Shown here piece after piece: positions 1 to 64,000 of a stretch of DNA of 64,000 nt (the first letter of the stretch is position 1; every line of letters starts with the position of its first letter). The DNA comes from Isoetes taiwanensis (Eukaryota; Streptophyta; Lycopodiopsida; Isoetales; Isoetaceae). The stretch is from assembly GCA_021234155.1 (NCBI GenBank), contig JAJEKV010000049.1:8404036-8468035 (forward strand). Reading direction: 5' to 3'. The notes beneath the pieces were generated by a model. The model was not told the DNA's origin, did no database searches, and saw nothing but the letters and a program-made list of their open reading frames with translations. Both the position numbers and the translations under genes were made by a program.

Positions 1-3000
1 TGCGGTTGAGAAACCGGGTAGCCGGAGCATTGGTTTTGAGATCCGTAAGGTTGTAAACAGAAGAGCAAAGGGGAAACGTAGGGAAAGGATATTCCCGGGT
101 AGGCGCAAAGGAGACATGTGGATAGCCGTGCCCACCCGGGAGATGATGGTTGCGGGAAGAGGCGATGGCCCGAAGAATGATGGATGTAGGCATGTTCGTG
201 TGTGAAAGTACGGTTGAGTAGGTTGAGCCCGATAAGGCTCCCGATAGTGATGAGGGGACTGAGGTTGTGAGCAATGTTTGCACGCTTTGGGGCGGGAACT
301 GACGACCGACCCGAGGGGTGGGTGGCGCGGATCGAGCCCTAGATCAAGATGGCCTCCTCTATGTCATCATAAGCATCCATACATGTCGCCAACAGCTTCC
401 CCGACGCCGATGGCGCCCAAGCGAGAGGCCGCTCGAGAAAGGAGTTCTTCCGGGCGGAAATTACTTTACGCATATGGCGATGTAAGAAAGTAGGATAAAA
501 TCGTACCCGCAAAATGCATGCTGTTTGGGGTCCGGGTTCGAACTCCTCGAAGACACTCCGTGAGGACCCGTGGATCTAACAGAGAGTCCGGGGACTATGT
601 CACGCTGATTTGCAAGAAGAGAAGAAAAAGAAGGAAACAGTAACAAATGAGAGAAAGATGATAAGCTTCCTTGATATCAATGATGAAAATACATGAGCTC
701 TCGCAATAGAGAGAAAAAACCTAAAGGAGACAAGACTCAAAACTCATCTTCTAAACTTATGTGCTAACTCTACTCATATATATAGTACAATGGCCTTGGG
801 GCCCAATATAGACACTCGACCGATCTCTGGTGCCGACTCGAAGAAGGCCCGATTTGGTGAATGTTGGCTGCCTCTTGAAGTGCCTAGAATCACGCCGATG
901 TCGACGCGGCGGACGGGCCGCCACTTGTCCGAAGCGGGCCTCTTGTTGTTGACCCACAGGCTTTGACCGCGTGGTTCGGCCGCTTGGTCTTCTCATGAGC
1001 CTTGGATGTCCGACCCGTGGGTGACTGAGAGGATCCTTGAGCTTGACCCGGTCAGTCAGATGATGAATAGTCCCGCACTGTGAGGCACAGGACTACCGGG
1101 GGAGAGAAAAATTGGAAAGGCAACGGAATGGCGGTGGGCGGCGGGAAGATCAAGAGGGAAGGAAGCTGAAGCATCTCTGTTTTCTTCAAGCGGCATGCAC
1201 CTTCAGTAGCGGCATGCAATATCAATCCAATCAAATTTATTCTGTAATCAAATTCCGCAGCATCAGGATGGATGGGACATTTCATTGCATAATCTAAGTC
1301 GTGAATGCAGCAGGAGAAGAGTTTGATGATCTAATTCAGAATATTGGGCTTTAATTTAAGGGAGTATTGGCTGCAAAATCGTGGATAAAGATTTGATACA
1401 ATTTTGGGCAGCTTGAAGGACTGTAATTCTAAGGCATTCTGCTAGAAAAAGTGAGTAGACGAGTTTTGTTGCATCTGATCTTCTTCTCAAGATCTTTTCA
1501 CGTCATTATATTATTCTGACAGGGACAAAAAGTTCAAAAAATTCGTGCATGGCATTCGATTCACAACAGGTTAGTGCTTGCTTCCAATTTTTTTGCTTGC
1601 ATTCTTTCTTTCTTGCATTCCTTATTTTCTGATACATGGTCAACAAATTTTACAGCTTGAATTCACAAACATGAACTCATGCATATAAGCTTTGTTTTCT
1701 ATAAATTGTGCTTTGATAGATAGATGTTATTTTATTATGATTTTTGTGGTAAATAAGGGCAGTTTACATTGTGCCATGGAATAAAAAGGGCTGATAAAAG
1801 TTTAACCTTCCCAAAAAAGGGCAACTCAAAATATGCCCTTAGAAAAAAAAGTAGGGTCTACCCTTATAAGTTGAACCCTGGGCCAGACTTCGCTTCTTCG
1901 CCTCCTCAAATAACTACGAACTAAGTGGTCTCCGGCATAGGACGTCGCGACAGGTTACACCATCGGAGCTGTTTGAGAAAAACGTGGCAACGAAATATTA
2001 AGATAGATTGCGGCGGAGAACCAAGAAAATAAAAAAAAAAAAGAAAAAAGAAACATTTGAAATACAATTACATATGAGTTGAATATATCATTTTATTATA
2101 TCTTTTAAAAAGTTCTTGCAAGTTATCAATATGCTTTTCCAAAATTTATAGTATTTTCTGAACATGTATAATGCATTCTATCATTTTTCCTTTTTTTTTT
2201 TCCTTTTTTCTATATGCTACTTTTTCTCCGTCGCCATTTTCATATGCTCTTGCCACCGTTAGCCTCCATTTTTTTTTCTTTACCCCATTTCTAGATACAG
2301 TTCCCCGCCCTTGATATCTGTCCATGGCATCGAATGCATTTATGGCAGATCATAATTTTGCTGGAACTCTTCTTCAGGATTCAATGCAGGATGCAAGTTT
2401 CCATCGATAGGGGTTGCCTTATTAGGAAGGAAGGAAGGAAGTTTCCTTCCTTATTAGGGAGCCGTCAATTCAAACCCTGTTAATGGGGATGCAAACAAGG
2501 GCTGCTGCAATGGGGAAGAGACATATAAGCCACAAATTACATCGCTCTAAAATGCCTGCATGATTTTCGTTCACCAATCGGGCTACTGGGGCCGAGTATT
2601 CGAATAATATTTCTTTGGATAATATTTTCTGAAGTATCACAAATGCGATTGTGGATGACCCACATAAACAAAATTTGGCAAGCTACATTCCGATTCATGA
2701 AACGTCCATAGAGCAGTCTGTTGCCAGATCTGGGGCAGTCTGCTAAAGATTCTGGCATAGCAGATATTCTGCTTCCGAAATTTTTTAACAAGAGAAATTA
2801 GATTGACATATACATTGTCAAGTAATTCCATATCTTTCTTTTTCTGCAAGCATGTTCCGGCTTACGACTTATAATTTGGGATTTTGGCATAGAATCTGGC
2901 ACCAAAGGAAGCACTAAGGTATGGCTATGGCAGTCCTTTTCTCTGTTCCCCTTTTTTTTCCATTTTAGATTCTGTGTTTTTTAAAATGAATGCTGAGGTG

Positions 3001-3461
3001 TGGTGGATTTGTGCTTTTAGAAATGAAGGCTGAGATATGGCGGATTTACAGGATGCTATGCAATAATGCGAATTTACAGGGTGCTACATATACTTGAACT
3101 CCCGAATAGGCATGGATCATTCTCCAGAAATAGCCTCCTGCTCTTAATGCAATTCATTATCAAATAGGACTTTGAGTAAGAGCCTTTTAGATCATAATCA
3201 CTTAGATTCAATACTTAACTGTTAAAATGGCATTTTCCCTTAGTTAATAAGGATTTATTTAAATGTTTACTTCTAAAACACACGTCTAACTAACGCCAGC
3301 AAAGTGAATCTAAAAATTTGAACCTCATTTTGAGAGACTTGAAATAACACTATTTTCTTCAATATGAGGGCAAAGCATCATGGCTTGAGATCCGCTTGGA
3401 GATGTGTTTTCTCATTGGTTCCAAGTTGACACAAATTCCCCCTAATGGATTTAGAAGAAGA
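1..3461. other. Left flank without a recognised gene
   Basis: I find no convincing gene here. The first ~1 kb is GC-richer and contains only short, non-conserved ORFs. A tRNA-like B-box (GGGTTCGAACTCC, about 534-546) stands alone without a convincing A-box. From 1.3 to 3.4 kb the sequence is AT-rich and looks intergenic. A purine/pyrimidine hairpin sits near 2418-2459: a (GGAA)n run followed by its complement, flanked by CCTTATTAGG and CCTTATTAGGG. Confidence 0.5.
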
Positions 3462-3500
3462 GAAATGTTTGCGGTGGACTTGGCCGCCGCGATAAATTTC
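3462..3500 (-). repeat. 39-bp hairpin repeat, copy 1
   Basis: The 39-bp segment forms a hairpin around GCGGTGG...CCGCCGC. Its reverse complement matches 54540-54578 at 35 of 39 positions by my count. Both copies share the ends GAAATTTATCGCGG and ACATTTC. A dispersed short palindromic element or MITE tip would explain this; the family is not recognised. Confidence 0.6.
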
Positions 3501-4003
3501 TTTTAATAATGATCTTATTCTATTTAAGCACTCTTTTTATGGGACTTCTAATTATAGCTAAAGTTTACCTATTACAAGATGGTACTAGTGCAGTCCAGCA
3601 CCACAATGGATGCTGTGAGGGCATGGAAATAGAATTAAAAGTAGATGTTGAGAAACATAGAGGTAGGCTTATAGGTGTGAGTAGGTATTTTTGTGCAAAT
3701 TGCTCTTGAATGAACAACAGATATTTCAAAACTGGCAATATTTAGATGACAATAAATGACATTTAATCCCTACTTAACTCTGAATATTGTTCAATGATCT
3801 CTGACGGTAGCAAAAAAGTTGTAAGAAATTGCAAAGAGAACTAATAATGGTTTGTTAACCTCTCCATGTCACCCTTTTTCATGCAACCTTTTCCTTCGAA
3901 GAAGGTTAGGATATAGGCACCATACCTGGAGGACAATAACAATGTCACGAGGGGCAGTCAAGTTAAGGGCCTCTATAGTGTGCTTATTTAAAAAAAAAAA
4001 AAA

Positions 4004-7000
4004 AAAAAACCCTTTTGGTCTGTTTGCCTAAAAACAACCAGACTTTAAGCCTATTAGCCCGTATGGATCTAATAGCCTTCAACTTGCAGTCCTAGATATG
4101 ACTAGGTGTATGTCATATCATAGGCCTTGAACAGAGCTATGAAATTACACAAGATTCCAAGATAAGAAAAACATTTTGTTATTTGACCAACAACTTACGA
4201 TTTAAAATGATAATACAACAAGAATCATAACAATTATTGTAGCATAAACCATCAAGGTTCTCATATATGTTAGAGCTATTAGCAAAAGCTAATGTATGAA
4301 CAGATTTGAATCACTATTTCCAAGTAGAACTTAGCGAAAAGCATTTTATTATTTCATATAGTCAAGTAGAAGTAGAAAAAGCAGTCAAATTGCTCAACAT
4401 AGCTAAAATAACCCACATAGCCTGTGGCCATAAAAACTGACCAACATAAAGATAGAGTTTAACGACTTCACCAAATATTCTCTCGCAGCTTGAGCAATAA
4501 TTTTGCTCAGTTTCAAACCATAACATCACCATATGCAGGGATAAGTTCGGTTACCTGCATGTCAACCATTCAAGAATTAGCCTGAGAAGGGTAATCTCAA
4601 AAGGACAAACAGGTAAGCAAAGAACCTATCCGGCTTAACGCCTTTCAACATATTTTAAGCAATGTAAAAATAAAAGTACATTAATAAACAATAGGCAATC
4701 AGAACTATCCCATTATGGGGTGACAAATAACGCGAGGGCATATATCAAGTTAAGACAAACCACATTGCCTTGAGTTATTTTACAGTCACCATTTAAATCC
4801 AGATGTTCAAGTGTTTCTGTCCACGAACAGACAGCAGCAGGATCTTTAGGATAGAAAGTAAGCAGTTAACATAAGAAAGATAGATAACTACCCTTGCAAC
4901 TCTATAAAGGATAACATTAAAAAACAAATGATGAATGTCTTAAGTCTGCTATGCTCACACACAAGGGTGATGTTCAGTCTACATAAAGTGTAACATGCAC
5001 AAAATAATACAACGAAATCAGAACAGGTGGACAATATCTTTACACAAATTTCTCATAACTATGTAGGGCAAATGTGTGGCAATAGAACAACGACCTAGCT
5101 ATCTATCTTCTGCAGAATATGTACAGAAAGATTATTACTAGAAATGAAAGCAGACAATACCATAGAGAAGGTGGATTTGAAATATTAAATCATTTGCATT
5201 ATGCAAATAATTTGGCTTACGGAAATAATCAAGAACAAGAAGAAAGATATAGCGCTAGCTTAAAGACATAATATATGAAGACTGGGGAACATGTTGAGAA
5301 GATTTTAAGACCGGGTCCATAAAAAAGTCAGAAAACAGATTAACACTTAGACCAACAATCACCCAGCCAGGTCACACGCCGCAGAGCAGGAGATCAGAAC
5401 AGATGTATATAATGTAAAGGAACTGAAATTATCCAAGAAGAGCTGATATAATAAACTATCAAGTAATCTATACATAAAACACATAGAAGTTTATGAAAAT
5501 GGGTTAGAGAAAACTCTAATTACTAGAATCAGAAGGATAAGAAATGGACACATATATTAACATTTGTGGTAAACCTGATTGTCCTTCGTGTATCCAGGCT
5601 GTGGACTAGTTGGAACATGGTCTATTGCAGCAACAGTTACATCCTCAGCATTTGTGATAAATTCTGAAAGATCCTTATCAGTTCTAGAACTTCCTTGCCC
5701 TTCTAGATTCGAATTTTAATGCATGTCCAGTGTGGCTTTGATGAAGTTCCCTTTCTGTCTACCCATAGACATAGCTCAAAGCCTGAGTCTATACGGTAGA
5801 CAAGCTCTGATTACACACAAATGAGAGTAAAAATATGAACTGAAAGGAAACCTTAAATAGAAGTAATTGGAAGCAGGCAATTCCAGAGAACACATCCAGC
5901 GGTCCATGTAGCAACTGTATATCTGAGCAAGCGGCATAAGATAAGGCATTCCGGCCATGTAATCTTGCAAGCGGCATAAGATAAGGCATTCCGGCCATGA
6001 AACCCTAAAGGTTACAGTTCACAATTTTACATATGACCTAAGAAAAATGAATGAAAAATGTTTAAGGGGTTGGATATTTTCCTCAAGCACTATTATCCTT
6101 AGCAATATGATCAAAATGTTGAAGATTGACACCCATGAAAGAATATATGGTCAATCATATTATAGGCTCTAATCGCAAACCAAAGATACAAGACCAAGTT
6201 TTATAATCAATGCTAAGCAGGATAGAGGATAGAGGTAAACAGGAAGTAAAGAAATATCACCCATATGTTAATATGTTAATGTACAAGAAATAACCATAAG
6301 CCATAATTTTGAGCAGATAACTAACTCCATAATTAGCATAAGCTAAGGATATTCCTTTAGAAAATAATATATACATAAAAAATCCTTCCTCCTACCTCAG
6401 ATTAGGAGGTCCCTATATTCAGTCACTAAGAAATGACTAAAACATAAGTTGGAACAGGGAGAGTAGGGCCCTGTTGCAACACAGGGACCCTACCCAACCC
6501 ATAAAAATCTACTCTAGAGTTTATAATGACTGTACTTACGTGATGGATTTGAGAATTCTCCTCATGTCTTCTATGTCGAGAGGTAGTCCAGGAAAGTTTT
6601 TGTGTTTCAACGCTGTGAGTACAATCCTGAGAATGACCTTCCTTAAGAAACCATTATTGCGAAAGGCATTGCTCAACTTACTTAAGTCTTCTCGTCATGT
6701 CTTTTATGTCAAAAGTAAGATTAGGACATTCAAAACTTTGCCAAAGATCAGAAACATGACACTGTTTGGCAAAAACAATGTCATTTGAGTATAAGAATTC
6801 TTTTGTAGATAACCTCCTACCAAAGGAGAATTCTTCTCATAAAAACCTTTGGAGGAATGGTTGATTTCTTTATCCAGCTCATTCAAAAAAACTTTATTAT
6901 ACACAATAGTAAAACAGATCAATCGATGAACAATAGTAGCGGATCAAAAGAATTTAAGAAATAACTGACCTATATTCTAGAAATCGTACGATGATCATAT

Positions 7001-7090
7001 TTTGGAGTTTCAATTTTTTGAAACACATATTGTCAATTTTGCCATCTTCATCTTGAGTATTATCATCTTTTTTCTGCAATCATAACAGAT
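4004..7090. repeat. Tandem array unit, copy A (~3.1 kb)
   Basis: This is the first copy of a ~3.14-kb unit that recurs at 37596-40733, 40734-43881 and, truncated, at 43882-45222. Copy A begins at a run of 20 A (3990-4009), where the other copies have six A after a short lead segment. It ends at CATAACAGAT (7081-7090). In copies B and C the same AGAT is followed directly by ACGTCAGC, the start of the next unit. In copy A it is followed instead by the left terminus of the large element. Each copy contains an internal 33-bp direct duplication (copy A about 5928-5999). Copies A and D are almost identical; B and C differ mainly at CAG/CTG sites. Confidence 0.92.
4765..6641 (-). pseudogene. Exon-like segments of an unrecognised gene inside array copy A
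   Basis: Minus-strand segments look like exons. One, 6641-6540, reads KVILRIVLTALKHKNF and continues PGLPLDIEDMRRILKSI, followed by a GTAAGT donor (6539-6534). The same reading is kept in copies B and C with only a conservative change. A second, about 5696-5575, reads DKDLSEFITNAEDVTVAA and then IDHVPTSPQPGYTKDNQ, followed by GTTTAC. A third starts after an AG at 4843 and reads DPAAVCSWTETLEHLDLNG. Another possible donor (GTAAGT) lies just after about 6680. The unit is thus probably a repeated piece of a real intron-containing gene. I do not recognise the family, and no complete gene is present in the window. Confidence 0.45.
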
Positions 7091-7115
7091 AAGTCGTATT
7101 TAATTAAAGTGGGAC
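7091..7115 (+). repeat. Left terminal inverted repeat of the 30.5-kb element
   Basis: This 25-bp terminus pairs with 37571-37595 at 24 of 25 positions. It is preceded by the AGAT target duplication at 7087-7090. Its outer AAGTCG shares AGTCG with the half-site of the palindromes found at 8.0-9.3 kb and 31.9-33.0 kb. Confidence 0.9.
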
Positions 7116-7919
7116 TCATTCCATTCCCATTTTTTTTCGGAACCCGGTTAATTTACATAAAAAGTAGCACCCCGACCCGAAAACTATCCTTAATTCGAAT
7201 TTTTGAATAAAACTCAATCCGAAGCTTTGTCGCAGCTTTTCCCCGGTTTCATGAAGTCGAGAACAAAAACAATGCAACTGAAACAAAGGAAATTCATTAA
7301 AGTTTGAAACCAAAGATCTAGTTGAAAAAGAATTTTTATTAATAAATTGAACAGATACAATGTATTTTACATCGGACGCAGAGACCATGGTGGTCTTGCT
7401 GTCACTACAGTTACATCATCTTGGTAGGTGGTCCACCTTAGGGGATTAACTAGCTACGCTTCTTCACGCCGACCGTAAGCCTTTGGGGCAACCTTGAAGA
7501 GTGTGGAATGCCTCACGGGAGGTGCCTCTCGAGCTACCGGCCGACCTGTCCACCCACTTCTCCACTCGCCTCCCCGCACCTTTCATCGAATATGCTCCTT
7601 CCCCAACCTCCGCGGATGTTATGCAATGCTTGCAAGATGCTTTGAGCTTCCCGGACTTTCGCTTGTTCTTCGCCTGTTCTTTATCCCTGTGGTGTAGCGA
7701 GCAACCTCTCAATTCGCGAGCAACCTTGTCCCAAAGGCCGGGCAAGAGTGTAAGCGACCGGGATCCTGCCCGAATCGGTATTTCTTCCGCTTTGAGCCGG
7801 ATCTCAGGTCGCTGGAGCGGTCTCTCTGATGCCTGAGCGGGATCTGTGCTGGTGTCGGATCTGTGCCTAAACCACCTGGAGCAAGGAGAGTATGATTAAC
7901 AATTACGGTGCCATTAGTC

Positions 7920-8340
7920 AAAACGAAGAAAAGAATGTTGAAATCAAATTACAACGGAGAACATTCATTCCATACAACTGCATCCAATGACGTGGGAAGT
8001 AGTGTCTTTCTCGACTCGCGAGTCGAGAAAGGCCCATAAAAGTCAAAGTACAACCATTCTCATTAGAATATGGTTGCATCCAATCACACACGGAAGCATA
8101 CAAATGCTTTCGTCAACGAGACAACCAGCATGCCTTTCTCGACTCGCGAGTCGAGAAAGGCCCAGGAAACCCAATGTACAAGCATTATCATAATAGATTG
8201 TGGTCGCATCCAAATACACAATCAAACATACAAATGGTTTCATCAACAGGACAAGCATGCCTTTCTCGACTCGTGAGTCGAGAAAGGCATCGAAAACTCA
8301 ATATACAAGTATATTCATTACAAAATGGTCAATACATGTT
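7920..8340. repeat. ~126-bp tandem repeat carrying long perfect palindromes
   Basis: Three related units end in TCTCGACTCGCGAGTCGAGA palindromes. At 8006-8031 the palindrome is 26 bp and perfect. At 8132-8161 it is 30 bp and perfect. At 8257-8290 it is 34 bp with one central mismatch pair. The spacing is ~125 bp. Between palindromes each unit keeps a TGGTYGCATCCAAWNACACA-like stretch. This lies 0.9-1.2 kb from the left terminus of the element. A transposase or replication-protein binding array is possible; there is no direct proof. Confidence 0.75.
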
Positions 8341-8388
8341 CACGTTTGTTTACAATATTCACACAATTTGACTATCTGAAAGCAGAGG

Positions 8389-9454
8389 TCACTCTTCTTG
8401 TTCACCAAAATATTTGTCGTCCATAGCTTTCATGATCGCCTTGCTCTCTGGATCGGGTTCCGTGAGGCTCGGATAGTTACTAATCACATCGGCGACAAGA
8501 ATGGCAAAGAGGGATTCCGCCAAGACAGGACACAGTCCGAAGGACAACCACCTATCCGTCTCATATTCTTCAGGTCGATATGGCTTAGCAATGATTGTAT
8601 TTTGCGCTGTTATGCGCGGAGTCGCTCTATGATGAGCGTGTTGTGTTTGCCATAGTCCCGAATTGCTCATAAAACCCGCCCGACCTTTTCACCATTATAG
8701 GCTTCCCTTTGTGATGGCTGGATTGAGGTCCGACACATGCTTCGACTTTTTCGTTTCCCCCAAACGAACTTGAACTTCAAAACCGAAATGCCGAGAACAC
8801 CAAGAACATTGACAATATTTTTCTTTGCCATACAAGACCATATGCCCACTTCAATCCCCTTCGAGGCACCATTCAACAATTTCCTTAGCTCTAGGCCCTG
8901 GATACACTATTTTATGCTCTGTTTTGGTTGGGATCTGCGAGGTGTTAATCTCGGGACGCCTTTTGTCGTGGTATACCGCAGCTAATACCCATTGACGCCA
9001 AATATTACAAGCTTGGTGGGACCACCGGATCCCGGTTGGAGTTTGGCTCTGACCATATTTCCGGTTCATCGGGATCCAAATGCGGGATCATTATCTTCTC
9101 AGGTCCTTTCTGGCTGTTAGCAGTGTCTTGCTCTGGATTGTCTTTGTGAAGTGCATTCTCCTCCTCGCGACGTGAACCGCTGGTATCCAATGACAATGAT
9201 CCGGAGTCGTTGACATGGAATTCCCTGAAATGATGACATCCGGCCGAAGGAACGAGTTTTCGACTTCGCGAAATCGAGAATGAAAAGAAAAGGTATTGAA
9301 AGGAAACGAGTTTTCTCGACTCGCGAGTCGAGAAACACCGATAGAGCAAAGTAAACACAAGGCATCCAAAAGCAAAACACCACATGGTTTTTCCCATGGT
9401 TATGACTAGAAAACCATTCCATAAAACCAATGGGTTTTTGTGGGTTAATTTCAT
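8389..9454 (-). pseudogene. C-terminal exon block of an unrecognised element gene
   Basis: Reading from 9454 to 8389 gives a coherent but frameshifted protein. It begins with an acidic, polar stretch (SRREEENALHKDNPEQDTAN, then DPDEPEIWSEPNSNRDPVVP). It continues with KRRPEINTSQIPTKTEHKI and VYPGPRAKEIVEWCLEGD in another frame. It closes with PYRPEEYETDRWLSFGLCPV and ESKAIMKAMDDKYFGEQEE before a stop. No family was recognised. It has the same strand as the 27.6-26.7 kb and 30.1-29.1 kb blocks and may be the 3' part of the same gene, now separated by the CACTA-like insertion. The frameshifts lie in a stretch with CHG-type base errors, so disruption is uncertain. A palindrome (9312-9335) lies within this block. 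Confidence 0.4.
9312..9335. repeat. 24-bp perfect palindrome
   Basis: TTTCTCGACTCG is followed by its exact complement half. This is the same palindrome as in the 8.0-8.3 kb repeat. A degenerate relative lies just upstream at about 9256-9280. Confidence 0.8.
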
Positions 9455-9498
9455 TAAAAACCATATGAGGCTAAACTACTTGGTTTTCTTGTAAGGTT

Positions 9499-10770
9499 CA
9501 CTAGGGTGGTATTATGGCATGGAAATTGCTAACGGCTCCTTCCTAGTGTTTGTCAAAGTGGTATTTTATGTTGGTAAATAGATGTGATATATTATAAGGT
9601 TTTAAAGGTAGGGTTTCTCAATGTGGTATAATATAGTGGTTGTGGATGTGGTTTGATGTCGCGGCTCTATTCATGTGATTTTATGATGTGGTTAGTTATG
9701 GTGGTAAAATGTCGTGGCTAATTTTCATGGTAAATGCACACGGCTCGCGATGTGTTATATGCAGTAAATCACCATTATTTAATTAGTGGAAGTGTTTAGA
9801 TTATTGTATTAAAACACTATTATGTTTATCAAACTTAGATGTAATTGTTAGTTGTAGAAATGCATGGTTTTGTAGTACACTAGATTCATGGTTATCATTT
9901 ATAAACAAGTATTGCTATATAGTCTAAAGCATGTCAAACTACTAGACTAAACTATTAAAGATTGTGGATGGTTTCTTATGTATTGTAGTACTTATTAAGG
10001 TTGGTAATCCACTAATGGCTTTTAGTCTAAAGCGTTCCAACTATTGCATGGAAAACATGCATATCTTTACACTCAAGATGTACTCGTTAAGGCTGATAAA
10101 CCACTAATGTTTCTATTCTTAAGCTTCTTAAGTTTTTGCATATAAAGACGTGCAATCTTTCCACTAAATATCTAATAGTTTTTTCAATCATACACGCAGT
10201 GGTAAAGATGACAAATCATCAGAAACACTTTTAGTTTATGAATGAAAACCATAGCAATCTTATTAATTATCCATGTACATCTTTGTACAATGACTGCATA
10301 GTTTCTTAACATGTATGTATAGTGTTTATGATTAAATGCATTGCGTGCTTAACATATACCCCTAGTGCTTAAGACTATTTAACCATAAATGCTTTTCACA
10401 TCCAAGAAGTTTATATACCCCTAGTGCTTAAGACTATTTAACCATAAAAGCTTTTCACGTCAAAGCAGTTCATATACCCCTAGTGCTTAAGCCTATTTAA
10501 CCATAAATGCTTTTCACGTCCAAGCAATAAACAACTACTTAAAGTGTAGTGGTCTTTTGCATGGTTTCGTAACATTGTAGGGTTCTTAAACTGCTACTAC
10601 TTTTGGAGATGAAAGCATTTGTATTTAAATGTTTTTTCCTTGCGTGGTATTTACATGAACCACTACTACTTTTTGTTGAAAGTGGTATTTACTTTTTTTT
10701 CCTTGTGGTTTACTAGAGATATACATAAGTGCTTTGCCAAGTAAAGATAGATTGATTCAAAAACTAATGC
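9499..10770. repeat. Left subterminal repeat region, with a 3 x ~59-bp tandem repeat
   Basis: This AT-rich stretch has many GTGGT/TGGTTT motifs and no coding potential. It includes three near-identical ~59-bp units at about 10352-10526, each starting ATATACCCCTAGTGCTTAAG and running through ATTTAACCATAAA to TTTTCACGTC. It mirrors the inverted AACCAC-rich region at 25.9-26.67 kb. Confidence 0.6.
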
Positions 10771-10932
10771 ATACAAAGGCTTCAACAATAAATATGATCT
10801 ATATAATAAGAATGAACACAGTTACAAGTTTTAGAAAACCCTAAAACCTTAAAGCCGATAATGGTCTGTCTTAAGTTTTATCCAAAACACAATGCTGCGA
10901 TCAATCTATAAAGTGACAACATCTCAACGCAA

Positions 10933-13900
10933 TCAATCTTCAAACCTGACAGTAGAATGATTGATGTTGCCCGTTCTCCAACCCTCTTTGGAGATGCTCA
11001 TGACACTGCACTTCACGCATGCCATTGCAAAGAGCTTATATAAATCTGGACCCCTCACCTTAGATTTGAGTAGATTGGAAAATGCTTTCTTGTGTTTCTT
11101 ACTCAGTTCCTTGCTCAGTTTAAGAAGATCTACAACATTAACATCATCAATCTTCTCCTTCTGAAGTGCAATCATGCATATTGTCTTGTGTTTAAGGGGT
11201 GGCATGTTTTCCAATCTGCTCATCTGCTTTGAGTGTATAGTCTGCAACATGCAAATCACATGAAATATGGTCAAAACATATTTGCAAAAGATGTCATCTG
11301 AAATGGCACTCATTATTTTATTGAATGCTATCATGAGAAATACTAATTCAAAGAATAACATACCTGCAAATCATCGCCACTGCTGTCATCATTTTCTGAT
11401 TTTTCTTCCGTAACATAATTGTTTTCCTTTATTGTGTTCAAATCAGCTAGAATTTTCCTCGCTTCCATTTGAGGAACAGAACGAAGCCTTGATTTTGGCA
11501 ATCGCACGAACCATTGTTTCATGTCATTGCCAAGATCTCTAAGAATTTCAAGTTCACTTGTAGGGAATGGCATCGGCAGCTCCTCAGAACCCTCCTCAAG
11601 ATAATGAATATTCAAGGAAACATTACCTTCACCAATCGGTATTCCATGTACTAAACCAGCAGGATCTATCTCATGAATTAGCCCCAAACCAAATCGTTCA
11701 TCGCCATAAACCAAAGACACATACTCATTTTTATTATATTCTTGAAAAGCCTACAAATGAGAACTTGTTAGTAGGTGATGCTGATCAGCAACTTAAAGAG
11801 AGCATGGCAGATCAAGTCTTCAATTCACATATTTTATGTTCTGCTGTAATGTGTTCATATGCAAAGTCTGGGAAGTATTTCTATTCCACTCAAGTCTGAA
11901 CATCCATGGTAAGAGAGGCATCCATAGGTTTTGGAAGAAGCTTAAGATCCGGGGAAGGTCTCCAAGCAAAAGATCTTTTCATGGAGCTTGTACTTTAGAT
12001 ACTGGTCACGCAGTCTTGATATTTGGGGGAATGGTAGAAAGAGATAAGTTAGGGCTGGAATTTGATGCTGGTCTCTATTTGCTGCAGTTATGGTGTCACA
12101 TGTTTTGTGATTTTCCAGTTACTGAAGAAGGGGCTTTGGTGAAACTTCAGGAGCTCAATTTAGGGCACTGCCAAATTGAAACGCTGCCTGCATCCCTTGG
12201 AAGTGTTGGATGCTTATCTGCTTTGAAGAAATTGATCCTGATTGATCCATGCAAAAGGCAGGAAGTTTTCCAAGCCTGGAGCTGTTAGATGCATCAGCAT
12301 GTGCACTAGAAGGATTTCCAGATATAGAAGAGGGCGCCATGATCATGCTGAAGGTGTTGAAACTCAGCAGTTCCAAAATAAAGCAGCTTCCAAGGTGCTT
12401 TGGAGGGGCAAGATGCTTCACGTCCCTGCAGCACTTACATTTATCAGGGTGTCCACTCTCGCACCTCCCAGAGATTGAGAAGGGTGCTCTCCCCAGATTG
12501 TGTGAAATCCATGTGGAGAAGTATGAACATAATTCGGAGGAATGAAGCACAATGATAATAAGGCATTTCACAACGGGCTGACCTCTATTCATACCCAACC
12601 ATGCCGTTTTAAACAGAAAGATTCGCTAACAATCCTTCAAAGTACCTTTCTTATTTATCTCCCTCTCATTTAACCAGTTGCACATGCAGAAGCATTTCCC
12701 ACTAAGCCAATACATACAACCACACCCATGATGAGCATTTTAACAAGCCAGGGCTCTAATGGTAACATCGATAAATGACGACCTTACAAACAATACTACG
12801 GCTAAATATTTGCTGGAGAATATTTGCTGGAGAAGTGTGAACATACTTCTAAGAAAGGAAGCACAGTGATAATAAAGCATTTCCCAAACCTTTATGAGCA
12901 AATCGTACATAAACCAAGATATGTTCTATGCAAGGAGGTCTGAAAATCTGAACTTACACATCTGCTAAAAGGCAAGCAGTGTCTTTTGATCCTGGATGAC
13001 GTTTGGGACAAGTCAGTCATAGAATGGCTGAATTATGACACCACAATTCTAATCACCACACGCAATCCTGAGATTTTAGGACTGGGGACACAAGACGTTG
13101 AAATGGGTATGCTTTCAGAAGAGCATAGCTAGAATGTGTTCCTTCATCATGCATTTCAATCCAGTCCTATTCAGTTTCAAGATGATAATGCTATTCATAA
13201 AGATGTCAAGAGTATTGCTGCAAGGATGGCCAAGAAATGCAAGGGCCTTCCCCTCGCTTTAAAGTTGGCAGGAAGTGCTATGACTAGAAAATCTGAGAAA
13301 TCGCAATGGGAACAGGCATTGAGTGGTCTGCAAGATGCCCAATTGGTTCAAGAAGAAGCCCTGTATGGCCACCTAAAAATCAGTTACAACGAACTGGGAA
13401 GTTTGGAGAAGCATATTGGTCAAGGTAGAAAGCTCCAAGAATGCTTCCTGTACTTGGGTGCATTTCGCAAATATGAGAAAATAGACATCTTTGATTTGGC
13501 AAAATGATGGGCAGGGGAGAGGCTGCTCAAAGCAGGAAATGATCTGATGATTGAAACATACTTTGTTCTTGGTATTCTCATAGCTTCTTCTTTGTTTGAT
13601 GTGGTGGGAGAGTATGCATGTCGGGTTCATGATGTGCTCAGGGACATGACATATCATATTTTGAGGAAAGAACGCGTGAGGCAAGAGGTATTTCATGTTG
13701 AAAAAATTCAGGATGACATCAGTTTGCAAGTGGCAAAGAGAATCTAAATAGGCAAGTCCATTCCTGTACTTCATGTTAATTCTCCAATTGTGGCACCTAA
13801 TCTAAACATTCTGCTGCTTGAACGCTGTGGTGAAATCCATCAGAAATTTCTCTTGAACTTCCCATCCCTCCAAATGTTGAGCTTAATATCTACAGGAATA

Positions 13901-15504
13901 AAAGCTCTTCCAGATAGTCTAGGTCTGTTAAAGTCACTTGTTATCTTGGATATTGTAGAATGCAACTCACTAGCTTCTATTCCAGAATCCTTGGCAGAAT
14001 TGATTGTTGGCAACAGTGTTCTTATATATTAGCTTTGGTATCTATTATCTAAGTATTGTTGCCACAGCTAGGACATCCACTGTAAAGATGCGTGAACACA
14101 GCTTCTTATTTGAGAGAATCTTGCAAAAGTTTCAGATAGCATGGAAATAAGTGGGAAAAAATACATACTGAACTCACGCTACCATCACTTCGTCGCTTTT
14201 TTGCAGCTACCATCGTGTCAGCATTTCCAAAGTCTTCAAAATCATCATCGTCGTTGTCCAAAGATTCAAATCGCTTGTCCATTGCTGAAATTGTCAAGGA
14301 CTCTGGCCATTCTAATTCATCCTAATTACGACAAAGAAACAGCCAATGAAAATCCAAGATAAATGTCAAATATAAAGAAGAATTGAGTTAAGAGTGTGCA
14401 TACATCTATGGCAAGTTCCTCAATCCTCTTTTGTGCAGCAGAATTCCCGTTTTCAAATGGCAAGTAGGCATCCTTTTCACTATCAATAATGCTTTTGATT
14501 TTAATCTGAACCAAAGCATAATTTTCTCCATCCACCTGATTTTGCACTTTTGCAGTTCCTACTACAACCTCCTTACTTGCAAACAATGATGGGCGCTTCA
14601 AACCAGCAAAAAAGAGATCATTGAAGAACTTCAAGTGACTAATTTTCAAAGTTCTTGATGAAGCTAGCAATATAACAGAATTATCCTTCTCGTAATTCCT
14701 TTCGTATTCAAACTTTTTGGCACACATACTCAATCGTTTTTTCTGCCCACCAATCATCAAGTTGATTGTTTCACGAATAAACTTTTCTGGAACAGAATAA
14801 GAAATAGTAGGCCAGCATATGGGCTTCAAAATTCCACTTCCCATGAGATGTTGAATGAGTTTATCTCTTCGCGCAATCCACTTTTTATTTTCCTCATATG
14901 GCCTAAACTGTGGCAATGTAAAAACAGGAAATGTAGACAGCACAGCATTGTGAATTTCCCTATGATTGTCAACCATTTGCAGCCACTATGAACGATGTCC
15001 TATTTTTTTTAAAGCCAACCTGCCATTCTTTACATCTGGCCCCCTGCTCAATACTGTAAAAACATGGGCCGCTTTTGGGACTTTATCAAAACGTACTTGA
15101 CCATAACTTTCAAGACGACCACTATCACGTCTCATATCCCTCTGTTCATCACTTCTTATCTCCCGCTCAACAACTACATCAAGATTCAGAGATGATTGAT
15201 GGCTGGACAAGCCACCTTTGGAGACAGTAAGAGCTGATCCATTTGCAACAGCAGCACGAGAAGCATTCTCCTTGATTTCGTCACGCAAGCCCACAATCCC
15301 AACAGCCAACCCTTTTATAAAACCTAATTCAAGCCAATCATTGAGCTGGAAATTCAGAAAACTCATCCCATATACCTGCTTCTCAACAACTAACGCCTCC
15401 CCACTCTCCACGGGAGTAGAAGAGAAGCGACTAAAAATATAAGTAGCCACATCTTTGGGCTGCCACAATGATACTTCAGAGAGCGTTGGTAAACTTTCAG
15501 CCAT
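10933..15504 (-). CDS. SAM-domain protein with a DUF8039-like region, CACTA-associated
   Basis: The model has four exons on the minus strand: 15504-14404, 14321-14178, 11750-11364 and 11241-10933. Donors are GTATGC, GTGAGT and GTATGT; acceptors are TAG, TAG and CAG; all introns are phase 0. The N-terminus starts MAESLPTLSEVSLWQPKDVA, and residues ~10-75 fit a SAM fold (W...DVATYIFSRF...LELGFIKGLAVGIVGLRDEI). Exon 2 is acidic then basic (DNDDDDFEDFG, AAKKRRSDGS), like a nuclear localisation region. Exon 3 (GLGLIHEIDPAGLVHGIPIG, then PMPFPTSELEILRDLG) resembles the DUF8039-type domain of plant CACTA-associated proteins; this is inference. One in-frame TAG lies at about 14987 (HRS*WLQ), so the copy may be dead. 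The 2.4-kb intron 2 holds antisense kelch/LRR/NB-ARC relics. The likely role is a TnpA-like DNA-binding partner of the 21-24 kb transposase. Confidence 0.55.
11950..12545 (+). pseudogene. Kelch-repeat fragment followed by LRR fragment
   Basis: About 11950-12090 reads RSPSKRSFHGACTLDTGHAV then LIFGGMVERDK, a kelch-type blade (G-x-C...LIFGG). After a pyrimidine-rich AG (about 12119) the frame turns into plant NLR-style leucine-rich repeats: EEGALVKLQELNLGHCQIET LP, then SLGSVGCLSALKKLIL. A +1 frameshift near 12245 leads to further LRRs ending at 12545 (SFPSLELLDAS, LKVLKLSSSKIKQLP, LQHLHLSGCPLSHLP). The two pieces come from unrelated gene types, so this is a composite of captured fragments. It lies inside an intron of the minus-strand SAM gene and on the opposite strand. 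Confidence 0.65.
12968..14032 (+). pseudogene. NB-ARC-LRR (NLR immune receptor) fragment
   Basis: One reading frame shows the NB-ARC motifs in order: kinase-2 (CLLILDDVWD), RNBS-B (TTILITTRN), GLPL (CKGLPLALKLAG), RNBS-D-like (CFLYLGAFRKYEKI) and MHD (CRVHDVLRDM). Two to three LRRs follow (PNLNILLLERCGEIH, LPDSLGLLKSLVILDI). The P-loop and any TIR, CC or kinase N-terminus are missing. Three in-frame stops (TAG 13130, TGA 13505, TAA 13745) and no frameshift break the frame. The first two fit decayed tryptophan codons. The family normally acts as cytosolic ATP-switch immune receptors; this copy cannot. The gene order (LRR fragment upstream, NB-ARC downstream) shows rearrangement rather than a simple dead gene. 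Confidence 0.82.
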
Positions 15505-16195
15505 GGAGATAGTTGAGACCTGGAATAATGTAAAGCTAAATCAATATAAAATGGCTTGTTGATTAAATATCTAGAGCTGGCTGGTGCAGTGTTAATGCAG
15601 TCATAAAAAGCCAAGAGTTTATGCAGGTCCGATTAATTCATCAAGTAATAATTCAGCAAGTAGTCAATTCTGTCAAAGTACATAACATGAATTATAGAAT
15701 CCGTTATTGAGTGCATGGAAACTCAAAAACAAGAAAGTAGATACAGCATCACACAATAGTTTGCCTATAATCAGTTATTTACAAAGCTTTTGCTTTAGAA
15801 AACTATCACTCCAAATGCATAATTTAAGATATAAATTCATTGTCATAACCATTTCCAAAATGCATATTCATGATAGGGGTAGACCTATCTGCCAATTTAA
15901 TCTTCCTATACATAATACATAATCCTTTACATTCACATACCTGAATCAGAAGCAGTAAAGGAATTTCACAAGAATTTTGCAGCTCCTCAGCTCAATCGGC
16001 TTCTTTGGTATTAAACACAATATTTTCTACTGCAGAATCAGACAATGCAAATAGGTACCTGAGCATGAGATCCTTCTTGAGATTTTTTCGGGGCCAGCAA
16101 TCAGCTCGCCGGCCCCCCCTTCCCTGCCAGCAGCCATCATTGATGCATCCCGGCTGAAACGTCCTCTGCCATCACCACCGGATTAGGTCTCGGGT
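15505..16195. other. No gene seen
   Basis: AT-rich sequence upstream of the minus-strand SAM gene, probably its promoter and 5' leader. Short ORFs here have no recognisable features. A GC-richer patch starts near 16090. Confidence 0.5.
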
Positions 16196-16430
16196 TTTTT
16201 CTCTAACGTCGTGGTAAGACGTTAAACTGCCATACCCAAGGTCACGGGTTCAACGCCTCGTTGTGAAAGTGGCCATGCAATGTAAAGTTGGTGGGGGAAG
16301 GACCCACTTCAGCAATGTAAAGTGGTGGGGGCAGGACCCATCTGGGTGTGTTGTAAAGTGTCACATGTCCGATAGGACGCTGCCTTGTGGCGTGACGTTA
16401 AAATCTCTTCTTCTTCTTCTTCTTCTTTTA
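16196..16430 (+). repeat. SINE-like, tRNA-related unit
   Basis: An A-box-like TGGTAAGACG (16212-16221) and a B-box-like GGTTCAACGCC (16247-16257) are spaced ~35 bp apart, as in polymerase III type 2 promoters. The unit ends ~150 bp later in a (TTC)n tract (about 16406-16427), a usual SINE-type tail. No target duplication was found by eye, so retroposition is not proven. Confidence 0.4.
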
Positions 16431-16529
16431 GGGGCATTTACTATGCTGGCCTGCCACCTGGGTTTTTTTAGGTTGCTGAGTTGGAATTTTTCGCCACACA
16501 AATATTGTTTAGTCGTCGTGCACCGTGGA

Positions 16530-16865
16530 TCTCAAAAGGTGGCTGAGCTTGGGTTCATTGTAGTGCAGATTGATGAGATGGGTACCTCAGATCGGTCCAA
16601 GGCGTTCCACAATATATGCGCAAAAAATATAGGTGATGCTAGACTCCCAGATCGCATTCTTTGGATGAAAGTTGCAGCATTAGAACATCCATATATGGAC
16701 CTTGATAGGATAGGAATTTATGGTATTTCTGCAGGAGGGCAAAGTGCTCTTGGTGCATTGCTAATGTATCCTGATTTTTACAAGGTGGTTGTTTCAGCAT
16801 GTGGTTGCCATGACAATCGGATGGATAAAATGTGGTGGAATGAGTTATGCATCTGCTCGGAGTAG
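16530..16865 (+). pseudogene. Fragment of an S9-family peptidase (DPP IV/prolyl oligopeptidase type)
   Basis: The frame reads [20 protein letters not shown], then [20 protein letters not shown]. The nucleophile elbow [17 protein letters not shown] follows (G-x-S-x-G-G, catalytic Ser). Next comes [20 protein letters not shown] and WNE, and then a stop. This matches the C-terminal alpha/beta-hydrolase domain of S9 peptidases around the active serine. The rest of that domain, including the Asp and His of the triad, and the beta-propeller are missing. It is a captured exon-size piece inside the CACTA-like element. There is no sign of frameshift within the piece, so capture may be fairly recent or the piece may be spliced into a longer transcript. 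Confidence 0.75.
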
Positions 16866-17864
16866 AACCACGCAATGATTGTAAGCACATTTAAAGCTAT
16901 GGAAATATGGGACCAAAGGAATTCTGTAAAGGAGAAGAACTGAATGGCTATTGGATTAATGAAGTTTTGTGTAAGATACAACATTTGAACAATATTAAGG
17001 CATCAGAAATTTTTGCTCTATGGAAATAACTAGTTTGCCAACTCAAGTTAAAGAGCATAAAGGAGCATCACAAATAACTCGACTTCAAGGGCGTAAAGGA
17101 GCATCACAAGTTTGCAGTAAACATGATGACTACTTGGTCAAACATAATTGATGCTTTTGTGAAGGTGAAGGATGATTAAGTGGATCGTTTGTCTCTGTAT
17201 CCTTTGTGCATCAACAGATCCATGTGATATTGATAGGCATAAATCTGTATGTGCGGTATGGTGGCATGTCTTACACACCCATGAAAAACTAGAAACTGGA
17301 GTCAAATAGTGCAACTCAAATGGAGAATAAGCAAAAAACAAATGGGTGCATAGAACTATAAATGAGTGCATCGAATGAGCAAAAAACAAATGGGTGCTCT
17401 AAGCATAGGTGTCGATTCGAACTTAGGAATCATGTCATAATGAGGGGCAATCTGAATAATTGGGGTGTTCTTTCCAAGCCTTAGGGTATGCAGTTTTAAA
17501 CAAATTTGATTCAAGCTATGTACAACGTGCAGATGCTTTGCTAGGATTTCTTGCATCTCTTTTCAAGTTGTATAATGAATAGCATATGCATTTGAAAGTT
17601 CAGTTAGGCCTTCTGTTTGGAGAGTATGCAGTGTTGAGGTACTTGTGAGAAAAGCATTTGAATGAATCTAAATGAAGACATGTTAAGGCTTCTATACTAA
17701 TATGCTAGAAATCTATATGTGTTCAACTTTGAGGGTAGAGGCAACTGTGTTAAGCTTTGAGAAATCTACTCATGTGTTAAGCTTTGTGGATATACTTGTT
17801 TTGCTTGGTAATAATGATGGCATATATAGTTGCGTTACTACTTTTGCTTTAAAATCTGTGGTGC
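16866..17864. other. No gene seen
   Basis: AT-rich sequence following the S9 fragment. It contains a short imperfect direct duplication (AAGGAGCATCACAA, about 17058-17110) and AAAAACAAATGGGTGC twice (about 17335-17398). No coding evidence. Confidence 0.5.
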
Positions 17865-19979
17865 TGCCCTAGGGTAACTATGGCCTTCTAGAAGCAACCG
17901 CATAGTCGAAATTTCGTGAAGTGCCTTTCTGGCATGGCCAGTGGCACCTTGTCCAGTTTGCGCAAGGGGCAACTTTGGAATAGGTGTCTCGGGAGGGTTT
18001 TTTTTTCTCTCTCTCTTGGGTTCTCTCTTCAGACCCTTGTGGGAATCCTGCACTTTGTAGGCAGGGAAGGCTACCGAAACCTAAACCCTACATTTTTAGT
18101 AGGGTTTTGCTTTTGGGGCACCAAACCTCTCCATCTGCTAATCCCACTGTCCAAATGGTAGCTCGTGTTCCTTGAATCATCTTCAAAAAAGAAAAAATGG
18201 ACATCCACTGCACAGGCGTACCAACCCCCAAATTACCCCCTTTCCGACGTAGGGCCACGAGGTGGATATATGGTGTGTTCCTCTAATTCGGCAGCTATAC
18301 CGAGCTTGGAATGCAGTTTTGGCTTCATGCACGAGTCCAAGGCAACAATTTACTCTAGGGACCAGCTGTTGTGACCAACATAGCCAAACTCAACTTGCTA
18401 TATGCAACTAGTCGAAGCTTTAAACGATGCACTCCTTGCACAGAGTGCGTCGCCGGATCTTAATTAAAGGTAGCATGCACAAGGAAGTAGGGGCAGTTGA
18501 TCGGGGCAAGGCTCTTCATGCATGTGCCCTAGGGTAACTATGGCCTTCTAGAAGCAACCGCATAGTCGAAATTTCGTGAAGTGCCTTTCTGGCATGGCCA
18601 GTGGCACCTTGTCCAGTTTGTCGTGAAGCATCGCAAGGGGCAACTTTGGAAATAGGTGCCTCGGGAGGGTTTTTTTTTTCTTTCTCTTGGGTTCTCTCTT
18701 CAGACAGGCAAGTGCTCGACCACTGTGTAGGCAGGGAAGGCTACCGAAACCTAAACCCTACATTTTTAGTAGGGTTTTGGTTTTGGGGCACCAAAACCTC
18801 TCCATCTGCTAATCCCACCGTCCAAATGGTAGCTCGTGTTCCCTGAATCATCTCCAAAAAGAAAAAATGGACATCCACTGCACAGGCGTACCAACCCCCA
18901 AATTACCCCTTTAGGCGTAGGGCCACGAGGTGGATATATGGCGTGTTCCTCCAATTCGGTAGCTATACCGAGCTTGGAATGCAGTTTTGGCTTCATGCAC
19001 GAGTCCAAGGCAACCAATTTACTCTAGGGACCAGCTGTTGTGACCAACATAGCCAAACTCAACTTGCTATATGCAACTAGTCGAAGCTTTAAACCGATGC
19101 ACTCCTTTGCTTAGAAGTAGTCGTCGCCTCTTAATTAAAGGTAGCATGCACAAGGAAGTAGGGGCAGTTGATCGGGGCAAGGCTCTTCATGCATGTGCCC
19201 TAGGGTAACTATGGCCTTCTAGAAGCAACCGCATAGTCGAAATTTCGTGAAGTGCCTTTCTGGCATGGCCAGTGGCACCTTGTCCAGTTTGTCGTGAAGC
19301 ATCGCAAGGGGCAACTTTGGAAATAGGTGCCTCGGGAGGGTTTTTTTTTCTCTTGGGTTCTCTCTTCAGACCCTTGTGTAAACCCTGAGGCAAGTGCTCG
19401 ACCACTGTGTAGGCAGGGAAGGCTACCGAAACCTAAACCCTACATTTTTAGTAGGGTTTTGGTTTTGGGGCACCAAAACCTCTCCATCTGCTAATCCCAC
19501 CATCCAAATGGTAGCTCGTGTTCCCTGAATCATCTCCAAAAAGAAAAAATGGACATCCACTGCACAGGCGTACCAATCCCCAAATTACCCCCTTTCCGAC
19601 GTAGGGCCACGAGGTGGATATATGGCGTGTTCCTCCAATTCGGCAGCTATACCGAGCTTGGAATGCAGTTTTGGCTTCATGCACGAGTCCAAGGCAACCA
19701 ATTTACTCTAGCACAGTTTCTGCATTTTATATGATTAGCACAGTTTGTCGTGGGGCTGATTGTTTGTTTTCCCTCGAAAACCCTTCAAGGGGTTTTTTAA
19801 TCCACGAGTCCCATAGACCGATTGGTCTCCGTGGACGATAAAAGTAACTTCCTTCCTTCCTTCCTTCTAGGGACCAGCTGTTGTGACCAACATAGCCAAA
19901 CTCAACTTGTGGAAACCCTTGCAGGCAAGCGCTCGACCACTCTGTAGGCAGGGAAGGCAACCGAAACCTAAACCCTACA
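17865..19979. repeat. Three tandem copies of a ~665-bp repeat
   Basis: Copies start with TGCCCTAGGGTAACTATGG at 17865, 18535 and 19196, giving unit lengths of 670 and 661 bp. Each contains CCGAAACCTAAACCCTACAT with a short inverted TAGGGTTTTG partner, i.e. plant-telomere-like AAACCCTA text. Copy 3 is interrupted at 19711 by a short insertion and then ends in a rearranged piece (19867-19979) that repeats the GCTCGACCACT...AAACCCTAC part. Copies differ by small indels. No protein is implied. Confidence 0.88.
19712..19865. mobile_element. ~155-bp insertion in repeat copy 3
   Basis: Copies 1 and 2 read TTTACTCTAGGGACCAGC without a break. In copy 3 this site is split after TCTAG (19707-19711) and resumes with TCTAG (19866-19870), so a 5-bp target duplication is evident. 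The insert contains AAACCCTTCAAGGGGTTTTTT (a small hairpin) and ends in a (TTCC)n tract at about 19850-19865. It could be a SINE-like or other short element; the class is not determined. Confidence 0.6.
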
Positions 19980-20324
19980 GTATCCAATGATCTGTATATT
20001 TTTTTGCATTCAAGTACATAGACTCCATAGTACAACTCAAGGTACATGTCAAACTAGGTTTTGCTGTTTGCTACAAATGGCTTCAGATGGTTGTAATTTG
20101 ACTTCACGGTTTAAGCTTGAGCAATTTTCACGGACTCAAGTCCGTCACTTGATCTTATATACATGCAAGCTTATTCTCTACATTACTACTTTAGCTCTAT
20201 ATGTTTCACTAATTTGTGTTATACGGACTCAAGTCTGTGGTTCAAGCATAGGGTCCAATTACTCTAGAATTAGTCTATATGTTGTATTAGATACATATAG
20301 ACACTAACTCCATATATAATGCAA

Positions 20325-20840
20325 GAACCCAATATAATGCAAGAGCCTTACTAGCTATAAATAATAGAAAGCTATGCAATTGTACTCAAAGGTGCCTTAA
20401 TACAAGTTCCATGAAGGAAAAAATTGCTTAAGCTATAAGGTGCCCAAGGGGTAAACGATTTTATTTGGGCCATAGAGTATACGGGGTGTAAAAAATTAAC
20501 TTAGGTAGACCAAGTAACTATGTTACAGTCAGAGCCCCAAGTTTGAATTATGAAAACGGTATACAAAGATAGTGATTTAGGGTAAAATACCACCTCCAAT
20601 AACCTATGCTACCCTTTGTATACCCTTTTCAGAATTCAAACTTGGGGCTCTGACTGTAACATAGTTACTTGGTCTACCTAAGTTTAATTTTTTACACCCC
20701 GTATACTCGTTTACCCCTTGGGCACCTTATAGCTCAAGCAATTTTTTCCTTTATGGAACTCGTATTAAGGCATCTTTGAGTACAATTGCATAGCTTTCTA
20801 TTATTTATAGCTAGTAAGGCTCTTGCATTATATTGGGTTC
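20325..20840. repeat. Long foldback (inverted repeat) element
   Basis: The left arm 20325-20568 is complementary to the right arm ~20613-20840 almost throughout. GAACCCAATATAATGCAAGA pairs with the right end TATTGGGTTC, and ACAGTCAGAGCCCCAAG pairs with CTTGGGGCTCTGACTGT. The left arm has ~18 extra bases near 20460-20478. The loop is ~45 bp. RNA across it would fold into a ~230-bp hairpin, a substrate for Dicer-like enzymes. A foldback or MITE-type element, or an inverted duplication, would explain it. Confidence 0.88.
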
Positions 20841-21286
20841 CAGAACTACCCCTTAGGCAACATGAGGGCATATTTTCCTTGAATTAATATGCATTATTTA
20901 AGCTGTGTATCAAACATTGACCATTGGTATTTTACAATTATTTCGCTATCATTGAGCCACTGACATGGACATGAACTGGGCCTGCATCAGTATTGATATT
21001 GCCATTCAAACTGAGTTCCATCTCTTCACGGGATGTCCGGTGCATCCTATGCAAATATCATGTAAAAGCCAGTAATAACAGTGGCACAAACATTAGCTAG
21101 TTTACATTGAGGGAGGCATATCTTGATGAAGCAGATATCAAGAAGATGCTCCTACTACTGCATCTTCCAATGGTTTCTGCAATACCCTGTATTTTTCCAA
21201 TGATCTGTGTCTTTTTTTGCATTCGAAATAATGCTCTCAAGCAGACAATTTATGCAATGATCAATACGATGAGACGAGGATTGCAA

Positions 21287-24188
21287 GGTTAGATGACCAA
21301 TTTCTGGCATGTCTGGTTGAACTTCAGAGCTGTTTGGACATGCACAGTGCATCTGAAAAACTTCAAAATGATGTGTTCAGATTGCTTTTTCAAAGCAAGG
21401 ATGATAGTGGTTTAGCATCCATAATTGCTGAGAAAATGATTGCTGAGAAAGGAAAATGGACTGGGATGGTGAATGGCTTTCGTGTTCCAAGCAGCTTGAA
21501 ATGCATGAAAAAAATGTACCAAGACATGGGGCTCCCTTGCCTACAAAGACATACAATATGCATACACGATGAAGGTTAGAGTGTTTACAGGTTCAAAGTT
21601 ATTAAAGATGGTGTTACATTGAGTTGCAGTTGCAAGAGAAAAGTAAATGGCGTGTTGGTGAGAACGTCAAGGTGTCTGGAGCATGAAACTTGTACAGTTT
21701 GCCACAAGACAAGGAAGGATGGAGTGACATTCCTGTACAATCCTATCAGCTATATTCTAAAATTCAGATGCACAAGTAAGAGCATAGCTTACAGTGATAA
21801 CGAGCATTGGCGTCAACGAGATACTTGGCTTGGGAAAGGAGTTCACGAACGACCTGCAGCAATTCATGAATGTTGGCATGCTAGCCGATGGAGGGAAATG
21901 CAATATTTCTGGGATCCAAGCACAAGGTGGGAGCTGCCCATTACTTGCAAGCATTGCCAAACAATTCTGCAGACATGGCCTCTAGGCAATCGAGCAGAAT
22001 GCATTACTCATGCAGAGTTTGATCTGTCAACCAATAATTACTTAGTAACATGTCCTCAATGCCTTAGGGAAGATTCGTATCCACGGCAGGAGTGCTTTGG
22101 AGATCCAAGAAATTTAGCTCTTCTACTACATTGGGATGGGTTTCAGTCAACTCGGAGCACGATGAGAAGTAGTGGTGTTGTTCGCCTTGTGGCGTTAAAT
22201 GGAGGAAAAGGTCAAGATGCCAAACTGAAAGAACTAACTTTTCCAGTTTTGTTTATTCCTAAGGAGAAGATCAATTCTGGTACTAACAGTCTCGACCCTT
22301 TTATTGAGCCTTTGATTCGAGAGTTGAGGAACCTTTATATAACAGGATTGGAGGTGAAATATGCACTTGATGCTAATGTTATTCATCCAGGATTGCCTCA
22401 AGTTTTCCATCAAAGATGTATTCTATATGCCATTACAGCAGACCATCCTGCACAATGTGAACTTTTGAAATTGTCTTCTAGTAAGTGTGAACGCCCTCAT
22501 TAAACCATAAAATTTATCATTCTGATCCTTGCTTCTTTGCTGTTGACAGGTGGGAAAGCTCCATGTAGACGGTGTGATATTGTATTGCCAATTTCTTCTG
22601 ACAACTCATACTACTATAATGACTTATTGAAGCGAACACGTGTGCCAGACAAGAAGAAAACAATGGAGCATGTGTTTAATGGCATTGAACATTTGAGAGA
22701 TGGCCCGTGATACAGGTGTCCGTGGTTCTAGCATGTTCTTGAGTCTGTATCAGCTATATGGGTTTGATCTGCTCCATCATTCAGTCGTAGATCTCATGCA
22801 CACAATGGCTTTAAATCTGTGTTATAAATGCAACAAGAGAATGTTTGAGCAAGTAAAAAAAGCAGGTAATGAGAGGACTGCTATGGAGAGATTACGAAAT
22901 GTAATAGCTGCAAGAACTCGCCGCATGAAAGATGGCAGGTGTCCACGAGATCCATTCAAGCGATTTGGGTTTTTTAAAGCACAAGAACAGCAGGTTTTCA
23001 GCCAGTGGTATGCTGATTATGTACTTGTAGGCTTGGTAAGTGAAGATGATTTTAATATATCGCAAATTACTACAGATTTGACTAGGATCTTTTTTTATTA
23101 TGCCCGCACAAATGGATGGACACTAGAAACAAGAGACGTGGCAAAGAAGTTGTTGCAGGCTTGGCGCATACATTGGAATGAGCTTTGCGGTCCAAACACC
23201 TCTCCTTTGGAGCATATGGCAGGAGAATGCCATATTTTAGATGATGTAGATATCATTGGCCCTCCAGATGCCACTTGGTGTTATTTTTTTGAGAGCACCT
23301 TTGCCAAGCTATTACAGATGCCAACAAACAAGAAAGATATGGAAGTGACATATGCTCGTGTGGAGGCACGTCTTTTGTACTCTAAAATCTATCGTGCAAA
23401 AGTCTTTGGATGGGGATGGCTTGTTACCTCCTAACCGTGGTGAATTATATTTATGGGTCAGCTTAGGTAGGTGTTGAAGATGGCAAGTCATTTGTGCCTA
23501 TGTCTACATCTGTCGCAAATGGAGGCATCATCCGTGCAAGTTCCCAAAACATGGCGATTGAGTTATGGTCAACATACAAGAGGTATAAGTTAGAGGCTTG
23601 GGAAAACATTATTTCCAAAGAAAGGCATACTTATTGGATCTGGAAAGACAAGGGAATGCACAATAGAAGAAGAGAATTACCTTCAAAAGGCATGCAGTGA
23701 TCAACGGTCCATCTCAATCCACTATTTCACAGTATAACGGAATATTGCTTGCAGGATCTATATTTACAAAAGGGGATACTATGGTAGTTCAAAATAAGGA
23801 TAGTTGTGAAGGACAATGGTATGGTAAGCTCAGGTATATTTTCTCCCATAAAGAAGGATCTGAAACAAATGTGTATTTTGCAGCAGACTATTATAGATAC
23901 CAGCTACTAAATTCTAGTATTGATTTTGATGATGCAACTGGAATGCCCATCTTGGCTGAAGGAATGGAGCCTTTCAATTATGAGTCTATCTTGCCAGTCC
24001 GCTACATACTTCGAGAAATATGCATTTTGCCCATGAGGACAGCGAGAGATACAAGGACTATTGCACTTGAGACCAAGACTATGACATTGCCAAATAGGCT
24101 ACTTCAATTGCATAAGCCTGGAAATATTCCTATTTGGCCCTTGGAGGAGGATGTTGTTGCTATCAAACATAGTTGGGTGGTTTTTTAA
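21287..24188 (+). pseudogene. tnp2-like transposase of CACTA type, damaged
   Basis: Coding sequence begins upstream of RLDDQFLACLVELQSC near 21287. It continues past an in-frame TAG (21577) into a Cys/His-rich region (CSCKRKV, C..H..CTVCHK, CKHC, CPQC), possibly zinc-binding. The tnp2 core follows: LLLHWDGFQSTRST, then ILYAITADHPAQCELLKLSS. A 69-bp GT-AG intron (22481-22549, phase 1) comes next, then KAPCRRCDI. After a frameshift near 22700 the frame reads GVRGSSMFLSLYQLYGFDLL and VVDLMHTMAL. This is the conserved D/DxMH region of tnp2, expected to cut and join element ends. The C-terminal part (YNGILLAGSIFTKGDT, WYGKLRYIFSHK, up to GNIPIWPLEEDV) continues to 24188 with more frame changes. 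The copy is probably inactive as written. Confidence 0.78.
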
Positions 24189-24237
24189 TTCACATACTCA
24201 AAAAAGCATGTGGGCGACACATGTGCTGCACAGGTGC

Positions 24238-24306
24238 TGACTGCCCTTCATTGCCCTTCAAACTGCCCTTCATTGCCCTTCCATAGCCCTTCATTGCCCT
24301 TCAAAA
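24238..24306. repeat. Minisatellite of TGCCCTTCAT units
   Basis: Six or seven imperfect repeats of a CTGCCCTTCATTGCCCTTCA-like unit directly after the transposase stop codon. Confidence 0.85.
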
Positions 24307-25899
24307 AATCATGAGTGTGAATGACATCGTTTTCCAGCAGTCATAGAATATGAAAAGAAAGCGTGTAATTGGCAAAAAGTTTGTTGTGCTCAATGCTCTG
24401 GTAATAAATCTATTTCATTCAAAAGAAATTGTGTCTGTGTTATTTCCACGTTCTTTTATGTCCCGTGTATACTGATGGAATCACTGTTTGTGTTATCAGT
24501 TATAAGCAGCTTGCTCAGTTATTACCTGTGCGATATGATCATCCAATATTCAACGTTCTTCTGAAATATTCAAAACAGAAAAACATTATTGTGAAGGTTC
24601 ATGTCAATGGCATTCAATGGTTGCATTTGAATTTTGTATGTAACATGTATTAGAGTATGCAACTTATCTGGCAAACACTGCTCAAACGCTGCTAATTCGA
24701 TATGTAAAGTTCTTTTCAAAAGAAAGCTTTGTCAAATACCACCATCTAAATTTTGAACTATTTGCGAAGGTTCAAATGAATAACACTATTCATTTGGTAT
24801 TTGACCGGATCAATATTTGTTAGTTGACTGGCAATGCATCATTCACAAATTTAACTTTTTCTCTTCTTCGATCATCGTGCCGAGAGACCAAGCATCAGAT
24901 TCGGCTACTACAACTTTGATTCTCTAACAAATTACAAATCTCGACAATATTCTTCATCAACGGTCTCCTGCAATATGGCTTGAAACTTTCTAAAAGAACC
25001 ACGTATTCGACCTCCAGGCAAAAATCTTGTACCACCAAATTCGACCTCCCTGTAGAAATCTTGTACCATCGAGTATATGATAACGGTAGGCTAATTTGAT
25101 TGCAATCCACAATTTCCATGTGCATCACGATCATAAGATATGAAAATCATTCAAAAACATGTGGTTGTTAAAGGGTTGAATCTATGTGAACACAATAGTA
25201 GGAATTGACAAAAATGATATGACTGCGGATCACATGAATCCTTTAAACGAGACCAATATGTGATTTTTAACTAAGCATTGTGGAGATCAATGGAGCTAAT
25301 CCTGCAGAAGCTTCAACTGTCGGGGTTATACCTAGGGTCAATGCTCAAGCAATATTATGGTCAATGCTTTAAAAACAATGATTCCTACTAGAGTGTTTTG
25401 CATGGTTGTAAAGGTTAGAAATTAAATAAGAAAAGTGACATAACAATTTGCATAAAGTCTCTATCGAAATAATGAACTCAAACTGAATTTTATTAACTCA
25501 CAAATTGCCCTCATTTGTTTCTTTCTCAACATCAAAGTGATCTAGAGGAAACAACATTTAAAATGCAATACATCAAATAATAATGTGGAAGCATTAATGT
25601 GTGTACATCCACAACTACAAACTAAGTTTGTCGTCTTCACATGTAAAGTTCTAAGTTGATCATTTGTCTATCTCCATAATCTCGATATCACAACTATTCT
25701 ATAGAGATGCACAGATTAAGCATTTTAGAATAAGTTCTATTTTCGACGTCGGGATCCTAAAACTTCGAATTCACAAGAAATATTCACAAGTTAATGTACT
25801 ACTCAAGGTTTCTATAACCTCAACATCGCAATCGTGCGCACTTGTAGGACCTGACATTACAAATCTTGAGATCATTTCCACCCTAGAAATTGGGACTGT
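24307..25899. other. No gene seen
   Basis: AT-rich non-coding sequence between the transposase and the right subterminal repeats of the CACTA-like element. Several short ORFs lack any conserved feature. Confidence 0.5.
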
Positions 25900-26671
25900 A
25901 ATTAATATCTCAAATTATGTTTGTTAAGTTTAGATAAAACCACTATAAAATACCATCAACTATAAAGAAAAAACCATGAAAGATTTGACTATATAGACTA
26001 CGTTAGCTTCCATCTTGCGAAGATTGACCAGCAAAACCATGCAAAAACCACAAGTAATTTAAAGTCATAATAACTTAGGAAAGCAGAAATAAAACCACAC
26101 AATGATTTAAATGTTCCATGACAAAAACCACTAGCATTCTTTTGTGAATAAGAAATTGCAAAAGTCAATCAACAAACCATATTAGAAAACTAGTAACAAT
26201 TTGGCAAGTCATGTTAGCTTAGAAATTATTATGGAAAACCTCACATGAAAAATGCTATGTCTAGAACCATTAAAGTATTTATAGTCAAAAAACACTAACA
26301 TTTCGGCACGTCGTGTTTTCTTGCAAAACTAGGATGAAAAACCACAAACAAAAACATGTTATTAAACTATATAAAAAACCTTGAAGTATTACTAGTTAAA
26401 TCCGCTCTCAAAACCATCTACACATCTTAAAAAACTAGTAAGTATCCCTTTCTTACTCTCAACGTTGCAAACTGCATGATTAACCATCATGACATGTCAA
26501 ATCAGTACCAAAAACCTTGATAAAAAACTTTATCACTTTCAAATAACCATAGTAGAGTATAAACTAGCATATAAAACCACATTCACATTTTAAAAACCAC
26601 TTCAATATGTGGATTTTATTGAGAAAAAGTATTTCTGCTCAGAAAACCACTATCATAGTGGTTTTGTAGTG
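25900..26671. repeat. Right subterminal repeat region of the CACTA-like element
   Basis: The motif AAAACCAC (or ACCACT, AAACCAT) recurs every ~25-50 bp through this stretch, inverted relative to the GTGGT-rich left region at 9.5-10.8 kb. It ends with a small palindrome ACCACTATCATAGTGGT and the terminus TGTAGTG at 26665-26671. Such repeats are TnpA-type binding regions in known CACTA elements; that role is inferred here. Confidence 0.6.
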
Positions 26672-26714
26672 GTTATTTATAATGGTTAAATTTTTGGGCG
26701 CCTTGTGAAACTCA

Positions 26715-27609
26715 CCTCAATCTCAGGTTTTCAAGAATGTGTTCGGCAGCATTCTGGTCCAAACCTTTGACATTCTCGTCTCCGTCAGCTTTGTCTCCCT
26801 CGTCCTCGTCGTCTTTACTGCTTCCATTTGTCTTCCTCCCCTTGAAATGCTCATGAAGCAGATCCAGGTATGACTGAATGGTTTCAACCATGTCCTTATT
26901 TCCAACCACGGATATAGGTTTCATTCCAAACAGCATAGCCCCCTGAGAGAACAGGCCATTCATGTACCACTCGCATATAATTTGATCTTCCTCGACCAAG
27001 CTGGTTATGAAGTACTTGATAACTCTTGGCCGGATAGGAATTCTATGTATAGGACCTGTCGCACCATCTTTGCTGACCTTGTCCATCGATGGAACATCCT
27101 CCATAAATCTGCCCCCCTTCCAGGGTTCCATCTGCTCTTGAGAGATCATGAACTTTTGTCGAGATAATGATGCTCGCTAGACCACGGTCGACCGCCGATC
27201 TTGAAATCAAAACCAAAACTATGTTGGCAAAGCTTGGTGCCTTCGGCAAGCCAAGTCTGCACTCATGATCAAGTTCATATATGGAGTGCATGATCTTGTT
27301 GGTGAAGTTAATATCGGTACCCCATTGGGAGACAAAGCGGTTGTCCGATTGCCCTAATGCAAAAGACAAGGAAAAAGTATCCAGGTCGGTCATGTCCGCA
27401 TTAACGCCTTGTACAAGGGGATTCACTTTGTAGTGCCATATAATGTGCCCGAGTGACTTGTAGGGGGTTTTTGACCCATTTCCATAATGATAATGTAAGA
27501 GGTGGGGGTTTTTGCCACTACTTGGGGTAAACTTTGTACGGAAGGGGTCGAATTTGCCTTTCAAGAAATCGTATACGGGGGTGTTTTTGATCACCCTATG
27601 CACGCACAT
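26715..27609 (-). pseudogene. Middle block of an unrecognised minus-strand element gene
   Basis: The frame from 27609 reads MCVHRVIKNTPVYDFLKGKF and later SFALGQSDNRFVSQWGTDIN, MHSIYELDHECRLGLPKAPS and FANIVLVLISRSAV. Near 27165 one indel moves it to a second frame: SRQKFMISQEQMEPWKGG, then IPIRPRVIKYFITSLVEEDQ and LDLLHEHFKGRK. An acidic tail follows (DDEDEGDKADGDENVKG). The block ends ...ENLRL at 26715, directly followed by a canonical GTGAGT donor (26714-26709), so it is an internal exon. The intron it opens would begin 38 bp before the right end of the CACTA-like element. No family recognised; coding character is convincing from sustained composition. Confidence 0.5.
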
Positions 27610-29058
27610 GGCATACCCCCCTTACTATAAATGAACCCCCCGGGGTCTTGTACCACTGCTCTATGTCAGCTTTGTCATAAAAAAGGGTGGGGTCTTCGAT
27701 CATATTGATGGCAAATAGTGCCACGGGTCCAGTGCCGTTCCTGCACCACCAAATCCCTTGTGTCCCAAAGTTACCGTAAAATGGGGGGAGCTATCGTCAC
27801 CTTAAATGGGACCACCCCGAATCCAAGCTTCCTCTTGAATTGCCATAGCACGTTCAGGGAAAGGAAGGGTTTTGACGTTACGCTTCAGCTTGGTGTTGAT
27901 GTAGGGTTGACATAGACGGTTCAATTCCTTCATGTCTTCCTCATCAAGGGCAGCCTTTTCCTTGTAATAATCAAAATCATGGTATTCATTAGATGCAACA
28001 TTGCAGAACTCCGTGATGCCTTCTTCTAACGCACGCTGTCTGAGAAGGGTCCAAAAAATGGTTCTTGGCGCACGAACCTGCGCCTGCGGCTAGGGCGGCA
28101 GGGGAGGAAGGGAACCGCCCTATCCTCCCAACCCGCACTTGCTCGCTCTCTAGCTCTTTCCAGTCGAGACTCGATGCTAGCAGAAATTACGGCCCGATGC
28201 GAGAACTTGTTTTACGGAAATTCAAGAACCCTCGAACATCAAAGCGGTTCTTTCTAGATCTCTTGCTGGTAAGCCACTAACGTGGCATTTTTTGCTCTTT
28301 AGCTTCAAGAGAAGCTCTATGTTTTTGCTCGGAAGTTTGGAAGGGCAGGCAAATCTCTAGTAACAGGTATAGGGCAGATTCTTTATTGCTGGAGATGCTA
28401 GTTTCTACCTTTCTTTCCTCGCCAAGAGACACATTGAAGCGGGCCTTGAGATGCCCATAAGATGGAGCGAGAAATTGGGCAAAAGCACTAGTAAGTGATG
28501 AAGTTTCAGATTTTTGAATTAAATATTTTACCCGTGTTCTCTATCGGTTGGCTTCTTTCCTTCGTCTCCGCTCTTTCTTTCTAGCAGAAAGGTCCTGATG
28601 ATGTTTGGGATGGTCTAGAATCATGTTTCTTGGACAGTGGATTCTTGGGGATTGATCTTAAGATTTTGAGATTTGAATGGAAAGATTATAGGCAGCAGAT
28701 TATATGACAGCTTTGCAGATAAAATGATTAATTCAAGCACTCGGTTCTTTGGTACTGCTATGCCAAGAACCGCATAACCAAAACAAGTACTGATGCTTGG
28801 CTGGTTTATGCTCAAATACTGATATGTTTGAGTGAGTGCTTGCTCAGGTACTGATGCTTGAGCTTCATTCTATTTTACTCCTTTCATACATATACTATGT
28901 CAGATATTCCCATTTTATTTCCCAATATCTCAGGAAGATCTGCCTGAATTTTCTAGCTGAGTACCATCATTCGGGAGCCTACAGGGCTTGTTCATGTATC
29001 ATCATACATCTTCTGGTTACCAGGCAGGATGACTATTTGATCCTTTCAAGTGCATCAA
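27610..29058. other. No gene assigned
   Basis: Short broken ORFs only. Parts may be 5' exons of the minus-strand gene hidden by base errors. The stretch 28140-28840 contains repeated TACTGATGCTTG text (28780-28860). Confidence 0.4.
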
Positions 29059-29109
29059 CTAGAGCAATTTTTGTAAAATCTTGCTCTTAGAGCATCTAAT
29101 AAGTTTCTG

Positions 29110-30065
29110 CAAGAACAGGATGAAGATGTTGAGATTACTCCTGTAGTAATTCTGTTCTTCCTTTGCGTCCTGCATTTTAGAACTCCTGGTCTTCCTTAGT
29201 AGGATTGTTCCATCCAAGATTTTGCCTTGTAGGTCAAGCGTTTCTTTGTCCGTCAGGCCTTGTATCCTCTTCATGAACTGCTTGTCAAACAACTTGGGGT
29301 CCGGCCTGCTTGGAAATTCTCCATTGCTGTCCTTCAGCTTGCCTCTTGTCCATTGAGCCCATATCTCAGTCCATTTCTCCCAGACCGCCTCAGTGCTAAG
29401 AATGAGGTCATATTGGTTATTTACCTTACGTAGCTTCGCTTTTCATTTGCTATTGTGTTATGGCGATGGCTAATCTTTGGCCAGTTCGGTTCTTTGGCGT
29501 CTCCGTAAAAGAACTACGCACTCTCGCTTGGCATATCTATCCTTGATCCTTTTCGGCACCTCCTTCTCCGCGTCACGCAATACTTGCGCCGCCCTCATTT
29601 GAATCTTGACCGCCTACAACCCGTAACCGGATGTCTTTTCCTTCAGATCTTCCTCGGACTTCCAATTTGAACAACTCACCGGTCGATCTGCTAAAAAGGT
29701 ATGACATCCGCAGAGCATTGATCTGCGCGAGGATGATGTCGCACCATCGGGTTGAGAATCTCCATGTGTCTTTGGATTAAATTCCCCGGTTGAACAAGAC
29801 GCGGCATCTCCCCGTGCAAACCTTCACCCGTCTAATATCCAAAGAAGAAATTGTGTGATATTCCCAACGGATAATATTGAGCCAGCCGCTCCATTTTCTG
29901 TGCCCCTCTCTGTGAAATCCTGATCTGATCATCTGGATCCATTATTGGGGAGTCGACCATATCTTCGTCTCCTTCGTCATCTGATTCCTCCCGTGTGGTG
30001 TCATCTTCCCCATCTTTGTTTTTTGGTGGACTTTTTTGTGTATGAACCACAACTTGATTCCCCAC
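29110..30065 (-). pseudogene. N-terminal block of the unrecognised minus-strand element gene
   Basis: From 30065 the frame gives an acidic stretch (KDGEDDTTREESDDEGDEDM, DPDDQIRISQRGAQKMERLA). A shifted frame follows with MPRLVQPGNLIQRHMEILNP. Further down come IQMRAAQVLRDAEKEVPKRI and KDRYAKRECVVLLRRRQRTE, a basic and helical stretch. Last comes TEAVWEKWTEIWAQWTRGKL, SRPDPKLFDKQFMKRIQGLT and DKETLDLQGKILDGTILLRK. Several indels separate these. Strand, position and composition link it to the 27.6-26.7 kb block. Function unknown; an element-encoded DNA-binding or regulatory protein is only a guess. Confidence 0.4.
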
Positions 30066-31619
30066 TGCAGAGTGTTGTAGAGTCTTCAGCTAACAGTAGA
30101 AGTGAAGCTCCCCGTATTGAACAGTTTTCCCCGACCACGAAATCTCCATTCCAAGCTCCACCCGATGTTAGGGTTCCCGCCTCCTTCATCCCTTCCAGAT
30201 CCTTCCACCCAAGGTTCGACAATTTAAAGGCGCTTTTTTTTTTTTTTTTTCCTTCGCCTTGCTCATGGAAGAGTGAGAATAATTTGAAACCGCTAATTTT
30301 TTGGTGTGATAGAACTTACTCTTCCCCGCAGTCCTCGACATGTAGTGTTAAATGCCTCGAATGCAAGCGGCCGAGGATCGGAGAGCACAACACCGATTTT
30401 CTTGTACTTGTCTCCGGAGCTCTTCTTGTCCCTTTGGTGGAGAAACAGATCTTTCTCCTTCCCACTTGTTGATACCTCGACATACCACCAAGAATCTGCT
30501 GGTGTGTCAAGAAGCTCGTCTCCACCTCCCTGATGGCCCGAAGAACGGAGTTCGGCCAGTGATCACTAGTGAGTCCGAGGTGAATGCTGCAAGAAGAAAG
30601 GATGGATCAGTTAAGGTATTCCGACAAAAGAAAAACCTCAGAGCTCACCTGGGGTGTTAGTCTTCTTCTTCTTGCTGCCGCTAGAACTAGCATCCCCTCC
30701 TGCGCCTCGCTTCTTGGACGGAGTCGTCATGTCTGTATGCCCTCTCATCCTCTTCTGACCCCTCTCAGAATTAAGCTTCCTCCGTAGCGTTGTGAGTTTA
30801 GGACCGCATGTAAAAAAAGATTGGGCGTGTTCTTTAGTTTGAATTTAAGGACATGCAATCATTTATGAAAAAAGCGGGCTAAAGTACAAAGACGGTTGGC
30901 TTTAGCCCCGCCCAAACACTATTTCAAATTTAATCACATCAAGGGACTTAGTGAGCGAGCGTAGTTTATCTTCATCAGCGGCATTGGCGACCTCGAAGTT
31001 CGCTGGGGAGCATCGAATCGTAGTTTACTTCGAATGGCGCCCACGCTGGTAAGTCGCTAACGGCGCTTTGCATATGTGTGTTTTTTTCCTGACCGCTGCG
31101 CCCTATTGCAAGCGTTGATTTGATCGATGAGCACGGAGCTAAGGTAGGAAGCGGAGAGGAGATGCCGAACACGGAACTCTACATCTAATTGGGCCCATGG
31201 AACGGGATGAACGCGAGAATCGCAGTGATACAAGTATTAGATCTTGAATACACTCTTGATGAGACCAAGCGGAAGAAGCAAAGACTCTAGGTGAGGCTGC
31301 GGGATCCGCGATACAAAGGGCCCAAGGAATTATTGCGTGAAGAGGTGAGTCCCGGAGATGCCTATGTTATTTCGCTTTGTAAAACATGCCGCCTGTTTAA
31401 ATAATGGAACCTGGCGATAAGCTCGACGGATTCATCGCTTTCCTTGTCCAGCATTTTTTCAGCTTCGAGATGATTTACTCTCCGGGTTGAGAGATGCTCG
31501 GCAAGGAAACAATGGATCGGGTTAATGAACAGATTCGCTTTTAGGTGTCTTTTTCATGGAGTGTTTTCTTGGAATGTTGTACATAGATCAGGCTAGGTCT
31601 AAGGCCCAGGAGATGCGGT
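30066..31619. other. No gene assigned
   Basis: Mixed-composition sequence with short overlapping ORFs on both strands and a T-rich tract (30234-30250). It may hold the promoter and first exons of the minus-strand gene. Nothing recognised. Confidence 0.4.
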
Positions 31620-33240
31620 TCAAATGCATCCTCTTGTAGTTAGTCGGAGGGGCCTCCACCCAGTCCGAGCCCCTCCACTTCGCAATATTCGAGGAAGATG
31701 GTTCAAGGAGAGTGGCTCGCATGTGCTAGAGGCACTTTGGGACTAAAAAAGGGAGAATACAAAGTGCAGAGGTTGTAGAGAATGCAAGCCTTGGCTTCCT
31801 CTTCGTGGTTTCCCTGTGGTTGTTGTAGAGGCCTCCCACCCACCGGAGCCCCTCCCTTCGCAATATTCGACGATGGTTCGAAGGAGAGTGACTCGACCGA
31901 AGTCGAGGCCACCGCTACCATACACGTGAGAATTGGTCGGCCAAGGGATTCTCGACTCATGAAGTCGAGAATGCGACCGCTCGCTGGTCGCTACATTCTC
32001 GACTCGCAAGTCGAATGTCTTGGCCATCCGTAACTCCTGGTTAGTACACACCTGAGTGCCGTTGGTTAAGGCATTCCCACTAGCGAGGCGAATGCGCACA
32101 AAGAAGTTTTATGGTTTCCCAAAGGTTAGGTTGCGAGGCCTCCACCCAGTCCGAGCCCCTCCCCTTCGCGATATTCGGGTCCGAAGATGGTTCGGGCGAG
32201 AGTGGCTCGACCGGTAGAGGCCACCGCCAACCACAATACGTGAGAATTGGTGGTTAGAGGATTCTCGACTAGCGAGTCGAGAATGCGACCGTTGGTTTTG
32301 TTCATTTCGACTGCAAGTCGAAATGCCTTAGCCATCGGTAACTCCGGATGGTACACATGGAGTGCCGGTTGGGTAAGGCATTTTCACCTCGAGCCAAGAA
32401 TGCATACGACAAGAAGCTCGTGGTTTCCCCCTGGGTTGCTAAGAGTTGGCTGTGAGACAAAGCCAAAACAACTTCCCTTCGCAATGTCCGAGGAAGATAG
32501 AAGGAGAGTTGTTAAGATCGCCCCGCAGCCAGCTCTAGAGTGCACTAGAGCTGGCCGCTTTTCTCGACTCGCCGGCACCTCTCGGTTGGTCGTAGAGGGC
32601 CTCCACTCAATCGAGCCCATCCCCTTCGCAATATTCGACGAAGATGGTTCGAAGGAGACGGTCTTTGATTGGGTAGAGGCCACTAAGACCACACACAGGA
32701 GAATTGGGTTGCTAAGAGTTGGCCTGCAGACAATGAAAACCACTTCCCTTCGCAATGTCCGAGGAAGATAGAAGGAGAGTGGTTAAGACCGTCTGCAGCC
32801 AGCCTCTAGAGTGCACTAGAGCTCGGCTCGACTCCACGAAGTCGAAAGCCGCCAGCACCTTCCTGCGTGGTTGTCGCCGAGGCCTCCACCCAGTCGGAGC
32901 CAGTCCTCTTCGCAATATTCGATGAGCATGGTTCGGCGGAGAGTGGCTCGACCGGTGGAGGCACCCGCGACCGACACAAAGGGCCATTGGCGACATTCTC
33001 GACTCCGCAGTCGAGAAGGGTCCGCAACAGTTTCTAAAGAATGTGAAGACATTGGGTAGTCATGGAAATCCCGATCGCGAAGTTGAGAATCCCTCAACCG
33101 CCAACAAAGTGTACACTCCCTCTTCTCGCCAAGGAAAAGAAGTTCTCGACTTCGCTTAAGAGTCGAAAGAAGGCCCTATTTCCCTCGGATCTGCTATGTT
33201 GAAGTATTCTCAACTCGCCACTCCATTCTCGCATGTCTCC
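31620..33240. repeat. GC-rich tandem repeat with TTCTCGACT palindromes
   Basis: About five diverged units share GGCCTCCACCCAGTCCGAGC, CTTCGCAATATTCG, GAAGATGGTTCG and GAGAGTGGCTCGACCGGTAG, followed by a palindrome. Palindromes with a TTCTCGACT-N4/5-AGTCGAGAA core lie at 31948-31972, 32261-32284 and 32996-33017. Broken ones lie near 31995-32018, 32565 and 33142. The core is the same as in the 8.0-9.3 kb repeats at the other end of the element. Unit length is ~250-320 bp and irregular. The stretch is likely affected by base-calling errors, so the true units may be more regular. Confidence 0.7.
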
Positions 33241-34468
33241 CCGCAGTGGATTTGTTGTGAGTTAGAAACGGAGATTCTCGGAACCAATTCCTATTCTTAG
33301 TTCTTCTTTGGGAGAAAGACATTCCTAGTTATGTTCTCATTAATGCTCTGCAATATCTTACTTCCTAACACCAGTCTCTGATGATTTCTATCTCGGTTGC
33401 TTGCTACTACTCTAACCACTATTCTCACTTGTGCCTGTACAATGTATTCAATTCAACCACAATAACAAAAACAAAAAACAATACAAAGGGAAAACAGATA
33501 ACAGAGAGATTAGTGAGATTAATGAGAAAACAGAGAACAATGGAGAACAGTACAGAGAAATGAGATTAAAAAGGGTATGATATTACAAAAACATACCTGG
33601 AAGATTTGCTGGATGAGGAGGAGGCTTCTGTGTTCGCTTCCATGTGGGTATAGTCGATCGCAAAGCGTGAATAAGGATTTGTCGGGCTGTAAATTGTATC
33701 AGGGATTAATAAGAGCCTCTAACAACAGAATATAAGTAAAAATGCACTAAAGGACTTACAGAAAAGTAAAAAGCAGCACTAAAAAGGGCCTCACTTTCTT
33801 CTCAGGCGGTAACGCCCGCTCGAACACTCAATCTGCGCGAGAACTTCGGCGCTGGAAGCGTCCTGATCCGTCGACCAAGCTGCTGTCATAAGATGGCCTT
33901 GGAATCGCTCGGTTCGATCGATCGCCTGATCCGAAAAGCGGGCGCTTAAGGAAAACACAGAGCTCGAAGAGTAATCAGAGAAAACAGGGGAGGAAGAATG
34001 GTCGGGGGGGGAGAGGAAGAGGGTGCAGTTAATTCTAGCTGCACCCTCGAACCTCGTAAAAGTGCAATAATAAACTTCTGTCACGTGTGGGCCATGCCCT
34101 CCATGACGTGGCAGTCCGGATTGCTGACATGGCCACGCTTTCAGCCTCTGAAGAGGCGCCACGTGGCCATGGCAAGATATGAAAGGTTAAGTTATATATT
34201 TATATATGTTATCTTATGTATTTAATATGGTTTCAATGGTTGAATAGTTTCAATGGTTATATATGGTTACAATGTTTACATATGGTTTAGAATAAGTATG
34301 GTTGTATGCTTTAATATGGTTATATGATTTTAGTTAATATGGTTGTATGATTTAATATGGTTATATTTAATATGTTTGTATGGATTTATATGGTTCATAT
34401 GGTTATATTTGTGGTGTTTGGGGCTATATGGTTTTAATGTGAGCTTTTTCATTCAGGGAGCATGTGAG
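33241..34468. other. Intergenic stretch with an ATGGTT-rich low-complexity tract
   Basis: 33241-34180 shows no recognised gene. 34200-34440 is a degenerate tract of TATGGTT/ATATGGTTT repeats directly upstream of the DUF7869-type gene. A small hairpin GGTGCAGTTAATTCTAGCTGCACC lies near 34021-34045 and could mark a promoter-proximal or element-internal site. The acceptor-like TTTTTCATTCAG at 34446-34457 suggests the gene has an upstream leader exon. Confidence 0.45.
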
Positions 34469-37389
34469 ATGAGTAAAATGGAGCCAAGGAAGTCCAGCAG
34501 AGGCCATTGCCCTAGGCTCCAATGGAGGAAGATGGGTTGCCTTTTGTTGCACCCTTGCAACCAGACGGTATTTGCAGAGGGCATAATAACTGCAGTTGAT
34601 CCATTTGATAGTGTGAATGATGAGAGGCTGGGAGATGAACATCTTGGAGTTGGCATTGTGAAGCTTCTTATCGAAGTTGATACAATCATGTCCCGTGGAA
34701 GCTCTAGTGATTGCATTGTGTGCTCGTGGTCTTTGGAGTCCCAAGCTCGGGATTGAGATGGCCAATTAGATATATTACACACAAGAATGGTGATACTCTA
34801 GAATGCCCTACTGAACTACACACCCCAAGGCCCACCCAGGGCCATGTGGAAGATTTGGTGGTCGATGAGCATCCTTTGATCACAAGGAAGAGACGCTATG
34901 TCTTTCATAAAAGGCAGCCAAGGGTGCCCAAGAGGCCTAGAAGTGACAAATATTTAGAAAGGATGGAAAGTATGGCACCAACCAAAAGAAAACCCGGAGG
35001 CAATTAGGGGACAAGAGTGTTGCAACCTAGATTGCACGTCAAGCATTAAATGTGGATGACCTCGCGGATAAGGTCCCAATACATTGGACAGCTTCAAAAA
35101 GATAGGATTAATTTCATTTACTCCTTGTGTAGGAATTCCAGCTATGATGAAAACACAGGACGGCTACTATATCAATTGAGGGGCATGAAGGTATGTATGA
35201 GAGCATTGAGATGGATTCTTGGGGTGAGCAAGTCTTCATTTTACAGATACTGGGAGTAGGTTAGAAAAGGGCACAGTTTGTTCCAACATGGTAATGCACT
35301 CACTTTGAAACCTAGAGCAAATACTCTAAAGGCCATTGCAGTCTTCGAGAGCTTTGTGAGATACATGTCTCAATCTATGCCCCACAAGTCGAAGGTGAAC
35401 GAGCACGGTGTGCGAGTGGTGCAAAGAGTGCTGCCACAACACTATATCCAAAAGGAGTGCCTTAAGGAGGTCAACTCCATCCTGGAAACTACTAGAGGTA
35501 GGCCTCTTTCTCAATCACATTTCAGCAAGTTATGGAGCACTCACTTCTCAGACGTGAGTGTCCTACAACACATGCCATTCTCAAAGTGCAACACTTGCAT
35601 TCAACTCAAGGATACACTTGCATCAACTGCAATAGAGAAAGAAAGAATGGCAATTAGGGAGCAATTTGCAGATCACCAAAGGGACCAAATATCATGTAGA
35701 CAAATGTATTGGCGATTGGAGGGAGAACATTTTCCGAGATGCAGCCAGGACAAATTTTTGTGCATAATTCATGATAAGATGGACCAACACAAGACTTTCT
35801 TGCCAAAGCTAGATCCTTTACCCAAAGCGTTGTCAAAACGCCGATTCGATGAAAGTAAGTCCAAAAGGTGTATTAACACATGGTCATGGAACCGAACATA
35901 TGGTCATTTTGTGCTTGATCTATGGAGAGATGATCCATCCAAACTTCCATGTGAGCTCTATTTTCAAGTGCCTGAGAACACTAGAGAAAGGATCGATAGA
36001 AGGGAGGAGGTATTCCCCTTCAGCACCCATTTTTGAGGCTTTGATGGATGATCAACCGCTTTGTTACCAAAGGCAGATAAAAAAGCTCACATCCAAGGTG
36101 TCTAGTGAATCAAGGAGGACTTGGGATGATTTCCCCTTACTTGAGAAATCACCGCCGAGGAGCTATGTGTTCCCGGGCTTGGACAACCTGTTGGAAAGAA
36201 AACAAGAATAGATGGATGTTTGGGGCAATGTCATACTTGGACGCTAAAGTGGGAGTATTCAAAGTTGTGAAAGTGGGATTCATGATGGTTGGGCATACGC
36301 ATGATGATATAGATGGATTCTTTGGAACTTTCTCCACCAAGCTCAAGAGAGAAAACGTGACCACTCTCCCTGAACTAATGGATGTGTTTGAGAGCTGCAT
36401 TGACCCCAACCCAATGGCTTTCTTGATGGATGAGGTTGCAGATTGGAAATCATTTGTAGAAGGATACTTGCTAGATGGTAAGGACCGGTTGACAGACACA
36501 CAAAAGCCACTTCGGTTCAAGTTTTGGGTTAGGGATGGAATACCAATCATGCAATATAAGTGGAGACCAGGTGACAAGTTGTGGATGCCCTGCACAAGGT
36601 ATCGAAGTTGTGGCAAAGGGGTGCTGCTTTGGTGAAGTTCTCATTCCTAAAGGGCAGCCAAAACCACTACCTCCCTTCAAGACAGGTCAAAGACTCTAGC
36701 CAATTGGTGAAGGGCATCAAGGATTACATAACGCACACTGGGATGATGTTCGAAATGGAAAGCACACCTCCACTCTTAAGAAAAATCAAATGGACTCCCT
36801 AATCAAGTACTGGGAGAAAGTTGTGACATGCTTAGAAACTGAATGACCATGTGGGAGGGAGCTAAGAGACGGGTTCTTGCCAGAGTCAAGATGGGAGGGT
36901 TCTCAAGGTGCAAGCACGTCTAAGAATGCTCACTTGGGTCCCAACAAGGGTTCCAAGTGGTTTGTGGGAAGTAAGGCCTCAAAGCCGAAGTGGTTTGATC
37001 TTCCTGAGTGGGATCCCTTTGAGGACATCAAGGAAGGATACTTTGTGCTAGTAAGGCCTGATGATGAGGACTGTCCAATATGGTTAGGGGTGGCACTCTC
37101 TGATGTAACCACCACTATGCCTGATGGAGAGGAGTTGCGTCCTGGATTCCAAATTCAATATTGGGAGCCCATTGGGAGACACAAGAAGGGCAACTTGAAG
37201 GAGCAATACACTGACTGCTGGGAGAAGAAGTGGAGGGCAATTATCTTGAGACCCTCAAAGGAGGGAATTGGTGGAGTGTGTGGTATGGTCATATCCAAGT
37301 TCTCACATTGCAAAAGACAACACACACAAGATCCCAAGAAGGGAGATGGACAAGGCCATGAGCAACCTCCATGCTATATCATTGTATGA
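34469..37389 (+). pseudogene. DUF7869-type transposase-like gene, damaged
   Basis: The N-terminus (MSKMEPRKSSRGHCPRLQWR; then FAEGIITAVDPFDSVNDERL GDEHLGVGIVKLL) looks like a DUF8039-type region. The central part has FKLWSTHFSDV-like text, CNTCIQLKDTL, CIIHDKMDQHKTFLPKL and VLTHGHGT. It also has LDLWRDDPSKLPCELYF and, after a one-base insertion, LDN + CWKENKNRW and VKVGFMMVGHTHDDIDGFFG. These last motifs are the hallmark of DUF7869 proteins (RNase H-like fold, transposase-like). Candidate catalytic acids are Asp in HDKMDQ, Asp in LDN and Asp in HTHDDID; this is inference. The C-terminus (GYFVLVRPDDEDCPIWLGVA, FQIQYWEPIG) ends at 37389, ~180 bp from the right terminus. In-frame stops at 35005 and 35257 and at least three frameshifts (about 34740, 35860-36040, 36190) break it. 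Best candidate mobiliser of the 30.5-kb element. Confidence 0.7.
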
Positions 37390-37570
37390 GGGTACATAAT
37401 ATTGAGAAGTTTTAAAACTTTCTCAACTAGTGGTTTGTAAAATTTATGAGGAAAACAAGTAACCCATTTCTATGTGTGTCATGTGTAATTCTATTCAAGC
37501 AATCAATTCAGAAATTTCTTTTACGGTGTGTGAGTCCCATTTTCAGTCCGAGTCCCAAAATTCAAGATTT

Positions 37571-37595
37571 GTCCCACTTTAATTAAATGCGACTT
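37571..37595 (-). repeat. Right terminal inverted repeat of the 30.5-kb element
   Basis: Reverse complement of 7091-7115 with one mismatch. AGAT (37596-37599) follows, then ACGTCAGC, which is the array continuation. GAGTCCC motifs at about 37531 and 37547 mirror GGGACTC at 7111-7117. Confidence 0.9.
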
Positions 37596-40500
37596 AGATA
37601 CGTCAGCAACACCTAAGCTCAGTCCAAGGTCCTAGGTTAAACCTAGAAACTGGAGTAACATTAAAAAACCCTTTTGGTCTGTTTGCCTAAAAACAACCAG
37701 ACTTTAAGCCTATTAGCCCGTATGGATCTAATAGCCTTCAACTTGCAGTCCTAGATATGACTAGGTGTATGTCATATCATAGGCCTTGAACATAGCTATG
37801 AAATTACACAAGATTCCAAGATAAGAAAAACATTTTGTTATTTGACCAACAACTTACGATTTAAAATGATAATACAGCAAGAATCATAACAATTATTGTA
37901 GCATAAACCATCAAGGTTCTCATATATGTTAGAGCTATTAGCAAAAGCTAATGTATGGACAGATTTGAATCACTATTTCCAAGTAGAACTTAGCGAAAGG
38001 CATTTTATTATTTCATATAGTCAAGTAGAAGTAGAAAAAGCAACAAACCTTGCTCAACATAGCTAAAATAACCCACATAGCTTTGGGCCATAAAACCCCA
38101 CCAACATAAAGATAGAGTTTAACGACTTCACCAAATATTCTCTCGCAGCAAATTGAGCAATAATTTTGCTCGGTTTCAAACCATAACATCACCATATGCG
38201 GGGATAAGTTCGGTTACCCGCATGTCAACCATTCAAGAATTAGCCCGAGAAGGGTAATCTCAAAAGGACAAACAGTAAGAAAGAACCTATCCGCTTAACG
38301 CCTTTCAACATATTTTAAGCAATGTAAAAATAAAAAGTACATTAATAAACAATAGGCAATCAGAACTATCCCATTATGGGGTGACAAATAACGCGAGGGC
38401 ATATATCAAGTTAAGACAAACCACATTGCCTTGAGTTATTTTACAAATACCATTTAAATCCGGATGTTCAAGTGTTTACGTCCACCTAACGTATCCGGCC
38501 AGCCAGGATCTTTAGGATAGAAAGTAAGCGGTTAACATAAGAAAGATAGATAACTACCCTTGCAACTCTATAAAGGATAACATTAAAAACAAATGACTAA
38601 TGTCTTAAGTCCTATGCTCACACACAAGGGTGATGTTAGGTCTACATAAAGTGTAACATGCACAAAATAATACAACGAAATCGAGCAATTGGACAATATC
38701 TTTACACAAATTTCTCATAACTATGTAGGGCAAATGTGTGGCAATAGAACAACGACCTAGCTATCTATCTTCCGCAAATATGTACAGGAAGATTATTACT
38801 AGAAATGAAAGCGCAATACCATAGAGAAGGTGGATTTGAAATATTAAATCATTTGCATTATGCAAATAACTTGGCTTACGAAAATAATCAAGAACAAGAA
38901 GAAAGATATAGCTAGCTTAAAGACATAATATATGAAGACCTGGGGAACATGTTGAGAAGATTTTAAGACCCGGGTCCATAAAAAAGTCGAAAAGCAGATT
39001 AACACTTAGACCAACAATCACCCAAACAGTCACACGCTGCAGAAAGCGAGAGATCGTAATGATGTATATAATGTAAAGGAACTGAAATTATCCAAGAAGA
39101 CTGATATAATAAACTATCAAGTAATCTATACATAAAACACATAGAAGTTTATGAAAATGGGTTAGAGAAAACTCTAATTACTAGAATCGAAAGGATAAGA
39201 AATGGACACATATATTAACATTTGTGGTAAACCTGATTGTCCTTCGTATCCCAGCTGTGGACTAGTTGGAACATGGTCTATTGCAAAGAATGATTACATC
39301 CTCAAAGATTTGTGATAAATTACGAAGATCCTTATCGGTTCTAGAACTTCCTTGCCGCTTATAGATTCGAATTTTAATGCATGTCCAAGGTGGCTTTGAT
39401 GAAGTTCCCTTTACGTCTACCCATAGACATAGCTCAAAGCCCGAGTCTATCACGGTAGACAAGCTCGATTACACACAAATGAGAGTAAAAATATGAACTG
39501 AAAGGAAACCTTAAATAGAAGTAATTGGAAGCAGCAATTCGGAGAACACATCCAAATGGGTCCATGTAGCAATCAGATATCTGAGCAAGCGGCATAAGAT
39601 AAGGCATTCCGGCCATGTAATCTTGCAAGCGGCATAAGATAAGGCATTCCAGCCATTAAACCCTAAAGGTTACAGTTCACAATTTTACATATGACCTAAG
39701 AAAAATGAATGAAAAATGTTTAGGGGGTTGGATCTTTTCCTCAAGCACTATTATCCTTAGCAATATGATCAAAATGTTGAAGATTGACACCCATGAAAGA
39801 ATATATGGTCAATCATATTATAGGCTCTAATCGCAAACCAAAGATACAAGACCAAGTTTTATAATCAATGCTAAGCAGGATAGAGGTAAACAGGAAGTAA
39901 AGAAATATCACCCATATGTTAATATGTTAATGTACAAGAAATAACCATAAGCCATAATTTTGAGCAGATAACTAACTCCATAATTAGCATAAGCTAAGGA
40001 TATATTCCTTTAGAAAATAATATATACATAAAAAAATCCTTCCTCCTACCTCAGATTAGGAGGTCCCTATATTCAGTCACTAAGAAATGACTAAAACATA
40101 AGTTGGAACAGGGAGAGTAGGGCCCTGTTGCAACACAGGGACCCTACCCAACCCATAAAAATCTACTCTAGAGTTTATAATGACTGTACTTACGTGATGG
40201 ATTTGAGAATTCTCCTCATGTCTTCTATGTCGAGAGGTAGTCCAGGAAAGGTTTTGTGTTTCAATGCTGTGAGTACAATCCTGAGAATGACCTTCCTTAA
40301 GAAACAATTATTGCGAAAGGCATTGCTCAACTTACTTAAGTCTTCTCGTCATGTCTTTTATGTCAAAAGTAAGATTAGGACATTCAAAACTTTGCCAAAG
40401 ATGGAAACATGACAACGTTTGGCAAAAACAATGTCATTTGAGTAAATTCTTTTGTAGATAACCTCCTACCAAAGGAGAATTCTTCTCATAAAACCTTTGG

Positions 40501-40733
40501 AGGAATGGTTGATTTCTTTATCGACTCATTCAAAAACTTTATTATACACAATAGTAGAAATAGATCAATCGATGTGAACAATAGTATGGCGGATCAAAAT
40601 TTAAGAAATAGCCGACCTATATTCTAGAAATGCGTGCGATGATCTATTTTGGAGTTTCAATTTTTTGAAACACATAATGTCAATTTTGCCATCTTCATCT
40701 TGAGTATTATCATCTTTTTTCTGCAATCATAAC
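37596..40733. repeat. Tandem array unit, copy B
   Basis: This is a full unit from AGATACGTCAGCAACACC to the next AGAT (3138 bp). It aligns to copy A along its whole length after a ~75-bp lead segment absent from A. Differences from A cluster at CAG/CTG sites: TTTCTGTCC becomes TTTACGTCC at ~38476, ATCCAGATG becomes ATCCGGATG, and ATTCTGAAAG becomes ATTACGAAG at ~39317. The exon-like segment ending in GTAAGT is preserved (about 40300-40195). Confidence 0.92.
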
Positions 40734-43700
40734 AGATACGTCAGCAACACCTAAGCTCAGTCCAAGGTCCTAGGTTAAACCTAGAAACTGGAGTAACATT
40801 AAAAAACCCTTTTGGTCTGTTTGCCTAAAAACAACCAGACTTTAAGCCTATTAGCCCGTATGGATCTAATAGCCTTCAACTTGCAGTCCTAGATATGACT
40901 AGGTGTATGTCATATCATAGGCCTTGAACAGAGCTATGAAATTACACAAGATTCCAAGATAAGAAAAACATTTTGTTATTTGACCAACAACTTACGATTT
41001 AAAATGATAATACAGCAAGAATCATAACAATTATTGTAGCATAAACCATCAAGGTTCTCATATATGTTAGAGCTATTAGCAAAAGCTAATGTATGAACAG
41101 ATTTGAATCACTATTTCCAAGTAGAACTTAGCGAAAAGCATTTTATTATTTCATATAGTCAAGTAGAAGTAAAAAAAAGCAGTCAAATTGCTCAACATAG
41201 CTAAAATAACCCACATAGCCCTTGGGCCATAAAAACCCCGACCAACATAAAGATAGAGTTTAACGACTTCACCAAATATTCTCTCGCGGCTTGAGCAATA
41301 ATTTTGCTTTCGGTTTCAAACCATAACATCACCATATGCAGGGATAAGTTCGGTTACCTGCATGTCAACCATTCAAGAATTAGCCTGAGAAGGGTAATCT
41401 CAAAAGGACAAACAGGTAAGCAAAGAACCACGCCTTTCAACATATTTTAAGCAATGTAAAAATAAAAGTACATTAATAAACAATAGGCAATCAGAACTAT
41501 CCCATTATGGGGTGACAAATAACGCGAGGGCATATATCAAGTTAAGACAAACCACATTGCCTTGAGTTATTTTACGGTCACCATTTAAATCCGGATGTTC
41601 AAGTGTTTACGTCCACCGAACGCAAACGGCGGCCAGGATCTTTAGGATAGAAAGTAAGCAGTTAACATAAGAAAAGATAGATAACTACCCTTGCAACTCT
41701 ATAAAGGATAACATTAAAAACAAATGACGAATGTCTTAAGTCCGCTATGCTCACACACAAGGGTGATGTTCACTACATAAAGTGTAACATGCACAAAATA
41801 ATACAACGAAATCGAGAACGTGGACAATATCTTTACACAAATTTCTCATAACTATGTAGGGCAAATGTGTGGCAATAGAACAACGACCTAGCTATCTATC
41901 TTCTGCGAGAATATATGTAGGGAAGATTATTACTAGAAATGAAAGCGCATAATACCATAGAGAAGGTGGATTTGAAATATTAAATCATTTGCATTATGCA
42001 AATAACTTGGCTTACTTAAAATAATCAAGAACAAGAAGAAAGATATAGCGCTAGCTTAAAGACATAATATATGAAGACCTTTGAACATGTTGAGAAGATT
42101 TTAAGACCGGGTCCATAAAAAAGTCGAAAAAAGTTAACACTTAGACCAACAATCACCCAGCCAGTCACACGCCGCAGAAAGCGAGAGATCGAAACAGATG
42201 TATATAATGTAAAGGAACCGAAATTATCCAAGAAGAGCTGATATAATAAACTATCAAGTAATCTATACATAAAACACATAGAAGTTTATGAAAATGGGTT
42301 AGAGAAAACTCTAATTACTAGAATCGGAAGGATAAGAAATGGACACATATATTAACATTTGTGGTAAACCCGATTGTCCTTCGTGTATCCAGGTCGTGGA
42401 CTAGTTGGAACATGGTCTATTGCAACAATAGTTACATCCTCGGCATTTGTGATAAATTCTGAAAGATCCTTATCAGTTCTAGAACTTCCTTGCCGTTATA
42501 GATTCAATTTTAATGCATGTCCAGTGTGGCTTTGATGAAGTTCCCTTTCGTCTACCCATAGACATAGCTCAAAGCCCGAGTCTATCACGGTAGACAAGCT
42601 CGATTACACACAAATGAGAGTAAAAATATGAACCGAAAGGAAACCTTAAATAGAAGTAATTGGAAGCGTGCAATTCCGGAGAACACATCCAAATGGTCCA
42701 TGTAGCAAATCAGCGATATTCCGAGCAAGCGGCATAAAGATAAGGCATTCCGGCCATGTAATCTTGCAAGCGGCATAAGATAAGGCATTCCAGCCATTAA
42801 ACCCTAAAGGTTACAGTTCACAATTTTACATATGACCTAAGAAAAATGAATGAAAAATGTTTAAGGGGTTGGATCTTTTCCTCAAGCACTATTATCCTTA
42901 GCAATATGATCAAAATGTTGAAGATTGACACCCATGAAAGAATATATGGTCAATCATATTATAGGCTCTAATCGCAAACCAAAGATACAAGACCAAGTTT
43001 TATAATCAATGCTAAGCAGGATAGAGGTAAACAGGAAGTAAAGAAATATCACCCATATGTTAATATGTTAATGTACAAGAAATAACCATAAGCCATAATT
43101 TTGAGGAGATAACTAACTCCATAATTAGCATAAGCTAAGGATATATTCCTTTAGAAAATAATATATACATAAAAAAATCCTTCCTCCTACCTCAGATTAG
43201 GAGGTCCCTATATTCAGTCACTAAGAAATGACTAAAACATAAGTTGGAACAGGGAGAGTAGGGCCCTGTTGCAACACAGGGACCCTACCCAACCCATAAA
43301 AATCTACTCTAGAGTTTATAATGACTGTACTTACGTGATGGATTTGAGAATTCTCCTCATGTCTTCTATGTCGAGAGGTAGTCCAGGAAAGGTTTTGTGT
43401 TTCAATGCTGTGAGTACAATCCTGAGAATGACCTTCCTTAAGAAACAATTATTGCGAAAGGCATTGCTCAACTTACTTAAGTCTTCTCGTCATGTCTTTT
43501 ATGTCAAAAGTAAGATTAGGACATTCAAAACTTTGCCAAAGATCAGAAACATGACACTGTTTGGCAAAAACAATGTCATTTGAGTATAAGAATTCTTTTG
43601 TAGATAACCTCCTACCAAAGGAGAATTCTTCTCATAAAAACCTTTGGAGGAATGGTTGATTTCTTTATCCAGCTCATTCAAAAAAACTTTATTATACACA

Positions 43701-43881
43701 ATAGTAAAATAGATCAATCGATGAACAATAGTAGCGGATCAAAAGAATTTAAGAAATAACTGACCTATATTCTAGAAATCGTACGATGATCATATTTTGG
43801 AGTTTCAATTTTTTGAAACACATAATGTCAATTTTGCCATCTTCATCTTGAGTATTATCATCTTTTTTCTGCAATCATAAC
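40734..43881. repeat. Tandem array unit, copy C
   Basis: This is a full unit of 3148 bp with the same lead segment as B. CAG/CTG-linked differences occur in its first two thirds (GCTTTCGGTTT for GCTCAGTTT near 41309; TTTACGTCC near 41604). Its last ~600 bp are nearly identical to copy A. Confidence 0.92.
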
Positions 43882-45222
43882 AGATACGTCAGCAACACCT
43901 AAGCTCAGTCCAAGGTCCTAGGTTAAACCTAGAAACTGGAGTAACATTAAAAAACCCTTTTGGTCTGTTTGCCTAAAAACAACCAGACTTTAAGCCTATT
44001 AGCCCGTATGGATCTAATAGCCTTCAACTTGCAGTCCTAGATATGACTAGGTGTATGTCATATCATAGGCCTTGAACAGAGCTATGAAATTACACAAGAT
44101 TCCAAGATAAGAAAAACATTTTGTTATTTGACCAACAACTTACGATTTAAAATGATAATATAGCAAGAATCATAACAATTATATTGTAGCATAAACCATC
44201 AAGGTTCTCATATATGTTAGAGCTATTAGCAAAAGCTAATGTATGAACAGATTTGAATCACTATTTCCAAGTAGAACTTAGCGAAAAGCATTTTATTATT
44301 TCATATAGTCAAGTAGAAGTAGAAAAAGCAGTCAAATTGCTCAACATAGCTAAAATAACCCACATAGCCTGTGGCCATAAAAACTGACCAACATAAAGAT
44401 AGAGTTTAACGACTTCACCAAATATTCTCTCGCAGCTTGAGCAATAATTTTGCTCAGTTTCAAACCATAACATCACCATATGCAGGGATAAGTTCGGTTA
44501 CCTGCATGTCAACCATTCAAGAATTAGCCTGAGAAGGGTAATCTCAAAAGGACAAACAGGTAAGCAAAGAACCACGCCTTTCAACATATTTTAAGCAATG
44601 TAAAAATAAAAGTACATTAATAAACAATAGGCAATCAGAACTATCCCATTATGGGGTGACAAATAACGCGAGGGCATATATCAAGTTAAGACAAACCACA
44701 TTGCCTTGAGTTATTTTACAGTCACCATTTAAATCCAGATGTTCAAGTGTTTCTGTCCACGAACAGACAGCAGCAGGATCTTTAGGATAGAAAGTAAGCA
44801 GTTAACATAAGAAAGATAGATAACTACCCTTGCAACTCTATAAAGGATAACATTAAAAAACAAATGATGAATGTCTTAAGTCTGCTATGCTCACACACAA
44901 GGGTGATGTTCAGTCTACATAAAGTGTAACATGCACAAAATAATACAACGAAATCAGAACAGGTGGACAATATCTTTACACAAATTTCTCATAACTATGT
45001 AGGGCAAATGTGTGGCAATAGAACAACGACCTAGCTATCTATCTTCTGCAGAATATGTACAGGAAGATTATTACTAGAAATGAAAGCAGACAATACCATA
45101 GAGAAGGTGGATTTGAAATATTAAATCATTTGCATTATGCAAATAACTTGGCTTACGGAAATAATCAAGAACAAGAAGAAAGATATAGCGCTAGCTTAAA
45201 GACATAATATATGAAGACTGGG
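43882..45222. repeat. Tandem array unit, truncated copy D
   Basis: This copy starts like B and C and follows copy A almost base for base. It stops at GAAGACTGGG (about 45213-45222), after which the sequence is unrelated. This is the right edge of the array. Confidence 0.9.
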
Positions 45223-45985
45223 CCAAAACTAGAGCCAAAACGTGTCAAAATGCATTTGTCTAAGTTTTGTTGAAGATCAAGGAGAGGTGAACCAGTGTGG
45301 ACTGTGGTAAGGTAAGCTATGCCAACCACTCCCTCTTTAGGTGTTTTCTCGCCGTACTTGAGCAACTAATTCTTTTAGATAATCATGCATATTCTTTAAT
45401 TGTTCGTGCCCACCATTTCTTGCTTTACTTCAGTTACCTCATTCTCCGTGGACGCAAAAAAACCTATTCTATTCTATTTTATAAAAGCTCTAGAGCCTTT
45501 GCATGTCACTTTGAGATACATAAAGGCTTGAACCATTAAAATTAACATTTAAAAATAGAAGCTCTCCAGCTTTTGCATGCCACAAATACAAAGGTCTTGA
45601 ACCTTAAAAAATAGGAGCAAAATACGCCCATCATGGATGCACTCATTAGTACACCTAATGAAATATTGTTACTAAACCATATAAAAACCATCTTAAAGGA
45701 ATATGATACTAAATAGGCAAGGTGGTTTTCCTGTAGTTGGTGCAAGTTGGCTGGTCCTCTGGGTGGATAAAGGTCCTCTTAACAGTCCATAACATTGTCT
45801 AAAGAAAAGCCTAAGCCTCTCCATCATGCTGCCATCCCAGGCTCCATCCTTTAGCCTGTTTAGATAGACGCACTACATCTGCCACTCAAGCACATCGACG
45901 ATGTTATGCTGAGGAATATTTTGAATGTTCATCAAATTTTATTGGAAATGAAAAATAGCATAATGCCAAAGAGTACAATTCAAAA
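45223..45985. other. No gene seen
   Basis: Unique AT-rich sequence between the end of the array and the 3' end of the small membrane-protein gene. Includes its probable 3' untranslated region on the minus strand. Confidence 0.5.
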
Positions 45986-46252
45986 TTAGGTGTTCTTGGA
46001 GGGGGGAGGTTTGACAGTCTTTTCTTCTTGAGGAGCAGTCCTATGATAGTAGGCCCATCCAAGAAATGCAGCAACCACCATAACACCTCCTAGAGCCATG
46101 GGATAGGCACCAGCCTTTTTTATTCCAATACCACCTTGTTGGTGCAGGATTTCTCCTGCTGGATGTCCTGGTTTTTTTGCCCCCTCCCATCTCTGTTTCT
46201 TTGTAGCTTCATTGCTAGACATATTGGCCTCTGCATCTCTTTTCTCTGACAT
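45986..46252 (-). CDS. Small single-pass membrane protein (88 aa)
   Basis: A single uninterrupted ORF encodes 88 residues. The N-terminal half is hydrophilic (MSEKRDAEANMSSNEATKKQ, then RWEGAKKPGHPAGEILHQ). One hydrophobic segment spans about residues 49-69 (YPMALGGVMVVAAFLGWAYY). A short charged tail follows (EEKTVKPPPSKNT). The motif K.PGHPAGEI ahead of a single membrane span resembles a conserved plant family of tiny uncharacterised membrane proteins; that link is from memory. Function unknown. No intron is needed. The start is the first Met in frame. Confidence 0.65.
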   Translation of the reverse strand: MSEKRDAEANMSSNEATKKQRWEGAKKPGHPAGEILHQQGGIGIKKAGAYPMALGGVMVVAAFLGWAYYHRTAPQEEKTVKPPPSKNT

Positions 46253-47807
46253 TCTCGTGCTTTTTATTTTCTGTTAGATCTTCCAATCAATCAATTGCCC
46301 TTCTGCCTGCATGCACACCAAGAAGATCTTTAGCTTCTCTTATTAACTACTTCAAAGAAGTGGCCAAATACATAAGTGACACTAAGATCTCTATTTTGTC
46401 TGCACAGATAGAAATTTGGCAAATCAGGTTTTTTACTTAAATGTTAGAACGTTATGATGTATGGAAAAGAGCAATACGTTAGAAACCAAACTTACAAAAG
46501 AAAAACCAGAACGAAGGATAGAATATAATAACAGGGATCGGAATGCAAATACAATACATTGATTCTCATTATTGCATCATATGGACATGATGAGGATTTT
46601 GGTCCCGTAGCTTCGGCTTATGAAAGCCTTAAAATTTGTAGGATTGGCTTTTAAGGATGTCCCACAAAAATCTATCACTGTTAGCATCACTATAAGAAGC
46701 TTTCATATAGAATTTAGTAAGGTCATGGGCAAACAAAAGACCACAATCGAACTTGCTCCATCTATTTTCAAGTTATTGGAAGACGTGTCGTCGACAATTA
46801 AGCTTAACAGGAATATAAGATACCCTAAGTGTATAAAAATTAGTCTATCAAGTGCCCTGTGAAAAAGCATTCTAGAGCTGCAAAGCATCTCCAAGAACAC
46901 AAAATGCAGGAATGTCAAAAATACCTGTGCCTAGGTAAAGGGATAACAAAGCAGTTCTGCCTGATCTTCTCCTGCCCTTACGAATGCCATTGTGCCAAAA
47001 CCTCTTATAGTGTAGGCCTCAAAAGTTCTCGTCTCTGCGCTTTGACTAGGGCAAAAATCTGTGATGGAAAACATTTTCCATTGTTCCAACAGATTTAAAA
47101 CTAGCGGTGTACTAAATGCTCAGACATGGATTTCATCTTCTAAACTGAAGTGGGTTGCAAGGGGCTCATAGTGTTTACCAAGTTTTATATGCCTACCTCT
47201 TAGGTCCAACCATTAGTAAGCACAGCCATAACTGTTGTAAAAACAGCATATTAACAATCATTTTAGGATCTCCTCTTAAAACGTAATACTCTATAACATC
47301 AGAGATCATATTGAAACATTAGGATGAAACATTATTTACTTGAAATAGCCTAGTACTGCATTTCAAAATAGAAACTTTGAATCAGACATACAAGAAACTG
47401 GGGTATACCTGAGTTTCAAGTCGCCTGCTCGATCTAACCGTCTTCAATTTCCGGCACCATAATGAAAATCCATCTCTATACGTGGCAACGTACATGGCTT
47501 CATTTAACTTAGCTTTGACACCTGGAAAGGAAAGCACGAAAAAGCTTCATATTTCCAGGACTAGATTAAAGGTTTTCCACGCCTCACATATAAATCTTTT
47601 AGTATTGAAATGTAGTTCATCTGAAACGGCCGGTTTGACCTCTGTTCATCTCGGAACTGCTGGAGCAGTTTACACCTGAGCGTCTCAACGGCTTGATGTT
47701 CGGCAAAAACTTGCCAGTGACATGTGAGGCGTCCCTTAAGAATTTATCGGGGGGCGACTCTAACACTTTTCGTTCCGGACTTGGGGTGTCAGTATTACGA
47801 AGGCATT
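46253..47807. other. No gene seen
   Basis: Upstream region of the small membrane-protein gene followed by AT-rich intergenic sequence. ORFs at 46620-46862 and 46859-47098 lack recognisable features. Confidence 0.45.
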
Positions 47808-47911
47808 TAAAGCTGAAATGAATTCTCTAACACCAGGCCTGAGCAAAACTATCTTGTTTTAAAGGTGAAATGAATTCTCTAACACCAGGCCTGAGCAAAA
47901 CTATTTTGTTT
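47808..47911. repeat. 52-bp direct tandem duplication
   Basis: Two copies of a unit containing GAAATGAATTCTCTAACACC and AGGCCTGAGCAAAACTAT, differing at about three positions. Confidence 0.85.
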
Positions 47912-47969
47912 CTGTGTATTCGACATGTGTTGGCCATGTATTTCAAGTTTCTTAGACTTTGAATATGTT

Positions 47970-49290
47970 TTAACCAGCACACCATTGAGGTAGCTTTCTA
48001 CTCACAATGATATCTCTGTTGTGTGTAGCTTCACCCGTTCCTTCACTTATTTCAAATCCTTTTGCAACTATGTCAACACTTGTTTCAATTTTTTCTGTAA
48101 CTGTATCAACACAATGTTGAATCATTGTTGGTTGAACTATAGTTGCGTCAACTATATTTTCTGGAATAGAAGGTGACTCAACTATAGTTGATTGAACTAT
48201 AGTTTCTGGAACCATATTTCGATCTACTTGTTGAACTATTGATGCAATAGTTGTTGGCTCAACTTGCTGAACCATTTGTTGAACTCTACTTTCTGCCTGA
48301 ACTTCTAATGCTGATGTCAAGTGCTTGAGTATCAAGTGTGGATTAAGAAGTAATTGGCTTCACTTTTATTTGTGCTACCCTTTTCTTGACTTTATTGATG
48401 ATGTTTGATTTCTCTTGTTCATTATCGAATTTGTTTCACTTTCGTGCAGACCTACATGAGAACAAAACAGATTCAAACAACCATTGCAAAGCACTTTAAA
48501 ATATATTGATCAATAGCACTCAAAAGATCAACCCCCTAATGGCTACAACACTTCCTTTCACTGATATAGAATTATCTTCAATTGTCCTCGCATGGAATTA
48601 AGGCCAGTTAATTTTTATATAACAGAGCCTTGATTGGGACAGCAACAAGTATAGCTTGAAATAGATTACCTTTTTCTGGAGTTGGAGCCTGATCTTCTTC
48701 TTCAACATTGTCAGTAGCAACAGATTGAGCTGTCATGATGATGCTTTCCCAAGTAGAAGCATTATTAAGTGTTACAAGTGCTTCATATGTCGTTTGGTGC
48801 ACATCTAAACTTGTTAGCTTCTACTGCATCTTTCAGATCGGTCCTCTTATTCCTGAATAGATATGTCCTCTTCATGTGGTTTTTCTTGAACCTTTTTGGT
48901 TGCTTCTCCTTTCCTGCTTGCTTTATCTTTTGCTTTCTTACTTGGTGTCTCTTTGTTTTTCTATTTCTTTGTAACCTGCACTTGACTTTGGTGAGATTTT
49001 CCTTTTTCCCGAACGTTCCTTCACCATTTCCATCTCTATATCACTCTCTCCATGTGTCTCTGAATATCCTTTGACCTCAACGACCTTTAATAGGTTTTCT
49101 ATAGCAGCTTCACCCTCATCATCTGTTATTTGCTCCAATCTTATAAGGAGATCTTGAATCTGAGGGTAGCAGAGCAACATTTCCAAGAGTTAGTGTGTTT
49201 TCAATATGTGGTGCTCTCCTATTATGTACACTGGGAGGTGATCCTGTATTTTCAAGCTTTCCGTCAACCGGCACTGTCATACCCAGCTCC
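47970..49290 (-). CDS. Unrecognised charged, Lys/Glu-rich protein
   Basis: Coding-like blocks run down the minus strand. 49290-49150 reads VDGKLENTGSPPSVHNRRAP. 49180-48938 reads IQDLLIRLEQITDDEGEAAI and IENLLKVVEVKGYSETHGES. 48937-48850 is lysine-rich (SKKAKDKASRKGEATKKVQE). 48802-48671 reads ALVTLNNASTWESIIMTAQS and ends at a GTAATC donor. 48335-47970 holds a Thr/Ile/Val repeat (TIVQSTIVESPSIPENIVDA, TIVQPTMIQHC) and ends at a stop. The frame changes between blocks, so introns or indels are present. No domain is recognised. The composition suggests a nuclear or transposon-associated accessory protein, but this is speculative. Confidence 0.35.
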
Positions 49291-49865
49291 AAAAATAAAA
49301 TAAGTGCCAAAAAAAATGATTAAAATAACCCTTGAAAATAGCTAAGGTTATTTGTTTATGGCTTTGATCATGGCTTAACAACTTGTTTGGTATGATTTTG
49401 TTCGTCGAGCATTGCATAGGTACGTAAATTATGAAGAGATGTTATGAGATGTCTTTTATATCAGATGTAGATTTGATCAACATAGTTGCAAACATATTGC
49501 TTCATTAAAGGAACACTATGAAACTTAACTCAAACATTGAACAGAGACACATGCAACTTGTTTCTCCTTATCTTGTTGGAGTTTGTCGGCAACCAATCCT
49601 CCAACTTTTTGCGAGTATGTAGTTTCCGTCACCCACCAACGGCTTTTGTTCACGTACTTTTCCCTTCTTTTCTAGTCAAAGTTGTTCATCAGTTAAAGTT
49701 GTTTATCAATCAACACACTACAAGAATGTGAACATCTAGAGAGTAGGTAGATTAATTTACGGTCATGATATGGCCCATCATGCACGCATCTAGAGAGCAG
49801 CAATATAGGTCATGGAACGTACACATCTTGGTAGTAAATTTTGAAAAAATAAGAAAGCTTTTTCA

Positions 49866-52800
49866 TTATAGCTTAAGGATAAATGCCCCAGTTGATGGTT
49901 TTGAGGCAAAAAGGAAACGCCCCAATTCGTCAGACTTGATGGTACCTTTGTGGATGCGAGATAAATAGAAGCCCTCCTGCAAAGTTGAAACAAAAACCAA
50001 TAATACTTTTCTGGTAAAGTACCCAACAAAAGCTTGTGCTCACCTTTACAGACAATATAAAGGCAGGCACCACATCCTCCTGTACCAGAGCAACCACGCA
50101 TCCGCCCCATCCATTGATAAGCCTTGCTCCATATGCTCCACTAGATCGGCAGGACTTGAACCGGATCATCTAATTACGGACAACTATTTCACCACAAGTT
50201 CCGCCAAGAAATCACAACATAGAATTTTATTAGATAGCCATCTTTAAATTAAACATGCACGCACTCATATAAATCCTTGCACCGGGTATGACTTTCATTC
50301 ATGAGCTTTCCCAATTTACGCGGCCCGGTTCATCGTCAACTGCAAAGATAGGAACCATTGTACAACTTTTTGAGTATAACATGAAAATGAAAATGCACTT
50401 GCTCTCTCAACCTTCACGCAGTGCGAAATTGACAAGTTAGACAAATACCTTTCACCGGACTAAATGGTTTCTTGAAATTGGTATACTTTCGCTTAGCCTC
50501 GAGTATAATGTCTTGCTCTCTACAAATCACGGAATATAGATTAATTGACGAGAATTGAGGAGTTGGATACATGCGAGAGACTATTTGACCTGATATAACT
50601 TGTAATGTTTAGCCACGGATAGCACTTGCCAAGAAACTTGGCACTTTCCCCTAATACTATATCAAGTTTTTCCTTCGGACATTCTTCAATTTCTTCAACC
50701 GTAAATGGCTCCTTGTGTAAGAATTCTGTAAAGCCCATATAGATTCTTGAGCCACGCAGCTCTATAGAATGTTGTTGCATCAAAAGTAACTTCGGGTTTA
50801 TGTGGCCTCATTCTCAAAGAATTATTGGATCCATAGACCCATGGGAAGCTGAATATGAAACACACATTCCTTCAACATCGGACGGGGTTGACACCGTCCT
50901 AACGCCTAACCCCGACATTCCCGGCTTTTACACCAAGAATCATCTCGCAAAGAGGCATCTCCAAATTATTAATCTCAATTTCGACAAAAAGACTACAATG
51001 CATAAGATATTGCCATTGGAAGCAACATTGAAAGTAAATCAAAACTCACCGCAACAATCTACATTCAACAACACGGTTATTGTAATTTGTTGCGGCGGAT
51101 GGCTGGCTTTTATTTGACTGTCAAACCGTTTGCTATCACAAATGTACCACGTTTTGGAAGACAAACATTCCCGACCGATGGGGTTAAAATCAATCGACAA
51201 TGCTACTCCCGGTCTTGCCATAATAGAAATTGCCGCACATTCATATAGTTGCCCATGGTTAACCGGGCCTAATCTAATGATATTAAAAGCCATGGTACTT
51301 AAAACCTAATTTGTGGTACCTGATCCATTCCACCGGTTAGGTCCCAACATGCCTCTCACACTTACAAGCAAACTTTGATATTTCTTTACGCGGATAAGAT
51401 AGTACACAATCGGATGTGTTCTTACAAAACCGAATTGGTGCAACGGTCCACATGAACCATCCCCTGGGTTTACAACCATCATATTAACTCTATTGAACCC
51501 GGACCTTCACTACCCAATAGTGACAAAGAAAAGAAAGCAATCCTACGAGAGATACATCAAATGACCCTTGAAAAATCCTACCCAAGTACCTTAGGGAAGA
51601 CAAATGCAGTAGAGAGCTAAAATAGCAACAATTGATGCACACACCAATGCGGAAGAACCGAAAGCCCTCCCCCTCGTGAAATTGACATTCATAAAAGGAA
51701 CAAAGCAAAGACCTTAGAAAAATTTAAACCAAAAGCGCCACCATAATAGCAATTGCAAGAGAAATGGACAATAGTCGCGAACTTGATAAACCAAAGACCG
51801 AAATCATAACTCATATTTAAAAATATCAAAAAGAGTGTTACACATATAAGAACTTGCTTTAATGCGGTGCATGTGTATTTTATGATAATTGCATCAAAAG
51901 TGTATCTATCTTTGCTACGCCAATTCCATCAAGTGAAACCATACTTAGGCCTTTGAAGCTTGTCATGTATGAACAGCTTCAAAACAGTTTGAATATGCAC
52001 GATGTTTCTTAACATCCATTATGACTGATGCAACAGTTTTATAGAGAACTAACCCATTACTGTGCCATCAAGAAGAATATCTAGACCAATCCACGAAGCA
52101 CATGATTGGCCTTTTGATGACAAATGCTCAAACACGCCCTTGTATCTGAGGAAACATCCAACGTTAAGATTAAATACTGCTTGGGAATGGAGGATCAACA
52201 AACAACAAATGCTCAAACACGCCCTTGTATCTAAGGGAACATCCAACGTTAGCATTAAATACTGCTTGAGAATGGAGGATCAACAATTTAATTAAATAAA
52301 TTTAAACATGGATAGTTCAACAATTGAAGAACTTAGACACGTTGGAAATATGTGAAGAAAGTAGACCAGTGATGTTAAAAAAGGGATTCTAATAGAGATA
52401 AAGCATGTTCAGAAAGGGATGTGCATCATACCCACAAAGAACATAATTCGCCCATGTATGATTATTACGATCTACTTCCTGCAAGAAATTTGAAGAAATA
52501 ATCATTCTAAAATATCTTCTAATCTTTACAGAGAACTTGAAGGTAAGAGCAATCTTGATTAGTCAATGACTTGTTTAGTGGTAGATGGACAATGCAATAA
52601 AACATATCATAGAGAGCTCCAATTACCTGATACGGATCTGCATTAAATTCGTGGGGTCTGAAGGCATCGGTATTTACATTTGCTATGTGCAGAACAGGTT
52701 TGTCCTCTCTATGATCACGTTTTCCTATGGCAACTATTGTATCTTGACAAATTGCCATTGGCAAAACTGAATACCCTTCATAGTCTATGTGCTCCCCAAT

Positions 52801-53147
52801 CAGGTTTACTCTCCCTGAGAACACCTAACAACAAGCTCAGTATCTCTTCTAAATACTCAAAAAATACTCTAACAGGGCCATTTAAGCATAAAAGCGCATA
52901 AATTCTGGATCTCATTCACCGAAAAGATGCAGAAGGAAGTAATACAAGCAATTCTAAAAACGTCCAAATAAGATAATAAACAGAGGAAAACTCACCAGGG
53001 GCTCGAGCATATAACTCTGGTTCTTTTCCATAAAGCCGAATGAAAATGAAGCGCAAATTATCAAATCTAAATCTCGCTTCGTCCAGAAGAGATTCATCAT
53101 GGTAGACATCTTCAGGAGAGGAAAAGACAGGTAGGTGCCTCTCCGGT
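49866..53147 (-). CDS. GALK: Galactokinase (GHMP kinase family)
   Basis: It phosphorylates galactose to galactose-1-phosphate in the cytosol. Clear exons: 53147-52996 ([20 protein letters not shown]...ELYARAPG); 52814-52627 with the family signature [20 protein letters not shown]; 52478-52432 ([15 protein letters not shown]); 52145-52061 ([12 protein letters not shown]...GLDILLDGT). Exons with corrupted frames: ~51680-51590 (ATP-loop exon), ~51250-51050 ([26 protein letters not shown]) and ~50930-50800 ([12 protein letters not shown]). Further exons: ~50745-50590 ([17 protein letters not shown]), ~50525-50448, ~50335-50270 ([16 protein letters not shown]), 50169-50044 ([16 protein letters not shown]) and 49976-49866 ([14 protein letters not shown], stop). 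Donors are mostly GT. The start codon is not resolved: a TAA lies at 53148-53150. Damage concentrates at 49.9-51.7 kb and fits base-calling error rather than gene death. Confidence 0.88.
52121..52286. repeat. 85-bp tandem duplication across a galactokinase splice acceptor
   Basis: CAAATGCTCAAACACGCCCT... is repeated at 52121 and 52206. Each copy contains the branch/acceptor and first 25 bases of exon 4 (minus strand). Only the inner copy (acceptor just after 52146) keeps the galactokinase frame. Use of the outer copy would run into a stop. Confidence 0.85.
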
Positions 53148-53159
53148 TAACCAGTTTCA

Positions 53160-54539
53160 AGAGTGGCTGCCCAACAACGAAAACGACCGAGCATTTACAG
53201 CCAATAAGGGGTTTTTAGCAGTCATAGGCATATTTCAAGCATATACTGGCATATACCTATAATATGCCACAAACCCACATAAACAAGGGTTTGCCCCCTT
53301 AGGGGCAACCCAAAAAATTGAATCTAACCAATCCGATTGAATTGTAACAAGCTAATTTCATGTCCATTTGTAGGATGATGGTGGCAAATTGTACCAACAA
53401 ATTCTAACACAATCAAAATAGGTGCTACATATTTTCTAATTATTTATACAGCATGCCTACACATGATTCAAAGATGACAAATAATTGCAATCCAAGATGT
53501 TACTCCTATACAATACATAGAAGAATCAAAGATTATGTTAAACAAAATGGAAATGCTAAGTATGCTAGAAAAACTACAACATCAAGTCTTACGATCCGAC
53601 ACATCTATGCCAGCAATAATAACCCTTTTTTTGTATCAATAGATGCCATTGATTAAAGACATAAGAAATTCTAAGGAAACAAAAATATTTGTTAAGTTGT
53701 TGAAAATAATTTCAAAACAGAAGCTACAATCAAAATTCCTTCAAAACTTCATGCAATACCAAACTTATCACAAAATATTTTAGTATTGTTCAGCTATTTC
53801 TTACATTCTTTGTAATGACATTTTTGTTGGCATTCTTATGTGAAAACCGTGTCGATGCCGTTAGGCGAAGGCAATGTTGACACATAGGAATGCCAATAAA
53901 GAATTTATGGATACTGTAAAAACAGACCGAAACGCATAAGAAAAGGCAAAATCAATACTAGAATGCAAGTAAAACTACCGGAATGCGAGTAAAACTACCG
54001 GAATGCAAGTAAAGAGGAAGAGACGCAAGAAGATGCAGCTCATGGGTAACATTCAGTGAAAGAACACGTGGCGGCTAAAATTGCACCCATCTGACATTTA
54101 CGTATGCAGGAATGGCAATCTACTTGCCGTTCCTGTAACGTAGAAGACTCTTATGAAGCATGTGGAAGGCTCTTAGGAAGCAATCTGTAGCAAGTAAAAG
54201 CATTCGGAATGCAGGGTAAGTTCTTGGAATGCTGGGTAAACAGGGCAGAATGCGAGATAAATCCTCGAGAATGCAGGTAGAAGCTCGTCGCTGCTCTATC
54301 CTACTGCTTTGTCGCTGCTCTTTCGCTGCTCCTAATTCCATTCTTTGTTTGAGATAGTGCCACATGGCACGACGTTACTAGCGGACGCAGAAGAATGCTT
54401 TCTAAGAATGCTTCCTAAGTGTTTTTTACGTCTTTATAAGAAATAGTTGACAGAGAAAATTCGCTTTGTCATTCAATTTAAGGCTTGCCCGAATGGTTTC
54501 CCCTGCCGTTACTACGACATATATAATTTTAGATTACAA
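53160..54539. other. Intergenic, with an inverted repeat and short tandem repeat
   Basis: Upstream region of galactokinase. TTGGCATTCTTATGTG (53827-53842) pairs with CACATAGGAATGCCAA (53881-53896), 15 of 16, around a 38-base loop. CGGAATGCAAGTAAAACTAC is repeated about three times at 53960-54015, and GGAATGC recurs to 54290. No gene found. Confidence 0.5.
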
Positions 54540-54578
54540 GAAATTTATCGCGGTGGCCAAGGCCGCCGCGAACATTTC
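54540..54578 (+). repeat. 39-bp hairpin repeat, copy 2
   Basis: Inverted relative of 3462-3500 (35 of 39). The core CGCGGTGGCCAAGGCCGCCGCG folds on itself. Confidence 0.6.
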
Positions 54579-56737
54579 TATTTACTTATTCATTTACAGG
54601 GGTGGATTTGTGTGAGTTACAGCTTGGTGTCAGCTCAAAACTAAAACGTCTTGTAGCCAAGGAGGCCCTAGCTAATAATTCATTTGTAAGGAGTTTAAAT
54701 TTTAAGGTCAATGTGGATAATAATTCAATTACCAAGGTTAACTTGGCTAATATTCGATTGTGTGGAGGGTTAACGTGGATAAGAACTCAATTCCTAAGGT
54801 TAATGTGGATAATTAGGCATACTTCTGGCATAGTGGGGATTAGGGTCCATATAGAATTGTGATGAATTCTAACTAGCAATTGTGTTTATGGAATTAAACA
54901 CCTAGGAAATGGTCATAAATACCACACAATTTCTAGTTACAATTCTACGCCTAGCAACAAATGCATAGAATTTATAATTCTAGGTGTAATGTGCGAATAA
55001 GAGCCTGTAATATAAATAAATAAAAACTCGAGTACTTGCAAAGCTTTCCTTGAGCTATCAAAAAAAATAAAGCCCCAAAGCTGCAATGGCTGAGGCAATA
55101 GCAGAGCATCCTCCATTCATCTCTTCGCCGGTAGAGCAATTGATGACTGCTTTGCCCCAATTTTTCCTTCCCTGCAAATGCTTTTGTAGGCCATCGTTTT
55201 TTGCAAAAACGTTCATAGCGAAGGCCATCCCATCTTGAAGATCACTGGTTCTCCCAATCTAGGTTTTATGCATGGTATTCACTAAGCGAAATATTTGGTG
55301 GTCTTCAAAAGATTTTCTGAATATTGTGCAGTATTTTTTATTGTTCATTTCAAGTTCGGGTGGATATCAGTACTACTTTCTTGACATGCAATCCAATATA
55401 GCCATGGAAATAGAGGCTGACACAATTCTTTTATTTCATAGAAGATGAAGCATAGAAGCTCATACTTGCAATGCGAGTTGAGTTGAATGAGATATAAAAC
55501 CTTGTGGAAAAAAAAACATAAGAATATGAAGCATAGAAGCTCATACCTGCAATGCAAGTCACAACCTGTATGGAGCGCCTTACAGTCCAAATAAATTGAC
55601 GAACCTGCGATATCTATCTCTATCTATACCCAGAGGCATCTCAAGAGAACCTTACACGTAGAATGGATCCAACTAAATCCAAGATAAATCCAAGATGGAT
55701 CAACTAAATCTTTGGTAAATCCAAACCGAATCCACTTCAAAATACAGCTGCAGATTCTAATCTGAACAGTACAATAAGAGAATGAAACTTCGAAGACGAC
55801 ATCTCCATGGCTTCATGTAATGCACATCACTATGATGGAATATTGAAATCCGGCGCTTTGAATACCTGACTGCTAGGAAGATTCCTTAAGATCCGGCCAT
55901 TTCTCCCAGTTTTTCATCTGACACGGCCATGGAAACTAGATTACAGCCGTATGGGTAATGGGGCCATTGAAACGGAGCGGGCCCGCTGGCTGCAGCAAGG
56001 CCACATTCTCCAAGAGCTGCAGCAAGGCCACATTCTCCAAGAAACGTGCCATTTTTTTATGATTTTAGATGGCCACGGAGAAAAAATGACATAACATAAA
56101 AAAAGGAAAAAGAAAAATTAGAAACTAGATTAGATATGTTCATATGGCCCATTATTATGGTTTTCCAGAGGTTGATGTGTCTCGTACTCCGGCAAATAGA
56201 CTCCTACCACCTACTGTCTTGAACCAAATTTGTTTTTCGACGGTCTGTTTTAGGACATCTCAAACACAAAAATCCCATTTCCTCACACAATCGCTCGAAA
56301 AAAATTTCCAATCTGAAAGCAATTCAGCGACCATATCTTGATGCTTTGGCTAACTTTTTTTGCAGGAAAGACCATTTATTTCAAATGATTGAACGTTCAC
56401 CATCCATTTATCGCACGTTAGCAATAAGAAATGAAATGGTAGGACATATTGCATCAGTAATGCAATATTGTCAAAATCTCTATTTGACTGAAGTTCTATT
56501 CTTAATTTCAAAATCAGCCAATATCGCATCAACAAACACATCCGATCTCTTTCTGCCATATATTATTGATCCAGATCCTATAAACTATGATACACTAATT
56601 GATTGATCCTGTACAGCTCAATGTAAGAAACACTATATCTTGTTAAATAACTTTGACTTTACTATCTGCATCAGTTGACTGGGATCTTTGAAAGCTGATA
56701 GTGTTCTCCGTGAAACATTCTACAAATCATCATGAAT
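54579..56737. other. No gene assigned; small repeats
   Basis: Includes a short reading frame starting at 55086 (MAEAIAEHPPFISSPVEQLM), possibly a first exon but without a recognised continuation. GCTGCAGCAAGGCCACATTC is duplicated at about 55990-56040. Two adjacent + strand ORFs lie at 56144-56341 and 56346-56606 (the second reads RTLAIRNEMVGHIASVMQYC); no family recognised. The region 3' of the HIT gene ends here. Confidence 0.4.
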
Positions 56738-59700
56738 TTCATCAACTAGAGTTCCGCAGAAGCAAGAACACTCAATAGCAAATTCTTTAGCTCTGAACAT
56801 ACAAAAATGTCTACAAATTGGCTTTACTAAAGTTATTAGCCTGATGTTAAAGCTCACCTCTGATGTCCAAAGTCCGTCTCCAGGGCGCCGCGGGATAATG
56901 TGAAAATGTGTCTGCATGCCAATAGCAGTTACTTTAGCAACTTAGTCATACTTATCAATAAATGGTATCTTATGTAAAGACCAAGCACAATGCACCTATT
57001 CCATGTAATACATTTCTTGCCCATTGAGTTTAGCTTCCTAAACACATATGCTATTCTCGAACTTATGCCCATGTGACGCAGGTCATGAATCTGCTGTGTA
57101 ATCACAGGGCTCCATGATGACTTCTGAGAATCTTCAAGTCTTTCAAAAGCACAAATTCAAATATATCCTGTACAACTCATCTGCAACTGAGCCTGATGGA
57201 CAACATGCATATCCCTAACCTGTACACCTCCAATTTGCCCTGCAGCTCAAATCTTGACCAGCACCCATGCTTCAATCTCTCTCCTGGTGCTCTAACTCAC
57301 AGTTTTCATGTCTATTAAAATTTAGGATCAAAGAGAAAGGATGTAAAAGAAGAGGAAAATGGAACAAAGTGTTTCGTTGATCAAATGGCAGTAAATACAC
57401 GAGCATATATACATCAACATATATACTCCACCATGTACGAACATGTTTGCATATATAGATTCTAACATTCTAATACTCTCCATGAAACTATATATGAAAA
57501 AATATTCTTGCTGCACTCCATCTTTATGATTATCAAGCAGGTGTTATTTGACACAGGTATGAACAACAGCACAAGTTTCCCATGGAAAATCATCTCTATA
57601 AATTACAAAAAACCCGTGACTCTCCCTAAAATGTAAAGCACTTGCTGCAGATTGTATTCAACAGTCTTGTGTCACTCTTTCCTCCCCTGATCAATGAGAT
57701 GAAAGGTTGCAACAACAAATAAAAACTCTGTCCCTCAACATCAAGCTCCACTTCCCAAAAACACACTCTACAAGGCGAAAAAATAACAAGCAATCTCCCC
57801 TGCTTGTGTAACAGGTTAAATCTTGTTCAAATCTGCACCACAAAATACCAGAATAGCCATGCCCTGTTCAGATATGACTTAAGAAGTCACTATAAAAAGC
57901 GAGGAGACAAAAAGGTACCTACCTATTACATGTGAATTTGGCCGAAAAGCCTTTCTCCTTTTCCATGCAAAAAAGCATCAGTTCAAAAAATTCTTGAGAA
58001 TGCTTCTAATTCTAACGGCTTCCAACGGCAGATCCTTAACAGAAGGACTATCAGAACTGCAGATTTTCAACAGAAAGTGTTTCAACCAAACAACATGACA
58101 AGGCTTCAAATCTCATGCAATCCGGTTTAAAGGTCTCTCAACCAATCCAATTTAGACAGAATAATCTAAGATCCAATCCGAAATTTCAAAGAATTGGCCC
58201 AGATTTTCAAGACTATAGCCCTTCAATCTATAGAAAATTCTTAAAATTCGTCTTCATAATATCTGTATTAGCATGGGAAAACAGCTCTCGTTCTTCCAGA
58301 TCTACTCTCTTCCCATATAAATTTGAATAAAAAATGCCCTTAATGTCTGATCAGGAACAACAAAAATCCTTTGAAATCCAGCCAGACTTTCCACCTTTTC
58401 GAGGTTTGTAAGAGGACCAAGCTTCCACACTCGAATTCAATCTCGATTGAAACAGGTCTAATTAGATTCCTTGATCTTTACCAGAATCTTGCGCCTAGAG
58501 CTATAATGCATTCAAGCTAAACCGTCCAAACTATCCTTAAACTCTAATACCATGTTAGAATCAAGATCATAGAGAAAGGACCAAAGTAGAAAACAAAGTA
58601 AAAAACAGTGTAAAAAGCTATAATAGAGCTTTAACTCTGACCTGTTCAGCTTTACTAAGCACAGTTTTCCATGTTCAGTATGTGTTCTGGGAATGCCCAG
58701 ACTTAGCATGATCCCAGATCTGCACAAACTTGTCCTGTAAACCTATGTCTGGTCTGCACAGCTCCAATCTATACAACTCTGATGACCTTCTGCGCAACCT
58801 CAACTAGCACCTCTGCTTTAATCACTGTTTCTCTGCTCATGCTCTACACAAACACTTCTATGCATACCCATTTTTGCCAACCTTATTCCATAATACAATG
58901 TGGCATGGATATCCATCATATGAATGTATTCAGCATAAGTACAAGTTGTTGAGATCTTTAGCTGCCTCATGCATCCCACGAAGTATAGATTACTTCTGGT
59001 TTTCTCTCAACCTCACTTGCATGATCATGCTAAATTGAGAAGAAATGCATATTTAAAATCATGTTTGGCTTTGATATGCATAATCGTCGTACAGTTCTGA
59101 CATTCCTTTTAATTGAAATAATGACTTACATGAAAAACTACTTGGCCAGCAGCTGCGCCGCTGTTGACAACGAGATTAAAAGCATCTGCATTCACCAAAA
59201 GTAATCTGGTATTCTTGCTTAATACTATTCATATCCAATATTTCATAATCTCATAACACAAGATTTAATTAAAATACTGACCACAATCGGTTGCTTCCAT
59301 AAGTACCTTACTGATTAAAGGAACCAGTTGACACATGGCTGCTGCAACCTAAAAATTGTATAGAACAATTTCAGATCACCTACGTGTTCTGTATAGGTGC
59401 TAAACACTTGTATATGGGCAGAAAGATGCAGCAGACACACAAAAAAGTCTGGCTGTAAACCAGAAAAGTGACCCTGGGATACTGCTGCATTTTGGGGCAA
59501 CAAAGGCTGCAGCAGATGCTTCAATGGCATTATTGGCTGCAATAGAATGAAGGGATTACTATTAAAGGCAGAGCAGAATTGCTATGTCATACGCATGTTC
59601 AGTAAGAGAACTACAAGTGTGTGAACCATAGACATGCACAGTAAGGATGGAACTTAAGCTCAAGAGTCATTTGCCTTCATGGTGCTATGATAGTTATTCG

Positions 59701-60500
59701 AGAACATAATTTCAACACAAAAATATTAAACTTGCCTGTGGTGGCGTAGTTTCTAATGATGAAAAGTGCGTCTTCGGAATGAGAAGAGAATGTCTGTCGA
59801 ATTGAATAATCATCGGTTAAGGTTAGCATCGAACATTCCATGGAAACTGCTCCTTATTCACTCGTCATACAGTAAATTAAAAATGGAAAGTCTTATTTTT
59901 CTTTCAATTTTTTTGTCCATTTTGCTATGTTCCACACTAAGCAGGAAGAGTGCATACCCATAAGAGAGAGGATTTATATCCAGAATACATATGCAAGTCT
60001 CATCCTCGTGAAGCTGCCACAAATATTAAAACTTCACCTTTGCTGTTTGATAATGGTTATACTTCAAAACGCACAAATTCATCTGAATTATCATACTTCA
60101 TGTACTCAAATACCTTAAACGCTGGAGATTTATCTTGAATGATATCACAGAAAATGCAACTACGAGAGGTTGGCTGAGTCTGTCTTCGGAGCTGCCTGCT
60201 ACTACTGCAACGCATTCCTATGGCATTTTCTCCATCTTTGATAGCTGGTTTTTTGCTAGATTCAATCTCGCCCATTTGAAATTGAGAACTGCCTAAAATT
60301 GGATCTCCCACTTGTGGGCTGAAAGACGAATTATCATTTGATTCAGAGATTTGCGGCTGCGCATTTGGCGGCCCGACGGTATTAAAGATTATTCGTTGGA
60401 GCCTTCTTTGTGCCACCACAGCCGCCGGAGGCGACGACCCCATGGCAGGAAGCCGCAGATTGATGGCATTCGTCCGGCTGCCGCAGAAAGCAAAGGGCAT
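56738..60500 (-). CDS. HIT-domain (histidine triad) protein with an N-terminal extension
   Basis: Exons on the minus strand: 60500-60114, 60013-59958, 59793-59736, 59348-59282, 59185-59130, 56911-56858, and a last one from ~56792. Exon 1 carries an Arg/Ser/Ala-rich leader (MPFAFCGSRTNAINLRLPAM), likely an organelle transit peptide, then SCIFCDIIQDKSPAFK. The next exons give LHEDETCICILDINPLSYG, HSLLIPKTHFSSLETTPPQ, VAAAMCQLVPLISKVLMEAT, DAFNLVVNSGAAAGQVVFH and THFHIIPRRPGDGLWTSE. The triad H-T-H-F-H is formed across intron 5 (2.2 kb). The intron after 59736 has a GC donor (GCAAGT); the rest are GT-AG. The protein is a nucleotide-binding hydrolase/transferase of the HINT-like branch. The last exon in phase reads one codon then TAA. 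KEFAIECSCFCGTLVDEIHD lies in another frame there, so the C-terminus is uncertain. Confidence 0.88.
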
Positions 60501-63500
60501 ATTTTGTGAGATGCCGCCTAAACACCACCACATATCCTGGCCCAATGGTTCGATTTTTTCTGGTCATTTTAATGTGCATGCAACATAAATTTCCATTATC
60601 CAAAGCAATCACTTATTTTTTTTTGAGAATTAAGGAATATAGCCGACATGGATCTGACGTGGAGGGGCCGAAATCTTTATGTAAGAAAATGGCATGACCT
60701 TGAAAAAAAAATATATATACATTCAATTCAAATTTTTTTTTTTTTAAGGACGAAAGCCAAAAAGCTTATTAATCACAGAAAAAGTACAAAATTTACCCAC
60801 CGCAAAATAAAGCTCGCTCATGTTCATTTCCTATACATTCAGTCTCATTTTATGACTATCTCATTGTTATATGACACCCTAGGACATTTCTCACCTAAAA
60901 GAAGTTTACCAATGCTTTAACAGAAGACAGAAGACGACGGTGTCCCATTATTATAAACACTAGAACGTGTGCCCGGCTGCATTAGTCACGTGTGGGTCTA
61001 TGAAGCCAAGTTGATGGTTGTAGTTGTCGCATTAGCAGTATGCACATGTGAGAATGATGCTACGCGTCACCACTATTCACAAAATGTGGTTGTAAATGTC
61101 ATTTTATTTGTCCTCTATTGTAATGGACCTATGAGAGACCTCTTGAAAGGATCTTACTAATATGATTATAGGGCATCCTTGACATCACTATAAGAGGCTG
61201 GGATGGAATTTCCATAAACAATCCATATGTTCTTGTCAATTGTTTGGCTAAAATAGAAAGATCCTTCCAAGGTGAATCTGAAGGGCAATAGATTAATGAA
61301 ACCCATGCCATGTAAAGGTCAAATCATATCAAACGTGATATAGAAACTCAAAATCTATTTATGTCTTATATAAGGTTAGTATCTTGATGCTTTCCACTCA
61401 ATATTTATACATCTTTAGGTGTTTTAACTAAGAGGTGAAGTTGAGCTCAAGGGATCTGTTCAAAATAAATGTTACACGAAGTCGCGACATCTAATGCTCA
61501 ATGGAGAAGGCCGGGAGGGAAAAGTAGACGCGCATACACTGGTGAGAAGATGCCGATAAAGATAAAAGGATCAAGATGCATATATATAATCTCATCCTTC
61601 CTTATAATGGAGATCCGGCATTGTCAAATCGCTAATGATCTTTCGGAAGACTTGTCTGGATGGGAAAATTAGCCGATCCAAAGACAATTTTCCTATCATA
61701 GACCAAGGTGGTGTGAGATGGATAGTTGTTGGTGTATGTCTGAGTGACATAACGAGAATGAGCTGAAGGAGAACACCAATGTCCGTGAGCGCGAGCAATC
61801 TTGTTGTCGATGCCACGAGCTGCCACTGTGGAAGCACCCCCTCGATGGCTTGCATGATTGCCATAATGGCAAATGTCCGAGCCAATTGCAAACAAACATT
61901 ACCGCCACCATTGCCTTGTAGTGTAATATGAGATGGGACGAAGGGAGGAATGAGAAAGATGAAAAAGAGGGCCACTGCAAGTAGGACCAGATGTATAGAA
62001 TGAGCCATAGAAGATCGCATTGCAATAGGGCAACAGGACAAGTGGATGATGAAAGTCTAGCAAATGCTACTGAATGGCCTCTAATAGACTAGTCTCATTT
62101 GGAGCAATGAATGAAAATAGACCAGTCTAAAGGTTCAAAAGTAATATCTTGCCAGCTTAGTATCAATGCCTCAAAAATACGTAAAAATGAAATGAAAGAT
62201 GGAGTAATCGAGGTGGTTTTTGACAGGTCTATAAAGGACGCAAATGGGGAAGCAAAACATATGATAATGGAGTGCACATGGGTAGGGAGCAAAGGTAGGT
62301 GAGAGCAAGAAGTAGGTGTATGACAAATACTAGATTGACGAAACAAAGGGGGTAGAGGCGAGGAAACGGGAGAAGGTAAGTTGACAAATTGGTGGAAAAA
62401 AGCAATGGCAGAAAGGAGAGAGAATGAAGAGAACTGATTTATTTTGGAGGAATGCAAAAAAGGCATCGATAATAATAGGAGATGGAGGAAGATAAGGAAT
62501 AGACATCGAAGAGCACTAGGTGCAAAGCGATGAAAGATAGCAGAATAAGCATGAAATGTAACTGGCGAGCGAGAAGGCAGGAGTACCAAAGGTGGAAAAA
62601 TATAGGTGCAATTAACTGGAAGGCACCAACCAAAATACGATTGAAAAAAACAAAAAGACGCAGGGTAAGTAATATTGCTAAAAAAGATAACAAATTTAAG
62701 GTAAAACAACAAATCTACTATCCTCCTAATAATCAAAGAAAAATATACAACACCTATTAAGGTAAAACTTGTACTCTTGCATAACACCATCTCATACACC
62801 ACAACACTACATTCAACAAGGCGTGTGCAAAAGTGATGTGCTTTTGGAATAGACATAAACCCAATTAAATGAATGATGGTTTTGTTCGTTTAGCTTTTGA
62901 ACCTACAATGAACATGACGTTAGACTTATTAGATTTTCTTAGAAAACTAGAGAAAGCATTTTAACACCTGTTTTGCTTATGCTCATCGTATTCCTTCGAA
63001 CACGTTCACTTATGACTGGCACATATTCAATAACTATTTTCCTCCACCACCTTTAGTTCCTCAAGTTTTGGCACGTGCCACACCATGCCATGCCTGAATC
63101 ATCCTTATTGTTTTATTTTGGTCTTTCGTTTCCTGGTGGCCTCTTCTATAGCTTGGAATGTCTTGGGCTCCCTTTGTATACGATTCTATGTTCTTTGATG
63201 AGCTTTCTCATGCCATTCTTCCTCATCTTGTTGTTTCTTTTGCCAGTTGTCGTCGAGATGTTATAGTCTTTGGCTGGCAGATCTAGAGGGATGGCCTCCA
63301 TACTCAATGTGGCCCAAACCAGTCAAGACGACTACCAAGAAGTATAAGGCAGACAAAAAACCTTCAAACTGAAGCACGATATTGAATACGAGAAGAAAAA
63401 TGCAGCGTACAAGATATATCTCCCCCGATGGATAAAGTATATAATTATTGGTATTGGAAGCAAAGCGTGCCGAAGTTTATCAAGAGTGGCAGATCCTGAT

Positions 63501-64000
63501 CAAATATCAAGACCCCAGCACCTCGACCAGCTTCATTGAAGAGGGCCCATCACGGGCCGAATTCCAAGCATAATCGAGCTTTTAAAGAGACCGACACTTT
63601 CAACGATGCACGAACTTGTTGATTCGAAAAGCCCCCTTCAAACTCTTACTTCGGAAGGTCATGCAAGATTTTAAGATGGATTATTGGGTCACATATATGA
63701 TGATGAGGAGTTGCTAAGAAGCGGTCAAAGCAGAGCTGACCCAATTATTTGAGGAGGCCAATCTATGCCAAAAGGGTGATTTTTATGCCAAAGGACATGA
63801 ACTTGGCTCTAAGAATAAGGAAAGTGAAGACCATAGGAAATTTTTAGTTAATTTTGTTCATGTTATATTATGTAGAACCTTATTGTCTTAATATAAAGTT
63901 AAGTTTTGGCATCTTAAAATGATAAAATGCGTGAAAATTGAACCACTCCGTTCACTCTATGCAAAAAGGGTTTCCTAGAGTCTCGAAAAGATCTTTGGCA
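60501..64000. other. Right flank with weak ORFs only
   Basis: Starts with the HIT gene promoter region and a T-rich tract (60720-60745). A minus ORF 62041-61592 begins with a signal-peptide-like stretch (HSIHLVLLAVALFFIFLIPP) but has no known domain. A minus ORF 62856-62095 of 253 codons is pyrimidine-driven and low-complexity; the opposite strand there is purine-rich. Its + strand reads DGVIEVVFDRSIKDANGEAK and later RRWRKIRNRHRRALGAKR, with stops, so it may be an old retroelement. At 63470-63560 the + strand reads EWQILIKYQDPSTSTSFIEE, unrecognised. I assign no gene. Confidence 0.4.

Follow-up and report, generated by a model that had tools for sequence, protein, structure and literature searches.

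A high-copy DNA transposon family in Isoetes taiwanensis with 4-bp target duplications and a probable DDE transposase of the DUF7869 family

In a 64-kb stretch of the Isoetes taiwanensis genome (hereafter the window), we found that the segment at 7091-37595 is very likely a copy of a high-copy cut-and-paste DNA transposon family whose DDE-type transposase is encoded by its own DUF7869 gene. The family is a real and abundant plant DNA transposon family, and the DUF7869 protein is its probable DDE transposase. The window copy is unremarkable as a giant transposon, being a transposon within a transposon: the outer element is roughly 13 kb, and the 30.5-kb size comes from a nested 17.35-kb CACTA-type element. 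DUF7869, a domain of unknown function in hundreds of proteins, thereby gains a concrete and testable role as a DDE transposase, for which the DNA ends, the target duplication and candidate binding sites are now defined, and in the I. taiwanensis genome a transposon family has been identified whose terminus occurs in exact form more than two thousand times.

Ends and target site of the element in the window

The element is bounded by 25-bp terminal inverted repeats that are identical at 24 of 25 positions, the left one (AAGTCGTATTTAATTAAAGTGGGAC) at 7091..7115 on the plus strand and the right one at 37571..37595 on the minus strand. The word AGAT flanks them at 7087..7090 and 37596..37599, so that both the inverted termini and the AGAT flanks of the original prediction were seen. 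Scanning of the whole 64-kb window with up to three mismatches returned no occurrence of the terminal word beyond these two ends, and the same tolerance gave 0 occurrences in 100 dinucleotide shuffles of the window.

The element sits exactly between units A (4004-7086) and B (37596-40733) of a tandem array with a unit of about 3.14 kb, which continues into unit C (40734-43881) and a partial unit D (43882-45222). At the B-C and C-D junctions, ...CATAACAGAT is followed without interruption by ACGTCAGC..., whereas at the A-element-B junctions ...CATAACAGAT is followed by AAGTCG...CGACTT and then by AGATACGTCAGC..., with AGAT on both sides. This comparison indicates that AGAT was duplicated and that the window holds two empty paralogous sites with the target word uninterrupted (40734..40737 at B-C and 43882..43885 at C-D, both on the plus strand); the empty site expected within the window was thus found twice. 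By eye, units B and C are set apart from A and D by small differences that cluster, frequently at CAG/CTG-like words, and that resemble polishing errors of long reads more than divergence.

Copies across the genome

We searched the I. taiwanensis assembly (1,658,258,908 bases in 1,110 contigs) with the left 210 bases of the element, which gave 1,614 first-look candidates; all 40 that were scored matched the query over its full length at 93-100% identity. Comparison of copies, an approach proposed earlier for fixing the edges, placed an identical edge at AAGTCG in all eight loci fetched, the window's own included, with different flanking DNA. The 25-bp terminus, searched exactly with one base free, occurred at 2,261 places in the genome (1,123 forward and 1,138 reverse), and the control gave 0. 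Among the first 100 of these places, 34 adjacent pairs faced each other, 30 of them less than 40 kb apart, with spacings of 3.5-5.8 kb (12 pairs), 10.7-14.8 kb (15 pairs) and 23.5-26.7 kb (three pairs).

Perfect 4-bp target duplications were found in 35 of the 40 copies examined, which comprised 10 long copies (three read at their ends only), three copies of about 4 kb and the other 27 of the 30 pairs less than 40 kb apart; the inverted terminus pairs flanked by identical 4-bp words that the original prediction looked for are therefore present in the genome. Eight of the 10 long copies had such a duplication (AGAT in the window, CTTA in C946, AATA in C1050, AGCT in C907, GTAT in C1100, CTAT in C1052, CTTT in a second C1050 copy and ATAT in C1076), and C1074 and C1041 had none. 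The three copies of about 4 kb were flanked by ACAG, AAAG and TGGT. The remaining 27 pairs included 24 with a perfect 4-bp duplication, one with 5 bp (TGTAC) and two with none, one of which has two right-type ends; as a control, mismatched pairings agreed in 5 of 702 cases. The duplicated words are A/T-rich with no fixed motif. For the window copy alone, microhomology also allows a 5-bp duplication (AGATA) if the ends are shifted; 4 bp is what the other copies indicate (24/27 pairs). One of these 24 pairs lies within an A run and two have identical flanks; the copies at G000:C128:91575-106371 and 130592-141805 share identical 10-bp flanks as well as the duplication, and are probably a segmental duplication.

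The DUF7869 gene

At its right end the outer element carries a gene that matches full-length DUF7869 proteins (34514..37381, plus strand), the putative transposase gene, which is split by frameshifts and stops and contains the Pfam domain PF25273 at about 36189-36560 (E 1.7e-28); a DUF7869-type gene at one end had already been noted. Small indels between array units suggest that part of the frame breakage may be assembly error. The question whether all full copies carry the gene received a divided answer: six of the seven elements compared have it at the right end, and C1074 retains only 0.33 kb of it. The three copies of about 4 kb that were read match the long form at their ends only. Codon-position counts for the gene (72/84/81, p 0.42) revealed no third-position excess, and the synonymous excess was mild (0.29 vs 0.20 expected).

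Structural modelling of the DUF7869 domain predicted an RNase H-like fold, as in DDE transposases and integrases, with a catalytic-domain fold like that of Mos1 mariner and retroviral integrase, and the invariant aspartates of the family are placed as in DDE enzymes. The modelled fold and the conserved aspartates suggest that DUF7869 is probably a DDE-type transposase, in line with the earlier hunch about this gene. Foldseek TM-scores were low (for most matches no higher than about 0.3 across the whole model), Argonaute proteins, which also have an RNase H-like domain, ranked close behind Mos1, and a first, larger model of the protein gave weak matches. In a motif check of 12 DUF7869 members, one was without the first aspartate motif and another without the GHTHxDID motif. 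Mos1 mariner differs from the outer element in its TA duplication, as against 4 bp here, and DUF7869 had no sequence match to solved structures up to E 10.

Searched with the PF25273 profile, the genome gave 9,901 loose first-look candidates, and 14 control genomes gave no match. All 150 candidates that were scored exceeded the Pfam cut-off, with open frames of up to 987 residues, and about 128 of them (hand count) were without internal stops. Given the 9,901 candidates, DUF7869 genes are therefore also present in more diverged families, and the abundance of DUF7869 in this lycophyte looks extremely high. The domain, listed as one of unknown function, occurs in 676 proteins and ranges over charophytes, liverworts, lycophytes, molluscs, echinoderms, lancelets, corals and sponges. 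Reading out to 10 kb at two further DUF7869 loci of this genome, both with long open frames, revealed neither clear terminal repeats nor clear duplications. A second gene (TQWYVTRGFA...), divergent from the DUF7869 gene, is shared by these two loci (L100:7784-8521 and L101:1059-2465) and had no convincing Pfam match.

Inner sites and a phosphatase remnant

Counted on either strand, AGTCGAGAA occurs nine times in the left 2.4 kb of the element (7255..9334) and nine times in the right 6.2 kb (31949..33151), with 0 occurrences in the interior and flanks. The left cluster contains perfect palindromes TTTCTCGACTCGCGAGTCGAGAAA at 8007, 8135 and 9312 and one with a single mismatch at 8262; the right cluster is found upstream of the DUF7869 gene, 4.4-5.6 kb inward from the right end, and has degenerate palindromes at 31995, 32261 and 32995. 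With up to six mismatches, the palindrome occurred seven times, compared with 0 in 60 shuffles. All six other elements compared have the left sites at similar distances from the end, and five of the six have the right cluster, C1074 being without it. The three copies of about 4 kb, which resemble C1100 and the window copy at their ends only, carry 6, 10 and 7 of these sites. The AGTCGAGAA sites, kept in long and short copies alike, are putative transposase binding sites.

The outer family probably moves by a DUF7869-family protein. We infer a mechanism in which this transposase would bind the terminal repeats and the inner AGTCGAGAA sites, cut both ends and join them to target DNA at positions staggered by 4 bp; it would also mobilise the copies of about 4 kb, which keep the ends and not the gene.

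The left end also contains the broken remains of a HAD phosphatase gene of the NIF/FCP1 type (approximately 8500..9090, minus strand), with 90.7% DNA identity to C1100, whose left end has on the minus strand an open frame with a NIF/FCP1-type domain (PF03031, E 2.7e-10). Substitutions in this gene by codon position (70/87/66) showed no bias; it may have been captured from the host or may belong to the element.

Superfamily placement

hAT elements make 8-bp duplications, a length found in none of the 27 pairs. CACTA elements have CACTA/CACTG- or CAC-type ends with a 3-bp duplication, and often have subterminal repeat clusters. CACTA (En/Spm) elements resemble the nested element, with its CACAA...TTGTG ends, 3-bp duplication (AAA both in the window and in C907) and gene with a weak tnp2-like match, and differ from the outer element, with its AAGTCG ends, 4-bp duplications and non-matching transposase profile; on these ends and duplications, CACTA was rejected for the outer element. 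Duplications of 7 or 8 bp, the two lengths counted from the Mutator range of 7-12 bp given in the part of PMC10741241 on that group, were likewise found in 0 of 27 pairs.

The original prediction had held that a 4-bp duplication fits no usual plant superfamily. This does not stand, since Sola elements, as the relevant passages of two sources have it, make 4-bp duplications, encode a DDD transposase, have terminal inverted repeats of 11-1124 bp and are found in a moss (PMC10741241, PMC9033089). The outer element has 4-bp duplications (35/40), 25-bp inverted termini and, according to the model, a DDD/E-type transposase; it would resemble Sola in these duplications, in a terminal repeat length within the range, in the DDD/E type, in large size and in the report from a moss, as far as the passages concerned describe these elements (PMC10741241, PMC9033089, PMC12477816, PMC3627910). 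By these described features the outer element is probably Sola, most likely Sola-1, which is a likely label rather than a formal assignment.

The section of PMC12477816 on the brown alga Ectocarpus describes a 21.5-kb Sola-1 family (Sola1-1_Ec32) that carries an additional gene on the other strand. Sola1-1_Ec32 has a methyltransferase domain, and a scan of half of the six frames showed none here; unlike Sola1-1_Ec32, the outer element has the NIF-type phosphatase remnant and the inner palindromes. A tentative alternative is that DUF7869 transposases form a superfamily of their own apart from Sola, marked by 4-bp duplications and by inner binding sites that are palindromic.

A nested CACTA-type element accounts for the 30.5-kb size

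The segment at 9356..26707 (17,352 bp, plus strand) is a separate nested CACTA-type element, with ends CACAAGGC...GCCTTGTG and a 3-bp duplication AAA (9353-9355 and 26708-26710). It carries a broken putative CACTA-type transposase gene (Transposase_21/tnp2-like; 21274..24173, plus strand), whose Transposase_21 match (E 7.9e-5, 22.4 bits) is below the Pfam cut-off of 28.6; five of six homologues of this gene also matched weakly, below the cut-off, and one did not match. Homologues occur in the fern Adiantum nelumboides. The nested element further holds a prolyl oligopeptidase gene fragment (PF00326; 16218..16865, plus strand, E 4e-23), a weak leucine-rich-repeat match and a fragment resembling the N-terminal region of certain DUF7869-family proteins (11421..11744, minus strand).

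The presence of the tnp2-like gene inside the 30.5 kb, together with the two other DUF7869 loci that showed no ends, would suit a DUF7869 protein that is a passenger, the element being moved by another enzyme such as the tnp2-like protein. We consider this improbable, as the tnp2-like gene is found in only two of seven elements, within the nested element, whereas the DUF7869 gene is at the right end in six of seven; moreover, the predicted DUF7869 fold is that of DDE recombinases, and the DUF7869 and tnp2-like profiles do not match each other. These data argue for DUF7869 as the transposase of the outer family.

Most long copies of that family are about 11-13 kb, including C946 (12.0 kb) and C1100 (12.3 kb); C1052, the second C1050 copy and C1076, of which the ends alone were read, span 12.1-12.2 kb, too short to hold the 17.35-kb middle. 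In C1100, the left 2.26 kb runs straight into window-element position 19618, where the window is 17.35 kb longer. The original prediction had described a single 30.5-kb cargo-bearing element, which would be autonomous and would carry its middle (peptidase, leucine-rich repeat and tnp2-like gene) as travelling cargo. A related middle of about 17 kb in C907 (29.4 kb), in the same orientation and nearly the same place, is what such an element would predict, but the reading is very unlikely, since the middle has its own CACTA-type ends and 3-bp duplications and is absent from five of the seven elements compared along their length. The C907 insertion (G000:C907 about 1264245) has its own AAA duplication and lies about 20 bp from the insertion point in the window. 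Because the left junctions of the two insertions are about 20 bp apart and each has a single exact match in the genome, that of the window at 9356, we read the insertions as independent; there was no sign that either composite had spread. The supposed cargo is mostly a nested insertion, and the 17.35-kb element would have inserted after (or before) the outer element landed between A and B, giving 30.5 kb. That the 7.09-kb and 37.6-kb junctions are false joins is barely credible: the assembly is Nanopore-based and Illumina-polished, as its description states (PMC8566536), and clustered small indels distinguish the array units, but the left edge is constant with unrelated flanks at 8/8 loci, matching duplications occur in 35/40 copies and the AGTCGAGAA sites are common to both end regions.

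The giant KDZ, EnSpm and Sola-1 elements of Ectocarpus, in the account given of them in PMC12477816, also contain nested unrelated transposons and often broken transposases, and are thought to be moved in trans; there the copies generally have their nested insertions fixed, whereas here both tested junctions occur once. The window and C907 insertions are both at AAA followed by C, and two CACTA-type insertions about 20 bp apart in the same orientation suggest a target preference. Within the nested element, two nested near-perfect hairpins at 20325-20840 (arms of 139 nt and 79 nt, 95-96%) adjoin tandem repeats of about 670 bp at 17865-19979. The 18.2-kb copy at G000:C1050:7682243-7700425 has a 5.8-kb stretch (positions about 9076-14916) that is absent from the other elements compared and is probably another nested insertion.
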